Assembly (NCBI GenBank): GCA_907163375.1
Contig: CAJQUW010005319.1
Coordinates: 1-64,000 of the forward strand
Source of the DNA: Prostheceraeus crozeri
Taxonomy: Eukaryota > Platyhelminthes > Polycladida > Euryleptidae
Reading direction: 5' to 3'
DNA length: 64,000 bases
The translations under genes and the position numbers were made by a program. Under the pieces are notes generated by a model. That model was not told where the DNA came from. It did no database searches and saw only the letters and a program-made list of their open reading frames with translations. Below, one piece after another: positions 1-64,000 of this stretch (the first letter of the stretch is position 1; each line of letters begins with the position of its first letter).

Positions 1-15
1 AAAAAACCCGCAAAA

Positions 16-74
16 GTGTGACATCCGGCGCAAGCGAAGCGAAGCGAAGCGAAGCGTCGCGCCGGATGTCACAC
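16..74. repeat. GC-rich hairpin inside polB, 16-bp stem
   Basis: GTGTGACATCCGGCGC (16-31) is perfectly complementary to 59-74. The 27-nt loop is an AAGCG repeat. The sequence is far richer in GC than its surroundings and stays open in the polymerase frame. At the corresponding place in copy B (47141-47173) there is a different hairpin, so this site of the gene has received hairpins twice. Confidence 0.9.
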
Positions 75-1837
75 TATAAACTACTTATGGAAGAAGAACA
101 ACTTCCTCCAATAAATAAATTTAAATCAACATTAAAACAATCACAATTATCTGAAGAAGATTATGCAGAAGCTGAAAAAAATTGGAGAGAGTTAAATTGT
201 AAAACAATGTATGATTATACAATGAAATATCTACAGATAGATGTATTAATACTAGCTGATCTTTTTGAAAACTTTCGTGATATGTGTTTAGAATATTACG
301 GAATAGATCCATGTTATTGTTATTCTACACCAGGTTTAACATGGCTAGCAGGATTAAAACATACTGGTGTTAAACTTAAACATTATAAAGAAAATACATA
401 TGATAAATTATTATTTTTTGAATCTGGAATTAGAGGTGGAGTTTCATCAGTTTTAGGTAATAGATATGTTAAATGTTATAATAAGAAAGTAAATCCACAA
501 GAATATGGAATAATGAAACCTTTATCTCCAGAAGAAAAAGAAAAAATATTAGAAATTTTTCGAACGAAACGAGAAGGAGTAGAACGTGAAAATGCAATTG
601 ATGAATTCATGAGAGAAAACTATTTATTATATTATGATTTTAATAGCTTATATTCTTCTTGCATGATACAAGAATTACCAACAGGTGAAATGACATGGTG
701 TAATAATCTTGTTTATCAAAGAACATATGATGGTGAAAATAATTTTGGTTATGTATATGAAGTTGATTTAGTATACCCTGATTATATAAAAGAAGCAACA
801 AAATATTATCCTTTCTGTCCAGAAAACAAAATTCCCAATATAGAAGATTTTTCAGATTATCAAAAATCTATAATTCCGAAAAAATACAGACCAACAAAAA
901 AACTTATGTTAACACAAGTCAAAAAAGGAAAGTATGTTGTAGAAGGAAGAATGCTAGATTGGTATTTAAATCATGCATGATTCTCACCAAAATACATCGA
1001 AAACTAGAGTATAGAAAATCTAAATGGTTAAAAAATTATATAGAGTTCAATATTGAAAAACGTAAAATAGCTAAAAGAAATAAAGATGATTTTGGAAACG
1101 TTTTCTTCAAATTAATGAATAATGCATTTTATGGTAAGACTTTAGAAAATGTGCGTAATAGACAAAATATTGAAATAGTTTATGATAGAGATAGATTTCA
1201 AAATTTAACAAGGAAACCTACATATAAAAGAACTACTAGATTCAGTGATGAACTTTGTGCTGTTCATCTAAGAAGAAGCATTGTAAAACATGATAAGTTT
1301 AATTTCATTGGTTTCACTATATTAGAATTAGCTAAACTATTTATGTATAGTTTTATATATGATTATTTAGCACCTGCTTATGGCAAAAACTATAAATTAC
1401 ACTTTACAGATACCGATTCTATTTTCTTAAAATTAACAGTACCATCTGGTTCTTCACTAGATAAAGAAATTAATAAAATAAAAGATATTATTCATCCTTC
1501 TGATTTATGTAAAGTAAAAGATGAATTAGAAGGAAATGAAGATTTCATAACAGAAGCTATATTTTTAAAATCTAAATGTTACTGTTATGATACAACTAAA
1601 AATATTAAAACACATAAAACATTAAAAGGAATTTCAAAGGCATCAGTGGCTAATCAAATAACATTTCAAGATTATAAAAATGCATTATTTAATAATGAAA
1701 TAAAAACAGCATGTAATTATAGACTTAATTCAAAAAAACATAAAATGTACTTAAAAGAAGAACATAAATTAGCATTAGATCCATTTGATGATAAAAGAAA
1801 AATTTTACCTTATGGAATAACTACTTTACCTTTTTAA
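18..1837 (+). pseudogene. polB: Protein-primed DNA polymerase B, C-terminal part, frameshifted (copy C)
   Basis: This is the polymerase half of a family B DNA polymerase of the protein-primed type that replicates Polintons and adintoviruses. Motif A is YYDFNSLYSS (around 631-660), motif B KLMNNAFYGKT (around 1110), motif C HFTDTDS (around 1401), followed by KSKCYCY. The frame changes once, near 960-980, where copy B (48070-48100) has one more base; on either side both parts are open to the stop at 1837. The N-terminal half lies outside the window. The sequence upstream of the MEEEQLPP stretch is the hairpin at 16-74 rather than normal polymerase sequence. Identification is secure; the gene is probably inactive. 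Confidence 0.93.
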
Positions 1838-1915
1838 TTTTCTAATTTCTATTTTCTAAGTATAACAATATAACAATATAAAAATATAAAATATTATAAA
1901 AATTATCATATAAAA

Positions 1916-2752
1916 ATGGATAAAGTTAGAGCTGATAATTTTAAAAGAATAAAACAATTAGACGAATTAATAAAACAAAGAAATATTATGAAAGAAAATC
2001 ATCTTCAACATAGAATGACAAAAGCTGGTATTCAATCTGATATGTTTGATAAATTAAAAATAACTGAAGAAGTAAAAACTGATTATGAAAAAACTGTCGA
2101 ACCATTTAAAACTCTTGAAAAGGAACTTAATGAAAAACGTGTTGATATAGCGGATCCTGTACTTAAAACACTATTAGATGACTATGGTTTATTAGAGGCA
2201 AACATAGATAAAAAATTACCAAAATCTATGTTATTCGAACATTCTACTTTCTTTTTAGATAAAAAATTATTTGCAAGATTTTATCTTGGTGGTAAAGAAA
2301 TATTTCCACAACCTTTACGAGGATTAATTTTTACTCCAGATAAAAAACCTATTAGTTTAGATAGAAATTTTGTTGATCTTTTAAGAGGAGCAGATTTAAA
2401 AAATTATGCTGTAGAAGATCTAATAAAATATAAAACTATATTAGATAGAGTTGGCACAGTAAAAACTCTTAGACGTTATAAACAATTAGAAAATTTATTA
2501 TCAACGGGAGTTAAAGTAGGGAAAGGTTTATCTGAAAAACAGAAAACAAAAAAACAGAAAACAGAAACAACCATATTTTTACCAGATGATCCACAAGAAT
2601 TACTAAATAGATTAAATATTTTAATATCTGCAATAAAAGAAGGACATAATTCTAGTTTCAATGAAATTCATGCTATATTGAAAAGACTGTTAGAAAAGAA
2701 GATTCTAAATGAAGAGGATTATAAAAGTGTAGCTGAAATATGTTGTTTCTAA
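1916..2752 (+). CDS. Conserved Polinton protein of unknown function (copy C)
   Basis: Intact 278-aa ORF with no recognisable enzyme motif. The first 100 residues are charged and helical (coiled-coil-like), followed by a segment with FPQPLRGLIF and SLDRNFVDLLRGADL, a YKQLENLLSTG region, a lysine-rich linker (residues 205-215) and a helical C-terminus. The homologue in copy B is 50807-51652, on the opposite strand. The ATG follows ATATAAAA, like other family 1 starts. It lies between polymerase and penton genes. Proteins of this sort recur in animal Polintons; a virion or packaging role is only a guess. Confidence 0.85.
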   Translation: MDKVRADNFKRIKQLDELIKQRNIMKENHLQHRMTKAGIQSDMFDKLKITEEVKTDYEKTVEPFKTLEKELNEKRVDIADPVLKTLLDDYGLLEANIDKKLPKSMLFEHSTFFLDKKLFARFYLGGKEIFPQPLRGLIFTPDKKPISLDRNFVDLLRGADLKNYAVEDLIKYKTILDRVGTVKTLRRYKQLENLLSTGVKVGKGLSEKQKTKKQKTETTIFLPDDPQELLNRLNILISAIKEGHNSSFNEIHAILKRLLEKKILNEEDYKSVAEICCF

Positions 2753-2792
2753 TTTTTTATAAAAAATATTTATTTAATTTTTTAGTTTAAAA

Positions 2793-3580
2793 ATGTGTTC
2801 AGCAGATTTAGACAAAATTAATAATCATTTACAAAATTTAACAGAGATTTTGGGTTCATCAAAATTTAGTACGACGTTAAAAATTATAACAACTACTTCA
2901 TCACACACTTGTAATTTAGAACCCATTCTACATTTGGAACAAAATAAAAATTATCAAATTGCATTGACTAGTTTCTCTACATTTAACACTATTCAAAACG
3001 TTATCAAAGATGTGAATGATCAATTTAGATATTCTACTGATAAAGGAAGAACATGGAAAATATTAACTTTTCTTCCTGGTTCTTACGAAGTTGAAACAAT
3101 ATCAAATGAAATTAAGAGACATTTAGGTATACCATTTAAAGATAAGAAACAATTACATTTTGCAGCTAAACCGGCAGTTAATAAATTTTCTCTTACTTTA
3201 GACGAAAATCATCAAGTTGATTTTAATCATGATAGATCATTGTCAAAGCTATTAGGATTTAATAAACAAACCTATAGTCAAGGTTATCATTTAGGTGAGA
3301 AGATTCCAAAAATAACTGAAATAAATTCAATTGTTGTACATTGTGACATTATTGAAGGAGGATATATAATGGTAAATTATCAAATTTAATATTCAGTTTT
3401 CCAGCTTTTACTGTACCCATTGGTTATAGATTAAATGTAATTCCACAAACATTAATATATTTTCCTATTACAAGAAAAACTATTAACAACATTGGCATTA
3501 GAATCACTGATGAAAAAGGACAAGAAATAAATTTTGGAGGTGAAGAGATTATGATAGATCTTTTGGTACGGGAGGTATAA
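2793..3580 (+). pseudogene. Penton-like minor capsid protein, frameshifted (copy C)
   Basis: The product resembles the single-jelly-roll penton/minor capsid proteins of Polintons and adintoviruses that occupy the vertices. Recognisable stretches are TFLPGSYEVE (residue about 92), VVHCDIIEGGY (about 182) and a C-terminal ITDEKGQEINFGGE. The ATG at 2793 follows TTTAAAA. Near 3366 one base is missing relative to copy B, so translation in the first frame stops at 3389; the rest continues in another frame to TAA at 3578-3580. That stop lies in a hairpin (3568-3588). Confidence 0.85.
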
Positions 3581-3588
3581 ACTCCCGT
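3568..3588. repeat. Hairpin overlapping the penton stop codon (copy C)
   Basis: ACGGGAG pairs with CTCCCGT across a 7-nt loop that contains the TAA stop. A related GAGAGGTATAAACT unit follows directly. The same hairpin is at 49946-49964 in copy B. Confidence 0.8.
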
Positions 3589-3648
3589 TCGAGAGGTATA
3601 AACTTTTACGCTACAATAGAGAAGTTTAATTTTTTTATCATTTTTCAT

Positions 3649-3690
3649 CATTAATCTTATTAATCTTATTAATCTTATTAGTCTTATTAT
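3649..3690. repeat. Short tandem repeat, TTAATCTTA unit
   Basis: About four to five copies of a 9-10-bp unit (TTAATCTTAT) lie between the penton and ATPase genes. It may be replication slippage; no function is apparent. Confidence 0.8.
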
Positions 3691-3758
3691 TAGAAACAAA
3701 AAAAATAAACTTAAATTAAAATTTTTATTTTTTTGTTTTTAAAAACACTAATTCAATA

Positions 3759-4547
3759 ATGGATGAATTTATTACTTTAAAAATGAATGAAATGACTTTA
3801 AATAAAAAAAAACTTAAATTTAATCATCATCCAAATTTATCTAATAAAGTTTTGTCAGTTATTTGTGGAAGATCAGGATGTGGAAAAACATATCTATTAT
3901 TTAAAATTTTAACGACTCCAAATTTTTTGGATTATAACAATCTTATAATTTATACAACAACGGCAGAACAACCCGTCTATCAATTTTTAAAATATGGATT
4001 TGAAAATAATCTTACAAAAACAGCAATTGCTTCTCTATTCGAAGAATACGAAAAATCTGAATATGAAGAAGAAATAAATTTGTGGTGTGAAGAAGCAGCA
4101 AAAAATAAACAATTAGTTGAATCCAATAAAAATAAGCATATAAAAATACAATTAATAGATGATAGTGGTAATATGCAAGATCCTAGTAAACTAGATAAAA
4201 CAATGAAACATTGTGTAATTTTTGATGATTGTGTTAATGACAGAAATCAGTCAGTTCAAAGAAATTATTTCACAAGAGGTAGACATAATAACTGTAGTGT
4301 ATTTTATTTGACACAAAGTATGTATTCATTAGATGGAAGTGTTATTAGAAAGAATGCAAATATATTTATACTATTTGAAATAAATGCAAGAAACTTAAGT
4401 GATTTGTTAAGAGATTTATGTATAAGAGATAAAGATGAATTTAAACAATCGTGTAATAATGCTTGGTCAAAAGATTATGGATTTATCACAATTAATATTG
4501 ATAAAAAAATTCATGAAAGAGTTATCGAACAATTGTTTACCGAGTAA
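3759..4547 (+). CDS. Genome packaging ATPase, FtsK/HerA (A32) type (copy C)
   Basis: Intact 262-aa P-loop ATPase of the family that pumps viral DNA into capsids in Polintons, adintoviruses, virophages and poxviruses. Walker A is GRSGCGKT (residues about 38-45), Walker B is HCVIFDDCV (about 146-154), followed by the sensor-like stretch VFYLTQSMYSL (about 178). Length is normal for the family. The start at 3759 gives a 20-residue leader; an in-frame ATG at 3783 is an alternative. The copy B version (49080-49823) is nearly identical from residue 19 on. This is the best preserved gene of copy C. Confidence 0.95.
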   Translation: MDEFITLKMNEMTLNKKKLKFNHHPNLSNKVLSVICGRSGCGKTYLLFKILTTPNFLDYNNLIIYTTTAEQPVYQFLKYGFENNLTKTAIASLFEEYEKSEYEEEINLWCEEAAKNKQLVESNKNKHIKIQLIDDSGNMQDPSKLDKTMKHCVIFDDCVNDRNQSVQRNYFTRGRHNNCSVFYLTQSMYSLDGSVIRKNANIFILFEINARNLSDLLRDLCIRDKDEFKQSCNNAWSKDYGFITINIDKKIHERVIEQLFTE

Positions 4548-4587
4548 TAAAAATATACAAATATAATGTTTTAATATTTTATTTTTT

Positions 4588-4611
4588 ATTATCAGCTTTA
4601 ATTTTGTCTAT
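4588..4611 (-). other. Orphan start of the 1916-2752 gene: inversion scar
   Basis: Read on the minus strand, these 24 bases match the first eight codons of the conserved gene (DKIKADN after a codon that is ATA instead of ATG), while the full gene sits 2.7 kb away in the opposite orientation. The sequence beyond (TTTAAAATATAATATTTG...) matches what lies upstream of that gene in copy B (51653 onward). It marks the breakpoint of an inversion of the block 1916-4547. Confidence 0.8.
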
Positions 4612-4734
4612 TTTTTTAAAATATAATATTTGAATTTTGTGGTAACATTGGTATACAGCAAAAACATTTTACTGAACAAATTATTTTTTTATTGCTTTGT
4701 TGTTTGACATCTTTTCGTTTAAAATTTTCTCGTA

Positions 4735-5419
4735 TTAAGTTTTGTTTAATAAAGTTTTGTCTAATAAAGTTTTTAGCTCTTCTAAAAAAATTTTATCATC
4801 ACTAAAAGTTTTACCATCACTAGAAATTTTACCATCCTTTTTATTTTTATCATCAACTTTTTCTGTCTGTGATTGAAAATGATATTTGATTTACTTCATT
4901 AGCTATTTGATCAAATTTTTCAATCTCATCTAACGTAATAACATTATCATCACATACTCTTTGAAAGTAGTAATGTAGTTTATCATATACTTCTTTAATA
5001 TGTAAATGCTTAGTTTTTAATGATTTTCGTTTCTTAGTTATTAAAGATTTTTCTAACATTGTAGCAAGTGAAGTTGCAAAAACACCCGTACCTGTTAAAG
5101 CTGTAGCAACTACTGGAATTACTAAAACACCTGAAGATATAACAATTGTTAAAGCACCTAAACTTATTGTTAAGAATATGCCAATTCCTTGTGTTACATT
5201 CTTAACTTTAGTCCATCTCTTTCTTAATTTTTTATAATGCTCTAATCTTAATAATAATTGAGATTCCTTATCTTTCATATACCTAACTCTATCTTTGTGT
5301 TTTTCAATATTTAATTCACTTATTTTTAATTGAGATAACGAAGGATATATTCTTGAGGTTCCTTCCATTTCTGAAGTTCCTTCCACTTTTGTTTCATCCA
5401 TTTCTGAAGTTCCTTCCAT
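4735..5419 (-). pseudogene. Two-helix membrane protein next to the terminal repeat (copy C)
   Basis: A basic coiled-coil-like N-terminal part (KHKDRVRYMKDKESQLLLRL) precedes two adjacent hydrophobic segments (GIGIFLTISLGALTIVI and GVLVIPVVATALTGTG) and a charged helical tail, as in uncharacterised small membrane proteins common in animal Polintons. I chose the ATG at 5419 because it follows TTTAAAA and matches the starts in copies B and D; the frame is open further, to 5443. Near 4878 an extra base relative to copy B shifts the frame, ending the protein at 4853; the original tail can be followed to 4735. EGTSEM is repeated at the N-terminus. Confidence 0.75.
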
Positions 5420-5443
5420 TTTTAAAGAAATATTTTTAGTCAC

Positions 5444-5874
5444 ATGATATATTTTAAAAACCTGAAAGATGGATAGAATTCATGAATTTGAAATTCTCAA
5501 CTTTTATGATTTTTTCAGTGTCCTGGAACGGTCATGATTTTCAAGGTAAAAATTGTAATTCTCAAATTTGAGATTTTGAAAAATTTGAAAATTGGGCATT
5601 TTTAAAAACGCCCAAATCGGAGCGAAGCTCCTCTGGCTTTAGCCGATTTATGAATTTAGGTCTTCATAACCTGAAAAAGGGTTCAAATTCATGAATTTAT
5701 GTTGTTTTTAAAAGTACCATTTTTTGAATTTTAGGTGTCCTGGAACGGTCTAAATTCATGAATTTAGGTCTTAAAAACCTGAAATAATGTCATAAATTGA
5801 TAAATTTAGTCGTTTTTTAAAGGTGCAAAAAATTGAAAAATAGGGTGTCCTGGAACGGTCTTTTATCCATTACT
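5444..5874. repeat. Right terminal inverted repeat of copy C
   Basis: This matches the reverse complement of the left ends of copies B and D. The motif GTCCTGGAACGGTC recurs at about 5519, 5738 and at the very end (about 5845), separated by AT-rich direct repeats such as AAATTCATGAATTTA. It would act as the integration and replication terminus. A hairpin insertion interrupts it at 5614-5649. Confidence 0.85.
5614..5649. repeat. Double hairpin inserted in the terminal repeat of copy C
   Basis: An outer stem AAATCGG/CCGATTT encloses GGAGC-GAA-GCTCC and GGCT-TT-AGCC. The homologous terminal repeats of B (about 52815) and D (about 56440) lack these roughly 31 bases, so this is an insertion with a clean empty site. 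Confidence 0.88.
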
Positions 5875-6956
5875 TACAGAGTATAACAAGACTCTCTATC
5901 TACTTATGATCGACTATGAAAAAGCTTTTGACTCTGTTAGCCACACAGTGATGCTAACTGCAGTAAGAAAGCAGGGAATAAGAGGGGAAAATTGGAGAAT
6001 TTTAAATGAGATATATAGTGATGCAACAGCTTCCATAAAGTTGGAAACAAGAGGCCCGAAATTCCTCATTGAACGTGGCGTTCGCCAAGGAGATCCCATA
6101 TCCCCAATCCTCTTTAGGCAACATTAGAAGACCTATTCAGATCATGTCACTTCCATACAGACGCAGGAATAAACATCGACGGTGAACGTCTCATGAACTT
6201 GAGATTTGCATATGATATTGCCATTTTTGAGGATGACGCGACTTCCATGCAAATAATTTTAGATGAGCTAAATAAGCAGGGAAAAAGGTCAGTTTAAAGA
6301 TAAACAACGAGAAAACAAAAATTTTGACAAACGGCCAAACGGGTTTAATCCACATCAATGGACACGTCATAGATTATGTCGACGATTTTGTTTACCTTGG
6401 ACAGAATATCTCCTTTCAAGCCCGCCAAGAACAAGAAATCCTAAGAAGAACACAAAATGCGTGGAAATCCTTTTGGAAACTCAAGCCCTACTTAACATCA
6501 CGAGGTATAGAGATGAAGAATAAAAAACGTTTGTTCGATATGTGCATTCTGCCTGTCCTGACATACGGATCCCAAACCTGGTCTCCAACACGATCACAAG
6601 AGAATAAACTCAGAACAACACAACGAGCGATGGAACGACGGATGATTGGAGTCACTCTGAAAGACAAGGTTAGAAACGAAGAAGTAAGGAGACGAACAGG
6701 ATTAAAGGACGTTGTGATAGAAGCGAAACATCTCAAATGGAAGTGGGCTGGTCATGTCATCAGGCGACCCGATAACAGATGGAGCCATAGAACGACAGTA
6801 TGGATACCAAGAGAAGGGAAAAGAAACCGTGGAGGACAGAGAAAGAGATGGAGAGACGAACTCCCAAGGAACTGGCTGCTGGCGGCGGCGAACGATCGTG
6901 CGAAATGGATTTGTATCACAAGGGAGGCCATTTTCCGCAAGGATGATAACGGCTAA
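5875..6956 (+). pseudogene. LINE reverse transcriptase fragment, first copy
   Basis: Remnant of a non-LTR retrotransposon polymerase, probably RTE-like (clade tentative). Visible are MIDYEKAFDSV (motif A, 5906-5940), ERGVRQGDPISP (6070-6105), and the conserved C-terminal part with YGSQTWS and a WAGHVIRRPDNRW stretch (6720-6780) ending at 6956. The catalytic FADD motif reads FAYD (about 6206), so the enzyme is dead. Frameshifts lie near 6115 and 6295. The 5' part is cut off by Polinton C at 5874; the longer second copy is at 25226-26750. Confidence 0.9.
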
Positions 6957-8620
6957 CGTAAGACGTAAGTAAGACCTTCCTATAATCTGCAACCTGGAAT
7001 GAATAGACTAAAATGGTAAGCAAGACAGTGACATTTCATAAATCAGCCTTCCTTGAACGTTCTCTGGATCATTTAAACTTCCATTTTCATCTACATAAAG
7101 ATTTTGTACTTGATGATCTCAACAGATTCTCATTCAGTGCCTTGACAAGTTTGGAGAAATCAACGAAAGGCATCGGCACATGCAAGCTCATGATATATTC
7201 GGAGGTCTCACCCAGGGCCCTGCGAGTGCTCGACTCGACATTTTGTTATACCGTTCCAGTACTCGAACGACGATGAGTACTTGAATCGAGTTGGGGAACA
7301 TATGTAAAAACATTTCGTGTTTGCATAACTTTCTCATTTCGATTACATCGAATTTCTTTAATGACTTACAACTTTAGCGTCTTCATTCAGCATTAAGTCT
7401 TGGTCACAGCCTGGTCACAGCAATATTATTGAACTTGCAATGAATTGTCCCCTAAATTCAGTCACATTTAACGACGGCCAATCACATCAGCAAAAGGAGA
7501 AGATTAATCATTCCTATATTTGTAAAACTGTAATTTCAGCTTCTCAGACAGTCTGTTTGCTATTTTTAGTTTATCTCACATACGCACATGCTAACTCTGA
7601 CAGTTGTTCAGAAATCATAATTTATTTTGTATTTTAGTCAGAATGCACACGTATGTTGTCGTCACAGTTTGTTAAAAAACGAAAAATGTTTTGCAAGTAT
7701 ATGCAGATTTTTGTTTAAAATGTTATTGTCTATTTTGATTCAATATACTACTCACAAAAATTACACTCATCAACTTAGGTAAACAGGTTTCTCATAAAGG
7801 CAAGTACAGGATGATGTAATGGTCAGCAGACTACAACTCGGGCAACATCACATTAATCAGCTGCAATTGATAGATAGTCTGATGATGTGCTGTTCTTTAT
7901 AGTGACAAATTACTACACAAGCTGTTCAACTGGAATAGACTGAATAGAGATAAATACACAAAAATCGATAAATGCACATTGCAATAGTGTACAACTTGAA
8001 TAAAAACTGCGAACTCCGTTAGTTTCAATAAATATTAAAATAATAGGGTCTGCTCTGACATTTAACCACGACCAGTAGACATAGAACTGCATAACTGCGA
8101 AAAAGACAGGTTTAAGTGAACTCGTTATAGATGAAATTGATCTTTTGTTAATTTCCTAATAGTAACTGAGCGATGTTCTCTCTCACTCTGTGCGTTATTC
8201 AGAATCGCGTCACGCTTGCTTAATAATTATTGTATAATATGCCTGCAAGGTAAAATATATACATTGCTTATACAAAAGGTTTTGAAAAATTTATTGCAAA
8301 AACAATTCAAATAAATGATTGCATGCATAGAACTTTTTAAATTTCTGTAATGTATGTCTAATGTCCACAATTACATACATGTATACTGTTCTTAACAAAG
8401 GATGACCCACTCACTCGATCTGCGTCGCCATATGCCTTATTTTCTTATTTTCTTCATTGCCTTCATTGGCCCAAGTAGGCCTAAACACATTTTTGCCTCT
8501 TGATATAGATAAAAATTTTGTCCGACTCGACTTGACTAGACCCGAGTTTTAGCCGACTCGACTCGAGGTTGACGAAAACCCGACTCGCAGGGTCCAACAC
8601 CTAACTTTTAAATAGAAATT
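6957..8620. other. Non-coding stretch, duplicated
   Basis: No convincing gene. It is nearly identical to 26751-28435. It holds a CTCGACTCGA-rich stretch (8520-8600, degenerate tandem pentamers) and AT-rich sequence. The short ORFs here are not preserved as reading frames between the two copies. Confidence 0.6.
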
Positions 8621-8759
8621 GATCAATTGAATTCATCTATTAATTGAAAAGTGATTGTTGCTGTGGACACAGGAAATATCAATCTGTTTTCACAAGACAT
8701 CTGCAGTTCACATAAATCAGATCAAATAGCTTTCAATGCAGCATTCATCATTCACTGAC
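8621..8759. repeat. Dispersed 140-bp repeat R1, copy 1
   Basis: Begins GATCAATTGAATTC and ends near TTCATCATTCACTGAC. Five copies are in the window: 8621, 10059, 16583, 28436 and 55404. Three lie just downstream (minus-strand sense) of the 111-codon exon and two just beyond the family 2 remnant. Confidence 0.85.
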
Positions 8760-8845
8760 TCAGATCATTTATTTGATTGATTTTTATTTGAATGGTTTGA
8801 AATGTCTTTGTAATTGAAGAGTGAAGACAATGAGCTTCAACTTAC

Positions 8846-9178
8846 CAGGCTGGGAGACAATGATGTGGTTTCTCCGATCACCTGCAATCTGGAAGGGCTC
8901 GCTGTCTGACAGCAGAACCATCTTCACTTCTTCCACATCCCAACGAGTACAAGTCCTGCCCGCAGAGTCAGCGAACTCCCTATCACCAACTTGAAAGACG
9001 GGAACATCATCCCTCCACCTCAATCCAACTCTCGTCCTCAGAACTGTCTCCTCCGCCGACCTTCCCATCTCCTTGCAGATAACTTCACGGATGTCCTTCA
9101 CTGTAGGTGAGGAACGAATGTCCAAGACGACGGACGACTTCTCACCACTGTCCAGTTCCTCAATCATGAAGAGAATTC
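8846..9178 (-). CDS. Internal exon of a repeated host-type gene, unit A
   Basis: A 333-bp open exon with clean splice signals on the minus strand: a pyrimidine-rich TCTCTACAG acceptor ends at 9179 and GTAAG follows from 8845. It encodes about 110 residues containing SSVVLDIRSSPTVKDIR (about residue 15), VGLRWRDDVPVFQVGD and MVLLSDSEPFQIAG. The alternation of short strands and one helix recalls a ubiquitin-like (beta-grasp) domain, but this is a guess. No flanking exon could be identified. Units B and C (10285-10617, 28662-28991) are paralogues; differences are concentrated in the exon rather than in the adjoining intron. Confidence 0.65.
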
Positions 9179-9419
9179 CTGTAGAGACAGAGAACAGAGA
9201 TCAGGAATGGAATTCCAACAGAACCAGCCATTATCTCAGGTGTCACCTACAGAACACAGAAGATAATAGAAGGACACAAGGAAATAATGGCAATGTCACA
9301 CCACTGTCAATATGAAGGTCAAGCAGTTATTTATAGGAGATTGATTATGAACACACTTTCTCATGTCGAAATTCCCCTTCAAGTTCACATTTGATGTTAA
9401 ATTTTCTGTTTGAGGTCGA

Positions 9420-10058
9420 TTTATAGCTGAATTGTGATATTTTGATTAAAAGCTATATAATTAATTAACTTTCACTACATTTAGACATGAATTTCACTTT
9501 GAGAATTTTTTCGCAACAGACTTCATTCTTATCAGCAACTATTCATTCTACTTGATATCTAATGAGTTTTATTCCACTGCATTTCCTCTAATACACTGCA
9601 CCCCCTAATAAACAACACCCTCTACTAAGCGCCGCAGCATGGAGGTCATTTTTTCAATACGCGACGGACATTGAGAGTCAGAAAAGAATGATTGAGTGTG
9701 TTTATTGTCCATTGAACTAAGAAAACAAGGATATAATGTCCATGGAATGCTTGATGCTTGCGCTGTTTGTAGTTTATATTCTGATTGAAGAAGTCGCACA
9801 ACAAAAGCGTCACACACAGTCTGACACTCAAATCAATGCATTGAAATCAACAGCGTCATCGACATCATATTCTGAATCAGATTCGTTAACTTATAGGTCC
9901 TCATGTACCGAGCACTGACTCATCACGCTCAAGTTGTGAGGCCGCTTCAAGTGACCATAGAGAAGAAACAGCAAATACAATACAAGAACTGTAAAATTGT
10001 AAGCACATACAAGCTTATGATAGATTCGGAGGCATCATCAAACTTTTATATAGAAATT
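9420..10058. other. Spacer between exon units A and B
   Basis: No supported gene. Bases 9530-9650 resemble 24620-24740 (CTTGATATCTAATGAGTTTTA, then CACTGCATTTCCTCTAATA), indicating an old dispersed repeat. This spacer and one exon unit are absent from the second segmental copy. Confidence 0.5.
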
Positions 10059-10197
10059 GATCAATTGAATTCATTTATTAATTGAAAAGTGATTGTTGCT
10101 GTGGACACAGGAAATATCAATCTGTTTTCACAAGACATCTGCAATTCACATAAATCAGATCAAATAGCTTTCAATGCAGCATTCATCATTCATTGAC
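10059..10197. repeat. Dispersed 140-bp repeat R1, copy 2
   Basis: Same repeat as at 8621, in the same position relative to exon unit B. Confidence 0.85.
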
Positions 10198-10284
10198 TAA
10201 GATCATTTATTTGATTGATTTTTATTTGAATGGTTTGGGAATGTCTTTGTAATTGAAGAGTGAAGACAATGAGTTGCAACTTAC

Positions 10285-10617
10285 CAGGCTGGGAGACAAT
10301 GATGCGGTTTATCCGATCACCTGCAATCTGGAAAGGCTCGCTGTCTGACAGCAGAACCATCTTCTCTTCTTTCACACACCAACGATGATAAGTCCTGCCC
10401 GCAGAGTCAGCGAACTCCCTATCACCAACTTGAAAGACGGGAACATCATCCCTCCACCTCAATCCAACTCTCCTCCTCAGAGCTGTCTCCTCCGCCGACC
10501 TTCCCATCGTCTTGCAGATGGCTTCACGGACGTCCTTCACTGTAGGTGAGGAACGAATGTCCAAGAAGACGGACGACTTCTCACCACTGACCAGTTCCTC
10601 AATCATGAAGCGAATTC
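10285..10617 (-). CDS. Internal exon of a repeated host-type gene, unit B
   Basis: Same 333-bp exon as unit A, with the same acceptor (TCTCTACAG) and donor (GTAAG) positions. It encodes MIEELVSGEKSSVFLDIRSS and then a variable stretch (RTYHRWCVKEEK) where unit A has RTCTRWDVEEVK. The frame is fully open, which argues against neutral decay in this copy. The upstream intron (10618-10720) is almost identical to those of A and C. Confidence 0.65.
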
Positions 10618-10839
10618 CTGTAGAGACAGAGAACAGAGATCAGGAATGGAATTCCAACAGAACCAGCCATTATCTCAGGTGTCACCTACAGAACACAGAA
10701 GATAATAGAAGGACACATAAGCAAATAATGGCAATGTCATGCCACTGTCAATATGAAGGTCAAACAATTATTTACAATAGATTGATTATGAACACACTTT
10801 CTCATGTCGAAATTCCCCTTCAAGTTCACATTTGATTTT

Positions 10840-13800
10840 AAATTTTCTTTTTGAGGTCGATTGAGGCTGAATTGTGATATTTTGATAAAAAGCTGTATAA
10901 TTATTTCACTTTCTGTTACTTTGCTTAGATAAGTTTTACTTCGTATACTTAATTAATCCAGTTTTCAGCTGTAAAACTCGCATCGCAGATCCATACTGTT
11001 CATTGTCATTTATAATGCTGAGACTATCTGCTGCATTCATAAAGAGCATTTCTTTGTAGTTGTCAATCATGACCAAGAAAATAAATTTGCATTTCTGATG
11101 TAGCGTATTTGTGTCTCTCTTTCTTAATGTCTTGTTTTCCAGCCAAAAATGTTAAATGGTTACTTTTCTGCGTAATTTATAAAGCATTTTTTGAAGAAAA
11201 CTGCTGTGTTTTGTTGTAAAATCAAGAATATGCTGTACAGTGAAGAATGTGCTTTATAGATTCTGAAAAAATATTTTGATTTCTCACTAGACCTTTATCT
11301 TTCTTTATTAAACAACATTTCACTTAGCCACAATGCTCTCTTCAAATCAGTCTCATCGCTTTGTCAGATCGCTTGCAATTTTGTAATTCCACGATGTTAT
11401 TTATCATCGTTTATAGTTAATGTCTAACTAACGGTGACTTGTTGTCTACCAATCTTTCAGTATGAGTGTCACATCTGGATCTGGTAAATTCATCCCTCTA
11501 TGATTTTTGTAAATTACTTCTCCGCCTTAATTTTCATTCAGCAGATGCATTCTAAAATATGGGATCATGTCGATTACTGCTGTGCATGATGTGTACGTTC
11601 TAAGAATTAGGCCTACACATTGTTCTCAATTATTATGCATGGAAAGATGATCAGGATAACGAACGACCACACAAACAAGCAACGTTTGAGCGTCTGACGT
11701 ATGATTTGACAGATTTGACTTTCAAAAAACAACAGAAATATTTATTCTTTGATTTTGTAGGCCTATAAACTATTCTTTGAGTTAAGATGGCAAGATGACT
11801 TCTAAATCGAATGAATGAATTTTCCTATGAATGAATTCACCGCAGCCCACATCCTGCACTGCGGTTCGTGTCAAAATGTGTGACACTGATCGGATGCCTT
11901 TACGAGTCGAATCTAAATTGCGTGGAAATCATCGCTGTCAATTCACGAGTCCTGTGAACTAGCTTCCATGTTCGTGATGGGAGAAATAAAGATGTTGTGC
12001 TTTATCTGGTGGACAACTAATTTGAGATCCACTACAACAGTTTTGCCGTGCGCAACCGAAAGACGTTGATACGAGTACCTGTATAGGCTTCTTTGCTAGC
12101 TCTTACGGGAAGGGTTGACGCTAGGAGTGACCTCTGTTCAGTCTTTAGTTTTTCCTTAAGTTAAAAAGCAGAAATGCAATTGTTTGAAACACAGAAGAAT
12201 TTAAAAATTTGGTTTTAACTAATCTAAATAATCATAGCTAAGAAATACTATCTGATGACAATGAGCAAGCTCTTCTGAAACTGTCACCAATAATTGCAGA
12301 AGCGACAAACATCAGAAATATTCAAAATAATCTTCATGTGTCAGTGCAGACAGATGTTATTGTTCTGAGATCTGCATTGTGCGGAGCCGCTGCCTTCCAC
12401 TGTTTCACTGTCGGAAGAAACAGCTTTACGCACACAAATTGAGAACATCGAAGTTGGTTAATGGATTGCAATTATCTTCGACAGTAAATAGTAGGCCTAC
12501 TTTGAGTAGGCCCATCCGAGGAAAGCACTATCCAATACCGACAAATGTTTGAAGATAAACTTCATGAAACTTTCTTTTGCCAACCTGTGAGTTTACCTGT
12601 GAGACATCATCTATAAACTCTTACAATTAATGAATCAAGAAGCTTAACGTTTTGGATTTCATTGGCCGGAGAAGAACGATGTCCAAGTGCAATTCTGTGT
12701 AAATGTACAGCCCCAGATCTACTTCAGGATTCCTCAAGGGAACACCATAAACACGTTTGCATGCTCAGGAGGACAATGTGTATAAAAGAGCTGAGAGATT
12801 ATAGTAAAGATACAGTTTTCAGAAAGGATATTCCAAAACGAAAAGAAAGAAACAAGAAAGGATAATTCCACCATTATTCAAATTTTCAAATATCTCATTA
12901 AAGAAAGTAACAGTTTAAACCCGTATGCCTAGGAAATTGTAATCTAGGGAATTTTCCAAAATGCCAAACCGAAAACTTATTTTTTTAAAACAAGTCGCAG
13001 GAATTTCTGATTTAGAAAGTGATATAAAAAAATTAAAAGATTGTTGGCAATTCCACGACTATTCTCAAGATGTCAATTACATCGGTCTTATCAAAATTAT
13101 ATATCTGCTACTATCATTGTATCTTACCTTTGTGATATTAGTATGAAGCTGACACGTGAAGAGTTTGTCACAGGTCGGTTTATATTGTTAAAAATAATTG
13201 ACCAAAACAAGTGGAGCATCAACAATGTAATTCCACGATGCTGAGAATTGCTCTAAGATGAAAGGTCATCAGGCGTCAGAGCGATGTTCAATCTTTAGAA
13301 TTATATTTCCATATAGTTATAGCCAATTATAATTGAATTGGATGTCAGATGTGATTCAAATTATAAGAATGAAAATATCATTCTGAAGGAAAAAACGGCT
13401 AGCAAAACCATTTAAATGGATAAAGAACGATATTAGACTAGTAGTGATCTTAACAAGAATAGATTCATTGAAATAACTAATTCACTGAACAAAAGAGATT
13501 GACTCATCGAACTTGTATAGTGAATTGATGAAAACAGTAAAATTAGTGATTCCCATACAGTGATGAAAATCATCCCAGCAGCCATTCATAATGCAATATA
13601 ATGCTTACTAATTTAAATTATTAATTGAAGTTGTATTGATGAGGACTGATGACGTTCTCTAATCCACAAGTGTGCAATACTACTGTAACCACTGGATCAA
13701 TAGCCCTAACCCTGATTGACAAGGGTTTGATTAAATTAACCAGCCAACCAGTCTTCAAAATTTGCGGCTGATTTCAACGCTGCTAAATGGTCTAGAGCGG
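10840..13800. other. Long non-coding stretch, duplicated at 29230-34720
   Basis: No gene supported. It contains the AGGCCTA palindrome several times (11612, 11758, 12493, 12505), common in marine invertebrate DNA. The piggyBac element of the second copy is inserted at the TTAA corresponding to about 13188. Small ORFs at 12662 and 12961 differ in frame or stop between copies and are not supported. Confidence 0.6.
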
Positions 13801-14075
13801 ATATTTTTACATGTAAGAGCTTCTTCGCAATGCAAAAGGTAATCGTCGCATGGATAATTATGACGACTCATCAAATAGAAGTCGAGCATCTGCACAAATC
13901 CGCGAGTTATTGGTGCAAACATTTGATTCCTGCGTTAAGATTCTGCATCTATTTGCCCATTTGCGTACATTTTTATCTGGTGTCAAACTGAACCATTTGG
14001 ATGCGTTTCTACAACTAAAAGGAAGCTCAAATGACGGAAAATTCAAATGCGATATCTTGAAATATTGTATTTGAT

Positions 14076-14279
14076 ATGGTAGTTTCTTTTCGTTGTTCAA
14101 CATCGACCCTGGGATGTCCTCCGAATCAAGTAACGTTTATACAGCGTTTGAAGAATGTCGGTAAGGCTGGTGTCAGTTCTGTCATCAGTCATATCAATCC
14201 ACTCTCTACTTCAGGTAAACGTAAGCGAAGAGCATCTCGTATACCTCTTACCAAACGCAGACGACGTGGTCTGTTTTAG
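14076..14279 (+). CDS. Family 2 virion core-like protein, C-terminal part (first copy)
   Basis: The C-terminus is strongly basic (GKRKRRASRIPLTKRRRRGL), after a short hydrophobic run (VGKAGVSSVISHI), and lies directly upstream of the capsid gene, as basic core proteins do in adintoviruses and adenoviruses. The N-terminus is uncertain; the ATG at 14076 may not be the true start. The stop at 14277-14279 is two bases before the capsid ATG at 14282. In the second copy the gene is split by Polinton B. Confidence 0.55.
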   Translation: MVVSFRCSTSTLGCPPNQVTFIQRLKNVGKAGVSSVISHINPLSTSGKRKRRASRIPLTKRRRRGLF

Positions 14280-14281
14280 AT

Positions 14282-15544
14282 ATGGAATGTAAAACCTCAT
14301 CCCTTTGCTTATTTGATAGAACACCTATACAGACGGATATCATTAGAAATTATGTATCCATTCGTTATCCACAGACAAGTATTGATTCCGGTAGTGTCAT
14401 TGAGTTTTTAATACCAGGAAATGATGCTGAGTACATCGATGTAAATGACATCAATGTACATGTTAAGTTTAAGATAGTAAATAAGGACGGTACCAACCTT
14501 GATGATAAGGACAAAGTAGCCGTGAATAACTTGCAATAGCAACGCTCTTCAAGGATGTATCATTGACCATTGGTGAAACTCGGGTTGAAGGTGGTCAACA
14601 AAGTTATCCCTATCTCGGTTATTTTTCAACAGTCATGCAGTTCCAGCCACAAGCACAAGAGAGGTTGGTGTAACGATGAAGCTGGTAAATTTGATAGTGA
14701 CAAAAACAAGGGATTTGTCACTCGTGAAAAGTGGACTGCAGAAAGTAGGTTATGTGAATTATATGGTCCCCTATACTTGGACTTTTTCCGTCAATCACGT
14801 TTCTTAATGTCAAAAGTAGACATGCGAGTTCATCTCTTGCCGAACGATCCTAACTTTCTATTGAATTCCTATGGAGCAAAGACTGGATTTAAGATTGTGT
14901 TTGAAAGTGTTAGACTTTATGTGCGACGAATGACAGTGAATCCTTCGGTGATTAATGGTCACGAGATGGGTTTGAAGAAGTATGATGTTCTTTATGATGT
15001 AAATCATACTGAAATCCATAGTTTCACCATTCCTCGTGCGCAAAAGAGCTTTGTTAAAGATAGTTTGTTTCCTATACAATCACCAAAAATGATCATTGTC
15101 GGATTGATAGCAAATGATGCATACAATGGTAATATATCGAAGAATCCCCTCAACTTTGAACACTTTGGTTTAAATCAAATCGGATTGTATCGCGATACGG
15201 ATTGCATTCCTGGTACTCCTTTTTGTTCAGACTTCGCTAATGGGCATTATTCTCGCTCATATCAAAATACCATGGAGACATTTAAATACTGGAATACTGA
15301 TGACACCAATGGTTTGACCTATGATGAATTTGCTAAAGGTTATACACTTGATGCATTTGATTTGACAGCAAACAATGAAGCGGGTGCTTCTTATCGTCCG
15401 GGCACTGCCACGAAGGGTCTTAAACTAGAATTCTTCTTTGAAAAATATTTGACGAAAACAGTCAATGTACTCATCTATGGTGTGTTCGATTCCACCATTC
15501 GAATTAACAGGCTACGCGACGTTTCCGCTTCTTATACAAGTTAA
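14282..15544 (+). pseudogene. Family 2 major capsid protein, F54H12.2 type (first copy)
   Basis: Double-jelly-roll hexon-like major capsid protein of a Polinton/adintovirus; this is the protein often labelled 'F54H12.2-like' in invertebrate genomes. The N-terminal domain includes LIPGNDAEYIDVNDI (about residue 45), the central part FVTREKWTAESR and ELYGPLYLDFFRQSRFL, and the C-terminal part VNVLIYGVFDSTIRINRLRD. Two frame changes disrupt it: one base missing near 14533 (not in the second copy) and one near 14665 that both copies share. It overlaps the protease start by one base (TAATG). Confidence 0.88.
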
Positions 15545-16020
15545 TGAGTTGGTTATCTGATGCAGAGCTAGAGAGAGTCGTTCAAGAACATGGTGATGAA
15601 CGCACTGTTGCAGCATTTTGTGGGGTGTTTTCCATCAATAATATGCCCACAGTTTTACCAACACCACCCTCATTCATTATCATGAATACTGATACAGCAC
15701 ACTTACCCGGCAAACACTGGAAAGTTTTGTTTATTGATAAAAACTACATGTATTGTGGTGAAATCTTTGATTCATTGGCCTTACCAAATTGTGATTATGT
15801 TACACGCTTCATGAACCGTCATTCACGAAAATGGATTTGCAATGCTTTGGCCTATCAACATCCCTTGTCTTCAGCATGTGGAGCATATGCCCTCTACTCT
15901 GCAATGCAACGACTACATTATGACTCTTTACATGACATTTGTAAACATTTTTCACATGATACCCTTGTCAATGAAAAGCGCATTCGTAACTGTATAAAAG
16001 CCTTCAATAAATATGTATGA
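15544..16020 (+). CDS. Family 2 adenain-like cysteine protease (first copy)
   Basis: Intact 158-aa protease of the adenovirus maturation protease (C5/Ulp1) type that cleaves capsid precursors. The catalytic His is in GKHWKV (about residue 57), the acidic residue in EIFDSLALP (about 77), Gln in AYQHPLSS and the nucleophile Cys in SACGAYALY (about 119). Length is close to other Polinton proteases. Its ATG overlaps the capsid stop, implying coupled arrangement. The second copy (54365-54841) is also open, with a few substitutions (ACGAYALYSA versus TCGAYALYFV). Confidence 0.9.
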   Translation: MSWLSDAELERVVQEHGDERTVAAFCGVFSINNMPTVLPTPPSFIIMNTDTAHLPGKHWKVLFIDKNYMYCGEIFDSLALPNCDYVTRFMNRHSRKWICNALAYQHPLSSACGAYALYSAMQRLHYDSLHDICKHFSHDTLVNEKRIRNCIKAFNKYV

Positions 16021-16127
16021 TTAAAATTTGTTTTCTTTATTATACTTCAATGGAAAAGTAGATGATGTGATTGAATAGGTTGTATTTAGTCATCAAACAT
16101 GAATAGGTAGAGATAAGAAGACATTGT

Positions 16128-16460
16128 TCACTTGTCACATTCATGCTTATGAGTGTTGGTTTGTTGAAGGTAAGTCATTATGCGAGGATGTATACGTTCT
16201 CTATACTTGTTCCAACTTGAGGATGTAAAATGTATCACACCATATTGATCATGAAGAGCAATGAAATCTCGTCGAATAATGAATATACGTCCGCGTAGAG
16301 GGATATTGTACATTGGATGATGCATGATATGTAGAGCATCGTGGAGGTTATCCATTTGAAAAGGTGATAAACTTATTTTAACTTGTCGATGAGCATCGTA
16401 AAAGGTAATGCGTCGAGCCTTCCATGTAACGTGACACTGAGAAGAGAGCTTGGCAATCAT
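16128..16460 (-). CDS. Family 2 conserved 110-aa protein of unknown function (first copy)
   Basis: Open in both copies (also 54949-55281) with only three residue differences seen. It has a basic N-terminus, an SPFQMDNLHDALHIMHHP stretch and a RIFIIRRDF segment. It converges on the protease gene. I do not recognise the family; location suggests an element gene rather than a host gene. Confidence 0.6.
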   Translation of the reverse strand: MIAKLSSQCHVTWKARRITFYDAHRQVKISLSPFQMDNLHDALHIMHHPMYNIPLRGRIFIIRRDFIALHDQYGVIHFTSSSWNKYRERIHPRIMTYLQQTNTHKHECDK

Positions 16461-16582
16461 GGTTAGTTTTTGTCATAGTAAAACTTTTGCTTAGTCTTCT
16501 CGTTTAAGCAAAGCATTCATAAGAAATGGACGAAGTCATGTTAAGATTGATCATCATATTATCATTTGCAATAGTGACATTA

Positions 16583-16735
16583 GATCAATTGAATTCATTT
16601 ACTAGTATTATTTGAAAAGTGATTGTTGCTGTGGATACAGGAAATATTAATCTGTTTTCACAAGACATCTGCAATTCACATCAATCAGATGAAATAGCTT
16701 TCAATACAGCATTCATCATTCACTGACTAAGTTCA
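16583..16735. repeat. Dispersed repeat R1, copy 3
   Basis: Related to the repeat at 8621 but more diverged at its ends; it lies downstream of the family 2 genes in both segmental copies. Confidence 0.8.
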
Positions 16736-17029
16736 CTGACAAACTCCGCAGTTAAAAGTAGGCGACTGTAAATAAAAGCAGCGGCGTTTATTAGAGGAAA
16801 TGCGGCATTGAAATATTAAAATCTCAAGTATTACTTCTCTGCATGCTGACATTGTTTTGACATTGCATGCTAACGGTTTTTATAGCGTTTATTTCTTTTT
16901 ATATTCTTTTTTCTTCATTCTTCTTCTTTTTCAATTAAATTTATTTCTTTTTCAACTCTTCAATTTTTTCCTTATTTATATAAATTATGTTCTCAAGCAA
17001 ATTGATGGGATTCTTTTTATTCTCTTATT

Positions 17030-17157
17030 CTTTTATACAATATTTGCATTTTCTTCGTCTTCCAAAATAACTTGAATATATTTGTTTAACATAAAAATCA
17101 TCGTTAGATCTCATTTCTTTACAAAGGTAACATTTAAATTCAGTTTCAATGTTCATT
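17030..17157 (-). pseudogene. Decayed zinc-ribbon protein (first copy)
   Basis: This corresponds to the intact small zinc-ribbon ORF at 55941-56129, but the C-terminal half is lost by a deletion near 17015-17030 and a stop appears in the middle. The N-terminal part up to the first CxxC pair is still legible on the minus strand. Confidence 0.6.
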
Positions 17158-17225
17158 TTAGAAGAATTAATTTTAATTGTAATTTGGTTGTAATTTTAGT
17201 TTTTTATTATTATTTAATGATGAAT

Positions 17226-17400
17226 AGTAGTATGACTGTTTTACATTAAGAGATCGATCAACGTCAATTTATTTCGCGGAAGCGAAATGAATTGTGTTCC
17301 ACATTTTTTCGAGCACAACGAGCGAATTCATAAGCGAGATGCGTGAGAAATAAATTTGGAAAATGTTGGTTGAGCTCGTAAGGTAAAACAGTCATACTAC
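17226..17400. repeat. 175-bp inverted-repeat unit (MITE-like or element end)
   Basis: GTAGTATGACTGTTTTAC (17227) is repeated as its reverse complement at 17382-17400. The interior has further dyads (ATTTCGC-GGAA-GCGAAAT). Polinton D is inserted inside the second copy of this unit (56199-56318). It may be a small non-autonomous transposon or the terminus of the family 2 element. Confidence 0.6.
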
Positions 17401-17750
17401 TAAATACACGACCCTTTCTACAATCCCTTTTGTTACAAGTGAATATGTTGTCGTAGGAATCGGTGCATTTATTGAATTTGATTTACTACGAAACTTAGAT
17501 AAACACTATTTTCTGAATGATTAACATTACGACAATAGTGACATATATGACGTAGATCAACCCTGAATCTTCCATGATTTGTGAAAAAACTCCCGGATGT
17601 AATATATGTTATACAGCAAAAGTAATTTTAATTTCTTTCAGTACTTTAGGGTCAAAACTCCCCTGAATATGTATAAACATAAATCGATGGGCAATTCACT
17701 TTCCCCTCTGATGGTTCGAAAACACATTGCAGTCTATCTCGTAAATTGTA
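17401..17750. other. No gene seen
   Basis: AT-rich sequence without a supported feature. Confidence 0.5.
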
Positions 17751-17751
17751 A

Positions 17752-18564
17752 TTGGTAATGTATACAGATGACACGACACTCTTCAATTCCAATAAGCGAC
17801 ATGCTAAGAGCACTCAGCAACGTCAGCAGTTATGCGAAGTTCTTAATGAAGACTTACACAGGGTCTCAGAATGGGGCGCCAATTGGCTTGTTTCCTTCAA
17901 TACTTCAAAAACTCAGAGTATTCTGCACTCACGACTTAAAGGAGATGACGATGATCATAGCATTAAGATGTCAGATAATAGGATCAGAGAACAAGATTCC
18001 ATCTCCTTCCTTGTATTGGCGGTTACAAAAGACTTGTCATGGAAACCGTACATTGAAACCATAAGCAAGCAGGCAACTCAACACATTGGTAGTCTCCATC
18101 GTGCAAGCAGCTATCTTCCAAAACCGACTGTCTGCTATTTTTACAAGCCCACTATTCGTCCTCTGATGGAGCATCGTTGTCATCTGTTGTCCGGCGCCCC
18201 ACAAACGCATCTTAACCTCCTTGAACGGGTTGAGAATGATATGGGTGAAAAACTTGCTAACAAGTTGCAGCCGCTCTCCGTCAGACGGAATGTTGCTTCA
18301 CTCAGTCTCTTCTACAGGTACTATTTCGGTAGAAGCAGCTCTGCAGTAAATGAGTGCGTACCCAAACCTAAGATCTTCTCCAGAAGTACGCGCAGAGCTA
18401 ATGCACCCACGTGCTATCATGCGAGCTTAGAACGCGCACGTGCTGTGAGTCACTCGGAAAGCTTTTTGTTCGCACGGCACATCTTTGGAATCAGCTTCCC
18501 CAGACCACTTTCACTGACCAATACAATCTTGATACTTTCAAGAGGCATGCGAACAGGTTTCTGA
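17752..18564 (+). pseudogene. Second LINE reverse transcriptase fragment (different clade)
   Basis: The frame begins at the catalytic YTDDTTL motif and continues through LNEDLHRVSEWGANWLVSFN, ISFLVLAVTKDLSW and a C-terminal thumb region with LLERVENDM. This layout fits CR1/Jockey-group non-LTR retrotransposons rather than the one at 5875. The fingers/palm N-terminus and endonuclease are absent, so this is a 5'-truncated copy with an unusually long open frame. Confidence 0.8.
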
Positions 18565-18599
18565 TCGGGACAGCTTAATCAGATTAGAAGATCCGCTTT

Positions 18600-20105
18600 T
18601 TCGTTATATTTATTTGAAATAATACAATTTGTTACTTTTCATCGAGTAGCCCCTAGCTTCCTTCGTTCATGGCTCATAGCTGAAAGTTATGTAAAGAAAG
18701 CCTATATTACATTCTGTTTTACATGCGTGTGAAATTACAAACCATTTCATAGCATGAATCATGCCAATGTAGACATGCTATTTTACATACATGAAATTAC
18801 AAATCATTTCATACTATGTTTCATACTATACTATTTTTAAACGTGTAGGCCTATACTTTCTAGATCTGTGATGCAAAGAAGCTATAAGGGAAATTGGTTG
18901 TCTAGGACACCTGAGTAACTTTCGCAACGAGAAGCTGAGGATGCGGTCACGATTTTTTTGACCGCGATCACAGTAACTGTCAATCGCAAAAAAGTGACCG
19001 CGATCGTGGTCATAAACGCAGAATTTTTCAAAAATGAACGCGATCACGGTCATTATAAAACAAACACACGAATTAACCGGTTAACCGAAAGCGAAAAGTT
19101 TTGGAGATTCGACAGGTTATTTGGAGTTGACTCTCCTAAATCTGTCCATAAGTAATTTATTTAGTGACACTGCAAAGTAAATAAATAGGCCTCGAGGATG
19201 AGAGCAACATCATTAGGGGCCTACATGCAATAAAATGTTCATTGTTAGTGCGTACCTGAATATGGCGGGGCAGAATACCTCGATTGTTGGAAGCCATAAT
19301 GAAAGGTTTCATTGATTCTGGACAGATAAGACATCTTAAAAGGTGATTATTACCACTCTTCTTTCCAGTATCTTTATAAAACATCGAAGCAACTTTCATG
19401 CAACTTTCATCCATATCCGAATTTGATATGGAGAGATTTACTTACAACATAATATCAGGTAGGAATGCATCGCCTACCTACAATTTTCATTTCGACAAAC
19501 TTTTGAAATGAGATGGGATAACAGAAAGCGCACATGATCTGACGTAGTAAGGTGAGTTCCCACTTTCCGGGTTTCACTAGCATAGAATGTGACGCAGACA
19601 CCTCGTCATGTCGACTTGGAGTCAGAAAAATCGAATAGCTTTATACAGCTGAATGTGTGCGTTCTTCTGATATCCAGAGACATTCCAAACTATTGTGTTG
19701 TAAATTTATTATCAATGGCAGCCGTCAGGCGCATCTGAGGTCAAGGCGTTGGTTAGCGCGCTGATAAAATAACCAATCACGGAAGGGTAACTTGTCGTGT
19801 GAAAAATCGCTTAGTTACTTACTTTCGTTCGGCTACAAACTTCTATCATTTTGATCAAGCAACCAAACATGATCGAGATGAATTGTAGCAGAAGATCTGA
19901 ATTTTCATATGCAACAGGAATCAATGAAATCGGACAGTCTTAACGGAATCTACAGCGATCCGCGTCCTTTTCTGGTCCATTCCTAGTACCATGTAAATAC
20001 AAGAGAGCATGTATGGACCAGAAATGTAATGCTTTTTTATGCATTACTGCAAAACTGCAGAGAATATCAGAATTGAAATTTAATCGATCATGTCACAATT
20101 TGGAT
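18600..20105. other. Intergenic, no gene
   Basis: Between 18940 and 19055 a degenerate GACCGCGATCACGGTCAT motif occurs about four times in both orientations (a local palindromic repeat). A 10-bp dyad TCTGGTCCAT/ATGGACCAGA is at about 19975-20020. No coding sequence is supported. Confidence 0.5.
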
Positions 20106-20633
20106 TGTCAGAGGCGATACACCGATAACGACAGATGCTGGAGCAAACATTGTTGCAGCACTTCCAAATGAAGTGCGCTATCAGTGCATTGTTCACCACC
20201 TTTCAACGGTATTAAACGATGCTTGGTTAAAAGCAATGAAAGATGATAGGTTATTGGCTGCCATGGACGAGGCTGTGAAAGATGTAGCTGGTTACATTCA
20301 TCGCTCACATGTGCACTACGATGATTTGCTTCTCAGTCTTTAGTCACCTAGTGCAACCTCCCCATGGAGACAGATCATTTTATGAAATTCACCATTCCTT
20401 TGATGAATATTTTGAGCAAATTCGGACAATTTCAGAGATAAACAACATGGCATATCGTTTGATGCCAGTGTCTCTCATGCTGTTGAAAAATATTGTAGAA
20501 TTGTTCAAGCAATTCAATGCTATTATTGATAATATTGAGGCATCAAGTGCGCCAACGTTGCAGAATGTAATCCCAAGCAACTATTTGATCAGCAGTGGGA
20601 TGACTGCAATTCTTCAAGAAGGATCCACTTGCG

Positions 20634-22622
20634 CAGGGGCGTATCCAGGATTTTGAAAAGGGGGGGTACAAAAATTAATAAATTTTTTGGCCTACCACGA
20701 AGATTATGCATATTCAACGCAAAGAAATATAATAATCATAAATAGTATAATCATAGTCGCATGTAATATTATCGATAATTTAATCTTCGCTTTCATATTC
20801 ATTTTCGCTAATCCCGAATTTTGATATCCCACATTTTGATATCCCACATTTTGATATACCGTAACGTCCTAAAATTGAATTCAGTAAAACTGAACAGGTA
20901 CAGATTATTATAAAACTAAACAGTGACGCAAACAGTATTATTAGTGTACGCATCTTCTACATGTATACTTCAGATATCCTCTATCAGTACAGTGAAATTA
21001 CAGAACAATATACAGGCACTGCAAAATACTTTTCCTGAAGAAAGAAGCTAAAAAACATAACATTTTTCTGAGCTTTACACTAATGTTTTTACGAGAGACC
21101 GTTAGGAGTTAAGTAAACGTATTACAATTTAAAGCGTGAGTTGTGCTCCGTCTTATACAAATCAATCACAGAGTCGTAATCTAGTGGAATGTCTTTGTGT
21201 ATTGCCAGCAAAGTCAATCCTGTCAAACGTGCTTCACTCATTGTTGAACAGAGGTACGTTTTCACTTGACGAAGCTTGCTGAACGACCGCTCTGCAGTCG
21301 CCGAAGTTACTGGGATTGAAGCAAACACTTTCAGTAGGATATAGGTCAGAATTACACGACTTCAGGACTTCCACAACGCTTGAAGGACAATCTTGTTTAG
21401 GAATTGAATTCCATTTTCGCTGCCATCTGTAGAATTCCATCATACAAGTATCAAGACTATCTGGTAGTATGGATTTATATTTTTCAAAGATACGTTTCAT
21501 ATCTTTCCACTATGACATCGGCAACTCGATCTGGTATGAAGTTTGACATAGATAGGGCAGTTTTTGAAGATTCACTGAAGCGATCGTTCAGCTGTGAGAT
21601 GATTGCATCAACCAAAGGATACCATGTAGCTTTTCTGTAATAATCAGATGCTGATTAAATTAAGAAGGCACATTCGAACGATATTTTTGCTTTGATGTCA
21701 GTCGTGGTGTTTCGAACTCTGCAGAAGGATCGTCCGTAATGCACTGAAACAGCTTCACGGCTTCTGCGTAACCATTGATGAATACAATTGATTCACTTCT
21801 CCAAGACCTGAAGATGTCAGTTACATGTTGAACTTCTTCCATGGCTGCCACAAAATCTATCTTCTTAGCCTGAAGTTGGATCGAAAGTTGTTCTGTGATT
21901 CCGAAAATTTTCTTGAGTAACACGAGTCCGATTATGAATTGAGTACTTGTTATCCTATGAATGAGAGAATATTCACGATTGGAATACTCACCAGTGGTGT
22001 TCAGATGGTCAAGTTGAATAGTAGCCTCATATTGGGAGAATTAAAACTGATAACAGAACTGTCGACATGGTGCAGATAATCAAGGAGGCGTGTGATGGCG
22101 CATTGAACACGTTCGGAAAGTTTAGAGCAAAGGAAAAGTGTTCGAAAAGACATACAAAGACCAAATTAGCGTTGATTGATGCAATTAATGAGCTCTTATC
22201 ATAAATGTACTTTGAAATAATGCAGATTTCTTTTATATACTTTTTGGTTGAATAAAGAAGATTTTTCAACGGACAAAAAGCTGGTTATATTTAAGAATGG
22301 ATAGAATTCATTAAGTTTACACAGTGGAAATAAATAGGTATTCACTGAATACTGTGAATACTATACACGCTACGCCACTGCAAGTCAGTGTTTGACGAAT
22401 GTGTTATCGGCGCTATCGGCAATGGCTATCGGTAAGAAAGCAACGTCACACTCTGACACAAGACTCCCAGGCAAATCAAGCACTAAAGCTCAACTCCACA
22501 GAATGTATTGAGAATTGATGTTTGAGTGCACTTTCCTTCTTCATAAACTTATGTGTTAAAATCATATCTCTCAGAGGGGGGGGACATTCCCCCGTGTCCC
22601 CCCCCCCTTGGATACGCCACTG
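20634..22622 (-). mobile_element. hAT element with 8-bp target duplication
   Basis: The left end CAGGGGCGTATCCAGG and the right end (reverse complement CAGTGGCGTATCCAAGG) form terminal inverted repeats. The flanks are CACTTGCG at 20626-20633 and 22623-22630, an exact 8-bp duplication, diagnostic for hAT. Next to the TIRs are runs of G and C. Inside is decayed transposase on the minus strand. Length 1989 bp. Confidence 0.93.
21122..21923 (-). pseudogene. hAT transposase remnant, ZMYM/TTF-type
   Basis: The C-terminal dimerisation motif reads IPVTSATAERSFSKLR with YLCSTMSEARLTGLTLL downstream (21122-21328). The upstream part continues in other frames (21234-21500 and 21660-21923). It belongs to the transposon at 20634-22622. 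The 5' part is not recognisable. The element is inactive. Confidence 0.85.
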
Positions 22623-23219
22623 CACTTGCGAAACTATTAAACGGTTAGCTCACAATGTGCAGGAAGGTTTCAATAGACAATTCTGGACTTCCACCACAAT
22701 AATGCACCAGGTGGCAGTGGTTCTAGACCCGACGTTCAAACATCTGCATTTCATAAATGATGTAGTGTTTAGAAGAAAAGTTTATAAAGACCTCGGTGAA
22801 GCAATTTCTTCAACTCTACTAGAATATATAAAAGACCAATTGAAAGATGATGATATCTCCCACCCAACATCCTCCCAACTTCATTCTCTTCATTGCGTAA
22901 CAGACCAACAGGACAAACAACTACTGAGATCCCCACTAATAAAAAACTCCAGTCTGAGTTTGAGGAATACCTGGCCGCTACCATCACCAATGCAGCAACG
23001 AATCCATTAGAGTTCTGGAAGGGAAAACAGTGGGAATTTGCGTCTTTGAGTCAACTAGCCAGAAATAAATCTGTTATTCCGGCATCTTCTGTTGAGGGCG
23101 AGCGACATTTCAGCACTGGTGGTGCTATTGTGTATTCAAAAAGAAGCAGTTTTTCTCCAGCTGCGACTGTGGACATTCTGGTAGTTCTGAAGGAAGCGTC
23201 GCTTAACGGTCTGTGGTAA

Positions 23220-25160
23220 TATCATTATTGTGGAGCCTAATTTGTTTATTGCACATGTCTAGATGACAAGGAATGGAGACATTTGTATTTTCTTTCCTTC
23301 AATGATAATTGTTTTCAATAATATTCTTGTTTTCTTTTTGATCCTCATCAGCCCACCAGACTACATGTGTAGTTTCATGATTTTCATTTCAACATAAATC
23401 TGGAAGTTCAACTGCAATTTCAATAAAATTCTAATTTAAACAAATTTGAATGTAATTTCATATGATTCCGCCCACCAGACTACATGTGTAGTTTATCACC
23501 TGAAGTGTCATCCATTGAAGAGAAAATTGACCTGATAGCAGAATTTCAGCAGTACGATATCAGCCATCATTATACGAGTCTGGCATAAGTTTTTATACCC
23601 TTATGTATCAATTTCTATGTTCCTGAATAACATTCGATAGAATTATTGTGTTATGCTTCCAGTGAAGCACCGCCTTCAACTTTTGGAATTTACCGGTTGG
23701 TCATTTGAGAAAATTTCTACATTTCATTTGTTGTGCACCGATCGATGTGGTGCTTCGATTTACCTTGCAACTAGTGAATTGACGAATGCGCGCCAAAACA
23801 AAAGCCATTTATCTTAGAGGTTGAAACTATTCTGTGGTTGATTGCCGCTTATCAGTTATCGCGGGTCCAATCGGAATCTATAAAAGTAAATGGATAGAAA
23901 TTTCATTTATCATTCTCTCTCCACTAATCCACTACACTAAGGTCTGATAGCAGCTGGAGCTCTTGTTGCTAGCGTCAAGATGTCTCGCACGAGTTTAAAA
24001 CTATCCAATGGCGAGAAGTAAGTGACACCAAAGATACATGGGCCAACGAGCACGAAGAATGATGATGATCAATAAAGACTTCACTCACATGTCTTCTCAA
24101 CAAAATAATGAAATATCCTTTCGATCCGACCACAATGTAAACCGTCAGTTATCAAATGAAATAAATTTCGCTGTTAAACCAACTCATCAAAAAACTAACA
24201 TTTCCTCCCAAATGAAGACGGCTTGGCATTCTTGGCTTCCACACCGTGCTCATCTGGTCGCCTGGGTGAAATCCGTCGATCTGTTAGGTAATTTACTGCC
24301 AAACGTTGATACGGATGCTAAATCACCTTGGTTACTATCCATTCCAACAGCATGATTCTAACCATTTGTAATTCAATTCTACACAATGCATTGACAGCAG
24401 AATGCATTCAGTTAGTTATCAATTTAGACGATTGTCTGAACTTACAGACTCACTAAGCCTGTTGAAACGAAAGCTATTATCTAAATTTGCTGAGATAACA
24501 AACTCGAAAACTCAGCCAAGAAACAGAAAAAGCTTTCAATCTTTTTGCATGAAGACTTGAATTGTAAAGTGGTTCATTGAAATTTCATTGATAATCAACT
24601 TTATTTCCGTTTCCTTGACATTCTTGTCAGCAAATTGTCATTCTATTTGATATCTAATGAGTTTTAGGCCACTGCATTTCCTCTAATAAACACCGACCTC
24701 TAATAAGTGCCACAGCTGAGCGTTCATCCTTTTCATAAACGACGCCAACTATCCTTTTCACACAATAATTGAATTAAAGAGAATCATAAAATAAGAAAGA
24801 CAAAACCGCCGACAATTATGCATGCATCCGTTAGAAAGATGAAATAAAGACTTGAGATAAGATGCAGCGTTTGGTCACTGGCGCATTGTACATGATTAAA
24901 ATATGTTGGGGAATCTATCTAAAAATACATTCGGGGCACTGCCTCGGATGCCCCAATGGACGCTGCGCCCCAGAAATCAGACATAAGAAAAGATGACCAG
25001 TTCAATTACCGACTGATGTTCCGCCGACAACAGGTTAGGAAAAATGAAACTGATTCCTTAACCGGTGCCTTCCCATAATCTGCAATAGACGTTTCAAATA
25101 GACGTGAAATACTAGAAGAAATAACCAACTTCTATAGAGAGCTTTACAAAAACAATTTTG
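23220..25160. other. Intergenic, repeat remnants
   Basis: No gene supported. CCCACCAGACTACATGTGTA occurs twice (23354, 23471), a direct repeat about 118 bp apart. Bases 24620-24740 share an old repeat with 9530-9650. Confidence 0.5.
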
Positions 25161-25166
25161 CAAATG

Positions 25167-25222
25167 TGATAATAATCATAATAATATTAATATAATCATG
25201 ATAATAATGATAATAATAAAAA
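25167..25222. repeat. ATAATAATG-type microsatellite
   Basis: Imperfect (ATA/ATG/ATC) trinucleotide run immediately upstream of the LINE fragment; possibly at its truncation point. Confidence 0.85.
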
Positions 25223-25225
25223 TGT

Positions 25226-26750
25226 GATGTAGAAATTGAGAAAGAAGAGAAAGAAAATCCGACACCTGAAATTTTGAAAGGTGAAGTACAACTAGCAATA
25301 AGGGAAATGAAGAATAATGGATCACCGGGAGAAGACGAAATAATATGCGAAATGTTAAAAGCTGCAGGGGAAACCTTGATTGAGATGCTGACAAAAATCT
25401 TTAACCGAATTTTGAATTGTGGCCAGATACCCCATGAGTGGAGAAACGCAGATGTAGTGGTGATTCACAAAAAAGGCTGCAGTAAGAACATAAAGAGCTA
25501 CCGACCAATAAGCCTTCTAAGTCATCTGTACAAAGTCTTTACCAGAGTTTTACAACGCCGGATTAAACAGATTTCAGAATGGAATCAACCAAGAGAGCAA
25601 GCTGGTTTCCGGAAAGGCTACTCAACAATTCACCATCTACACTCGATAAATCAACTGATTGAGAAGTATACAGAGTATAACAAGACTCTCTATCTACTTA
25701 TGATCGACTATGAAAAAGCTTTTGACTCTGTTAGCCACACAGTGATGCTAACTGCAGTAAGAAAGCAGGGAATAAGAGGGGAAAATGGAGAATTTTAAAT
25801 GAGATATATAGTGATGCAACAGCTTCCATAAAGTTGGAAACAAGAGGCCCGAAATTTCTCATTGAACGTGGCGTTCGCCAAGGAGATCCCATATCCCCAA
25901 TCCTCTTTACGACAACATTAGAAGACCTATTCAGATCATGTCACTTCCCTACAGACTCAGGAATAAACATCGACGGTGAACGTCTCATGAACTTGAGATT
26001 TGCATATGATATTGCCATTTTTGAGGATGACGCGACTTCCATGCAAATAATTTTAGATGAGCTAAATAAGCAGGGAAAAAGGTCAGTTTAAAGATAAACA
26101 ACGAGAAAACAAAAATTTTGACAAACGGCCAAACGAGTTTAATCCACATCAATGGACACGTCATAGATTATGTCGACGATTTTGTTTACCTTGGACAGAA
26201 TATCTCCTTTCAAGCCCGCCAAGAACAAGAAATCCTAAGAAGAACACCAAATGCGTGGAAATCCTTTTGGAAACTCAAGACCTAGTTAACATCACGAGGT
26301 ATAGAGATGAAGAATAAAAAACGTTTGTTCGATATGTGCATTCTGCCTGTCCTGACATACGGATCCCAAACCTGGTCTCTAACACGATCACAAGAGAATA
26401 AACTCAGAACAACACAACGAGCGATTGAACGACGGATGATTGGAGTCACTCTGAAAGACAAGGTTAGAAACGAAGAAGTAAGGAGACGAACAGGATTAAA
26501 GGACGTTGTGATAGAAGCGAAACATCTCAAATGGAAGTGGGCTGGTCATGTCATCAGGCGACCCGATAACAGATGGAGCCATAGAACGACAGTATGGATA
26601 CCAAGAGAAGGGAAAAGAAACCGTGGAGGACAGAGAAAGAGATGGAGAGACGAACTCCCAAGGAACTGGCTGCTGGCGGCGGCGAACGATCGTGCGAAAT
26701 GGATTCGTATCACAAGGGAGTCCATTTTCCGCAAGGATGATAACGGCTAA
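25226..26750 (+). pseudogene. LINE reverse transcriptase fragment, second copy (longer)
   Basis: Same element as 5875-6956 but with a further 440 bp at the 5' side: REMKNNGSPGEDEI, WRNADVVVIHKKG and SYRPISLLSHLYK (RT motifs 1-2), QAGFRKGYST, then MIDYEKAFDSV. The catalytic box is FAYD here too (about 26003), so the loss preceded the duplication. Frameshifts lie near 25790 and 26090. The site matching the Polinton C insertion (25663-25675) is uninterrupted here and acts as the empty-site control. Confidence 0.9.
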
Positions 26751-28435
26751 CGTAAGACGTAAGTAAGACCTTCCTATAATCTGCAACCTGGAATGAATAG
26801 ACTAAAATGGTAAGCAAGACAGTGACATTTCATAAATCAGCCTTCCTTGAACGTTCTCTGAATCATTTAAACTTCCATTTTCAATGATATTATTTCCATC
26901 TACATAAAAATTTTGTACTTGATGATCTCAACAGATTCTCATTCAGTGCCTTGACAAGTTTGGAGAAATCAACGAAAGGCATTGGCACATGCAAGCTCAT
27001 GATATATTCGGGGGTCTCACCCAGGGCCCTGGGAGTGCTCGACTCGACATTTTGTTATACCGTTCCAGTACTCGAACGACGATGAGTACTTGAATCGAGT
27101 TGGGGAACATATGTAAAAACATTTCGTGTTTGCATAACTCTCATTTCGATTACATCGAATTTCTTTAATGACTTACAACTTTAGCGTCTTCATTCAGCAT
27201 TAAGTCTTGGTCACAGCCTGGTCACAGCAATATTATTGAACTTGCAATGAATTGTTCCCTAAATTCAGTCACATTTAACGACGGCCAATCACATCAGCCA
27301 AAAGGAGAAGATTAATCATTCCTATCTTTGTAAAACTGTTATTTCAGCTTCTCAGACAGTCTGTTTGCTATTTTTATATTATCTCACACACACACACATG
27401 CTAACTCTGACAGTTGTTCAGAAATCATAATCTATTTTTTATTTTAGTCAGAATGGGCACGTATGTTGTCGTCACAGTTTGTTAAAAAGCGAAAAATGTT
27501 TTGCAAGTATATGCAGATTTTTGTTTAAAATGTTATTTTCTATTTTGATTCAATATACTACTCACAAAAATTACACTCATCAACTTAGGTAAACAGGTTT
27601 CTCATAAAGGCAAGTACAGGATGATGTAATGGTCAGCAGACTACAACTCGGGCAACATCACATTAATCAGCTGCAATTGATAGATAGTCTGATGATGTGC
27701 TGTTGTTTAAAGTAACAAATTACTACACAAGCTGTTCAACTGGAATAGACTGAATAGAGATAAATACACAAAAATCGATAAATGCACATTGCAATACTGC
27801 ACAACTTGAATAAAAACTGCGAACTCCGTTAGTTTCAATAAATATTAAAATAATAGGGTCTGCTCTGACATTTAACCACGACCAGTAGACATAGAACTGC
27901 ATAACTGCGAAAAATACAGGTTTAAGTGAACTCGTTATAGATGAAATTGATCTTCTGTTAATTTCCTAATAGTAACTGAGCGATGTTCTCTCTCACTCTG
28001 TGCGTTATTCAGAATCGCGCTACGCTTGCTTAATAATTATTGTATAATATGCCTACAAGGTAAAATATATACATTGCTTAAACAAAAGGTTTTGAAAAAT
28101 TTATTGCAAAAACAATTCAAATAAATGATTGCATGCATAGAACTTTTTAAATTTCTGTAATGTATGTCTAATGTCCACAATTACATACATGTATACTGTT
28201 CTTAACAAAGGATGACCCACTCACTCGATCTGCGTCGCTATATGCCTTATTTTCTTATTCTCTTCATTGCCTTCATTGGCCCAAGTAGGCCTAAACACAT
28301 TTTTGCCTCTTGATATAGATAAAAATTTTGTCCGACTCGACTCGACTTGACTAGACCCGAGTTTTAGCCGACTCGACTCGAGGTTGACGAAAACCCGACT
28401 CGCAGGGTCCAACACCTAACTTTTATATAGAAATT
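26751..28435. other. Non-coding stretch, duplicated
   Basis: Equivalent of 6957-8620; no gene supported. The CTCGACTCGA-rich region (28330-28400) has one more CTCGA unit than the first copy. Confidence 0.6.
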
Positions 28436-28574
28436 GATCAATTGAATTCATTTATTAATTGAAAAGTGATTGTTGCTGTGGACACAGGAAATATCAATCT
28501 GTTTTCACAAGACATCTGCAGTTCACATAAATCAGATGAAAAAGCTTTCAATGCAGCATTCATCATTCACTGAC
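28436..28574. repeat. Dispersed repeat R1, copy 4
   Basis: Same 140-bp repeat as at 8621. Confidence 0.85.
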
Positions 28575-28661
28575 TCAGATCATTTATTTGATTGATTTTT
28601 ATTTGAATGGTTTGGGAATGTCTTTGTAATTGAAGAGTGAAGACAATGAGCTTCAACTTAC

Positions 28662-28991
28662 CAGGCCGGGAGACAATGATGCGGTTAGACTCTTCACCTG
28701 CAATCTGGAAGGGCTCGCTGTCTGACAGCAGAACCATTTTTACTTCTTTCAAATAGCAACCATCGCAAGTATTGCCCGCAGAGTCAGCGAACTCACAATC
28801 ATCAACTTGAAAGACGGGAACACCATCCCTCCTCAATCCAACTCTCCTCCTCAGAACTGTCTCCTGCGCCGACCTTCCCATCTCCTTGGAGATGGCTTCA
28901 CGGACGTCCTTCACTGTAGGTGAGGAACGAATGTCCAAGACGACGGACGACTTCTTACCACCAAACAGTTCCTCAATCATGAAGGGAATTC
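28662..28991 (-). CDS. Internal exon of a repeated host-type gene, unit C
   Basis: Same exon as units A and B, one codon shorter (330 bp), still fully open between the TCTCTACAG acceptor and the GTAAG donor. Replacements cluster in blocks: ELFGGKKSS, CEFADSAGNTCDGCYLKEVK and AGEESNR. About 35 mismatches to unit A lie in the exon, whereas the first 95 bp or so of the adjoining intron (28992-29090) look identical to unit A. Confidence 0.65.
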
Positions 28992-29229
28992 CTGTAGAGA
29001 CAGAGAACAGAGATCAGGAATGGAATTCCAACAGAACCAGCCATTATCTCAGGTGTCACCTACAGAACACAGAAGATAATAGAAGGACACATAAGCAAAT
29101 AATGGCAATGTCATGCCACTGTCAACATGAAGGTCAAACAATTATTTATAGGAGATTGATTATGAACACACTTTCTCATGTCGAAATTCCCCTTCTAAGT
29201 TTTCTGTTTGAGGACGATTTATAGCTGAA

Positions 29230-31543
29230 TTGTGATATTTTGATAAAAAGCTATATAATTATTTCACTTTCTGTTACTTCGCTTAGATGATTTTTACGTC
29301 GTATACTTAATTAATCCAGTTTTCAGCTGTAAAACTCGCATCGCAGATCCATACTGTTCATTGTCATTTATAATGCTGAGACTATCTGCTGCATTCATAA
29401 AGAGCATTTCTTTGTAGTTGTCAATCATGACCAAGAAAATAAATTTGCATTTCTGATGTAGCGTATTTGTGTCTCTCTTTCTTAATGTCTTGTTTTCCAG
29501 CCAAAAATGTTAAATGCTTACTTTTCTGCATACTTTATAAAGCATTTTTTGAAGAAAACTGCTGTGTTTTGTTGTAAAATCAAGAATATGCTGTACAGTG
29601 AAGAATGTGCTTTATAGATTCTGAAAAAATATTTTGATTTCTCACTAGACCTTTATCTTTCTTTATTGAACAACATTTCACTTAGCTACAATGCTCTCTT
29701 CAAATCAGTCTGATCTCTTTGTCAGATTGCTTGCAATTTTGTAATTCCACGATGTTATTTGTCATCGTTTATAGTTAATGTCTAACTAACGGTGACTTGT
29801 TGTCTACCAATCTTTTAGTGTAAGTGTCACATCTGGGTCTGGTAAATTCATCCCTCTATGATATTTGTAAATTACTCCTCCGCCTTAATTTTCATTCAGC
29901 AGATGCATTCTAAAATACGGGATCATGTCGATTACTGCTGTGCATGATGTGTACGTTCTAAGAATTAGGCCTACACATTGTTCTCAATTATTATGCATGG
30001 AAAGATGATCAGGATAACGAACGACCACACAAACAAGCAACGTTTGAGCGTCTGACGTATGATTTGACAGATTTGACTTTCAAAAAACAACAGAAATATT
30101 TATTCTTTGATTTTGTAGGCCTATAAACTACTCTTTGAGTTAAGATGGCAAGATGACTTTTGAATCGAATGGATGAATTTTCCTTTGAATGAATTCACCG
30201 CAGCCCACATCCTGCACTGCGGTTCGTGTCAAAATGTGTGACACTGATCGGATGCCTTTACGAGTCGAATCTAAATTGCGTGGAAATCATCGCTGTCAAT
30301 TCACGAGTCCTGTGAACTAGCTTCCATGTTCGTGATGGGAGAAATAAAGATGTTGTGCTTTATCTGGTGGACAACTAATTTGAGATCCACTGCAACGGTT
30401 TTGCCGTGCGCAACCGAAAGACGTTGATACGAGTACCTGTATAGGCTTCTTTGCTAGCTCTTACGGGAAGGGTTGACGCTAGGAGTGACCTCTGTTCAGT
30501 CTTTAGTTTTTCCTTAAGATAAAAAGCAGAAATGCAACCGTTTGAAACACAGAAGAATTTAAAAATTTGGTTTTAACTAATCTAAACAATCATAGCTAAG
30601 AAATACTATCTGATGACAATGAGCAAGCTCTTCTGAAACTGTCACCAATAATTGCTGAAGCGACAAACATCAGAAATATTCAAAATAATCTTCATGTGTC
30701 AGTGCAGACAGATGTTATTGTTCTGAGATCTGCATTGTGCGGAGCCGCTGCCTTCCACTGTTTCACTGTCGGAAGAAACAGCTTTACGCACACAAATTGA
30801 GAACATCGAAGTTGATTAATGGATTGCAATTATCCTCGACAGCAAATAGTAGGCCTACTTTGAGTAGGCCCATCCGAGGAAAGCACTATCCAATACCGAC
30901 AAATGTTTGAAGATAAACTTCATGAAACTTTCTTTTGCCAACCTGTGAGTTTACCTGTGAGACATCATCTATAAACTCTTACAATTAATGAATCAAGAAG
31001 CTTAACGTTTTGAATTTCATTGGCCGGAGAAGAAAGATGTCCAAGTGCAATTCTGTGTAAATGTACAGCCCCAGATCTACTTCAGGATTCCTCAAAGGAA
31101 CACCATAAACACGTTTGCATGCTCAGGAAGACAATGTATATAAAAGAGCTGAGAGATTATAGTAAAGATAGTTTTCAGAAAGGATATTCCAAAACGAAAA
31201 GAAAGAAACAAGAAAGGATAATTCCACCATTATTCAAATTTTCAAATATCTCATTAAAGAAAGCAACAGTTTTAACCCGTATGCCTAGGAAATTGTAATC
31301 TAGGGTATTTTCCAAAATACCAAACCGAAAACTTATTTTTTTAAAACAAGTCGCAGGAATTTCTGATTTAGAAAGTGATATAAAAAAATTAAAAGATTGT
31401 TGGCAATTCCACGACTATTCTCAAGATGTCAATTACATCGGTCTTATCAAAATTATATATCTGCTACTATCATTGTATCTTACCTTTGTGATATTAGTAT
31501 GAAGCTGACACGTGAAGAGTTTGTCACAGGTCGGTTTATATTG
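29230..31543. other. Long non-coding stretch, second copy
   Basis: Equivalent of 10880-13184. No gene supported. Confidence 0.55.
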
Positions 31544-31547
31544 TTAA

Positions 31548-34113
31548 CACTAGAAGACCTGAAATTTCAATCTTACTAGAAAGCCTGAAGTGCGTCAATT
31601 GACGCATTTCTAAAATCATAATCATAATATCGGTCAAAACTACAAGTATGATATAAGTAGGCTATATGAGATACTTTTGCAATAAATAATGAAGTAATTA
31701 ATGATTTCTATATGGTAGGGATCTATTCCAAATTAGTTTAGAAATGTGTAAACACTACTGAGTTAGAATATTAAAAACCATAAAATTCCCAATTCGCAAG
31801 TAACACTTAGCATTATTTCCAAATTTGAAAAAATAAAAGTCAATATCAATAATTTGAATTGCAAATGGATTCATATTTCACAAACAGAACTAATAGAGAA
31901 TCATATGAACATCCGGATTACTTACTTGCATTCATTGCACATTCGAATTGTACAACGTCCGCAAACTGGGCGGTTACAAAGTTGACACCGATCTAAGGTA
32001 CGATTGCGCTTACATTCACCAGATGAGCATGTCAACCTTTGCCGTACATTTCTTTGATTGTTGTCAAAGGCCACTGCTCGTTTTCGAGTTTTTTCCTCGA
32101 CTTGCTTGCTTTTGAGAAGTTGCTCTACCACTTCTTGAATATATGAGCGTCGACTCATGTTGGTCTTAGTCACCTCTTTGTACAATACCCAAGAATTGGC
32201 TAAAGCGATGTCCATGAGAACACATGAACTGGCCATCTTCGACACGCTGGCTTCACCGAATACAGGCGCAACATTTGATCTAAGACATCGACTCCCGATT
32301 TTGTTGCGTTGTATAGTAAAACTGTCTCAGGCTTGCACTTCTGATTGTCAGCAGTAGGGATAGTCACTGTATGATGAAGAGTGCTTAGTATTGTAACTTT
32401 TTTGTTCTTTTTGCACTGATAAACAGTCAATGTTGCTGATGAATCGGCATTCTTGAGTACATCGGTATGATGCAAAGATGATTTTTCATGGACCAATGGA
32501 GGCAGCTCTCGTCGATTTGATCGGACAGTACCGATAATCGAAGTATGTTTGCTTGCAAGTTGTTTAGCCAATAAAAGGCTAGTGAAAAAGTTATCAGTTG
32601 TAATGGTGTGTCCATTTCCTTCTACCGGTTTTAGTAACTTCATCACAACATCAGTAGAAATACTGTCAACACGTGTTGAGTCTCTTCCTAAGTATGGGAA
32701 AACGTTATATAGATATTTGGTCTGAAGATCCACCATAAACCAAAATTTGATGCCAAATTTATCTGGCTTATTGGCCATGTATTGAAGAAATCCACACCTG
32801 GCTTTGCATGGGAGAAGCTGTTCATCAATAGTTAGATACTTAGATGGATAGAAAGAAATCTGGCATCTATCTATGAAATCATACCAAAGATCAGAAATCA
32901 AGCAAAATTTGTTGTTCTCTGTCCTTGATTTTCTCGTAGTCTTATCATCGAAGCGAAGAAAGCGTTTGATCTCCATGAACCGATCTCTGCTCATATGGTC
33001 AGTAAACAATACATTTCCGCACTGTTTGGACCAAAATTCTCGAAGGGGAAGATTCTTGCATCCCAAAATGCCGCGAGCAATCCAAAGTCCAAAAAAGTGT
33101 CTAATTCAGATGGGTCATTTTTCCAATCGGATTTGAATCTCTGACCTTCTGATGTTGTGTATTTACAAATTTTTCGTAGCATCGGCTCATTGATCAATAA
33201 GCGGAAAGCGGACAAGGGATCACCAATACGTGAAGTTGCATATGACGTTGGACCTGGTTGACGTCGTAAAATATTTTGGGCATCACGTCGACCTGTGCTT
33301 GAAGGAGAATTAGCAAGTTTGTTCCAGACAGTGCCGTCTTTTCCAACGAGACTGGCTGCGGACGCGCCTGTCAGTATCGATTTCTGTTCCGGGTATTCGC
33401 TGAGATAACGGCGGAATATCATCAATGGAGTCATCGTCACTACTGCAGGATTCATCGACGTCATGTTGGTCAACAATGTTTTCAGCTGGGATTGCTTCAT
33501 TCTCATCGTCTCCGTTGTCACTATCGTCTGTATTGAGATCTTGCAGCAATTGCAAAGCTCTCAAAGCGGAATGTTTTGCTCGTCTAGCCATTTGTTTTCC
33601 TTGCATGTCAAATGACGCTAAAGTGCTTGAAATGAACATTTTATTATTGATCGATCATTTTCAAAATCCTGACACAGATAGAGGACAATTATATATTGCC
33701 GCAAGCAATTCATTCATAAACACGAAGATTGCTCTCAATATATCTATGCGAATGCTTGTTGCCGCTCTGACATTAGATATCTATTGAATCTATTGTGTTT
33801 TCAGTTGACTGATGACGCCTAAAGGATTGCTTTGGAGTTTAATTTAACGCTTTGCATAGCTATAAGAAAACTTGATACTGTGTTATCCGACTCTAGGAAT
33901 ACAATGCGTCAATTGACGCACTCAGGCTTTCTAGGAAGTCAAGAGATTTCTATGTCAAATAGATGTCCGAGAGGGCTGTTACTTTCAGAATAGTAAGAAC
34001 TAAGGAAAATATTAAAAGTCAGGAAGTTTCATTGGATAAATGTCACAGAGTAACTTAAAAACATGGAAAATGAACTGACTTCGCGTCAATTGACGCGCTT
34101 CGGTCTTCTAGTG
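31548..34113 (-). mobile_element. piggyBac transposon with TTAA duplication
   Basis: The ends CACTAGAAGACC (31548) and GGTCTTCTAGTG (to 34113) are perfect inverted repeats, flanked by TTAA at 31544-31547 and 34114-34117. The empty site with a single TTAA is at about 13188-13191. Length 2566 bp. Inner inverted repeats (CTAGAAAGCCTGA...) follow and carry the palindrome TGCGTCAATTGACGCA (31591-31606, 33905-33920), with a variant at 34082-34097. The transposase is on the minus strand and broken. Confidence 0.97.
31922..33639 (-). pseudogene. piggyBac transposase, three frameshifts
   Basis: DDE_Tnp_1_7-type transposase. An acidic N-terminus (DLNTDDSDNGDDENE) is followed by the catalytic core: YLTIDEQLLPCKARCGF (first Asp), HTITTDNFFTSLLLAK (second Asp) and KSGVDVLDQM (third Asp). 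The C-terminus is a cysteine-rich zinc-binding domain (CQLCNRPVCGRCTIRMC). The catalytic Asp residues are all present, but the frame changes near 33400, 33040 and 32215. The insertion nonetheless looks recent from its perfect ends. Confidence 0.93.
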
Positions 34114-34117
34114 TTAA

Positions 34118-34990
34118 AAATAATTGACCAAAACAAGTGGAGCATCAACAATGTAATTCCACGATGCTGAGAATTGCTCTAAGATGAAAGGTCATCAGGC
34201 GTCAGAGCGATGTTCAATCTTTAGAATTATATTTCCATATAGTTATAGCCAATTATAATTGAATTGGATGTCAGATGTGATTCAAATTATAAGAATGAAA
34301 ATATCATTCTGAAGGAAAAAACGGCTAGCAAAACCATTTAAATGGATAAAGAACGATATTAGACTAGTAGTGATCTTAACAAGAATAGATTCATTGAAAT
34401 AACTAATTCACTGAACAAAAGAGATTGACTCATCGAACTTGTATAGTGAATTGATGAAAACAGCAAAATTAGTGATTCCCATACAGTGATGAAAATCATC
34501 CCAGCAGCCATTCATAATACAATATAATGCTTACTAATTCAAATTATTAATTGAAGTTGTCCTGATGAGGACTGATGACGTTCTCTAATCCACAAGTGTG
34601 CAATACTACTGTAACCACTGGATCAATAGCCCTAACCCTGATCGACAAGGGTTTGATTAAATTAACCAGCCAACCAGTCTTCAAAATTTGCGGCTGATTC
34701 CAACGCTGCTAAATGGTCTAGAGCGGATATTTTTACATGTAAGAGCTTCTTCGCAATGCAAAAGGTAATCGTCGCATGGATAATTATGACGACTCATCAA
34801 ATAGAAGTCGAGCATCTGCACAAATCCGCGAGTTATTGGTGCAAACATTTGATTCCTGCGTTAAGATTCTGCATCTATTTGCCCATTTGCGTACATTTTT
34901 ATCTGGTGTCAAACTGAACCATTTGGATGCGTTTCTACAAGTAAAAGGAAGCTCAAATGACGGAAAATTCAAATGCGATATTTTGAAATA
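34118..34990. other. Duplicated sequence up to the family 2 remnant
   Basis: Equivalent of 13192-14070; no supported gene. A 74-codon frame (34776-35000) is open on both strands and has no recognisable content. Confidence 0.5.
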
Positions 34991-35001
34991 TTGTATTTGA
35001 T

Positions 35002-35164
35002 ATGGTAGTTTCTTTTCGTTGTTCAACATCGACCCTGGGATGTCCTCCGAATCAAGTAACGTTTATACAGCGTTTGAAGAATGTCGGTAAGGCTGGTGTC
35101 AGGTCTGTCATCAGTCATATCAATCCACTCTCTACTTCAGGCAAACGTAAGCGAAGAGCATCTC
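35002..35164 (+). pseudogene. Family 2 core protein gene, 5' fragment cut by Polinton B
   Basis: Matches 14076-14238 of the first copy, including the start of the basic tail GKRKRRAS. Polinton B follows at 35165, and the last codons of the gene resume at 53053-53099. This split provides an independent proof of the insertion. Confidence 0.85.
35159..35164. repeat. Left target-site duplication of Polinton B (CATCTC)
   Basis: CATCTC occurs here and at 53053-53058; the empty site (14233-14238) has it once. Six bases is the standard Polinton value. Confidence 0.97.
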
Positions 35165-35880
35165 AGTAATGGGTAAAAGACCGTTCCAGGACTCCATAAA
35201 ATTCAAAAAAATAGTATCTTTAAAAATGACATAAATTCATGAATTTGAACCCTTTTCAGGTTTTTAAGACCTAAATACATGAATTTAGACCATTTAAAAA
35301 GTACCATTTTTTGAAAAAATGGTATTTTTAAAAACGACATAAATTCATGAATTTGAACCCTTTTTCAGGTTATGGAGACCTAAATTCATAAATTTAGGCG
35401 TTTTTAAAAATACCCAATTTTTCAATTTTTTCAAAATCTCAAGTGTGTGATTATGACATTTTTCATTGCTCAAATCATGACCGTTCAAGGACACCGAAAA
35501 TCATAAAAGTTAAGAATCTCAAATTTGAGATTAAGATTATTTTTTCTCTCTCTTAAATCATGACCGTTCAAAGACACCGAAAATCATAAAAGTTAAGAAT
35601 CTCAAAATTTGAGAATTACAATTTTCACCCCCCTTAAAATCATGACCGTTCCAAGCCACAACATCAAAAAAAATGGTAATTTTAAAAATGTCTTTTAAAT
35701 CTATTTTTCAGGTTTTTAAAATATGAGATAACTAAAATTATGTGACTAAAAATATTTCTTTAAAAATGGAAGAAACAAAAGTGGAAGAAACCGCAAAAAT
35801 ATATCCTTCGTTATCATATGAACGTAGTTCTACTTTAATGGACATTGAAAAACATAAAGATAGAGTTAGGTATATGAAAA
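35165..35880. repeat. Left terminal inverted repeat of copy B
   Basis: About 716 bp that match the reverse complement of 52310-53052 with small indels. It contains iterations of CATGACCGTTC(C/A)A and of AAATTCATGAATTT, and the first 38 codons of the membrane protein gene. Confidence 0.92.
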
Positions 35881-35906
35881 GAAATAATGTTATGAACAAG
35901 CGATGA
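35766..35906 (+). pseudogene. Truncated copy of the membrane protein start in the left TIR
   Basis: The terminal repeat includes the first 38 codons of the membrane protein (through KHKDRVRYMK), after which unrelated sequence ends the frame at 35906. It has the usual TTTAAAA before the ATG. The full gene is at the other end of the element. Confidence 0.85.
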
Positions 35907-35966
35907 AGGATGTTCACTAGTACTAACTAATAACATTAACACTTTCACTTAATGTTGTTGCGCTGC

Positions 35967-36344
35967 TTACTGTTGCTCTGCTTGCTGTTGCGCTGCTTGT
36001 TCTTCGTTAATTTGATTCATAACTTGTTCATAAGTTGGCGGCCCTGTTGTATCGACGTTGTTCGATGATATTGTTGCTTGTTCAATAATTTATTCGTCCC
36101 GTTCTTGTGATAAGGTTCTATTTAAAGAAAATATTACTGTCTGCCGTTGTTCAATTAAGTTTAATATTTTCTTATCAATTGTATAATTGATGTGCGAGTC
36201 TCCGATATATTCAAAAATTCTTCTCATAACCAAGTGTAAGTATATTTTACTTCGTGCTTGCAGATGTATGATTTCCCTTGTTGACTTCTGAATTCTTCTC
36301 CGCTTTATCTTCAATCGAACAGATCTTTCAGTAGATCCAACCAT
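35967..36344 (-). pseudogene. Basic protein with a PPTY motif, one in-frame stop
   Basis: From the ATG at 36344 the frame encodes a basic N-terminus (RLKIKRRRIQK), a helical middle and an in-frame TAA near 36090. It then continues in the same frame to GPPTYEQVMNQI and a Q/A-rich tail ending at 35967-35969. PPxY motifs recruit WW-domain ubiquitin ligases and are found in adenovirus minor capsid proteins. This may be an accessory virion protein; copy D has a different gene here. Confidence 0.45.
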
Positions 36345-36905
36345 TGTGATGATAAAATTTAAACTAAGATTGTAATGTGTCACGTTTTATGAATTGTGTG
36401 TGTTTAAATAGCAAGTGAAAATTATGAATGGCGATCTAAGCAAAGCGGCATTGTAGGTGAAAAAAGTTTGCTTGACAACATACGGGTATGACATGACGCG
36501 TATGATTAAATGTACTTGAATGACAATGGGGAAATTGCACCGCATTGTAAATCATTTCATCGGCCAAAATGCGAGCCAGATTACCGACCAAAACCAGATA
36601 AGTTGCGGTTTTGGTTCGACAGTCGGTCTCGACTATCGATACTGCGATATTGTATTGAATGATTGCTATAACAACAGAATATTCCCTCAAAGCAGAGAAT
36701 GAATTAATAGATTGCTTTTATGTTATTAACGCTATGTTATGAATGCACAACCCGTATAATCCCCTAAAACAATCATGCGGTTTGAGAAATGTGGTAACAG
36801 ATGTTGCTATTGTCTTAATACAGATAAAACAAACAATATCCTCTTAATGAGAGTTCATAAAAATAAAATGGAACATTGTTAAACAAGACATTTTATTCCA
36901 TTTAA
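36345..36905. other. No gene seen
   Basis: AT-rich spacer; the ORFs on both strands here look fortuitous. Confidence 0.5.
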
Positions 36906-36906
36906 A

Positions 36907-37045
36907 ATGAGTAACATTTGAGACTTCCTAAAAAATATACGGCAAACAAACTACGTCAAATTTCGATTTAAATGAGATTGCTAATCAATTGGGAATAAAG
37001 AATTTTCACATATTGATGAGAAATGAATTACTATTGATAAAAGAT
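36907..37045 (+). pseudogene. Truncated extra copy of the protease 5' end
   Basis: Starts with the same AAAATGAGTAACAT as the protease at 37226 and is alignable for about 45 codons through NQLGIKNFH, but has stops from codon 5 on. It is a partial tandem duplication of the protease gene. Confidence 0.8.
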
Positions 37046-37225
37046 GTGCGAAATACTAACTCTACTAATACAATGTAACAATGTAACGTTTTAATTTAGA
37101 TTAAATTAAATCATTTCAAAATCGAATAAGTAGTAAGGAAAGTCATCATTAAAGAACAGCTTTAAATCAATATCCCCTCCCTTCTGACTTCTAGGGGTCC
37201 CATTAAGAAATTTTTTTATTATAAA

Positions 37226-37684
37226 ATGAGCAACATAAATGAGTTTTTGAAATTATATGGAACACAAACAACAACGAATTTCGATTTAAAGAAAATCGCA
37301 AATCAATTGGGAATAAAGAATTTTCATGTTCTAATGAGAGACGAATTACAATTGATCAAAAATAAGCCAACAATAACTATAAATTTCATAACAAATCTTC
37401 ATACGTCAGATGAAAAAGGAATACATTGGTCTGCAGGTATCTTTAATAAAAATCGAGATAATTACTAGTTCGACCGCCCGGAGGCTGAGAACTATTGGTT
37501 CGACTCTTATGGACTTCCACCTACAAACGAAGTAAAAAAATTACTTGGCAATGGAATTTATAATACATTTCAAATTCAAAAACCGGGAACTACTTATTGT
37601 GGTCAATTATGTCTTTATGTTTTATTTAAATTACAGGAAGGAGTACCATTTCTAGATATTATGTTAGAATTGAACGAACCGTAG
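37226..37684 (+). pseudogene. Adenain-type protease with an inserted stop (copy B)
   Basis: Homologue of the intact protease at 58253. The catalytic His (IHWSAG), Asp (FDSYGLPP) and Cys (YCGQLCLYVLF) are all present. After codon 80 about 30 bases are inserted, starting with TAG (37466-37468), and the frame then continues in phase to the natural stop at 37682. The extra segment is bounded by the direct repeat TTCGAC. The stop codon lies in the loop of a GAACC-GTA-GGTTC hairpin. Confidence 0.88.
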
Positions 37685-37728
37685 GTTCTATGGCTACGCG
37701 CTACGCCTAACAAGGGAATTTAATTCCC
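37676..37728. repeat. Hairpins at the protease stop codon (copy B)
   Basis: GAACC-GTA-GGTTC (37676-37688) has the TAG stop across its loop and right arm. A second hairpin GGGAAT-TTA-ATTCCC is at 37714-37728. The first is shared with copy D (58667-58679); the second and the GCGCTACGCC between are only in B. Confidence 0.85.
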
Positions 37729-37764
37729 GAAAAACGTTAGTTCCAATAATAATGATAATGATAA

Positions 37765-39078
37765 TTAAAAATCAGTTCGTTGTAATTCATTTTGATAAAA
37801 TCGGCCTCCGATATTTTCGTCATCTAAATCTTTGATTTCGTAAGTAATCGGATAAGTTTGATTAATTTTACAAACTTCAAATATCTCTTTCGTCCAGTAT
37901 CCGACGAACCCCTTTTCAAATTTATTCTTATATTTAAATATTGTAACTCTATCTCTGATTTTAAATTTCGGCTTAAGTTTCTTCAAATTCGGATTACTCT
38001 CATTCGAATAATTATTTTCGAATATTTTCTTTCGTATTAAATCAGGGTCGTCAGAAGCATTCTTTGGGGTTTCTTCAATACCAGAATGAACTTTATTATT
38101 GTACTCTTCTACAATTCCTGGTAATATCTTCAACCATTTCTGATTTCTTTGCTCAGTAAATTTCTTGAATAATTTATTTTTTAACGTCCGATTGAATCTT
38201 TCTATCACTACGGCCTTCCCTGCATTTTCAGTTGAATAAACAGTTTCAAATAGTGGTTGAACGTTTCGGTTATAAAATTCCGACCCTTTATCAACAAACA
38301 ATTTCCTTGGCTTTCTATTACTTTCTTTAAAGATTTCTTCAAACGAATATTTAACTGATAGACCACTTTTGTTTTTTAAAGGCTTTACCCAAGCGTATCG
38401 TGTATATAAATCTATAACGGTCAATGCGTATTTGTAGTCCCTTTCATTCGGCATATGAATAAGATCAGCACTCCAAATATCATCTTTATTAAATACTTTT
38501 ACTTTCAATAAATATCTAGGCCTTCTATATTCTTTGTGGATTTCGGACGCGTAGGTTCGAGCGTTGCTCTCAGACAGCTTTGCTGTCGTTTCATTTGCTG
38601 ACGGATCAATACCCTGACCGAATAATATTTCAGCTTGTAAAGATTTCTTAACAAACATTCTTTCAATTCTTTCCTTAAAGGAAGGATTCTGAATACTATC
38701 TAATTCTTGTATCATTTTCTTATCTGCTTCATGTCGAGAACTTAGGTCATGATTTCGGTAAGCTAAATCATGTCTGTAGGCGGCGGCGTCTACTCTGTTT
38801 ATTGGTTCTTCACCTGGTTTTGGATTATTATTTTCATCTAGTCTTATATCTAATCGAGTTCCTGGACCGGTATATGAATGACCAGGAAGATGTTTTTCTT
38901 TCGAATATTTACTCCAAATAAAGCCAGGAAAGTTTTCTAATGTTTTTTGTATGTCGGTACCTTCATAAATTTTACAATTTGAGTTTTTATTTTTGTTTAA
39001 TAGATAATTTAATAAATCTAAATTAGCAATTTTTAATTTAATTAAATTTTCGGAATTTGTGGAATTTGCGGAATCCAT
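37765..39078 (-). CDS. Phospholipase A2-integrase fusion (copy B)
   Basis: Intact 437-aa ORF with two domains. Residues about 50-125 form a parvovirus VP1-type phospholipase A2 domain, used by virions to breach endosomes: a GHSYTGPGTRLD calcium loop and the HDLAYR catalytic motif (about 108). Residues about 195-420 are a retrovirus-like DDE integrase: SADLIHM (D), KLFVDKGSEFYN (D), VIERFNRTLKNK (E), then a chromo/SH3-like tail (FKIRDRVTIFKYK). The domains are joined by a stretch encoded by two hairpins (38559-38587). The ATG follows TTTAAAA. Whether it was always one gene is uncertain. Confidence 0.9.
   Translation of the reverse strand: MDSANSTNSENLIKLKIANLDLLNYLLNKNKNSNCKIYEGTDIQKTLENFPGFIWSKYSKEKHLPGHSYTGPGTRLDIRLDENNNPKPGEEPINRVDAAAYRHDLAYRNHDLSSRHEADKKMIQELDSIQNPSFKERIERMFVKKSLQAEILFGQGIDPSANETTAKLSESNARTYASEIHKEYRRPRYLLKVKVFNKDDIWSADLIHMPNERDYKYALTVIDLYTRYAWVKPLKNKSGLSVKYSFEEIFKESNRKPRKLFVDKGSEFYNRNVQPLFETVYSTENAGKAVVIERFNRTLKNKLFKKFTEQRNQKWLKILPGIVEEYNNKVHSGIEETPKNASDDPDLIRKKIFENNYSNESNPNLKKLKPKFKIRDRVTIFKYKNKFEKGFVGYWTKEIFEVCKINQTYPITYEIKDLDDENIGGRFYQNELQRTDF
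38559..38587. repeat. Double hairpin at the PLA2-integrase junction (copy B)
   Basis: GAGC-GTT-GCTC (38559-38569) and GACAGC-TTT-GCTGTC (38573-38587), in phase with the gene. The same pair is in copy D (59547-59575). Confidence 0.85.
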
Positions 39079-39127
39079 TTTTAAAGATAAAAAAATTTTA
39101 AAAGATAAAATAAAAGTTTTACCGAAT

Positions 39128-39142
39128 CGGACTAAAGGTCCT
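39128..39142. repeat. Imperfect hairpin after the 161-aa gene (copy B)
   Basis: CGGACTAAAGGTCCTG is a version of GGACC-AAA-GGTCC with one mismatch, just beyond the stop at 39150. Copy D has a longer, perfect form. Confidence 0.65.
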
Positions 39143-39149
39143 GGGGTTA

Positions 39150-39635
39150 TTACCTTATCATACTAGGACTTAGATATATTCCAGAACCATCTTTAGTTTC
39201 CTTAATTTCAATTAAATCATCAACATTGTGGAGAATATTTCTAAGAACACGTTTTCCTTCATCAACTAATTTTAATTTACTAATAAAATTATCTACTACT
39301 CCGTCTCCCTCAGCAAATTTCTCTAACTCTCTATTATGACGTTTTTGTTCTTCTAATGCTGCCTTCTCTGATTTATTTTTATTTACTGCTTGGACAATAC
39401 CAGCTGTTCCACCTGCAACACTTCCTCCTGCTGCTATGCCACCTATTATTAGTGGAATTAATGGGAGAATCCCGCCATTCTTTTCTTCTTGTAATTGAAT
39501 ATTCTCTATCATTGGTTTACTTATGTAATACTTTTTTTTGTTAATCGTAATAGTTTTAGGGGTATTTTTGTCAACAATATTACGTAATTTTAATTCAACA
39601 GTTTTATTATTATTATTACTTTTCGCTTGCGACAT
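39150..39635 (-). CDS. Small hydrophobic virion-type protein (copy B)
   Basis: Intact 161 aa. The N-terminus is basic, the middle hydrophobic and glycine-rich (GGILPLIPLIIGGIAAGG, residues about 54-71), and the C-terminus is helical and ends GSGIYLSPSMIR. The layout is like the pX/pVI-type membrane-active minor virion proteins reported for adintoviruses and adenoviruses. The copy D homologue (60148-60633) is also intact and nearly identical. The ATG follows TATTAAAA. Confidence 0.75.
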   Translation of the reverse strand: MSQAKSNNNNKTVELKLRNIVDKNTPKTITINKKKYYISKPMIENIQLQEEKNGGILPLIPLIIGGIAAGGSVAGGTAGIVQAVNKNKSEKAALEEQKRHNRELEKFAEGDGVVDNFISKLKLVDEGKRVLRNILHNVDDLIEIKETKDGSGIYLSPSMIR

Positions 39636-39659
39636 TTTTAATAAAAAAATTTTAAGTCA

Positions 39660-39795
39660 CGAAAAATTTTAATCTATTCTAGTTATGAAAAGTTTTAAGT
39701 TACGAAAAATTTTAATCTATTCTAGTTATGAAAAATTCTTAAGTTACCAAAATTTTTAAGTTAACAAAAATTTTAATCTATTCTAGTTATGAAAA
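39660..39795. repeat. AT-rich tandem repeat in a spacer (copy B)
   Basis: TTTTAATCTATTCTAGTTATGAAAA occurs three times with a changing AAGTTACC linker, between the capsid and the 161-aa genes. Copy D has two copies. Confidence 0.8.
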
Positions 39796-39802
39796 AAAAT
39801 TA

Positions 39803-41150
39803 TTAATTAATCCTAGCCATCTTTCCATTAAGAATTTCAATAGAATATTTTACATCTTCTAGCAATAAACCATAAGCCATCAATGAAGTTGTAGAATCTT
39901 TTTTTTCAATATTAATTGTTACATCACAACCAGTCTTGATAATATCTTCAGATTGTGCACTTAAATCGAAACAGAAAACAGGATATAAATGTCTCCAATC
40001 TCCAGGAGTTAATTGTGGTTCAACTCCAAATTCTATACAAAGATTTCTATAAGCATCATATCCTTCCATAAATTGATTATTGGTATCATTGAATCTTAAT
40101 GGATCAATTGGATATCGGGTTTGATTTAAAGCAACTTGTAAACTTCGAATTGTGTTAATATGGAAAAGATTATTGTTCTTATCAAAACTTGGAGAATCAT
40201 TTCTTTGAAAAGTTAGTAATAAATATCTTGGAGTATTCGAAGTTCTAGTAAAATGCCAGTTAAATCTTTGTTCAGTAAAAGTTTCAGAACTAGCAGTACG
40301 CTTTAGAAAATTTACTGGAATTGGTTTGTTAGTATTTAATCTTTTTGCAATAGCTAATTCGACCTCTAAACTAGGAGAAATATGCTTTATCCACCATTCA
40401 AGTCTATCAATTTTTAAATATGCTTATTTTCCAGTCTTGCCAAAAAATATTAATTCATTATTTGCTTAATGAATTATTTGCTTGATGAATTATTAATTTA
40501 AATTTTAATTGATATGATATTTTGTCATAATCTAAATATCCGAATAATGGAGACAATGACCAATTTACTGTCTCTTTACTTTTCTTGTTAAATTCACGTT
40601 CTTCTTTATATGCACTGTTGTTTGTTTTATTTAAATGATTTGCAACATTTTCTACATCTTTCGCAATTCCTGCTGCATCTGTTCCAGCGTGAGATAAATC
40701 ATCTACAATTATACCATCATTAGTATCAGGAAACCAACCTTCGATTTCGTGCTTTTTATTATTTTCACCAATTGTTACAAATCTAAGCATTGTATCAATT
40801 ACACCTGGAGAATCACTTATTGTTTCTATATTTTGAGTTGCAACATCTAAACGCATTTGTGTAAATAATCTTGGAAAAAAATTATTCTCTAATGCAATAT
40901 TATCGCTATCTGGTAATGGTGTTGTAAAATTAGGATCACTATATAAAGAATATTCACAGTGTAAAAACGAATCAGGTAAATATAAATAACTCTGCTGATT
41001 ATCAACTTCAAAAATTAAATCACCTCCAGTATTTACTCTACTGGAAGATCCGGGATTCATAGCAATTCTAATATAGTCATTCTTTTTTTGATTATAACTG
41101 ACGAACGGAGGATCGTCTAATCTAAATTTATTTTCGATAAGCGAAGACAT
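39803..41150 (-). pseudogene. Family 1 major capsid protein (copy B), frameshifted
   Basis: Hexon-like double-jelly-roll capsid protein of about 450 aa, different from the family 2 capsid. The N-terminal part (41150-40458) includes GSSSRVNTGGDLIFEV, NFFPRLFTQMRLDVATQN and SLSPLFGYLDYDKISYQL. The C-terminal part (to 39803) includes FNWHFTRTSNTPRYLLLTF and HLYPVFCFDLSAQSED, a typical penultimate strand region. The frame is broken between 40500 and 40430, near a short AT-rich duplication. ATG after TTTTTAAAA. Confidence 0.85.
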
Positions 41151-41282
41151 TTTTAAAAAAATAATTTGACTTTTTTGTTTTTCTCACAGACAGAAAAAAT
41201 TTTTACTAAAATATAATTTTAGAATTTTACCAAAAAAATTATTAAAAAAATTTACTAAAAAAAATTTTACTAAAATATAATT

Positions 41283-41767
41283 TTAGAATTTTGCTTGACC
41301 ATTGCCTCTTATTTCTTCAATTGAACGTTTTATGGCTACGCCTGTTTTCTTCCCCTTTTTACTATCAGACGGAGCTCCGCTCCTCAAGGTTTCACCCCCT
41401 ACAGCTATGTTAGCAATTTTGTTTTTTGTTTCCTCTGAAAGTTTTTTTAATTTTTTAGTTCTTCAGAATCATTCTTAAGTTTACGAATAGTTTCTAGTTG
41501 TTTTAATTCGTTTTGAGACTTGACAGCATTTGATATTGCACTAGCTGTACTACCTATAGCAGCTGCTCCTTTGGCAGCAGATGTAATCAAATCTTTATTA
41601 TTTTTAATTAAGTTAACGATACTTCCAATACCAGAAAAGATACCAGCCCCTCCTTTTTGAATTGTTTCTACACTGTCATAATGGTAAACAGATTTCATAG
41701 TTGGTTCATGAGCAATTTTTTGATTTGAAGCAAAATGTTTAAGATTGTGTTTATAAATTATAGGCAT
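41283..41767 (-). pseudogene. Second small hydrophobic virion-type protein (copy B), frameshifted
   Basis: The N-terminus YKHNLKHFASNQKIAHEP is followed by GGAGIFSGIGSIVNLI and an alanine-rich helix (AAKGAAAIGSTASAI), then a charged coiled coil. A one-base loss near 41450 shifts the frame; the tail can be read to 41283. The hairpin GGAGC-TCC-GCTCC lies in the tail. It is a candidate minor virion protein; no family name is certain. Confidence 0.65.
41371..41383. repeat. Hairpin GGAGC-TCC-GCTCC (copy B)
   Basis: Perfect 5-bp stem, within the C-terminal coding part of the second hydrophobic protein. Copy D has GGAGC-TCT-GCTCC at 62474-62486. Confidence 0.8.
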
Positions 41768-41855
41768 TTTTTATGATTAAATTTGACTTTTGGGAAAAAA
41801 TATTTACGTTAATATTTGCGCTAAGATTTACGTTTATGATAAGGCAATAACCTGA

Positions 41856-41868
41856 GGACCTTTGGTCC
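41856..41868. repeat. Hairpin GGACC-TTT-GGTCC just after the fibre-like gene (copy B)
   Basis: Lies two bases beyond the stop codon (41871-41873). The same hairpin is at 62979-62991 in copy D, again two bases beyond the stop. Confidence 0.85.
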
Positions 41869-41870
41869 GA

Positions 41871-42757
41871 TCAAGATTTACGTTTGTGAATGGACAACAA
41901 CTTCGAGATAACTTTATTAATTGCCTGTTGCACTTTATCTATTGCGTCAAGTAGCGTATGATGTACTTTAATTTCTTTTCTATTAACTTGCATTTTCTGC
42001 TGATTAATCTTCAATGCCGTTTTAAGTGCATTTAACTTAATTTTAAGAACATCTAATTGTCTTTTAACAGAATCTAACTGTTCTTTATTTTCTTAAGAGT
42101 TTTCTTGTAAATTTTTCTTTAATTCATTTTCTAAATTGATTTTAAGATTTTTCATTTTATCAACTTTTTCATTAAGTGAGTTTACTTCATTTATTATTCT
42201 ATTCATCTTTTTCATTTGTTGAGTAATTTTAGAGCTTAATTCATCAACACTTTTTTGGAATGTAGTTTGTAACTGCTTTAATTTTTTTAAATTCTTTCAG
42301 GAAGTTTTTCTATTTCATCTTCTAATTGTTCTTTTAACATTTGTATCTGATGTTTATTTTTAATGACTGCAGATTTTAAATTTATAGAAAGTAATATTAA
42401 AATTTTTGATTGTTCTGAAATCTTTTTAAAAAGTTTTGCTATATCTGCTTCTAGCTCTCTATCCTTTTTATCAAGTTTTAATAATTTTTCGTTTAATGAT
42501 TTGTCATTAAGTTTAAGCAACTTTAATTCATTCATCAGTGGAACCAAAACATCGTTTATATATTTTTCTTTGAAGTCATTGATTTGTGTATCAACATATT
42601 GTTTATTTGTTAACTCTGTATTTTGTTGCGGAATAATAGAAAGATGCAATGGACCAGATAAAACGTCTCCAGTTTTCATGATATAATTTTCTATTTCTAT
42701 TTCTGATTCACGATTATTCGGGATATATGCACCTCCACCAACATTTGGTAACATCAT
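41871..42757 (-). pseudogene. Fibre-like coiled-coil protein (copy B)
   Basis: The N-terminal domain has KTGDVLSGPLHLS (about residue 30) and NKQYVDTQI, the pattern found at the base of phage tail fibres and other trimeric attachment proteins. The remainder is a long coiled coil. The frame changes near 42290 and there is a TAA near 42093; the protein would otherwise be about 290 aa. A host-attachment fibre is a plausible role, inferred from the motif only. The ATG follows GTTAAAA. Confidence 0.65.
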
Positions 42758-42832
42758 TTTTTAACAATAAAAGAATGATTTTTTTTCTAATAAAAATAAA
42801 AAAATAAAATTTTTTCTAATAAAAATAAAAAA

Positions 42833-44197
42833 ATGGAAAATCCAAATTTAAAAAAATCATATTCGCCCGTTTCATCCTGTTCTTCTTATTCGACGAGATC
42901 AACGGGATTTGATAATAAATGTTTTGATGATAATAATAATAGTAATCCATGTTTAGATGTAAATCTTTTATTCGAATTACAAGCAGAAATATTTAGAGAA
43001 CAGACTAAAGGTTTACCTTCTATAGAAACTAATTATTGTATTTTTCCAGGTGATCCATTTATAAAATTTATGGAGATTGTAAGCAAATACAATGATGTAG
43101 CTTATGTTGAACTGAACAAAGAAAATATGCTAATCATTGGTCATAATAATGTTTATGGATTCATTAGAGCAGTTTTACCGATCAGTAATACTGAGTGGAT
43201 AGAAAATGAAATTATCAATTATATCAATATTAAAGAATTAGTTAAAAAATTAAAATCTTTTTCGAAAGAAAAAATAAGATTATTTGTTGATGAACAAAAT
43301 CAATACAACATTCATATCGAGAGTAAAAAACATAATGAAGAATTATTATGTCAAGTATATTATAGAGATACTATTTATAAACAAGAAACATTAGAAATGC
43401 CCCAAAGATATGATGATGATACATATATAGGATTATATTCAAATTTAAATATCAATTTATTAAAATCTTACATAAATGGGTTAGCTCAACAAGAAAAAAT
43501 TTATATGTGGACAACACCTTATACTATTAACAATGACCATAATCATAATCATAAAAATTTTAAAGTATCTTATAATAATGATTTTAAAGAATCTTATAAT
43601 AATAATGATGATAATATAGATGATGATGATAATGTAGATGATGATTCTGAAACATCTGAAAAAGGTGTGAATGGTAACAAAGATTATAAAAATATTAGTA
43701 ATTATAAAAATTTAAGTGAAGAAAAATTTATATCACAACATGATATTAATACTACATATAATCAAAATTTATCTAAATTTCATTTTCTTACAATTGAAAA
43801 TAATAATGATGGAATAGTTGAAGATACTGTTAGACAACTATGTGTCGGGTCTACAAAATTTAAATTAGGATTTACATCTAATCAATTTAAAATTTTATCA
43901 TCTTTAATAAAAACTAAAAGTGATTCAGATTATGGTGGTGTTATTAAATTTTCCAAAAGAGATCAAAGACCAATATTTTTCTCTATTATATTATTATCAG
44001 ATAAAAAATGTAATTTAGAGTTAGATATTCCAATAAGAGAATGGTATCCAATCCCAAAAAGTGTAATTTATGATGCTGAAGAATCAATTTATGATGATGA
44101 TGATGAAGAATCAATTGATGATGATGATGAAGAATCAATAGTTAGTGAAAATAAATTTAAATTATCTTTTGATAAAACGTTATATGATAAAACTTAA
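42833..44197 (+). CDS. Acidic two-domain protein, possibly clamp-like (copy B)
   Basis: Intact 454 aa. Residues 70-230 (PFIKFMEIVSKYNDVAYVEL, NIKELVKKLKSFSKEKIRLFV) and 325-400 (KFKLGFTSNQFKILSSLI) have the strand-helix alternation of sliding-clamp (PCNA/UL42-like) domains. Between them is a low-complexity N/D/H-rich linker and at the end two DDDDEES repeats. It lies upstream of and parallel to DNA polymerase, which would suit a processivity factor. No signature motif proves it, so function is unassigned. Copy D begins the same gene at 63955. Confidence 0.6.
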   Translation: MENPNLKKSYSPVSSCSSYSTRSTGFDNKCFDDNNNSNPCLDVNLLFELQAEIFREQTKGLPSIETNYCIFPGDPFIKFMEIVSKYNDVAYVELNKENMLIIGHNNVYGFIRAVLPISNTEWIENEIINYINIKELVKKLKSFSKEKIRLFVDEQNQYNIHIESKKHNEELLCQVYYRDTIYKQETLEMPQRYDDDTYIGLYSNLNINLLKSYINGLAQQEKIYMWTTPYTINNDHNHNHKNFKVSYNNDFKESYNNNDDNIDDDDNVDDDSETSEKGVNGNKDYKNISNYKNLSEEKFISQHDINTTYNQNLSKFHFLTIENNNDGIVEDTVRQLCVGSTKFKLGFTSNQFKILSSLIKTKSDSDYGGVIKFSKRDQRPIFFSIILLSDKKCNLELDIPIREWYPIPKSVIYDAEESIYDDDDEESIDDDDEESIVSENKFKLSFDKTLYDKT

Positions 44198-44716
44198 TAT
44201 GATAAAACTTAATATTATAAAACATTATATGATAAAGAAAATAAAATAACTAAAGAACGTGAAATATATAATGATATATATTAACTCTCAAGTCCTTGAT
44301 ATTAGAATGTTTATATCTAAAATTAAAACACAATTTTTTTCTTTAAAAAATAAAAAAATGGAAAATACTAAGTTTTATTAAAACTTATGTAAAAAAAAGT
44401 TGCAAACAAAAAGAAGTTATCAATCTCATTTAAATAGTAAATTGCATTTACAAAAAGTAGAACGAGTTGATGAAGGAAATATATTAAAATTAAATAGTTA
44501 TAAAAACTACCTAGAAACATTGCCTACTGATATAAAAGTTAAAAAAATGTTTGATGATTATTCACATTCGGAATATAAAAAAGTTTTTAATAGTGAAGAT
44601 GAGACCCTACCAGATGGAAGATATTTATTTAGCGATACTGATGAATTTGATGAAGCTGAACGAACCGATGAAGCGGTAACAGATATAAAATATTTATTTA
44701 ATCAGTCTGTACATGG

Positions 44717-44747
44717 GACATCGGAGATGTCTTCCAGGGCTTCGCCC
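44717..44747. repeat. Double hairpin in the polymerase N-terminus (copy B)
   Basis: GACATC-GGA-GATGTC (44717-44731) and GGGC-TTC-GCCC (44737-44747), in phase with the reading frame. Nearly the same 35 bases occur in reverse orientation at 50811-50841 in an unrelated gene. Confidence 0.9.
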
Positions 44748-45589
44748 GTTGAACATAATGAAACCGATAAAAAATTTTCTGATATTCTAACCAACTTTTA
44801 TAATATATTTAAGAAATCTTTCAAATGTTATATGAATGTAGAAGTACTTTATACAAAAAATGGACCTGATGGAATTCCTGAAGAAATAATACAAGGACAT
44901 TTTACAAATTCACAAGAAATTCATAATGTAAATGATATACAACCCATATTTGAATCGATGATACTTAAATTAGAAAATTGTATAATTGAAGCCCAGTTAC
45001 GTGAATCTGGTTAAAGATTTGTTAAAATACTATCTAAGAAAATAGTAATTGATAAATATAAAAATAATACTGGTGGTAGTTATGTTCCTTTACCTTTTCG
45101 TTCTCCCACAAATAATCAACATAAAAAATGAAGATGATTATTGTTTTCTGTGGAGTATTATAGCACATTTACATCCCGCAGAATATCACAAAGAAAGACT
45201 AAGTCATTATGACAAAAAAGTATATATAAATGAGTTTGATCTCTCTGACGGCTTAGATGAATTTCCATATGATTATAATAGGTTAATAAAGTTTCATAAA
45301 AAGAATAAAAATTTAATAGAAGTAAATGTTTTTGAATTAAATGTGAATTATGTTTCTATTGGTAAAATTACACCACCTTACTCAGATTCAAAAAAATTTT
45401 ATTTGAATAATAAAAATTTATGTCAATCAGAAATAGTATATAATGATAGAGGAAATTACATGCATCATAATATTTTTTACCAAGGAAAAATAATGTGTAC
45501 TGAAAAATTTCAAATTGTGAAAACACTATCACCAATAATGATTAATCATAACAACCACAAAGGACGTAATTATAATTATAATTATGATT

Positions 45590-46000
45590 ACAATTATTCA
45601 TCTTTATCTTCAGAATATCAACAAAACTTAGAAAATTTAAATAAAAGTTTGCAAAAATGTAAAACAGATTATCAGCAAGAATTAAAAATGTTACTACAAG
45701 AATATCACCATAAATATCAAAATAAGATAGAAACAATTCAAAAATTAAATGAAGAAAATAATGAAGAAAATGAAGACAATAAAGAATTAAATAATGAAGT
45801 AAATGAAACCAATCAAAAAATAAATGAATGTTTAAACAAATGTCAACAACAATATAAATAACAATATGATAAAGAATATATTTATCAGCTACAAATATTA
45901 AATCAAAATTATCAACAGTCTGAAAAAGATTTACAAAGATATATCGACTTAACACATAAAATATATCAAGATAAATTTGAAAAACTAGAACAAACAAAAC
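45590..46000 (+). other. Coiled-coil insert in the polymerase N-terminal region
   Basis: About 130 residues rich in N, Q, E and K with heptad-like spacing lie between the DDYCFLWSI region and the zinc finger. The in-frame stop at 45859 falls in it. I do not know such an insert in other Polinton polymerases. Confidence 0.6.
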
Positions 46001-46297
46001 AACCAGCACAAGCGAATATATTATATTATCAGGGTCATTTTATATTGTGTAAAGATGTTTCTATATTTACAAAAACTTCAGATAATGCTAATTTTTCCTG
46101 TCTCCAATGTATGACGAGCTTTAGAACTAAAGAAGAAATGAATAGACATTTGGAGAATTGTCAACAAAATGAAGCAGTCAGAAAGACATTTCCAAAAGAT
46201 GATTATTTAATATATAATAGACATTATTTGAAAAATAAAGTACCCTTTACTATTTATTGTGATTTCGAAGCATATAATGTTGATATGACACAAAATC

Positions 46298-46380
46298 GAA
46301 CCGAAGGTTCTAGGGCTTCGCTTGATTCTGAAAATGATAATTCTGAAAATGGTACGGGCCAAGCCCTAGAACCTTCGGTT
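46298..46380. repeat. Paired inverted hairpin units in polB (copy B)
   Basis: GAACC-GAA-GGTTC followed by TAGGGCTT (46298-46318), and the reverse complement of the same 20-odd bases at 46357-46379. Both are in phase, placed directly after the Exo I motif. Confidence 0.88.
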
Positions 46381-46721
46381 TATAAATATGAAAAAAGTGA
46401 AGCTGAGCAAAGTAAAGAAAAATATTTATTTGAACAAAAACCATTATGTTGGGGAATGTACATTCATTCAAATTATCCTGAATTATTTAAATCAGAATAT
46501 TATCGATACTATGGTGAAGATAGTTCAGAAATGTTTACAAAGAAAGTAGAAGAATTACAAGGTCGCTTTTCACAATTGCTTGAAACAAATATACCAGTGC
46601 TTCCATTAACGGATGAAGAAAAAATTAATTTTGTTAATGAAACAAATTGTTATTACTGTGGAAAAGAATTTACAAAAAAATATAAAAATGGCAAAGGTAG
46701 ATATCTTGATAAGCGAAGCGG

Positions 46722-46732
46722 CGGCTCTGCCG
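46722..46732. repeat. Hairpin CGGC-TCT-GCCG in polB (copy B)
   Basis: Preceded by AAGCGAAGCGG, similar to the loop of the hairpin at 16-74. It adds residues between the cysteine pair and the DHDH motif of the HNH-like insert. Confidence 0.75.
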
Positions 46733-47140
46733 ACAAAGTAAAAGATCATGATCATCTAAATGGATTATATAGAGGTGCAGCACATAATTCTTGTAATCTT
46801 AATGCTAATAAATTTAAATATAATTTTGTTCCTCTATATTTCTACAATGGTTCTAAATATGATTTCCATCTAGTAATGAAAGATTTATTTTCATCTGAAA
46901 AATTACAACAACAACAAATAAATGTACTATGTAAAACAGAAGAAGAATATTTTTCAATGCAATTAGGTTGTATTAGAATTTTAGATGCATTTAGATTTTT
47001 TACTCCTTATTCATTAGATGTTATGGGAAAAACTTTGAAATCTGAACAATGTAAAATACTAAATAAATATAATTTAAAACCTTTAAAAGGAATATTTCCG
47101 TATGAGTGTATGAGTACATAACTGGAGATAAAACCTGTGG

Positions 47141-47173
47141 TTCACAGTCGAAGACTGATTTTAATTCTGTGAA
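47141..47173. repeat. Nested hairpin in polB (copy B)
   Basis: CAGTC-GAA-GACTG (47145-47157) inside an outer TTCACAG/CTGTGAA stem. It sits just upstream of the EEKQLPPINKF stretch, the same site as the 16-74 hairpin in copy C. Confidence 0.8.
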
Positions 47174-48944
47174 TAAAATTATGGAAGAAAAACAACTTCC
47201 TCCAATAAATAAATTTAAATCAACATTAAAACAATCACAATTATCTGAAGAAGACTATGCAGAAGCTGAAAAAAATTGGAGAGAGTTAAATTGTAAAACA
47301 ATGTATGATTATACAATGAAATATCTTCAGATAGATGTATTAATCCTTGCTGATCTTTTTGAAAACTTTCGTGATATGTGTTTAGAATATTACGGAATAG
47401 ATCCATGTTATTGTTATTCTACACCAGGTTTAACATGGTTAGCAGGATTAAAACATACTGGTGTTAAACTTAAACATTATCAAGAGAATACATATGATAA
47501 ATTATTATTTTTTGAATCTGGAATTAGAGGTGGAGTTTCATCAGTTTTAGGTAATCGTTATGTACAGTGTTATAATAAAAAAGTAAATCCTGATGATTAT
47601 GGAATAATGAAACCTTTATCTCCAGAAAAAAGCGATCAGTTTATAAAATTGTTTAATCAATATATAGAAGGACTTATATCAAATGAAGATAGTCAAGCAG
47701 CAGTTAATGAAATCATGAGAGAAAACTATTTGTTATATTATGATTTTAATAGCTTATATTCTTCTTGCATGATACAAGAATTACCAACAGGTGAAATGTC
47801 ATGTGTAATATTCTTGATCATCAAAAAACAGATGATGGAAATTATAATTTTGGTTATATATATGAAGTTGATTTAGTATACCCTGATTATATAAAAGGCG
47901 CAACAAAATATTATCCTTTCTGCCCCGAAAACAAAATTCTCAATATAGAAGATTTTTCAGATTATCAAAAGTCTATAATTCCTAAGAAATACAGACCAAC
48001 AAAAAACTTATGTTAACACAAGGTAATAAAGGAAAGTATGTTGTTGAAGGAAGAATGCTAGATTGGTATTTAGAACATGGAATGATTCTCACTAAAATAC
48101 ATCGAAAACTAGAGTATAGAAAATCTAGGTGGTTAAAAAATTATATAGAGTTCAATATTGAAAAACGTAAAATAGCTAAAAGAAATAAAGATGATTTTGG
48201 AAACGTGTTCTTCAAATTAATGAATAATGCATTTTATGGTAAGACTTTAGAAAATGTGCGTAATAGACAAAATATTGAAATAGTTTATGATAAAGATAGG
48301 TTTCAAAATTTAACAAGGAAACCTACATATAAAAGAACTACTAGATTTAGTGATGAACTATGTGCTGTACACTTACGTCGAATTAGCGTAAAACATGATA
48401 AGTTTAATTTTATTGGATTCACTATATTAGAATTAGCTAAACTATTTATGTATAGATTTATATATGATTATTTAGCACCTGCTTATGGCAAAAACTATAA
48501 ATTACACTTTACAGATACCGATTCTGTTTTCTTAGAATTAACAATACCGTATAATTCTTCACTTGATGAAGTAATAGATAAAATAAAAGATATCATTCAT
48601 CCTTCTGATTTATGTAAAGTAAAAGATGAACTAGAAGGAAATGAAGATTTCATAACAGAAGCTATATTTTTAAAATCTAAATGTTATTGTTATAACACAA
48701 CTAATAATATTAAAACACATAAAACATTAAAAGGAATTTCAAAGGCATCAGTGGCTAATCAAATAACATTTCAAGATTATAAAAATGCATTATTTAATAA
48801 TGAAATAAAAACAGCATGTAATTATAGACTTAATTCAAAGAAACATAAAATGTATTTAAAAGAAGAACATAAATTAGCATTAGATCCATTTGATGATAAA
48901 AGAAAAATTTTACCTGATAGAATAACTACTTCACCTTTTTTAAA

Positions 48945-49060
48945 GTTTATTTATTATTATTTAAATCCGTCTAGAAAAAAATTTTATTATTTAAATCAGT
49001 CTAGAAAAAAATTTTTTATTCTTTAAATCAGTCTAGAATAAAAATTTTATTATTTATTAC
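48945..49060. repeat. Tandem repeat between polB and ATPase (copy B)
   Basis: Three imperfect units of TTAAATC(C/A)GTCTAGAAAAAAA separated by TTTTATTA. Replication slippage is likely; it lies where the convergent genes meet. Confidence 0.8.
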
Positions 49061-49079
49061 TCTGTATAAAAAATTTTTA

Positions 49080-49823
49080 TTACTCAGTAAACAAATCTTC
49101 TATAACTCTATCGTGAATTTTTTTATCAATATTAATTGCGATAAATCCATAATCTTTTGACCAAGCATTGTTACACGATTGTTTAAATTCATCTTTATTT
49201 CTTACACATAAATCTCTTAACAAATCACTTAAGTTTCTTGCATTTATTTCAAATAGTATAAATGTATTTGCATTCTTTCTAATAACACTTCCGTCTAATG
49301 AATACATACTTTGTGTTAAATAAAAAACACTACAGTTATTATGTCTAGCTCTTGTGAAATAATTTCTTTGAACTGACTGATTTCTGTCATTAACACAATC
49401 ATCAAAAATTACACAATGTTTCATTGTTTTATCTAGTTTACTAGGATCTTGCATATTACCACTATCATCTATTAATTGTATTTTTATATGCTTATTTTTA
49501 TTGGATTCAACTAATTGTTTATTTTTTGCTGCTTCTTCACACCACAAATTTATTTCTTCTTCATATTCAGATTTTTCGTATTCTTCGAATAGAGAAGCAA
49601 TTGCTGTTTTTGTAAGATTATTTTCAAATCCATATTTTAAAAATTGATAGACGGGTTGTTCTGCTGTTGTTGTATAAATTATAAGATTGTTATAATCCAA
49701 AAAATTTGGAGTCGTTAAAATTTTAAATAATAGATATGTTTTTCCACATCCTGATCTTCCACAAATAACTGACAAAACTTTATTAGATAAATTTGGATGA
49801 TGATTAAATTTAATTTTTTTCAC
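49080..49823 (-). pseudogene. Packaging ATPase, start disrupted (copy B)
   Basis: Same A32/FtsK-type ATPase as 3759-4547, with Walker A GRSGCGKT and Walker B HCVIFDDCV intact. The first 18 codons are missing: the nearby ATG (49827-49825) is out of frame and the frame opens only at a GTG at 49823. Orientation relative to polB is opposite to copy C. Confidence 0.88.
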
Positions 49824-49945
49824 TCATTTTTTAATAAAAAAATTTAATTTCTAATTTTTTAATTTTTTGTTTCTAAAGAAGAATAATAATAAGAAGAAGA
49901 AAATTAAACTTCTCTAGCTTCGCGTGGGAGTTTATACCTCTCGAA

Positions 49946-49964
49946 CGGGAGTTTATACCTCCCG
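49946..49964. repeat. Hairpin overlapping the penton stop codon (copy B)
   Basis: CGGGAG...CTCCCG with the TAA (49953-49955) in the loop. A second half-unit, GTGGGAGTTTATACCTC, lies beside it (49925-49940). Confidence 0.85.
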
Positions 49965-50741
49965 AACCAAAAGATCTATCATAATCTCTTCACCTCCAAA
50001 ATTTATTTCTTGTCCTTTCTCATCAGTGATTCTCATGTTAATGTTGTTAATAGTTTTTCTTGTAATAGGGAAATATATTAATGTTTGTGGAATTACATTT
50101 AATCTATAACCAATGGGTACAGTAAAAGGTGGAAAACTGAATATTATATTTGACAATTTACCATTTATATATCCTCCTTCAATAATGTCACAATGTACAA
50201 CAATTGAATTTATTTCAGTTATTTTTGGAATCTTCTCACCTAAATGATAACCTTGACTATAGGTTTGTTTATTAAATCCTAATAGCTTTGACAATGATCT
50301 ATCATGATTAAAATCAACTTGATGATTTTCGTCTAAAGTAAGAGAAAATTTATTAACTGTCGGTTCAACTGCAAAATGTAATTGTTTCTTATCTTTAAAT
50401 GTCATACCTAAATGTCTCTTAATTTCATTTGATATTGATTCAACTTCGTAAGAACCAGGAAGAAAAGTTAGTATTTTCCATGTTTTTCCTTTATCAGTAG
50501 AATATCTAAATTGATCATTCACATCTTTGATAACGTTTTGAATAGTGTTAAATGTGGAGAAACTAGTCAACGCAATTTGATAATTTTTATTTTGTTCCAG
50601 ATGTAGAATGGGATCTAAATTACAAGTGTGCGATGAAGTAGTTGTTATAATTTTTAACGTCGTACTAAATTTTGATGAACCCAAATTCTCTGTTAAATTT
50701 TCTAAATGATTATTAATTTTGTCAAAATCCGCTGAACAAAT
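49953..50741 (-). pseudogene. Penton-like minor capsid protein, start codon lost (copy B)
   Basis: The frame is open throughout and homologous to 2793-3580, including TFLPGSYEVE, VVHCDIIEGGY and the C-terminal INFGGEEIMIDLL. The codon at the start position (50739-50741) is ATT where copy C has ATG, so translation initiation is doubtful. Confidence 0.85.
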
Positions 50742-50806
50742 TTTTTAGTTAAAATTTTGAATAAATATTTTTTTATAAAAAAATTAAAAACAACAACATA
50801 TTTCAG

Positions 50807-51652
50807 CTACGGGCGAAGCCCTGGAAGACATCTACGATGTCCCGTTATACTTTTATAATCCTCTTCATTCAGAATCTTCTTTTCTAACAGTCTTTTCAAT
50901 ATAGCATGAATTTCATTGAAACTAGAATTATGTCCTTCTTTTATTGCAGATATTAAAATATTTAATCTATTTAGTAATTCTTGTGGATCATCTGGTAAAA
51001 ATACAGTTGTTTCAGTTTTCTGTTTTTCAGATAAACCTTTTCCTACTTTAACTCCCGTTGATAATAAATTTTCTAATTGTTTATAACGTCTAAGAGTTTT
51101 TACTACACCAACTCTATCTAACATAGCTTTATATTTTATGAGATCTTCTACAGCATAATTATTTAAATCTGCTCCTCTTAAAAGATCAACAAAATTTCTA
51201 TCTAAATTAAAAGGATATTTATCTGGTGAAAAAATTAAACCTCGAAAAGGTTGTGGAAATATTTCTTTTTGTCCGAGATAAAATCTAGGTATTGTTTTTC
51301 CATCTATAAATGAAATAGAATGTTCAAATTGCATAGATTTTGGTAATTTCTTATTAATGTTTGATTCTAGTAATCCATAGTCATCTAATATAGTTTTGTG
51401 CTCTGGATCTGTTATATCAATTTGTTTATCATTATTTGCAAGTTCTTTTTCAAGAGTTTTAAATGGTTTCATAGTTTTTTCAAAATCAGTTTTTACTTGC
51501 TCGGTTTGCTGCATTTTTTCAAACATATCAGATTGAATACCAGCTTTTATCATTCTATGTTGAAGATGATTTTCTTTCATAATATTTCTTTGTTTTATTA
51601 ACTCTTCTAATTGTTTTATTCTTTTAAAATTATCAGCTTTAATTTTATCCAT
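50807..51652 (-). CDS. Conserved Polinton protein of unknown function (copy B)
   Basis: Homologue of 1916-2752, about 281 aa from the ATG at 51652 (preceded by TTTTTAAA); the open frame extends further upstream to 51718. The core FPQPFRGLIFSPDK and NFVDLLRGADL is conserved. A double hairpin inserted at the 3' end changes the last dozen residues and supplies the stop. Confidence 0.85.
   Translation of the reverse strand: MDKIKADNFKRIKQLEELIKQRNIMKENHLQHRMIKAGIQSDMFEKMQQTEQVKTDFEKTMKPFKTLEKELANNDKQIDITDPEHKTILDDYGLLESNINKKLPKSMQFEHSISFIDGKTIPRFYLGQKEIFPQPFRGLIFSPDKYPFNLDRNFVDLLRGADLNNYAVEDLIKYKAMLDRVGVVKTLRRYKQLENLLSTGVKVGKGLSEKQKTETTVFLPDDPQELLNRLNILISAIKEGHNSSFNEIHAILKRLLEKKILNEEDYKSITGHRRCLPGLRP
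50811..50841. repeat. Double hairpin at the 3' end of the conserved gene (copy B)
   Basis: GGGC-GAA-GCCC and GACATC-TAC-GATGTC. Copy C lacks it between AAAAGT and GTAGCTG (about 2730), so it is an insertion. It is the reverse complement of 44717-44747 apart from single changes. Confidence 0.92.
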
Positions 51653-51758
51653 TTTTAAAATATAATATTTGAATTTTGTGGTAACATTGGAATACAGCAA
51701 AAACATTTTACTGAACAAATTATTTTTTTATTGCTTTGTTGTCTGTCATCTTTTCGCT

Positions 51759-52453
51759 TTAAGTTTTGTTTAATAAAGTTTTGCTTAAATTTTCGCTTAA
51801 AGTTTTTAGCTCTTCTAAAAAAATTTTGTCATTTTCTTCATTAGAAATTTTACTATCACTCGAAATTTTGCCATCCTGTTTATTCTTATCATCAACTTTT
51901 TCTGACTGCAATTGAAATGATATTTGATTTACTTCATTAGCTATTTGATCAAATTTTTCAATCTCATCTAACGTAATAACATTATCATCACATACTCTTT
52001 GAAAGTAGTAATGTAGTTTATCATAGACTTCTTTAATATGTAAATGCTTAGTTTTTAATGATTTTCGTTTCTTAGTTATTAAGATTTATCTAACATTGTA
52101 ACAAGTGAAGTTGCAAAAACACCAGTACCTGTAAAAGCTGTAGCAACTACTGGAATTACTAAAACACCTGAAGATATGACAATTGTTAAAGCACCTAAAC
52201 TTATTGTTAAGAATATGCCAATTCCTTGTGTTACATTCTTAACTTTAGTCCATCTCTTTCTTAATTTTTTATAATGCTCTAATCTTAATAATAATTGAGA
52301 TTCCTTGTCTTTCATATACCTAACTCTATCTTTGTGTTTTTCTTTGTTCATTTTTTCAATGTTAATCTTTTCAATGTCCATTAAAGTAGAACTACGTTCA
52401 TATCATAACGAAGGATATATTTTTGCGGTTTCTTCCACTTTTGTTTCTTCCAT
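51759..52453 (-). pseudogene. Two-helix membrane protein (copy B), disrupted
   Basis: Same protein as 4735-5419. The ATG at 52453 follows TTCAAAA. A TGA interrupts codon 17 and one base is missing near 52080; after it the C-terminal tail is readable to 51759 and is not frameshifted as in copy C. The N-terminal part lies in the terminal repeat. Confidence 0.75.
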
Positions 52454-53052
52454 TTTTGAAGAAATATTTTTAGTCACATAATTTTAGTTATCTCATATTT
52501 TAAAAACCTGAAAATGGATTTAAAAGACATTTTTAAAATTACCATTTTTTTGATGTTGTGGCTTGGAACGGTCATGATTTTAAGGGGGGTGAAAATTTTA
52601 ATTCTCAAATTTTGAGATTCTTAACTTTTATGATTTTCGGTGTCTTTGAACGGTCATGATTTAAGAGAGAGAAAAAATAATCTTAATCTCAAATTTGAGA
52701 TTCTTAACTTTTATGATTTTCGGTGTCCTTGAACGGTCATGATTTGAGCAATGAAAAATGTCATAATCACACACTTGAGATTTTGAAAAAATTGAAAAAT
52801 TGGGTATTTTTAAAAACGCCTAAATTTATGAATTTAGGTCTCCATAACCTGAAAAAGGGTTCAAATTCATGAATTTATGTCGTTTTTAAAAATACCATTT
52901 TTTCAAAAAATGGTACTTTTTAAATGGTCTAAATTCATGTATTTAGGTCTTAAAAACCTGAAAAAGGGTTCAAATTCATGAATTTATGTCGTTTTTAAAG
53001 ATACTATTTTTTGAATTTTATGGAGTCCTGGAGCGGTCTTTTACCCATTACT
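52310..53052. repeat. Right terminal inverted repeat of copy B
   Basis: Reverse complement of 35165-35880; the final bases are ...TTACCCATTACT. It has about 27 extra bases within the membrane protein coding part. Confidence 0.92.
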
Positions 53053-53058
53053 CATCTC
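53053..53058. repeat. Right target-site duplication of Polinton B (CATCTC)
   Basis: Partner of 35159-35164; the family 2 core gene resumes at GTATACCTCC after it. Confidence 0.97.
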
Positions 53059-53101
53059 GTATACCTCCTACCAAACGCAGACGACGTGGACTGTTTTAGA
53101 T

Positions 53102-54365
53102 ATGGAATGTAAAACCTCATCCCTTTGCTTATTTGATAGAACACCTATACAGACGGATATCATTAGAAATTATGTATCCATTCGTTATCCACAGACAAGT
53201 ATTGATTCCGGTAGTGTCATTGAGTTTTTAATACCAGGAAATGATGCTGAGTACATCGATGTAAATGACATCAATCTACATGTTAAGTTTAAGATAGTAA
53301 ATAAGGACGGCACCAACCTTGATGATAAGGACAAAGTAGCCGTGAATAACTTGGCAATAGCAACGCTCTTCAAGGATGTATCATTGACCATTGGTGAAAC
53401 TCGGGTTGAAGGTGGTCAACATAGTTATCCCTATCTCGGTTATTTTTCAACAGTCATGCAGTTCCAGCCACAAGCACAAGAGAGGTTGGTGTAAAGATGA
53501 AGCTGGTAAATTTGATAGTGACAAAAACAAGGGATTTGTCACTCGTGAAAAGTGGACTGCAGAAAGTAGGGTGTGTGAATTATATGGTCCCCTATACTTG
53601 GACTTTTTCCGTCAATCACGTTTCTTAATGTCAAAAGTAGACATGCGAGTTCATCTCTTGCCGAACGATCCTAAATTTGTATTGAATACTTATGGAGCGA
53701 AGACTGAATTTAAGATTGTGTTTGAAAGTGTTAGACTTTATGTTCGACGAATGACAGTGAATCCTTCGGTGATTAATGGTCACGAGATGGGTTTGAAGAA
53801 GTATGATGTTCTTTATGATGTAAATCATACTGAAATCCATAGTTTCACCATTCCTCGTGCGCAAAAGAGCTTTGTTAAAGATAGTTTGTTTCCTATACAA
53901 TCACCAAAAATGATCATTGTCGGATTGATTGCAAATGATGCATACAATGGTAATATATCGAAGAATCCCCTCAACTTTGAACACTTTGGTTTAAATCAAA
54001 TCGGATTGTATCGTGATACTGATTGTATTCCTGGTACTCCTTTTTGTTCAGACTTCGCTAATGGACATTATTCTCGCTCATATCAAAATACTATGGAGAC
54101 ATTTAAATACTGGAATACTGATGACACCAATGGTTTGACCTATGATGAATTTGCTGAAGGTTATACACTTTATGCATTTGATTTGACAGCAAACAATGAA
54201 GCGGGTGCTTCTTATCGTCCGGGCACTGCCACGAAGGGTCTTGAACTAGAATTCTTCTTTGAAAAATATTTGACGAAAACAGTCAATGTACTCATCTATG
54301 GTGTGTTCGATTCCACCATTCGAATTAACAGGCTACGCGACGTTTCCGCTTCTTATACAAGTTAA
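53102..54365 (+). pseudogene. Family 2 major capsid protein, F54H12.2 type (second copy)
   Basis: As at 14282-15544. The first frame is open to 53494, ending in QPQAQERLV, and the second from about 53391 to 54365. The frame change near 53485 is shared with the first copy, so the capsid gene was already broken before the segment was duplicated. The deletion seen at 14533 is absent here. Confidence 0.88.
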
Positions 54366-54841
54366 TGAGTTGGTTATCTGATGCAGAGCTAGAGAGAGTC
54401 GTTCAAGAACATGGTGATGAACGCACTGTTGCAGCATTTTGTGGGGTGTTTTCCATTAATAATATGCCCACAGTTTTACCAACACCACCCTCATTCATTA
54501 TCATGAATACTGATACAGCACACTTACCCGGCAAACACTGGAAAGTTTTATTTATTGATAAAAACTACATGTATTGTGGTGAAATATTTGATTCATTGGC
54601 CTTACCAAACTGTGATTATGTCACACGTTTCATGAACCGTCATTCACGAAAATGGATTTGCAATGCTTTGGCCTATCAACATCCCTTGTCTTCAACATGT
54701 GGAGCCTATGCTCTCTACTTTGTAATGCAACGACTACATTATGACTCTTTACATGACATTTGCAAACATTTTTCACATGATACTCTTGTCAATGAAAAGC
54801 GCATTCGTAACTTTATAAAAGCCTTCAATAAATATGTATGA
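54365..54841 (+). CDS. Family 2 adenain-like cysteine protease (second copy)
   Basis: Intact 158 aa with His (GKHWKV), acidic (EIFDSLALP), Gln (AYQHPLSS) and Cys (TCGAYALY) residues in place. It overlaps the capsid stop as in the first copy. Survival of the frame in both copies may simply reflect recent duplication. Confidence 0.9.
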   Translation: MSWLSDAELERVVQEHGDERTVAAFCGVFSINNMPTVLPTPPSFIIMNTDTAHLPGKHWKVLFIDKNYMYCGEIFDSLALPNCDYVTRFMNRHSRKWICNALAYQHPLSSTCGAYALYFVMQRLHYDSLHDICKHFSHDTLVNEKRIRNFIKAFNKYV

Positions 54842-54948
54842 TTAAAATTTGTTTTCTTTATTATACTTCAATGGAAAAGTAGATGATGTGATTGAATAGG
54901 TTGTATTTAGTCATCAAACATGAATAGGTAGAGATAAGAAGACATTGT

Positions 54949-55281
54949 TCACTTGTCACATTCATGCTTATGAGTGTTGGTTTGTTGAAGGTAAGTCATT
55001 ATGCGAGGATGCATACGTTCTCTATACTTGTTCCAACTTGAGGATGTAAAATGTATCACACCATATTGATCATGAAGAGCAATGAAATCTCGTCGAATAA
55101 TGAATATACGTCCGCGTAGAGGGATATTGTACATTGGATGATGCATGATATGTAGAGCATCGTGGAGGTTATCCATTTGAAAAGGTGATAAACTTATTTT
55201 AACTTGTCGATGAGTATCGTAAAAGGTAATGCATCGAGCCTTCCATGTAACGTGACACTGAGAAGAGAGCTTGGCAATCAT
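54949..55281 (-). CDS. Family 2 conserved 110-aa protein (second copy)
   Basis: Homologue of 16128-16460 with three substitutions seen by eye. Unknown function. Confidence 0.6.
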   Translation of the reverse strand: MIAKLSSQCHVTWKARCITFYDTHRQVKISLSPFQMDNLHDALHIMHHPMYNIPLRGRIFIIRRDFIALHDQYGVIHFTSSSWNKYRERMHPRIMTYLQQTNTHKHECDK

Positions 55282-55403
55282 GGTTAGTTTTTGTCATAGT
55301 AAAACTTTTGCTTAGTCTTCTCGTTTAAGCAAAGCATTCATAAGAAATGGACGAAGTCATGTTAAGATTGATCATCATATTATCATTTGCAATAGTGACA
55401 TTA

Positions 55404-55556
55404 GATCAATTGAATTCATTTATTAGTATTAATTGAAAAGTGATTGTTGCTGTGGATACAGGAAATATCAATCTGTTTTCACAAGACATCTGCAATTCAC
55501 ATCAATCAGATGAAATAGCTTTCAATACAGCATTCATCATTCACTGACTAAGTTCA
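55404..55556. repeat. Dispersed repeat R1, copy 5
   Basis: Equivalent of 16583-16735. Confidence 0.8.
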
Positions 55557-55940
55557 CTGACAAACTCCGCAGTTAAAAGTAGGCGACTGTAAATAAAAGC
55601 AGCGGCGTTTATTAGAGGAAATGCGGCATTGAAATATTAAAATCTCAAGTATTACTTCTCTGCATGCTGACATTGTTTTGACATTGCATGCTAACGGTTT
55701 TTATGGCGTCTATTTCTTTTTATATTCTTTTTTCTTAATTCTTGTTCTTTTCCAATTAAATTTATTTCTTTTCTCAACTCTTCAATTTTTTCCTTATTTA
55801 TATAAATTATGTTCTCAAGCAAATTGATGGGATTTATATATCTTTGAAAAGTTTCTGTATTGGGATTAATCTTATTTAAGATATTTAGTTCTATATTAAG
55901 GATTTTATTTTATAATTTTCATTTGATTCGGTTAATTTTT

Positions 55941-56129
55941 CTATTTGATTTGTTCTAATTCTTTTAATAACACTTGGTCTTTTTTATATTCCTTTTTATA
56001 TTCTTTTATACAATATTCACATTTTCGTCGTCTTCCAAAAGAACTTGAATATATTTGTCTAACATAAAAATCATCGTTAGATCTCATTTCTTTACAAAGG
56101 TAACATTTAAATTCAGTTTCAATGTTCAT
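55941..56129 (-). CDS. Small zinc-ribbon protein
   Basis: 62 aa with two CxxC pairs (CYLC at residues 9-12 and CEYC about 38-41) and a lysine/tyrosine-rich tail (KEYKKEYKK). This pattern is common in small HNH-associated zinc-ribbon proteins of phages and large DNA viruses. It may be a transcription or nuclease accessory; role unknown. The first-copy counterpart is decayed (17030-17157). Confidence 0.65.
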   Translation of the reverse strand: MNIETEFKCYLCKEMRSNDDFYVRQIYSSSFGRRRKCEYCIKEYKKEYKKDQVLLKELEQIK

Positions 56130-56318
56130 TTTAGAAGAATTAATTTTAATTGTAATTTGGTTGTAATTTTAGTTTTTTATTATTATTTAATGATGAATTG
56201 TAGTATGACTGTTTTACATTAAGAGATCTATCAACGTCAATTTATTTCGCGGAAGCGAAATGGATTGTGTTCCACATTTTTTCGAGCACAACGAGCGAAT
56301 TCATAAGCGAGATGCGTG

Positions 56319-56834
56319 AGTAATGGGCAAAAGACCGTTCCAGGACACCATAAAATTCAAAAAAATAGTATCTTTAAAAACGACATAAATTCATGAATTT
56401 GAACCCTTTTTCAGGTTATGAAGACCTAAATTCACAAATTTAGGCGTTTTTAAAAATACCCAATTTTTCAAATTTTTCAAAATCTCAAATTTGTGATTAT
56501 GACATTTTACTCCCAAAATCATGACCGTTCCAGGTCATGTAAAACCGGACACCGAAAATCATAAAAGTTGAGAATTTCAAATTTGTGATTATGATCATTT
56601 TCTTGCTCAAATCATGACCGTTCCAGGTCATGTAAAACCGGACACCGAAAAATCATAAAAGTTGAAAATCTCAAATTTGTGAATTACAATTTTTACCTTG
56701 AAAATCATGACCGTTCCAGGTCATGTAAAACCGGACACCGAAAATCATAAAAGTTGAGAATTTCAAATTCATGAATTTTATCCATCTTTTAGGTTTTTAA
56801 AATATAACATGTGACTAATAATATTTCTTTAAAA
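56319..56834. repeat. Left terminal inverted repeat of copy D
   Basis: GACCGTTCCAGG occurs at 56333, 56525, 56626 and 56709, the inner three as GACCGTTCCAGGTCATG followed by AAAACCGGACACCG. These look like iterated binding sites. Confidence 0.85.
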
Positions 56835-57100
56835 ATGGAAGAAACAAAAATGGAAGAAACCGCAAGAATATATCCTTCGTTATCATATGAAATGGATATT
56901 GCAAAACACAAAGATAGAGTACGTTATATGAAAGATAAGGAATCTCATTTATTATTAAGATTAGAGCATTATAAAAATTAAGAATGTGACACAAGGCGTT
57001 TTTTGACACAAAGCATGTTTAACAATTTCTTTAGGCGCTCTCACTATTGTCATTTCATCTGGCGTTCTTACAATTCTAGTAGTTGCTACAGCTTTGTGAT
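56835..57100 (+). pseudogene. Decayed membrane protein gene in the left end of copy D
   Basis: Starts like 35766 (TTTAAAA before the ATG) and is readable through KHKDRVRYMKDKESHLLLRL to a TAA near 56979. Degraded sequence then corresponds to the membrane segments (GALTIVISSGVL...) up to about 57100. The terminal repeat therefore once included more of this gene than in copy B. Confidence 0.8.
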
Positions 57101-57253
57101 ACAATTAGATTTTAGTTGTACGTTAGGGAAGTTGTTTTAATTCTTACCAGCACGTCAGCACAACCACATGACGCCAAAGCATCTGGCAGCTGTTTTCACT
57201 TCTCTCTCTCCTGTCATTGTTCCGTGTGCGCTAGAAGAAAGTACTCATTTGCA

Positions 57254-57921
57254 ATGTCTTCCGTCAGCAAAATAGAGAGAGAATTTTGTTGCTTCGTGGA
57301 TCAAGTTGTGCCTCTCAAAACGATATCAACAAAATTTATTCTTGAATCACTAAGAAAGAAACAGAAGACGAGTGGAAACGAAGAAGATAAAAAGAGAGAA
57401 GTGTTTGAAATAATCCGAGATTCATTCAAGGATGTTGACAGCAGCAATTTACCTGTATTTCTCGAGAAAAAAGATTTTTTAAGTGTTTCATCGTGCATCT
57501 CGTCATTGAATAAACTCATTGCTTTCGAGAAAATGACACATCGGAATCTTCTACGTTGCTATATTTCGCAAGGAGAAGTACTTCAGCGACTGAAGTTATT
57601 GTCTAATATGAATTATACAAAATTCGTGAAAGAGTTAAATGAGACCCGTAAAATAAAGTTTTCACGTTCATATGTGACATTACTGATCAAATGATTCAAA
57701 TTATCAAAGAACTATTCAAACTTAGCCAATTCTTCTCTATCAATTTACTTTGTGATGAAGAATTTTGCTCATCTTGAAGATTATATTGATCGTGAAAAAG
57801 AGGAGGAACACCAAAGAATAGCAGAATCCATATTTGATTCATCCAATGTGCAACAAACTGAACAACAACAACATGCGCAACATACTGGACTCACGCAGGA
57901 ATTAGAAGACTTGCAAACGTG
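57254..57921 (+). pseudogene. Unrecognised gene found only in copy D
   Basis: The ATG at 57254 opens a 146-aa frame (SSVSKIEREFCCFVDQVV..., helical, charged), ending at 57694. A second frame from about 57730 to 57921 encodes DYIDREKEEEHQR and a Q/H-rich end, probably the continuation after a frameshift. The upstream frame extends to 57116 with a cysteine-rich stretch. Base composition is closer to host DNA than to the AT-rich element. Copy B has the PPTY gene instead. I do not recognise the family; a captured host gene is possible. Confidence 0.5.
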
Positions 57922-57926
57922 AAATT

Positions 57927-58238
57927 CTACTTCATAAGTAACAAGTAGTTACATTTATTGCAACTTATTTGCGTGGAGACTGAAAAATTACAATGGCATT
58001 TTCAAATTGGATTTCTGTTTTCATATAAATGTTGGACTCTACTTCATAAGTAACAAGTAGTAACATTTATTGCAACTTATTTGCGTGGAGACTGAAAAAT
58101 GACAATGGCATTTTCAAATTGGATTTCTGTTTTCATATAAATGTTGGACTCTACTTCATAAGTAACAAGTAGTAACATTTATTGCAACTTATTTGCGTGG
58201 AGACTGAAAAATGACAATGGCATTTTCAAATTGGATTT
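57927..58238. repeat. 112-bp tandem repeat, 2.8 units
   Basis: Units begin CTACTTCATAAGTAACAAGTAG at 57927, 58039 and 58151, almost identical. Each contains ATGACAATGGCATTTTC, so the apparent upstream start of the protease (58211) is repeat sequence. Confidence 0.93.
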
Positions 58239-58252
58239 TTCTTTCATTTAAA

Positions 58253-58675
58253 ATGACTGACCTGATCGAGTTTTTTAAATTATATGGAACAGAAACAACA
58301 ACGAATTTTGATCTAAAGAAAATCGCTAATCGATTAGGAATAAAGAATTTTCATGTCCTAATGAGAGACGAATTACAATTGAACAAAAATAAGCCAACTG
58401 TAAATTTCATGACGAATCTTCACACTTCAGACCAAAAAGGCGTACATTGGTCAGCAGGTATCTTTAGTAAAAACGGAGATAATTATTATTTTGACTCATA
58501 CGGACTTCCACCTACGAATGAAGTCAAAAAATTACTTGGAAATGGAATTTATAATACGTTTCAAATTCAAAAACCGGGAACAACTTATTGTGGTCAATTA
58601 TGTCTTTATGTTTTATTTAAATTACAGGAAGGAGTACCATTTCTTGATATTATGTTAGAATTGAACGAACCGTAG
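58253..58675 (+). CDS. Adenain-type cysteine protease, intact (copy D)
   Basis: 140-aa maturation protease with His in VHWSAG (about residue 66), Asp in YYFDSYGLPP (about 81) and Cys in YCGQLCLYVLF (about 113). I chose the ATG at 58253, which follows TTCATTTAAA as in copy B; the ATG at 58211 lies in the tandem repeat. It is unrelated in sequence to the family 2 protease beyond the catalytic pattern. The stop is in a GAACC-GTA-GGTTC hairpin. Confidence 0.9.
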   Translation: MTDLIEFFKLYGTETTTNFDLKKIANRLGIKNFHVLMRDELQLNKNKPTVNFMTNLHTSDQKGVHWSAGIFSKNGDNYYFDSYGLPPTNEVKKLLGNGIYNTFQIQKPGTTYCGQLCLYVLFKLQEGVPFLDIMLELNEP

Positions 58676-58679
58676 GTTC
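58667..58679. repeat. Hairpin at the protease stop codon (copy D)
   Basis: GAACC-GTA-GGTTC with TAG (58673-58675) inside. Same as 37676-37688. Confidence 0.88.
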
Positions 58680-58717
58680 TATGGCTACGCTTAATAATAA
58701 TAATGATAATTAAAAAG

Positions 58718-60042
58718 CTAAAGCTCAGTTCGTTGTAATTCATTTTGATAAAATCGGCCTCTGATATCTTCATCATCTAAATCTTTGATTTCGTAAGTAA
58801 TCGGATAACTTTGATTTATTTTAGAAATTTCAAATATCTCTTTCGTCCAGTATCCGACGAAGCCTTTTTCAAATTTATTCTTATATTTAAATATTCTAAC
58901 TCTATCTCCAATTTTGAATTTCGGCTTAAGTTTCTGCAAATTCGGATTACTCTCATTCGAATAATTATTTTCGTTCGAATAATTATTCTCGTTCGAATAA
59001 TTATTTTCGAATATTTTCTTTCGTATTAAATCAGGGTCGTCAGAAGCATTCTTTGGGGTTTCTTCAATACCTGAATGAATCTTATTGTTATACTCTTCTA
59101 CAACTCCTGGTAATATCTTCAACCATTTCTGATTTCCTTGCTGAGTAAATTTCTTGAAATTTTTATTTTTTAACGTCCGATTGAATCTTTCTATCACTAC
59201 GGCCTTCCCTGCATTTTCAGTTGAATAAACAGTTTCAAATAGTGGCTGAACGTTTCGGTTATAAAATTCCGACCCTTTATCAACAAACAATTTTTTGGCT
59301 TTCTCTTACTTTCTTTAAAGATTTCTTCAAACGCATATTTAACTGATAGACCACTTTTGTTTTTTAAAGGCTTTACCCAAGCGTATCGTGTATATAAATC
59401 TATAACGGTCAATGCGTATTTGTAGTCCCTTTCATTCGGCATATGAATAAGATCAGCACTCCAAATATCATCTTTATTAAATACTTTTACTTTCAATAAA
59501 TATTTAGGCCTTCTATATTCCTTGTGGATTTCGGACGCGTAGGTTCGAGCGTTGCTCTCAGACAGCTTTGCTGTCGTTTCATCTATCCCCTGACCAAAAA
59601 GCATTTTTGCTTGTAAAGCTTTCTTAACAAACATTCTTTCAATTTTTTCTCTAAAGGAAGGATTCTGAATACTATCTAATTCTTGTATCATTTTCTTATC
59701 TGCTTCATGTCGAGAACTTAGGTCATGATTTCGATAAGCTAAATCATGTTTATAAGCGGCGGCGTCTACTCTATTTATTGGTTTACTATTTTCTCTAGGT
59801 GTGTTATCATCGTTTAATCTTAAATCTAATCTTGTGCCGGGGCCAGTAAAATTATGCCCAGGTAAATGTTTCTCTTTCGAATATTTACTCCAAATAAAGC
59901 CAGGAAAGTTTTCTAATGCTTTTTGTATGTCACCTCCAATATGCTGATAATTTGAGTTTTTATGTACTTTTAAGAGATAATTCAATAAATCTAAATTAGA
60001 AATTTTTAATTTAATTAAATTTTCGGAATTTTTAGAATTCAT
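58718..60042 (-). pseudogene. Phospholipase A2-integrase fusion, frameshifted (copy D)
   Basis: Same architecture as 37765-39078. The PLA2 domain has HNFTGPGTRLDLR and HDLAYR; the integrase domain has SADLIHM, DKGSEFYN and VIERFNRTLKNK. One base is missing near 59290, splitting it into 60042-59197 and 59290-58718. A 9-codon EN-NYSN unit is repeated three times near 58960-59010 (once in B). Confidence 0.9.
59547..59575. repeat. Double hairpin at the PLA2-integrase junction (copy D)
   Basis: Identical to 38559-38587; hence inserted before copies B and D separated. Confidence 0.85.
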
Positions 60043-60093
60043 TTTAAAAGATAAAAAAATTTAAAAGATAAAATAAAATAAATGTTTTACCTA

Positions 60094-60140
60094 ATCGGAC
60101 CAAAGGTCCTGAGGCTTTAGCCGATCAGACAAAAGGTCCT
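60094..60140. repeat. Hairpin cluster after the 161-aa gene (copy D)
   Basis: GGACC-AAA-GGTCC (60097-60109) and GGCT-TT-AGCC (60113-60122) enclosed by ATCGG/CCGAT, then an imperfect GACAAAAGGTCC. Same composite design as 5614-5649. Confidence 0.88.
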
Positions 60141-60147
60141 CAGGTTA

Positions 60148-60633
60148 TTACCGAATCATACTAGGACTTAGATATATTCCAGAACCATCTTTAGTTTCTT
60201 TAATTTCAATTAGATCATCAACATTGTGGAGAATATTTTTAAGAACTCGTTTTCCTTCATCAACTAATTTTAATTTACTAATAAAATTATCTACTATTCC
60301 GTCACCCCTAGCAACTTTCTCTAGCTCTCTGTTATGACGTTTTTGTTCTTCTAATGCTGCCTTCTCTGATTTATTTTTATTTACTGCTTGGACAATACCA
60401 GCTGTCCCACCTGCAACACTTCCTGCAGCTGCTATGCCACCTATTATTAGGGGAATTAATGGGAGAATCCCACCATTCTTTTCTTCTTGTAATTGAATAT
60501 TCTCTATCATTGGTTTACTTATGTAATACTTTTTTTTGTTAACCGTAATAGTTTTAGGGGTATTTTTGTCAACAATATTACGTAATTTTAATTCAACAGT
60601 TTTATTATTATTATTACTTTTCGCTTGCGACAT
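60148..60633 (-). CDS. Small hydrophobic virion-type protein (copy D)
   Basis: 161 aa, homologue of 39150-39635, intact, with the GGILPLIPLIIGGIAAAG segment and the GSGIYLSPSMIR terminus. A candidate membrane-active minor virion protein. Confidence 0.75.
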   Translation of the reverse strand: MSQAKSNNNNKTVELKLRNIVDKNTPKTITVNKKKYYISKPMIENIQLQEEKNGGILPLIPLIIGGIAAAGSVAGGTAGIVQAVNKNKSEKAALEEQKRHNRELEKVARGDGIVDNFISKLKLVDEGKRVLKNILHNVDDLIEIKETKDGSGIYLSPSMIR

Positions 60634-60758
60634 TTTTAATAAAAAAATTTTAAATTAGGAATTTTTAATCTATTCTAGTTATGAATAAATTTTAAATTAG
60701 GAATTTTTAATCTATTTTAGTTATGAAAAAAATTTTAATCTAAGAATTTAATTAACTT

Positions 60759-60882
60759 ATCGGAGCGAAGCTCCTCGAGGCTTCAGCCGATCGGACCAAA
60801 GGTCCTCAGGTTACTAACCTATCGGAGCGAAGCTCCTCGAGGCTTTAGCCGATCGGACCAAAGGTCCTCAGGTTACTAACCT
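60759..60882. repeat. Duplicated hairpin array at the capsid stop (copy D)
   Basis: Two 62-bp units each contain GGAGC-GAA-GCTCC, GGCTT(C/T)AGCC and GGACC-AAA-GGTCC. Copy B has no such sequence at the corresponding place (39795-39810). The capsid stop codon (60876-60878) is formed by the array. Confidence 0.92.
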
Positions 60883-62210
60883 ATCCTAGCCATCTTTCCA
60901 TTAAGAACTTCAATAGAATATATTACATCTTCCAGCAATAAACCATAAGCCATCAATGAAGTTGTGGAATCTTTTTTTCAATATTAATTGTTACATCACA
61001 ACCAGTCTTGATAATATCTTCAGATTGTGCACTTAAATCGAAACAGAAAACAGGATATAAATGTCTCCAATCTCCAGGAGTTAATTGTGGTTTAACTCCA
61101 AATTCTATACAAAGATTTCGATAAGAATCATATCCTTCCATAAATTGATTATTGGTATCATCGAATCTTAATGGATCAATTGGATATCGGGTTTGATTTA
61201 ATGAAACTTGTAAACTTCGAATTGTATTAATATGAAAAAGATTGTTGTTCTTATCAAAACTTGGAGAATTATTTCTTTGAAATGTTAGTAATAAATATCT
61301 TGGAGTATTCGCAGTTCTAGTAAAATGCCAGTTAAATCTTTCTTCGGAAAAAGTTACTGAACTAGCAGTACGCTTTAGAAAATTTACTGGAATTGGTTTG
61401 TTAGTATTTAATCTTTTTGCAATAGCTGTTTCAATGTCTAAACTAGGAGTAATATGCTTAATCCACCATTCAAGTCTATCAATTTTTAAATATGCTTTTT
61501 TTTCCAGTTTTACCAAAAAAGATTAATTCATTATTTGCTGTACGATGAATTATTAACTTAAATTTTAATTGATATGATATTTTGTCATAATCTAAATATC
61601 CGAATAATGGAGACAATGACCAATTAACTGTCTGTTTACTTTTCTTGTTAAATTCACGTCTTTCTTTATATGCACTATTGTCTGTTTTATTTAAATGTTT
61701 TGCAATATTTTCTACATCTTTCGCAATTCCTGCTGCATCTGTTCCAGTGTGAGTTAAATCATCAACAGTTATACCATCATTAGTATCAGGAAACCAACCT
61801 TCGATTTCATACCTTTTTTTTATTTTCACCAATTATTACAAATCTAAGCATTGTATCAATTACACCTGGAGAATCACTTATTGTTTCTATATTTTGAGTT
61901 GCAACATCTAAACGCATTTGTGTAAATAATCTTGGAAAAAAATTATTCTCTAATGCAATATTATCGGTATCTGGTAATGGTGTTGTAAAGTTAGCATCAC
62001 TATATAAAGAATATTCACAGTGTAAAAACGAATCAGGTAAATATAAATAACTCTGCTGATTATCAACTTCAAAAATTAAATCACCTCCAGTATTTACTCT
62101 ACTGGAAGATCCGGGATTCATAGCAATTCTTATATAGTCATTTTTTTTTGATTATAACTGACGAACGGAGGATCGTCTAATCTAAATTTATTTTCGATAA
62201 GCGAAGACAT
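60876..62210 (-). pseudogene. Family 1 major capsid protein (copy D), frameshifted
   Basis: As 39803-41150. Start ATG 62210 after TTATAAAA. Breaks near 62140 (poly-T run), 61820, 61500 (poly-T run) and 60965, all at homopolymers. The last residues MARIG differ from copy B (MARIN) because of the hairpin array. Confidence 0.85.
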
Positions 62211-62330
62211 TTTTATAAGAAATAATTTGACTTTTTGTTTTTCTCACAGACAGAAAATTTTTTTACTAAAATATAATTTTAGAATTTTACCAAAAAAATT
62301 TTACTAAAATATAATTTTAGAATTTTACTA

Positions 62331-62421
62331 GACCAGCTCCGCTACAGCTTTGCTGGTTAAACTGAAGGTTGCTGCTCACGCCATTGCCTCTTATTTCTTC
62401 AATTGAACGAACCGTAGGTTC
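62331..62421. repeat. Hairpins in the 3' end of the hydrophobic gene (copy D)
   Basis: ACCAGC/GCTGGT enclosing CAGC-TTT-GCTG (62332-62357) and GAACC-GTA-GGTTC (62409-62421). Copy B has TCAATTGAACG uninterrupted at about 41317-41327, an empty site for the second one. Confidence 0.88.
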
Positions 62422-62473
62422 AATTGAACGTTCTATGGCTACGCCTGTTTTCTTTCCCTTTTTACTATCAGAC

Positions 62474-62486
62474 GGAGCTCTGCTCC
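62474..62486. repeat. Hairpin GGAGC-TCT-GCTCC (copy D)
   Basis: Counterpart of 41371-41383; only the loop differs, the stem is conserved. Confidence 0.8.
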
Positions 62487-62936
62487 TCAAGGTTTCCCCA
62501 ACAGCTATGTTAGCAATTTTATTTTTTGTTTCCTCTGAAAGTTTTTTTAAATTTTTTAGTTCTTCAGAATCATTTTTAAGTTTACGAATAGTTTCTAGTT
62601 GTTTTAATTCGTTTTGAGACTTAACAGCATTTGATATTGCACTAGGTGTACTACCTATAGCACCTATAGATGTAATCAAATCTTTATTATTTTTAATTTA
62701 GTTAACGATACTTCCAATACCAGAAAAGATGCCAGCCCCTTCTTTTTGAACGGCAGCTGCGGTGCCTAGGAACTTTTGTGTTCCGACTGTTTCTACACTG
62801 TCATAATGGTAAACAGATTTCATAGATGGTTCATGAGCAATTTTTTGATTTGAAGCAAAATGTTTAAGATTGTGTTTATAAATTATAGGCATTTTTTAGG
62901 ATTAAATTTGACTTTTGGGAAAAAATATTTACGATC

Positions 62937-62991
62937 GGCTAAAGCCTCTGAACAAGGTTCTATTGGTTAGTAACCTGAGGACCTTTGGTCC
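62937..62991. repeat. Hairpin cluster beyond the fibre-like gene (copy D)
   Basis: GGCT-AA-AGCC (62937-62946), GAAC-AAG-GTTC (62950-62960) and GGACC-TTT-GGTCC (62979-62991). Copy B has only the last one, which lies two bases after the stop codon in both. Confidence 0.88.
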
Positions 62992-62993
62992 GT

Positions 62994-63881
62994 TTAAGAT
63001 TTACGTTTGTGTATGGACAACAACGTCGAGATAACTTTATTAATTTTCCGTTGTACGTTATCTATTGCATCAAGCAGCGTGTGATGTATTTTAATTTCTT
63101 TTCTATTAACTTGCATTTTCTGCTGATTAATCTTCAATGCCGTTTTAAGAGCATTCAATTTAACTTTAAGAACATCTAACTGTTTTTTAACAGAATCTAA
63201 CTGTTCTTTATTTTCTTTAGAGTTTTCTTGTAAATTTTTCTTTAATTCATTTTCCAAATTGATTTTAAGAGTTTTCATTTTATCAACTTTTTGATTAAGT
63301 GAGTTTACTTCATTTATTATTCTATTCATCTTTTTCATTTGTTGAGTAATTTTAGAACTCAATTCATCAACACTTTTTTGGAATGTAGTTTGTAACTGCT
63401 TTAAATTTTTTTAAATTCTTTCAGGCAGTTTTTCTATTTCATCTTCTAATTGTCCTTTCAATAGTTGTATCTGATGTTTATTTTTAATGACTGCAGATTT
63501 TAACTTTATAGAAAGTAATATTAAAATTTATGATTGTTCTGAAATCTTTTTAAAAAGTTTTGCTATATCTGCTTCTAGCTCTCTATCCTTTTTATCAAGT
63601 TTTGATAATTTTTCGTTTAATGATTTGTCATTAAGTTTAAGCAACTTTAATTCATTCATCAGTGGAACCAAAACATCGTTTATATATTTTTCTTTTAAGT
63701 CATTGATTTGTGTATCAACATATTGTTTATTTTTTAACTCTGTATTTTGTTGAGGAAGAATAGAAAGATGCAATGGACCAGATAAAACGTCTCCAGTTTT
63801 CATGATATAATTTTCTATTTCTATTTCTAATTCACGATTATTCGGGATATATGCACCTCCACCAACATTTGGTAACATCAT
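62994..63881 (-). pseudogene. Fibre-like coiled-coil protein (copy D)
   Basis: As 41871-42757: NKQYVDTQI with KTGDVLSGPLHLS at the N-terminus, coiled coil after. A TAA at about 63528 and a frame change near 63410 break it; the C-terminal coiled coil is open from 63362 to 62994. Confidence 0.65.
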
Positions 63882-63954
63882 TTTTTAACAATAAAAAAGT
63901 AATTTTTTTATATAATGAGAAAAAAATAAAATTTTTTCTAATAAAAATAAAAAA

Positions 63955-64000
63955 ATGGAAAAACCAAATTTAAAAAAATTATATTCGCCCGCTTCATCCT
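63955..64000 (+). CDS. Start of the acidic clamp-like gene (copy D), partial
   Basis: First 15 codons (MEKPNLKKLYSPASS) match the start of 42833-44197; the gene continues beyond the window. Confidence 0.8.
   Translation, partial: MEKPNLKKLYSPASS

Follow-up and report, generated by a model that had tools for sequence, protein, structure and literature searches.

Paired GC-rich minihairpins as a probable family of small mobile elements in flatworm Polintons

Polinton copies and their hairpins

The window analysed here, a stretch of 64,000 nucleotides from the 2.05-Gb genome of Prostheceraeus crozeri (contig CAJQUW010005319.1), contains an A+T-rich Polinton in three copies, of which only copy B is complete (Table 1). 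Its inverted terminal repeats (35165-35851 and 52368-53052) are 98.5% identical by self-BLAST, and the corresponding unoccupied host sequence at 14233-14238 points to a target duplication of 6 bp. The carrier has the hallmarks of Polinton/Maverick elements, namely a type-B polymerase, an rve integrase, an A32-like ATPase, terminal inverted repeats and the ~6-bp duplication; as expected for the family, the polymerase is taken to be protein-primed. Pfam did not confirm capsid genes in the carrier, and its putative capsid protein and ATPase had no relatives in the viral_contigs collection.

A preliminary description had reported about twenty perfect GC-rich mini-hairpins with 3-nt loops in this DNA. 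The examples that it named are present, and with a perfect stem of at least 5 with at least 3 GC and a 3-nt loop we likewise counted 20 over the three copies. Copy B has 8 (mean of 200 shuffles 0.67, largest 4), copy D has 11 (mean 0.46, largest 3), and copy C has 1 (mean 0.19, largest 2), while by the same criterion 8 were counted in the host stretch 5875-35164 (shuffle mean 4.5, largest 10) and none in the stretch 53053-56318. Density relative to shuffles had been fixed beforehand as a test of the claim, and it proved far above them; these comparisons rule out chance or base composition as the origin of the hairpins. Three nucleotides is by far the loop size with the largest excess. Smaller excesses were seen for 6-nt loops in copy D (4 vs 0.47), for 7-nt loops in copy B with stems of at least 4 GC (2 vs 0.05), and for loops of 2, 4, and 6 nt in host DNA of the window (11 vs 4.3, 9 vs 5.0, and 10 vs 4.0). 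An Rfam scan of the window gave no match at the gathering threshold, and an origin from tRNA was rejected because the window contains no tRNA.

Table 1. Polinton copies in the window and the hairpin units located in them
Feature	Position	Strand	Evidence and state in other copies
Polinton copy C, right part only	1..5874	.	Self-BLAST; DNA_pol_B_2 match
F1 double hairpin, terminal repeat of copy C	5616..5647 (core 5618-5645)	+	AT both sides; clean 30-bp extra, empty in copy B (alignment)
Polinton copy B, complete	35165..53052	.	Self-BLAST of window; Pfam: rve integrase, PLA2-like and A32-like ATPase domains
F4 double hairpin (GTA loop), copy B	37676..37700	+	Homologue 58667-58690 in D; site empty in L101
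Double hairpin GAGC-GTT-GCTC / GACAGC-TTT-GCTGTC, integrase gene	38559..38587	+	Homologue 59547-59575 in D
F2-like double hairpin, 31 bp, between ORFs 37765-39078 and 39150-39635	39124..39154	+	Empty in L098
F7 double hairpin, copy B	41371..41396	+	Homologue from 62474 in D; site empty in L084, L099
F2 unit, worn second hairpin, copy B	41842..41868	-	Homologue 62965-62992 in D
F14 double hairpin, 39-bp in-frame insertion, ORF 44400-45014 (polB start in other copies)	44711..44749	+	Empty in L093, L102; absent from protein P0014
F3 double hairpin, in frame in polB	46298..46324	+	Same site with F14 in other copies
F3 double hairpin, opposite orientation, 30 bp, in frame in polB	46352..46381	-	Empty in L100
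F6 double hairpin, 24 bp, in frame in polB	46713..46736	+	AA duplicated
Overlapping hairpins of F5 kind, in polB	47135..47157	+	30-bp insertion at site in other copies
F14 double hairpin, 38-bp insertion, 3' end of ORF 50807-51718, replaces C-terminus	50811..50848	-	Empty in copy C; absent from P0001, P0002
Polinton copy D, left part only	56319..64000	.	Self-BLAST
61-bp composite of hairpin units, copy D	60093..60153	+	Site matches 39124 in B; empty in L098
Four double hairpins, cluster F1-F2-F1-F2, copy D	60759..60882	+	Not in copy B
48-bp GC-rich insert holding hairpins, copy D	62333..62380	+	Absent from B
21-bp extra with GAACC-GTA-GGTTC hairpin, copy D	62398..62421	+	Absent from B
36-bp GC-rich double-hairpin insert, copy D	62750..62785	+	Absent from B; AC duplicated at site in L091

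The single hairpin had been proposed as the mobile element. Mobility is borne out, but the unit that moves is a pair of GC-rich hairpins with 2-5 nt between them, 22-34 bp in all, as the earlier remark that the hairpins often come in pairs had foreshadowed. Among the 171 GC-rich inserts 24-40 bp long, 125 contain at least two hairpins, a number that falls to 19 after shuffling; for inserts with 35-45% GC the figures are 20 of 50 and 1 of 50, and none of 93 A+T-rich inserts contains two or more. The lengths of GC-rich indels peak at 30-39 bp (134/239), unlike those of A+T-rich indels. Loops are of GNA type in 81 of 122 hairpins and AAA or TTT in 28, counts that come from regions chosen around F1 places and from hairpins of shared ancestry, so they are not independent. 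GNA triloops are known for special stability, although the folding parameters used give them no bonus: the DNA set treats all triloops of a stem alike, and the RNA set all but one.

Several unit types can be told apart, and halves are exchanged between them. F3 and F14 have a common right half (GGGC-TTC-GCCC), and one replaces the other at four sites; F1 shares the GGCTTTAGCC half with a GGAAC-type unit. Units also stand side by side in clusters. Loops change faster than stems in five of the six types examined. Even so, old copies conserve the fold weakly: in F1a, F2, F3, and F14 stem changes that disrupt pairing are more numerous than compensatory ones, and in four of the six types the spacer and the terminal letters are at least as variable as the loops.

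Filled and empty sites in Polintons across the genome

Exact copies number in the thousands. The F1 28-mer occurs at 2366 places genome-wide and the F14 31-mer at 1761, with 0 for each reversed control; GGAGCGAAGCTCC occurs at 6453 places (24 for its reversed control) and GGAGCNNNGCTCC at 10630, with a GAA or GGA loop in all 50 matches listed. All 48 F1 loci sampled (8/8 and 40/40) lie in Polinton DNA, as do all 20 F14 loci, which occupy eight non-homologous sites with differing flanks; none of the sampled F1 or F14 loci is in host or organelle DNA. A search of viral_contigs with a 15-mer returned 74 stretches, near chance by a rough estimate for a collection of that size; the F3/F4 and F1 patterns gave 0 there, and the F1 pattern also gave 0 in genome_contigs.

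The units had been described as confined to one Polinton family. Every sampled locus is indeed Polinton, but strict confinement is doubtful, and "confined to family 1" may be too narrow, as two loci (L091 and L098) carry a divergent second Polinton-type polB with tandem hairpin pairs of its own in the coding region. This second polB hints at separate sets of units for each Polinton family.

Filled and empty alleles were found at dozens of sites among Polinton copies. Four such sites had been proposed within the window, and for the most part they stand. The unit at 5614-5649 is a clean 30-bp extra relative to copy B, although its proposed absence from D could not be judged since the alignment there is too poor. 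That at 50811-50841 is part of a clean 38-bp extra relative to copy C. Where 60759-60882 was said to be missing from B, D has 152 bp (60731-60882) and B 74 bp between homologous blocks; pairwise alignment places a 72-bp gap, and B lacks a GC-rich island there. The fourth, at 62409-62421, proved to be a 21-bp extra in D (62398-62418) that is partly a short direct repeat, and the same site has a clean 30-bp insertion in another copy. Simple deletion, which would have explained the empty sites without mobility, fails because the exact sequence is present at unrelated loci with both filled and empty alleles. Comparison with relatives points to the empty state as the older one at 50811 and 44717.

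The short target duplications whose presence it had been suggested to check are visible at most junctions. The gap can slide by at least 2 at 54 of 72 junctions, against 17% under a placement null, although junctions share ancestry and are not independent; the other 18 slide by only 0-1 bp, so that a duplication is not visible everywhere. Slides are mostly 0-5, and a 2-bp model fits many sites, yet slides of 3-5 are commoner than a strict 2-bp rule predicts. AT stands on both flanks of 2339 of the 2366 exact F1 cores, and the duplicated letters differ among sites (AT, AA, AC, TG, GTT/AAC, TTA, CAG). The duplicated target is short (~2 bp) at most junctions and mostly A+T-rich.

Many units lie inside genes. 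In long open frames the length of the GC-rich insert is a multiple of three in 107 of 114 cases, compared with 22 of 57 outside them, with the caveat that the 114 inserts, like the 72 junctions and 122 hairpins, have ancestry in common and come from regions mostly chosen around F1 and F14 places. These lengths mean that the inserts in long frames are translated. Within these frames most A+T-rich indels, too, have lengths divisible by three (88/106), so the keeping of frame reflects ordinary selection on genes. Translational bypass is known from Magnusiomyces mitochondria; it was rejected here, given that insert lengths in genes are multiples of three. A nearly identical pair at 44717-44747 and 50811-50841 had been placed in two unrelated genes in opposite orientation. 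The pair is real, and its hosts are polB (in the four long frames inspected, polB begins with the ORF that carries 44717) and the gene at 50807; relative to these genes, however, the two units have the same sense, in different frames.

How the units may multiply

In our interpretation each unit is a pair of GC-rich minihairpins, 22-34 bp long, that is mobile but not autonomous and multiplies in Polinton DNA by copying linked to single-strand replication, a reading to which we assign a probability of roughly 0.7. That they form a mobile double-hairpin family is very probable; the single-strand route taken separately is tentative, somewhat short of an even chance. The strand-displacing, protein-primed polymerase of the Polinton would expose single-stranded DNA during replication, the exposed strand would fold into two stable minihairpins with C-GNA-G or AAA loops, and a copy of the folded unit could then enter a nick or gap where the target is two A/T bases, either through template switching or with the help of a hairpin-recognising nuclease acting in trans. 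A tie between copying and Polinton single-stranded replication would account for the presence of the units in Polintons and their absence from host DNA. Against this mechanism, the Polinton's own insertion left a likely duplication of 6 bp, not 2.

The hairpin form, the pairing, the copies in genes and the shared halves also resemble REP arrangements (PMC3733652), as would be expected if a hairpin-recognising single-strand (HUH/Y1-like) or homing-type nuclease moved the units in the way proposed for RAYTs and REPs. We regard this as unlikely, since no such domain was found by Pfam in the Polinton proteins scanned (10, plus 9 of the window and loci) and no constant GTAG-like tag adjoins the units. 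Target duplication, moreover, is not known to be the rule in single-strand transposition.

A little less likely again is movement of the units, as minimal MITEs, by a DNA transposase that the host or a helper virus supplies, a possibility discussed for the repeats of pithoviruses and pandoraviruses. The brevity and mostly A/T makeup of the duplications would suit such an origin, as would exact copies in their thousands, and pithoviruses are described as carrying palindromic repeats with dinucleotide duplications (PMC10664404). The units, however, consist of two separate hairpins whose types have at most a few end letters in common and no terminal inverted repeat beyond that, the duplicated letters vary between sites, and 0 sampled loci are in host DNA.

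Mimivirus and virophages follow a hairpin rule for transcript ends and polyadenylation, and some units are indeed intergenic or placed at a stop codon (39124, 50811). It is very improbable, however, that the hairpins are functional signals of this kind, as many sit within long open frames, where they are translated, and closely related copies differ in whether a given site is occupied. Although polymerase errors at inverted repeats can create perfect hairpins and gene conversion is likely among so many copies, the least credible alternative, that immobile palindromes arose in place (by quasi-palindrome correction or snap-back synthesis) and conversion spread their presence and absence, is contradicted by the exact F14 31-mer at eight non-homologous sites, which local events cannot give.

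The units might even be a new class of hyperparasite: a two-hairpin unit of 22-34 bp, possibly the smallest mobile DNA known from a nuclear genome, confined in its replication to a virus-like element because it depends on DNA left single-stranded by protein-primed replication. It would alter carrier proteins through in-frame insertion and evolve by half-swaps, with each Polinton family of one host having its own set. We think this larger proposal possible but lean against it. In any event, one mobile element here inhabits another, virus-like one, and it supplies viral proteins, DNA polymerase included, with short new peptides. The movement of GC clusters has been an open question for decades; many sister copies of one carrier make its rules directly measurable, and a single genome offers, besides several types of unit, filled and empty alleles at dozens of sites, the letters of the targets and exchanges of halves.

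Comparison with known systems

No report of such units in Polintons was found among the papers listed by full-text searches of open-licence PubMed Central on Polintons, viruses and GC clusters; passages of PMC5799277 and PMC12220804 describe other things. REP elements are described as 20-40-bp palindromes, some in genes, with a constant GTAG or CGTC tag, a Y1 transposase associated with the GTAG repeats, and a proposed single-strand mover (PMC3733652); unlike them, the Polinton units have no constant GTAG/CGTC tag (their flanks vary), and no Y1 transposase was seen in the Polinton proteins scanned. A likeness to Rickettsia palindromic elements had been suggested and applies to in-frame insertion into unrelated genes but not to size, those bacterial elements being given as ~150 bp (PMC10969869) and ours being double minihairpins of 22-34 bp. 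The M1/M2 repeats reported to have massively invaded a double-stranded DNA virus, pithovirus, are also palindromic with target duplications, but they are ~140 nt and intergenic in that account (PMC10664404), whereas the Polinton units are 22-34 bp, have two hairpins and occur in genes too.

The suggested likeness to organellar GC clusters holds. Allomyces mitochondria reportedly carry GC-rich double-hairpin elements in spacers and sometimes in genes. Sponge mitochondria are described as having repetitive hairpin-forming elements similarly placed (PMC2800124); the Polinton units are likewise GC-rich double hairpins in spacers and genes, although those elements reside in organelle DNA, and, unlike the Allomyces elements, which lack flanking duplications in the sponge paper's account (PMC2800124), they show a duplication at most junctions. 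Also close are the GC clusters of yeast mtDNA (GC42 and others; Wu and Hao 2015), described as GC-rich palindromic units in A+T-rich DNA with filled and empty sites, a flanking repeat of AG or ACT, loops that change more than stems, and units that merge and shuffle (PMC4478555). The Polinton units are also short, GC-rich and palindromic in A+T-rich DNA and sporadic at homologous sites, with a short flanking duplication, halves shared and replaced, and loops faster than stems in five of six types. They differ in that the yeast clusters, as there described, are mitochondrial, mostly intergenic and 42 bp, whereas the Polinton units are 22-34 bp, have mostly 3-nt GNA or AAA loops and often sit in frame in genes. 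Judged by this comparison, the Polinton units work like organellar GC clusters, a likeness of behaviour that need not imply membership by descent.

A double-hairpin unit in an A+T-rich Polinton

The mobile unit is a double hairpin. Indels of 16-90 bp, surveyed among 20 fetched 10-kb regions (L083-L102, picked around places matching unit type F1) and the three Polinton copies of the window, fell into two classes: A+T-rich indels of broadly spread length, and GC-rich indels, whose lengths peak at 30-39 bp (134 of 239 calls in this class). Among GC-rich inserts of 24-40 bp, 125 of 171 held at least two hairpins, compared with 19 of 171 after shuffling; for inserts of 35-45% GC the figures were 20 of 50 and 1 of 50, and for A+T-rich inserts 0 of 93. 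About ten sequence types were seen, and their names (F1 and so on) were coined in the present analysis.

Polinton copies, double-hairpin units and neighboring features (window coordinates unless a fetched locus is named)
Feature	Position	Description
Polinton copy C	1-5874	right part; type-B DNA polymerase
Polinton copy B	35165-53052	complete, 98.5% identity between terminal repeats; integrase, A32-like ATPase
Polinton copy D	56319-64000	left part
Unit F1		CGGAGC-GAA-GCTCC-tct-GGCTTTAGCCG
Unit F2		CGGACC-AAA-GGTCC-tc-AGGTTACTAACCT
Unit F3		CGAACC-GAA-GGTTC-ta-GGGC-TTC-GCCCG
Unit F14		GACATC-GGA-GATGTC-ttcca-GGGC-TTC-GCCC
F14 sites in long polB frame	near 44605, 44711, 46300, 48709	
Other F14 sites	50811; beside 41632-41799; near 39300; near 52487	last in terminal region
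Host-segment duplication	5875-17351 / 25669-56324	long, 94-99% identity
Gene block from ATPase to 50807 gene	1898-4554 (C); 49073-51670 (B)	orientation reversed in C versus B
21-bp tandem repeat GGGAGTTTATACCTCCCGAAC	49926-49967; L102 near 3635	end of ORF 49953-50684
Hairpin around tandem AAGCG repeat	15-77	long, GC-rich, ~17 bp; polB gene of copy C
Divergent Polinton-type polB	L091:7433-9808; L098:544-2289	

The preliminary description had called for a comparison of hairpin density with shuffled controls, and the density proved higher: perfect hairpins with a 3-nt loop and a stem of at least 5 bp (3 or more GC) numbered 1 in copy C, 8 in B and 11 in D, where shuffles averaged 0.19, 0.67 and 0.46; the 29-kb host stretch had 8 against 4.5. 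Double arrangements, with a second GC-rich hairpin no more than 6 nt away, numbered 1, 3 and 6 (shuffle means 0.0, 0.03 and 0.0; maxima over 100 shuffles 0, 2 and 0), versus 0 in the host stretch (mean 0.1). Twenty 2-kb pieces (40 kb), taken from eight contigs at round coordinates, yielded 10 triloop hairpins, none with an F1-F4 stem; two of the pieces match fetched loci over 240-250 bp. The hairpin in the polB gene of copy C (15-77) is dissimilar to the two-hairpin units.

The genome searched comprises 2.05 Gb in 14,165 contigs, the window being contig C4421 of the set. Its host DNA, of ~33-41% G+C and containing fragments that resemble piggyBac, hAT and reverse transcriptase, is broken up by three copies of a single Polinton. 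Copy B has an rve integrase fused with a domain resembling phospholipases, and also an A32-like ATPase. The putative capsid protein had no Pfam match and gave 150 scored matches at 94-100% identity; because only part of the 9722 first-look candidates was scored, this is a lower bound, and the genome holds at least 150 Polinton copies and probably far more. Copy B sits in one arm of the host duplication and the matching site in the other arm is empty, so that B probably inserted after the duplication; the pre-insertion site is thus preserved, and the target duplication of B itself is likely 6 bp. Polinton copies also differ in the number of 21-bp repeats. The A+T-rich parts of L084, L087, L094 and L095 that lack a match to copies B-D carry additional genes along with polB; those of L094 include a 513-codon gene for an A32-like ATPase and a repeat-rich one of 296 codons. 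No family-type triloop hairpins were found in these parts.

Genomic distribution and position within genes

The units are abundant. Genome-wide matches numbered 6453 for GGAGCGAAGCTCC (reversed control, 24) and 10630 for GGAGCNNNGCTCC (control, 190), the latter with a GAA or GGA loop on one strand in all 50 places listed. The exact F1 28-mer occurs at 2366 places and the exact F14 31-mer at 1761, together 4127, with no match for either reversed control. The carrier was a Polinton at 8 of 8 F1 loci in one set, at 40 of 40 in another (over half of each of these 40 matching copy B, C or D) and at 20 of 20 F14 loci (flank sets matching B, C or D with the unit masked). All 75 F1-F4 hairpins in L083-L102 lie within 60 bp of Polinton-homologous DNA, in regions biased by having been picked around F1. 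Confinement to this one Polinton family, as originally proposed, may be too narrow a description, since L091 and L098 contain a divergent Polinton-type polB whose coding region has tandem 30-bp hairpin pairs, GGGAC-AAA-GTCCC beside a hairpin with a GCA loop; L091 has three of these pairs. This polB may represent a second carrier with its own separate set of units, and the phenomenon may extend beyond the window's Polinton family.

Many units lie within genes. Among 177 GC-rich inserts of 20-45 bp, lengths were divisible by three in 107 of the 114 in frames of at least 150 codons and in 22 of the 57 outside any frame of at least 70 codons, six inserts of intermediate class (5 of 6 multiples of three) being excluded. 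Since 88 of 106 A+T-rich indels within these frames also have lengths divisible by three, frame-keeping reflects ordinary selection on genes and indicates that in-gene inserts are translated, not skipped. The four long frames examined (in L085, L093, L094 and L102, of 1504-1565 codons) join a zinc-finger part (window ORF 44400-45014) to polB with unit peptides present, five of them in L093 (two F14, two F1 and one F3). Several frames are open in the units, and in-gene F3, F6, F8 and F14 sites mostly read a hydrophilic one (RTEGSRASP, KRSDGSAV, QADGSRTKS, TSEMSSRASP).

Alleles, junctions and a proposed route of movement

Empty sites had been noted in homologous copies, and 47 position clusters were listed with both filled and empty states, although a few are tandem repeats rather than units, some sites are split in two clusters, and 14 calls were unmapped. 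Site 50811 is empty in copy C and in the related proteins P0001 (94% identical) and P0002, and the insertion there replaces the C-terminus of the encoded protein. At 44717 the unit-coded stretch is missing from P0014 (65% identical where aligned) as a 16-column gap, and the unit is absent from several of the DNA copies. P0016 either lacks copy B's unit or has the peptide of a different unit type at three polB sites.

Short target duplications are seen at most junctions. A set of 72 distinct junctions was drawn from 173 calls in which no more than one of 20 flank letters differed. The gap can slide by at least 2 bases at 54 of them (three being tandem repeats that slide by 15), against 17% for random placement of the same inserts; at the other 18 the slide is 0-1. 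A target duplication of two bases, mostly A/T, fits many sites, and slides of 3-5 (34 of 72) exceed the strict two-base expectation. AT flanks both sides of 2339 of 2366 exact F1 cores, which are not 2339 events because many are one inherited terminal-repeat site.

The claim that the same sequence recurs at unrelated loci was upheld by the F14 31-mer, identical at eight sites across the 20 F14 loci. The presence of identical units at unrelated sites shows that they move by copying. Units also appear to exchange halves. GGGC-TTC-GCCC is common to F3 and F14, and GGCTTTAGCC to F1 and a GGAAC-type unit; counts of hairpin partners inflate this shuffling, since they include point variants and neighbors from adjoining units. 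F3 and F14 alternate between copies near 46300, 44605, 44711 and 52487, as if the left half had been swapped in place.

The loops show a preference. Polinton DNA totalling 146 kb, from regions picked around F1, contained 122 triloop hairpins, of which 81 have a loop that reads GNA on one strand (58 GAA, 9 GGA, 7 GTA, 7 GCA), 28 AAA and 13 others; GNA loops occur in 5 of 11 distinct stems (binomial 0.002) and 7 of 17 distinct stem-loops (0.0006). When DNA is single-stranded, minihairpins of the form C-GNA-G are probably of exceptional stability. The concept of extraordinarily stable short hairpins dates from 1989, according to a passage in PMC10527192.

We infer that copying could take place on single strands displaced in protein-primed replication, via template switching or a hairpin nuclease acting in trans; this route would fit the confinement to Polintons, the preferred loops and the exchange of halves. 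Movement by a nuclease or transposase supplied in trans is a serious rival. The Polinton integrase is an unlikely mover, because the Polinton's own insertion probably duplicated 6 bp, not 2.

Comparison with known mobile palindromes

The closest known kind is the yeast mitochondrial GC clusters, for which PMC4478555 describes AG or ACT flanking repeats, merger, shuffling and loops that change more than stems. In the Polinton units, too, per-site variation is greater in loops than in stems in 5 of 6 types (the exception, F8, has 4 copies); stem pairs are nevertheless often broken in F2, F3 and F14, and in four types the spacer or end letters are at least as variable as the loops. The suggested likeness to organellar GC clusters holds for short flanking duplications, loop variation and shared halves. 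By this analogy the Polinton unit works like a GC cluster, a likeness observed in behavior. That palindromes are able to invade a DNA virus is shown by the M1/M2 repeats of pithovirus (PMC10664404).
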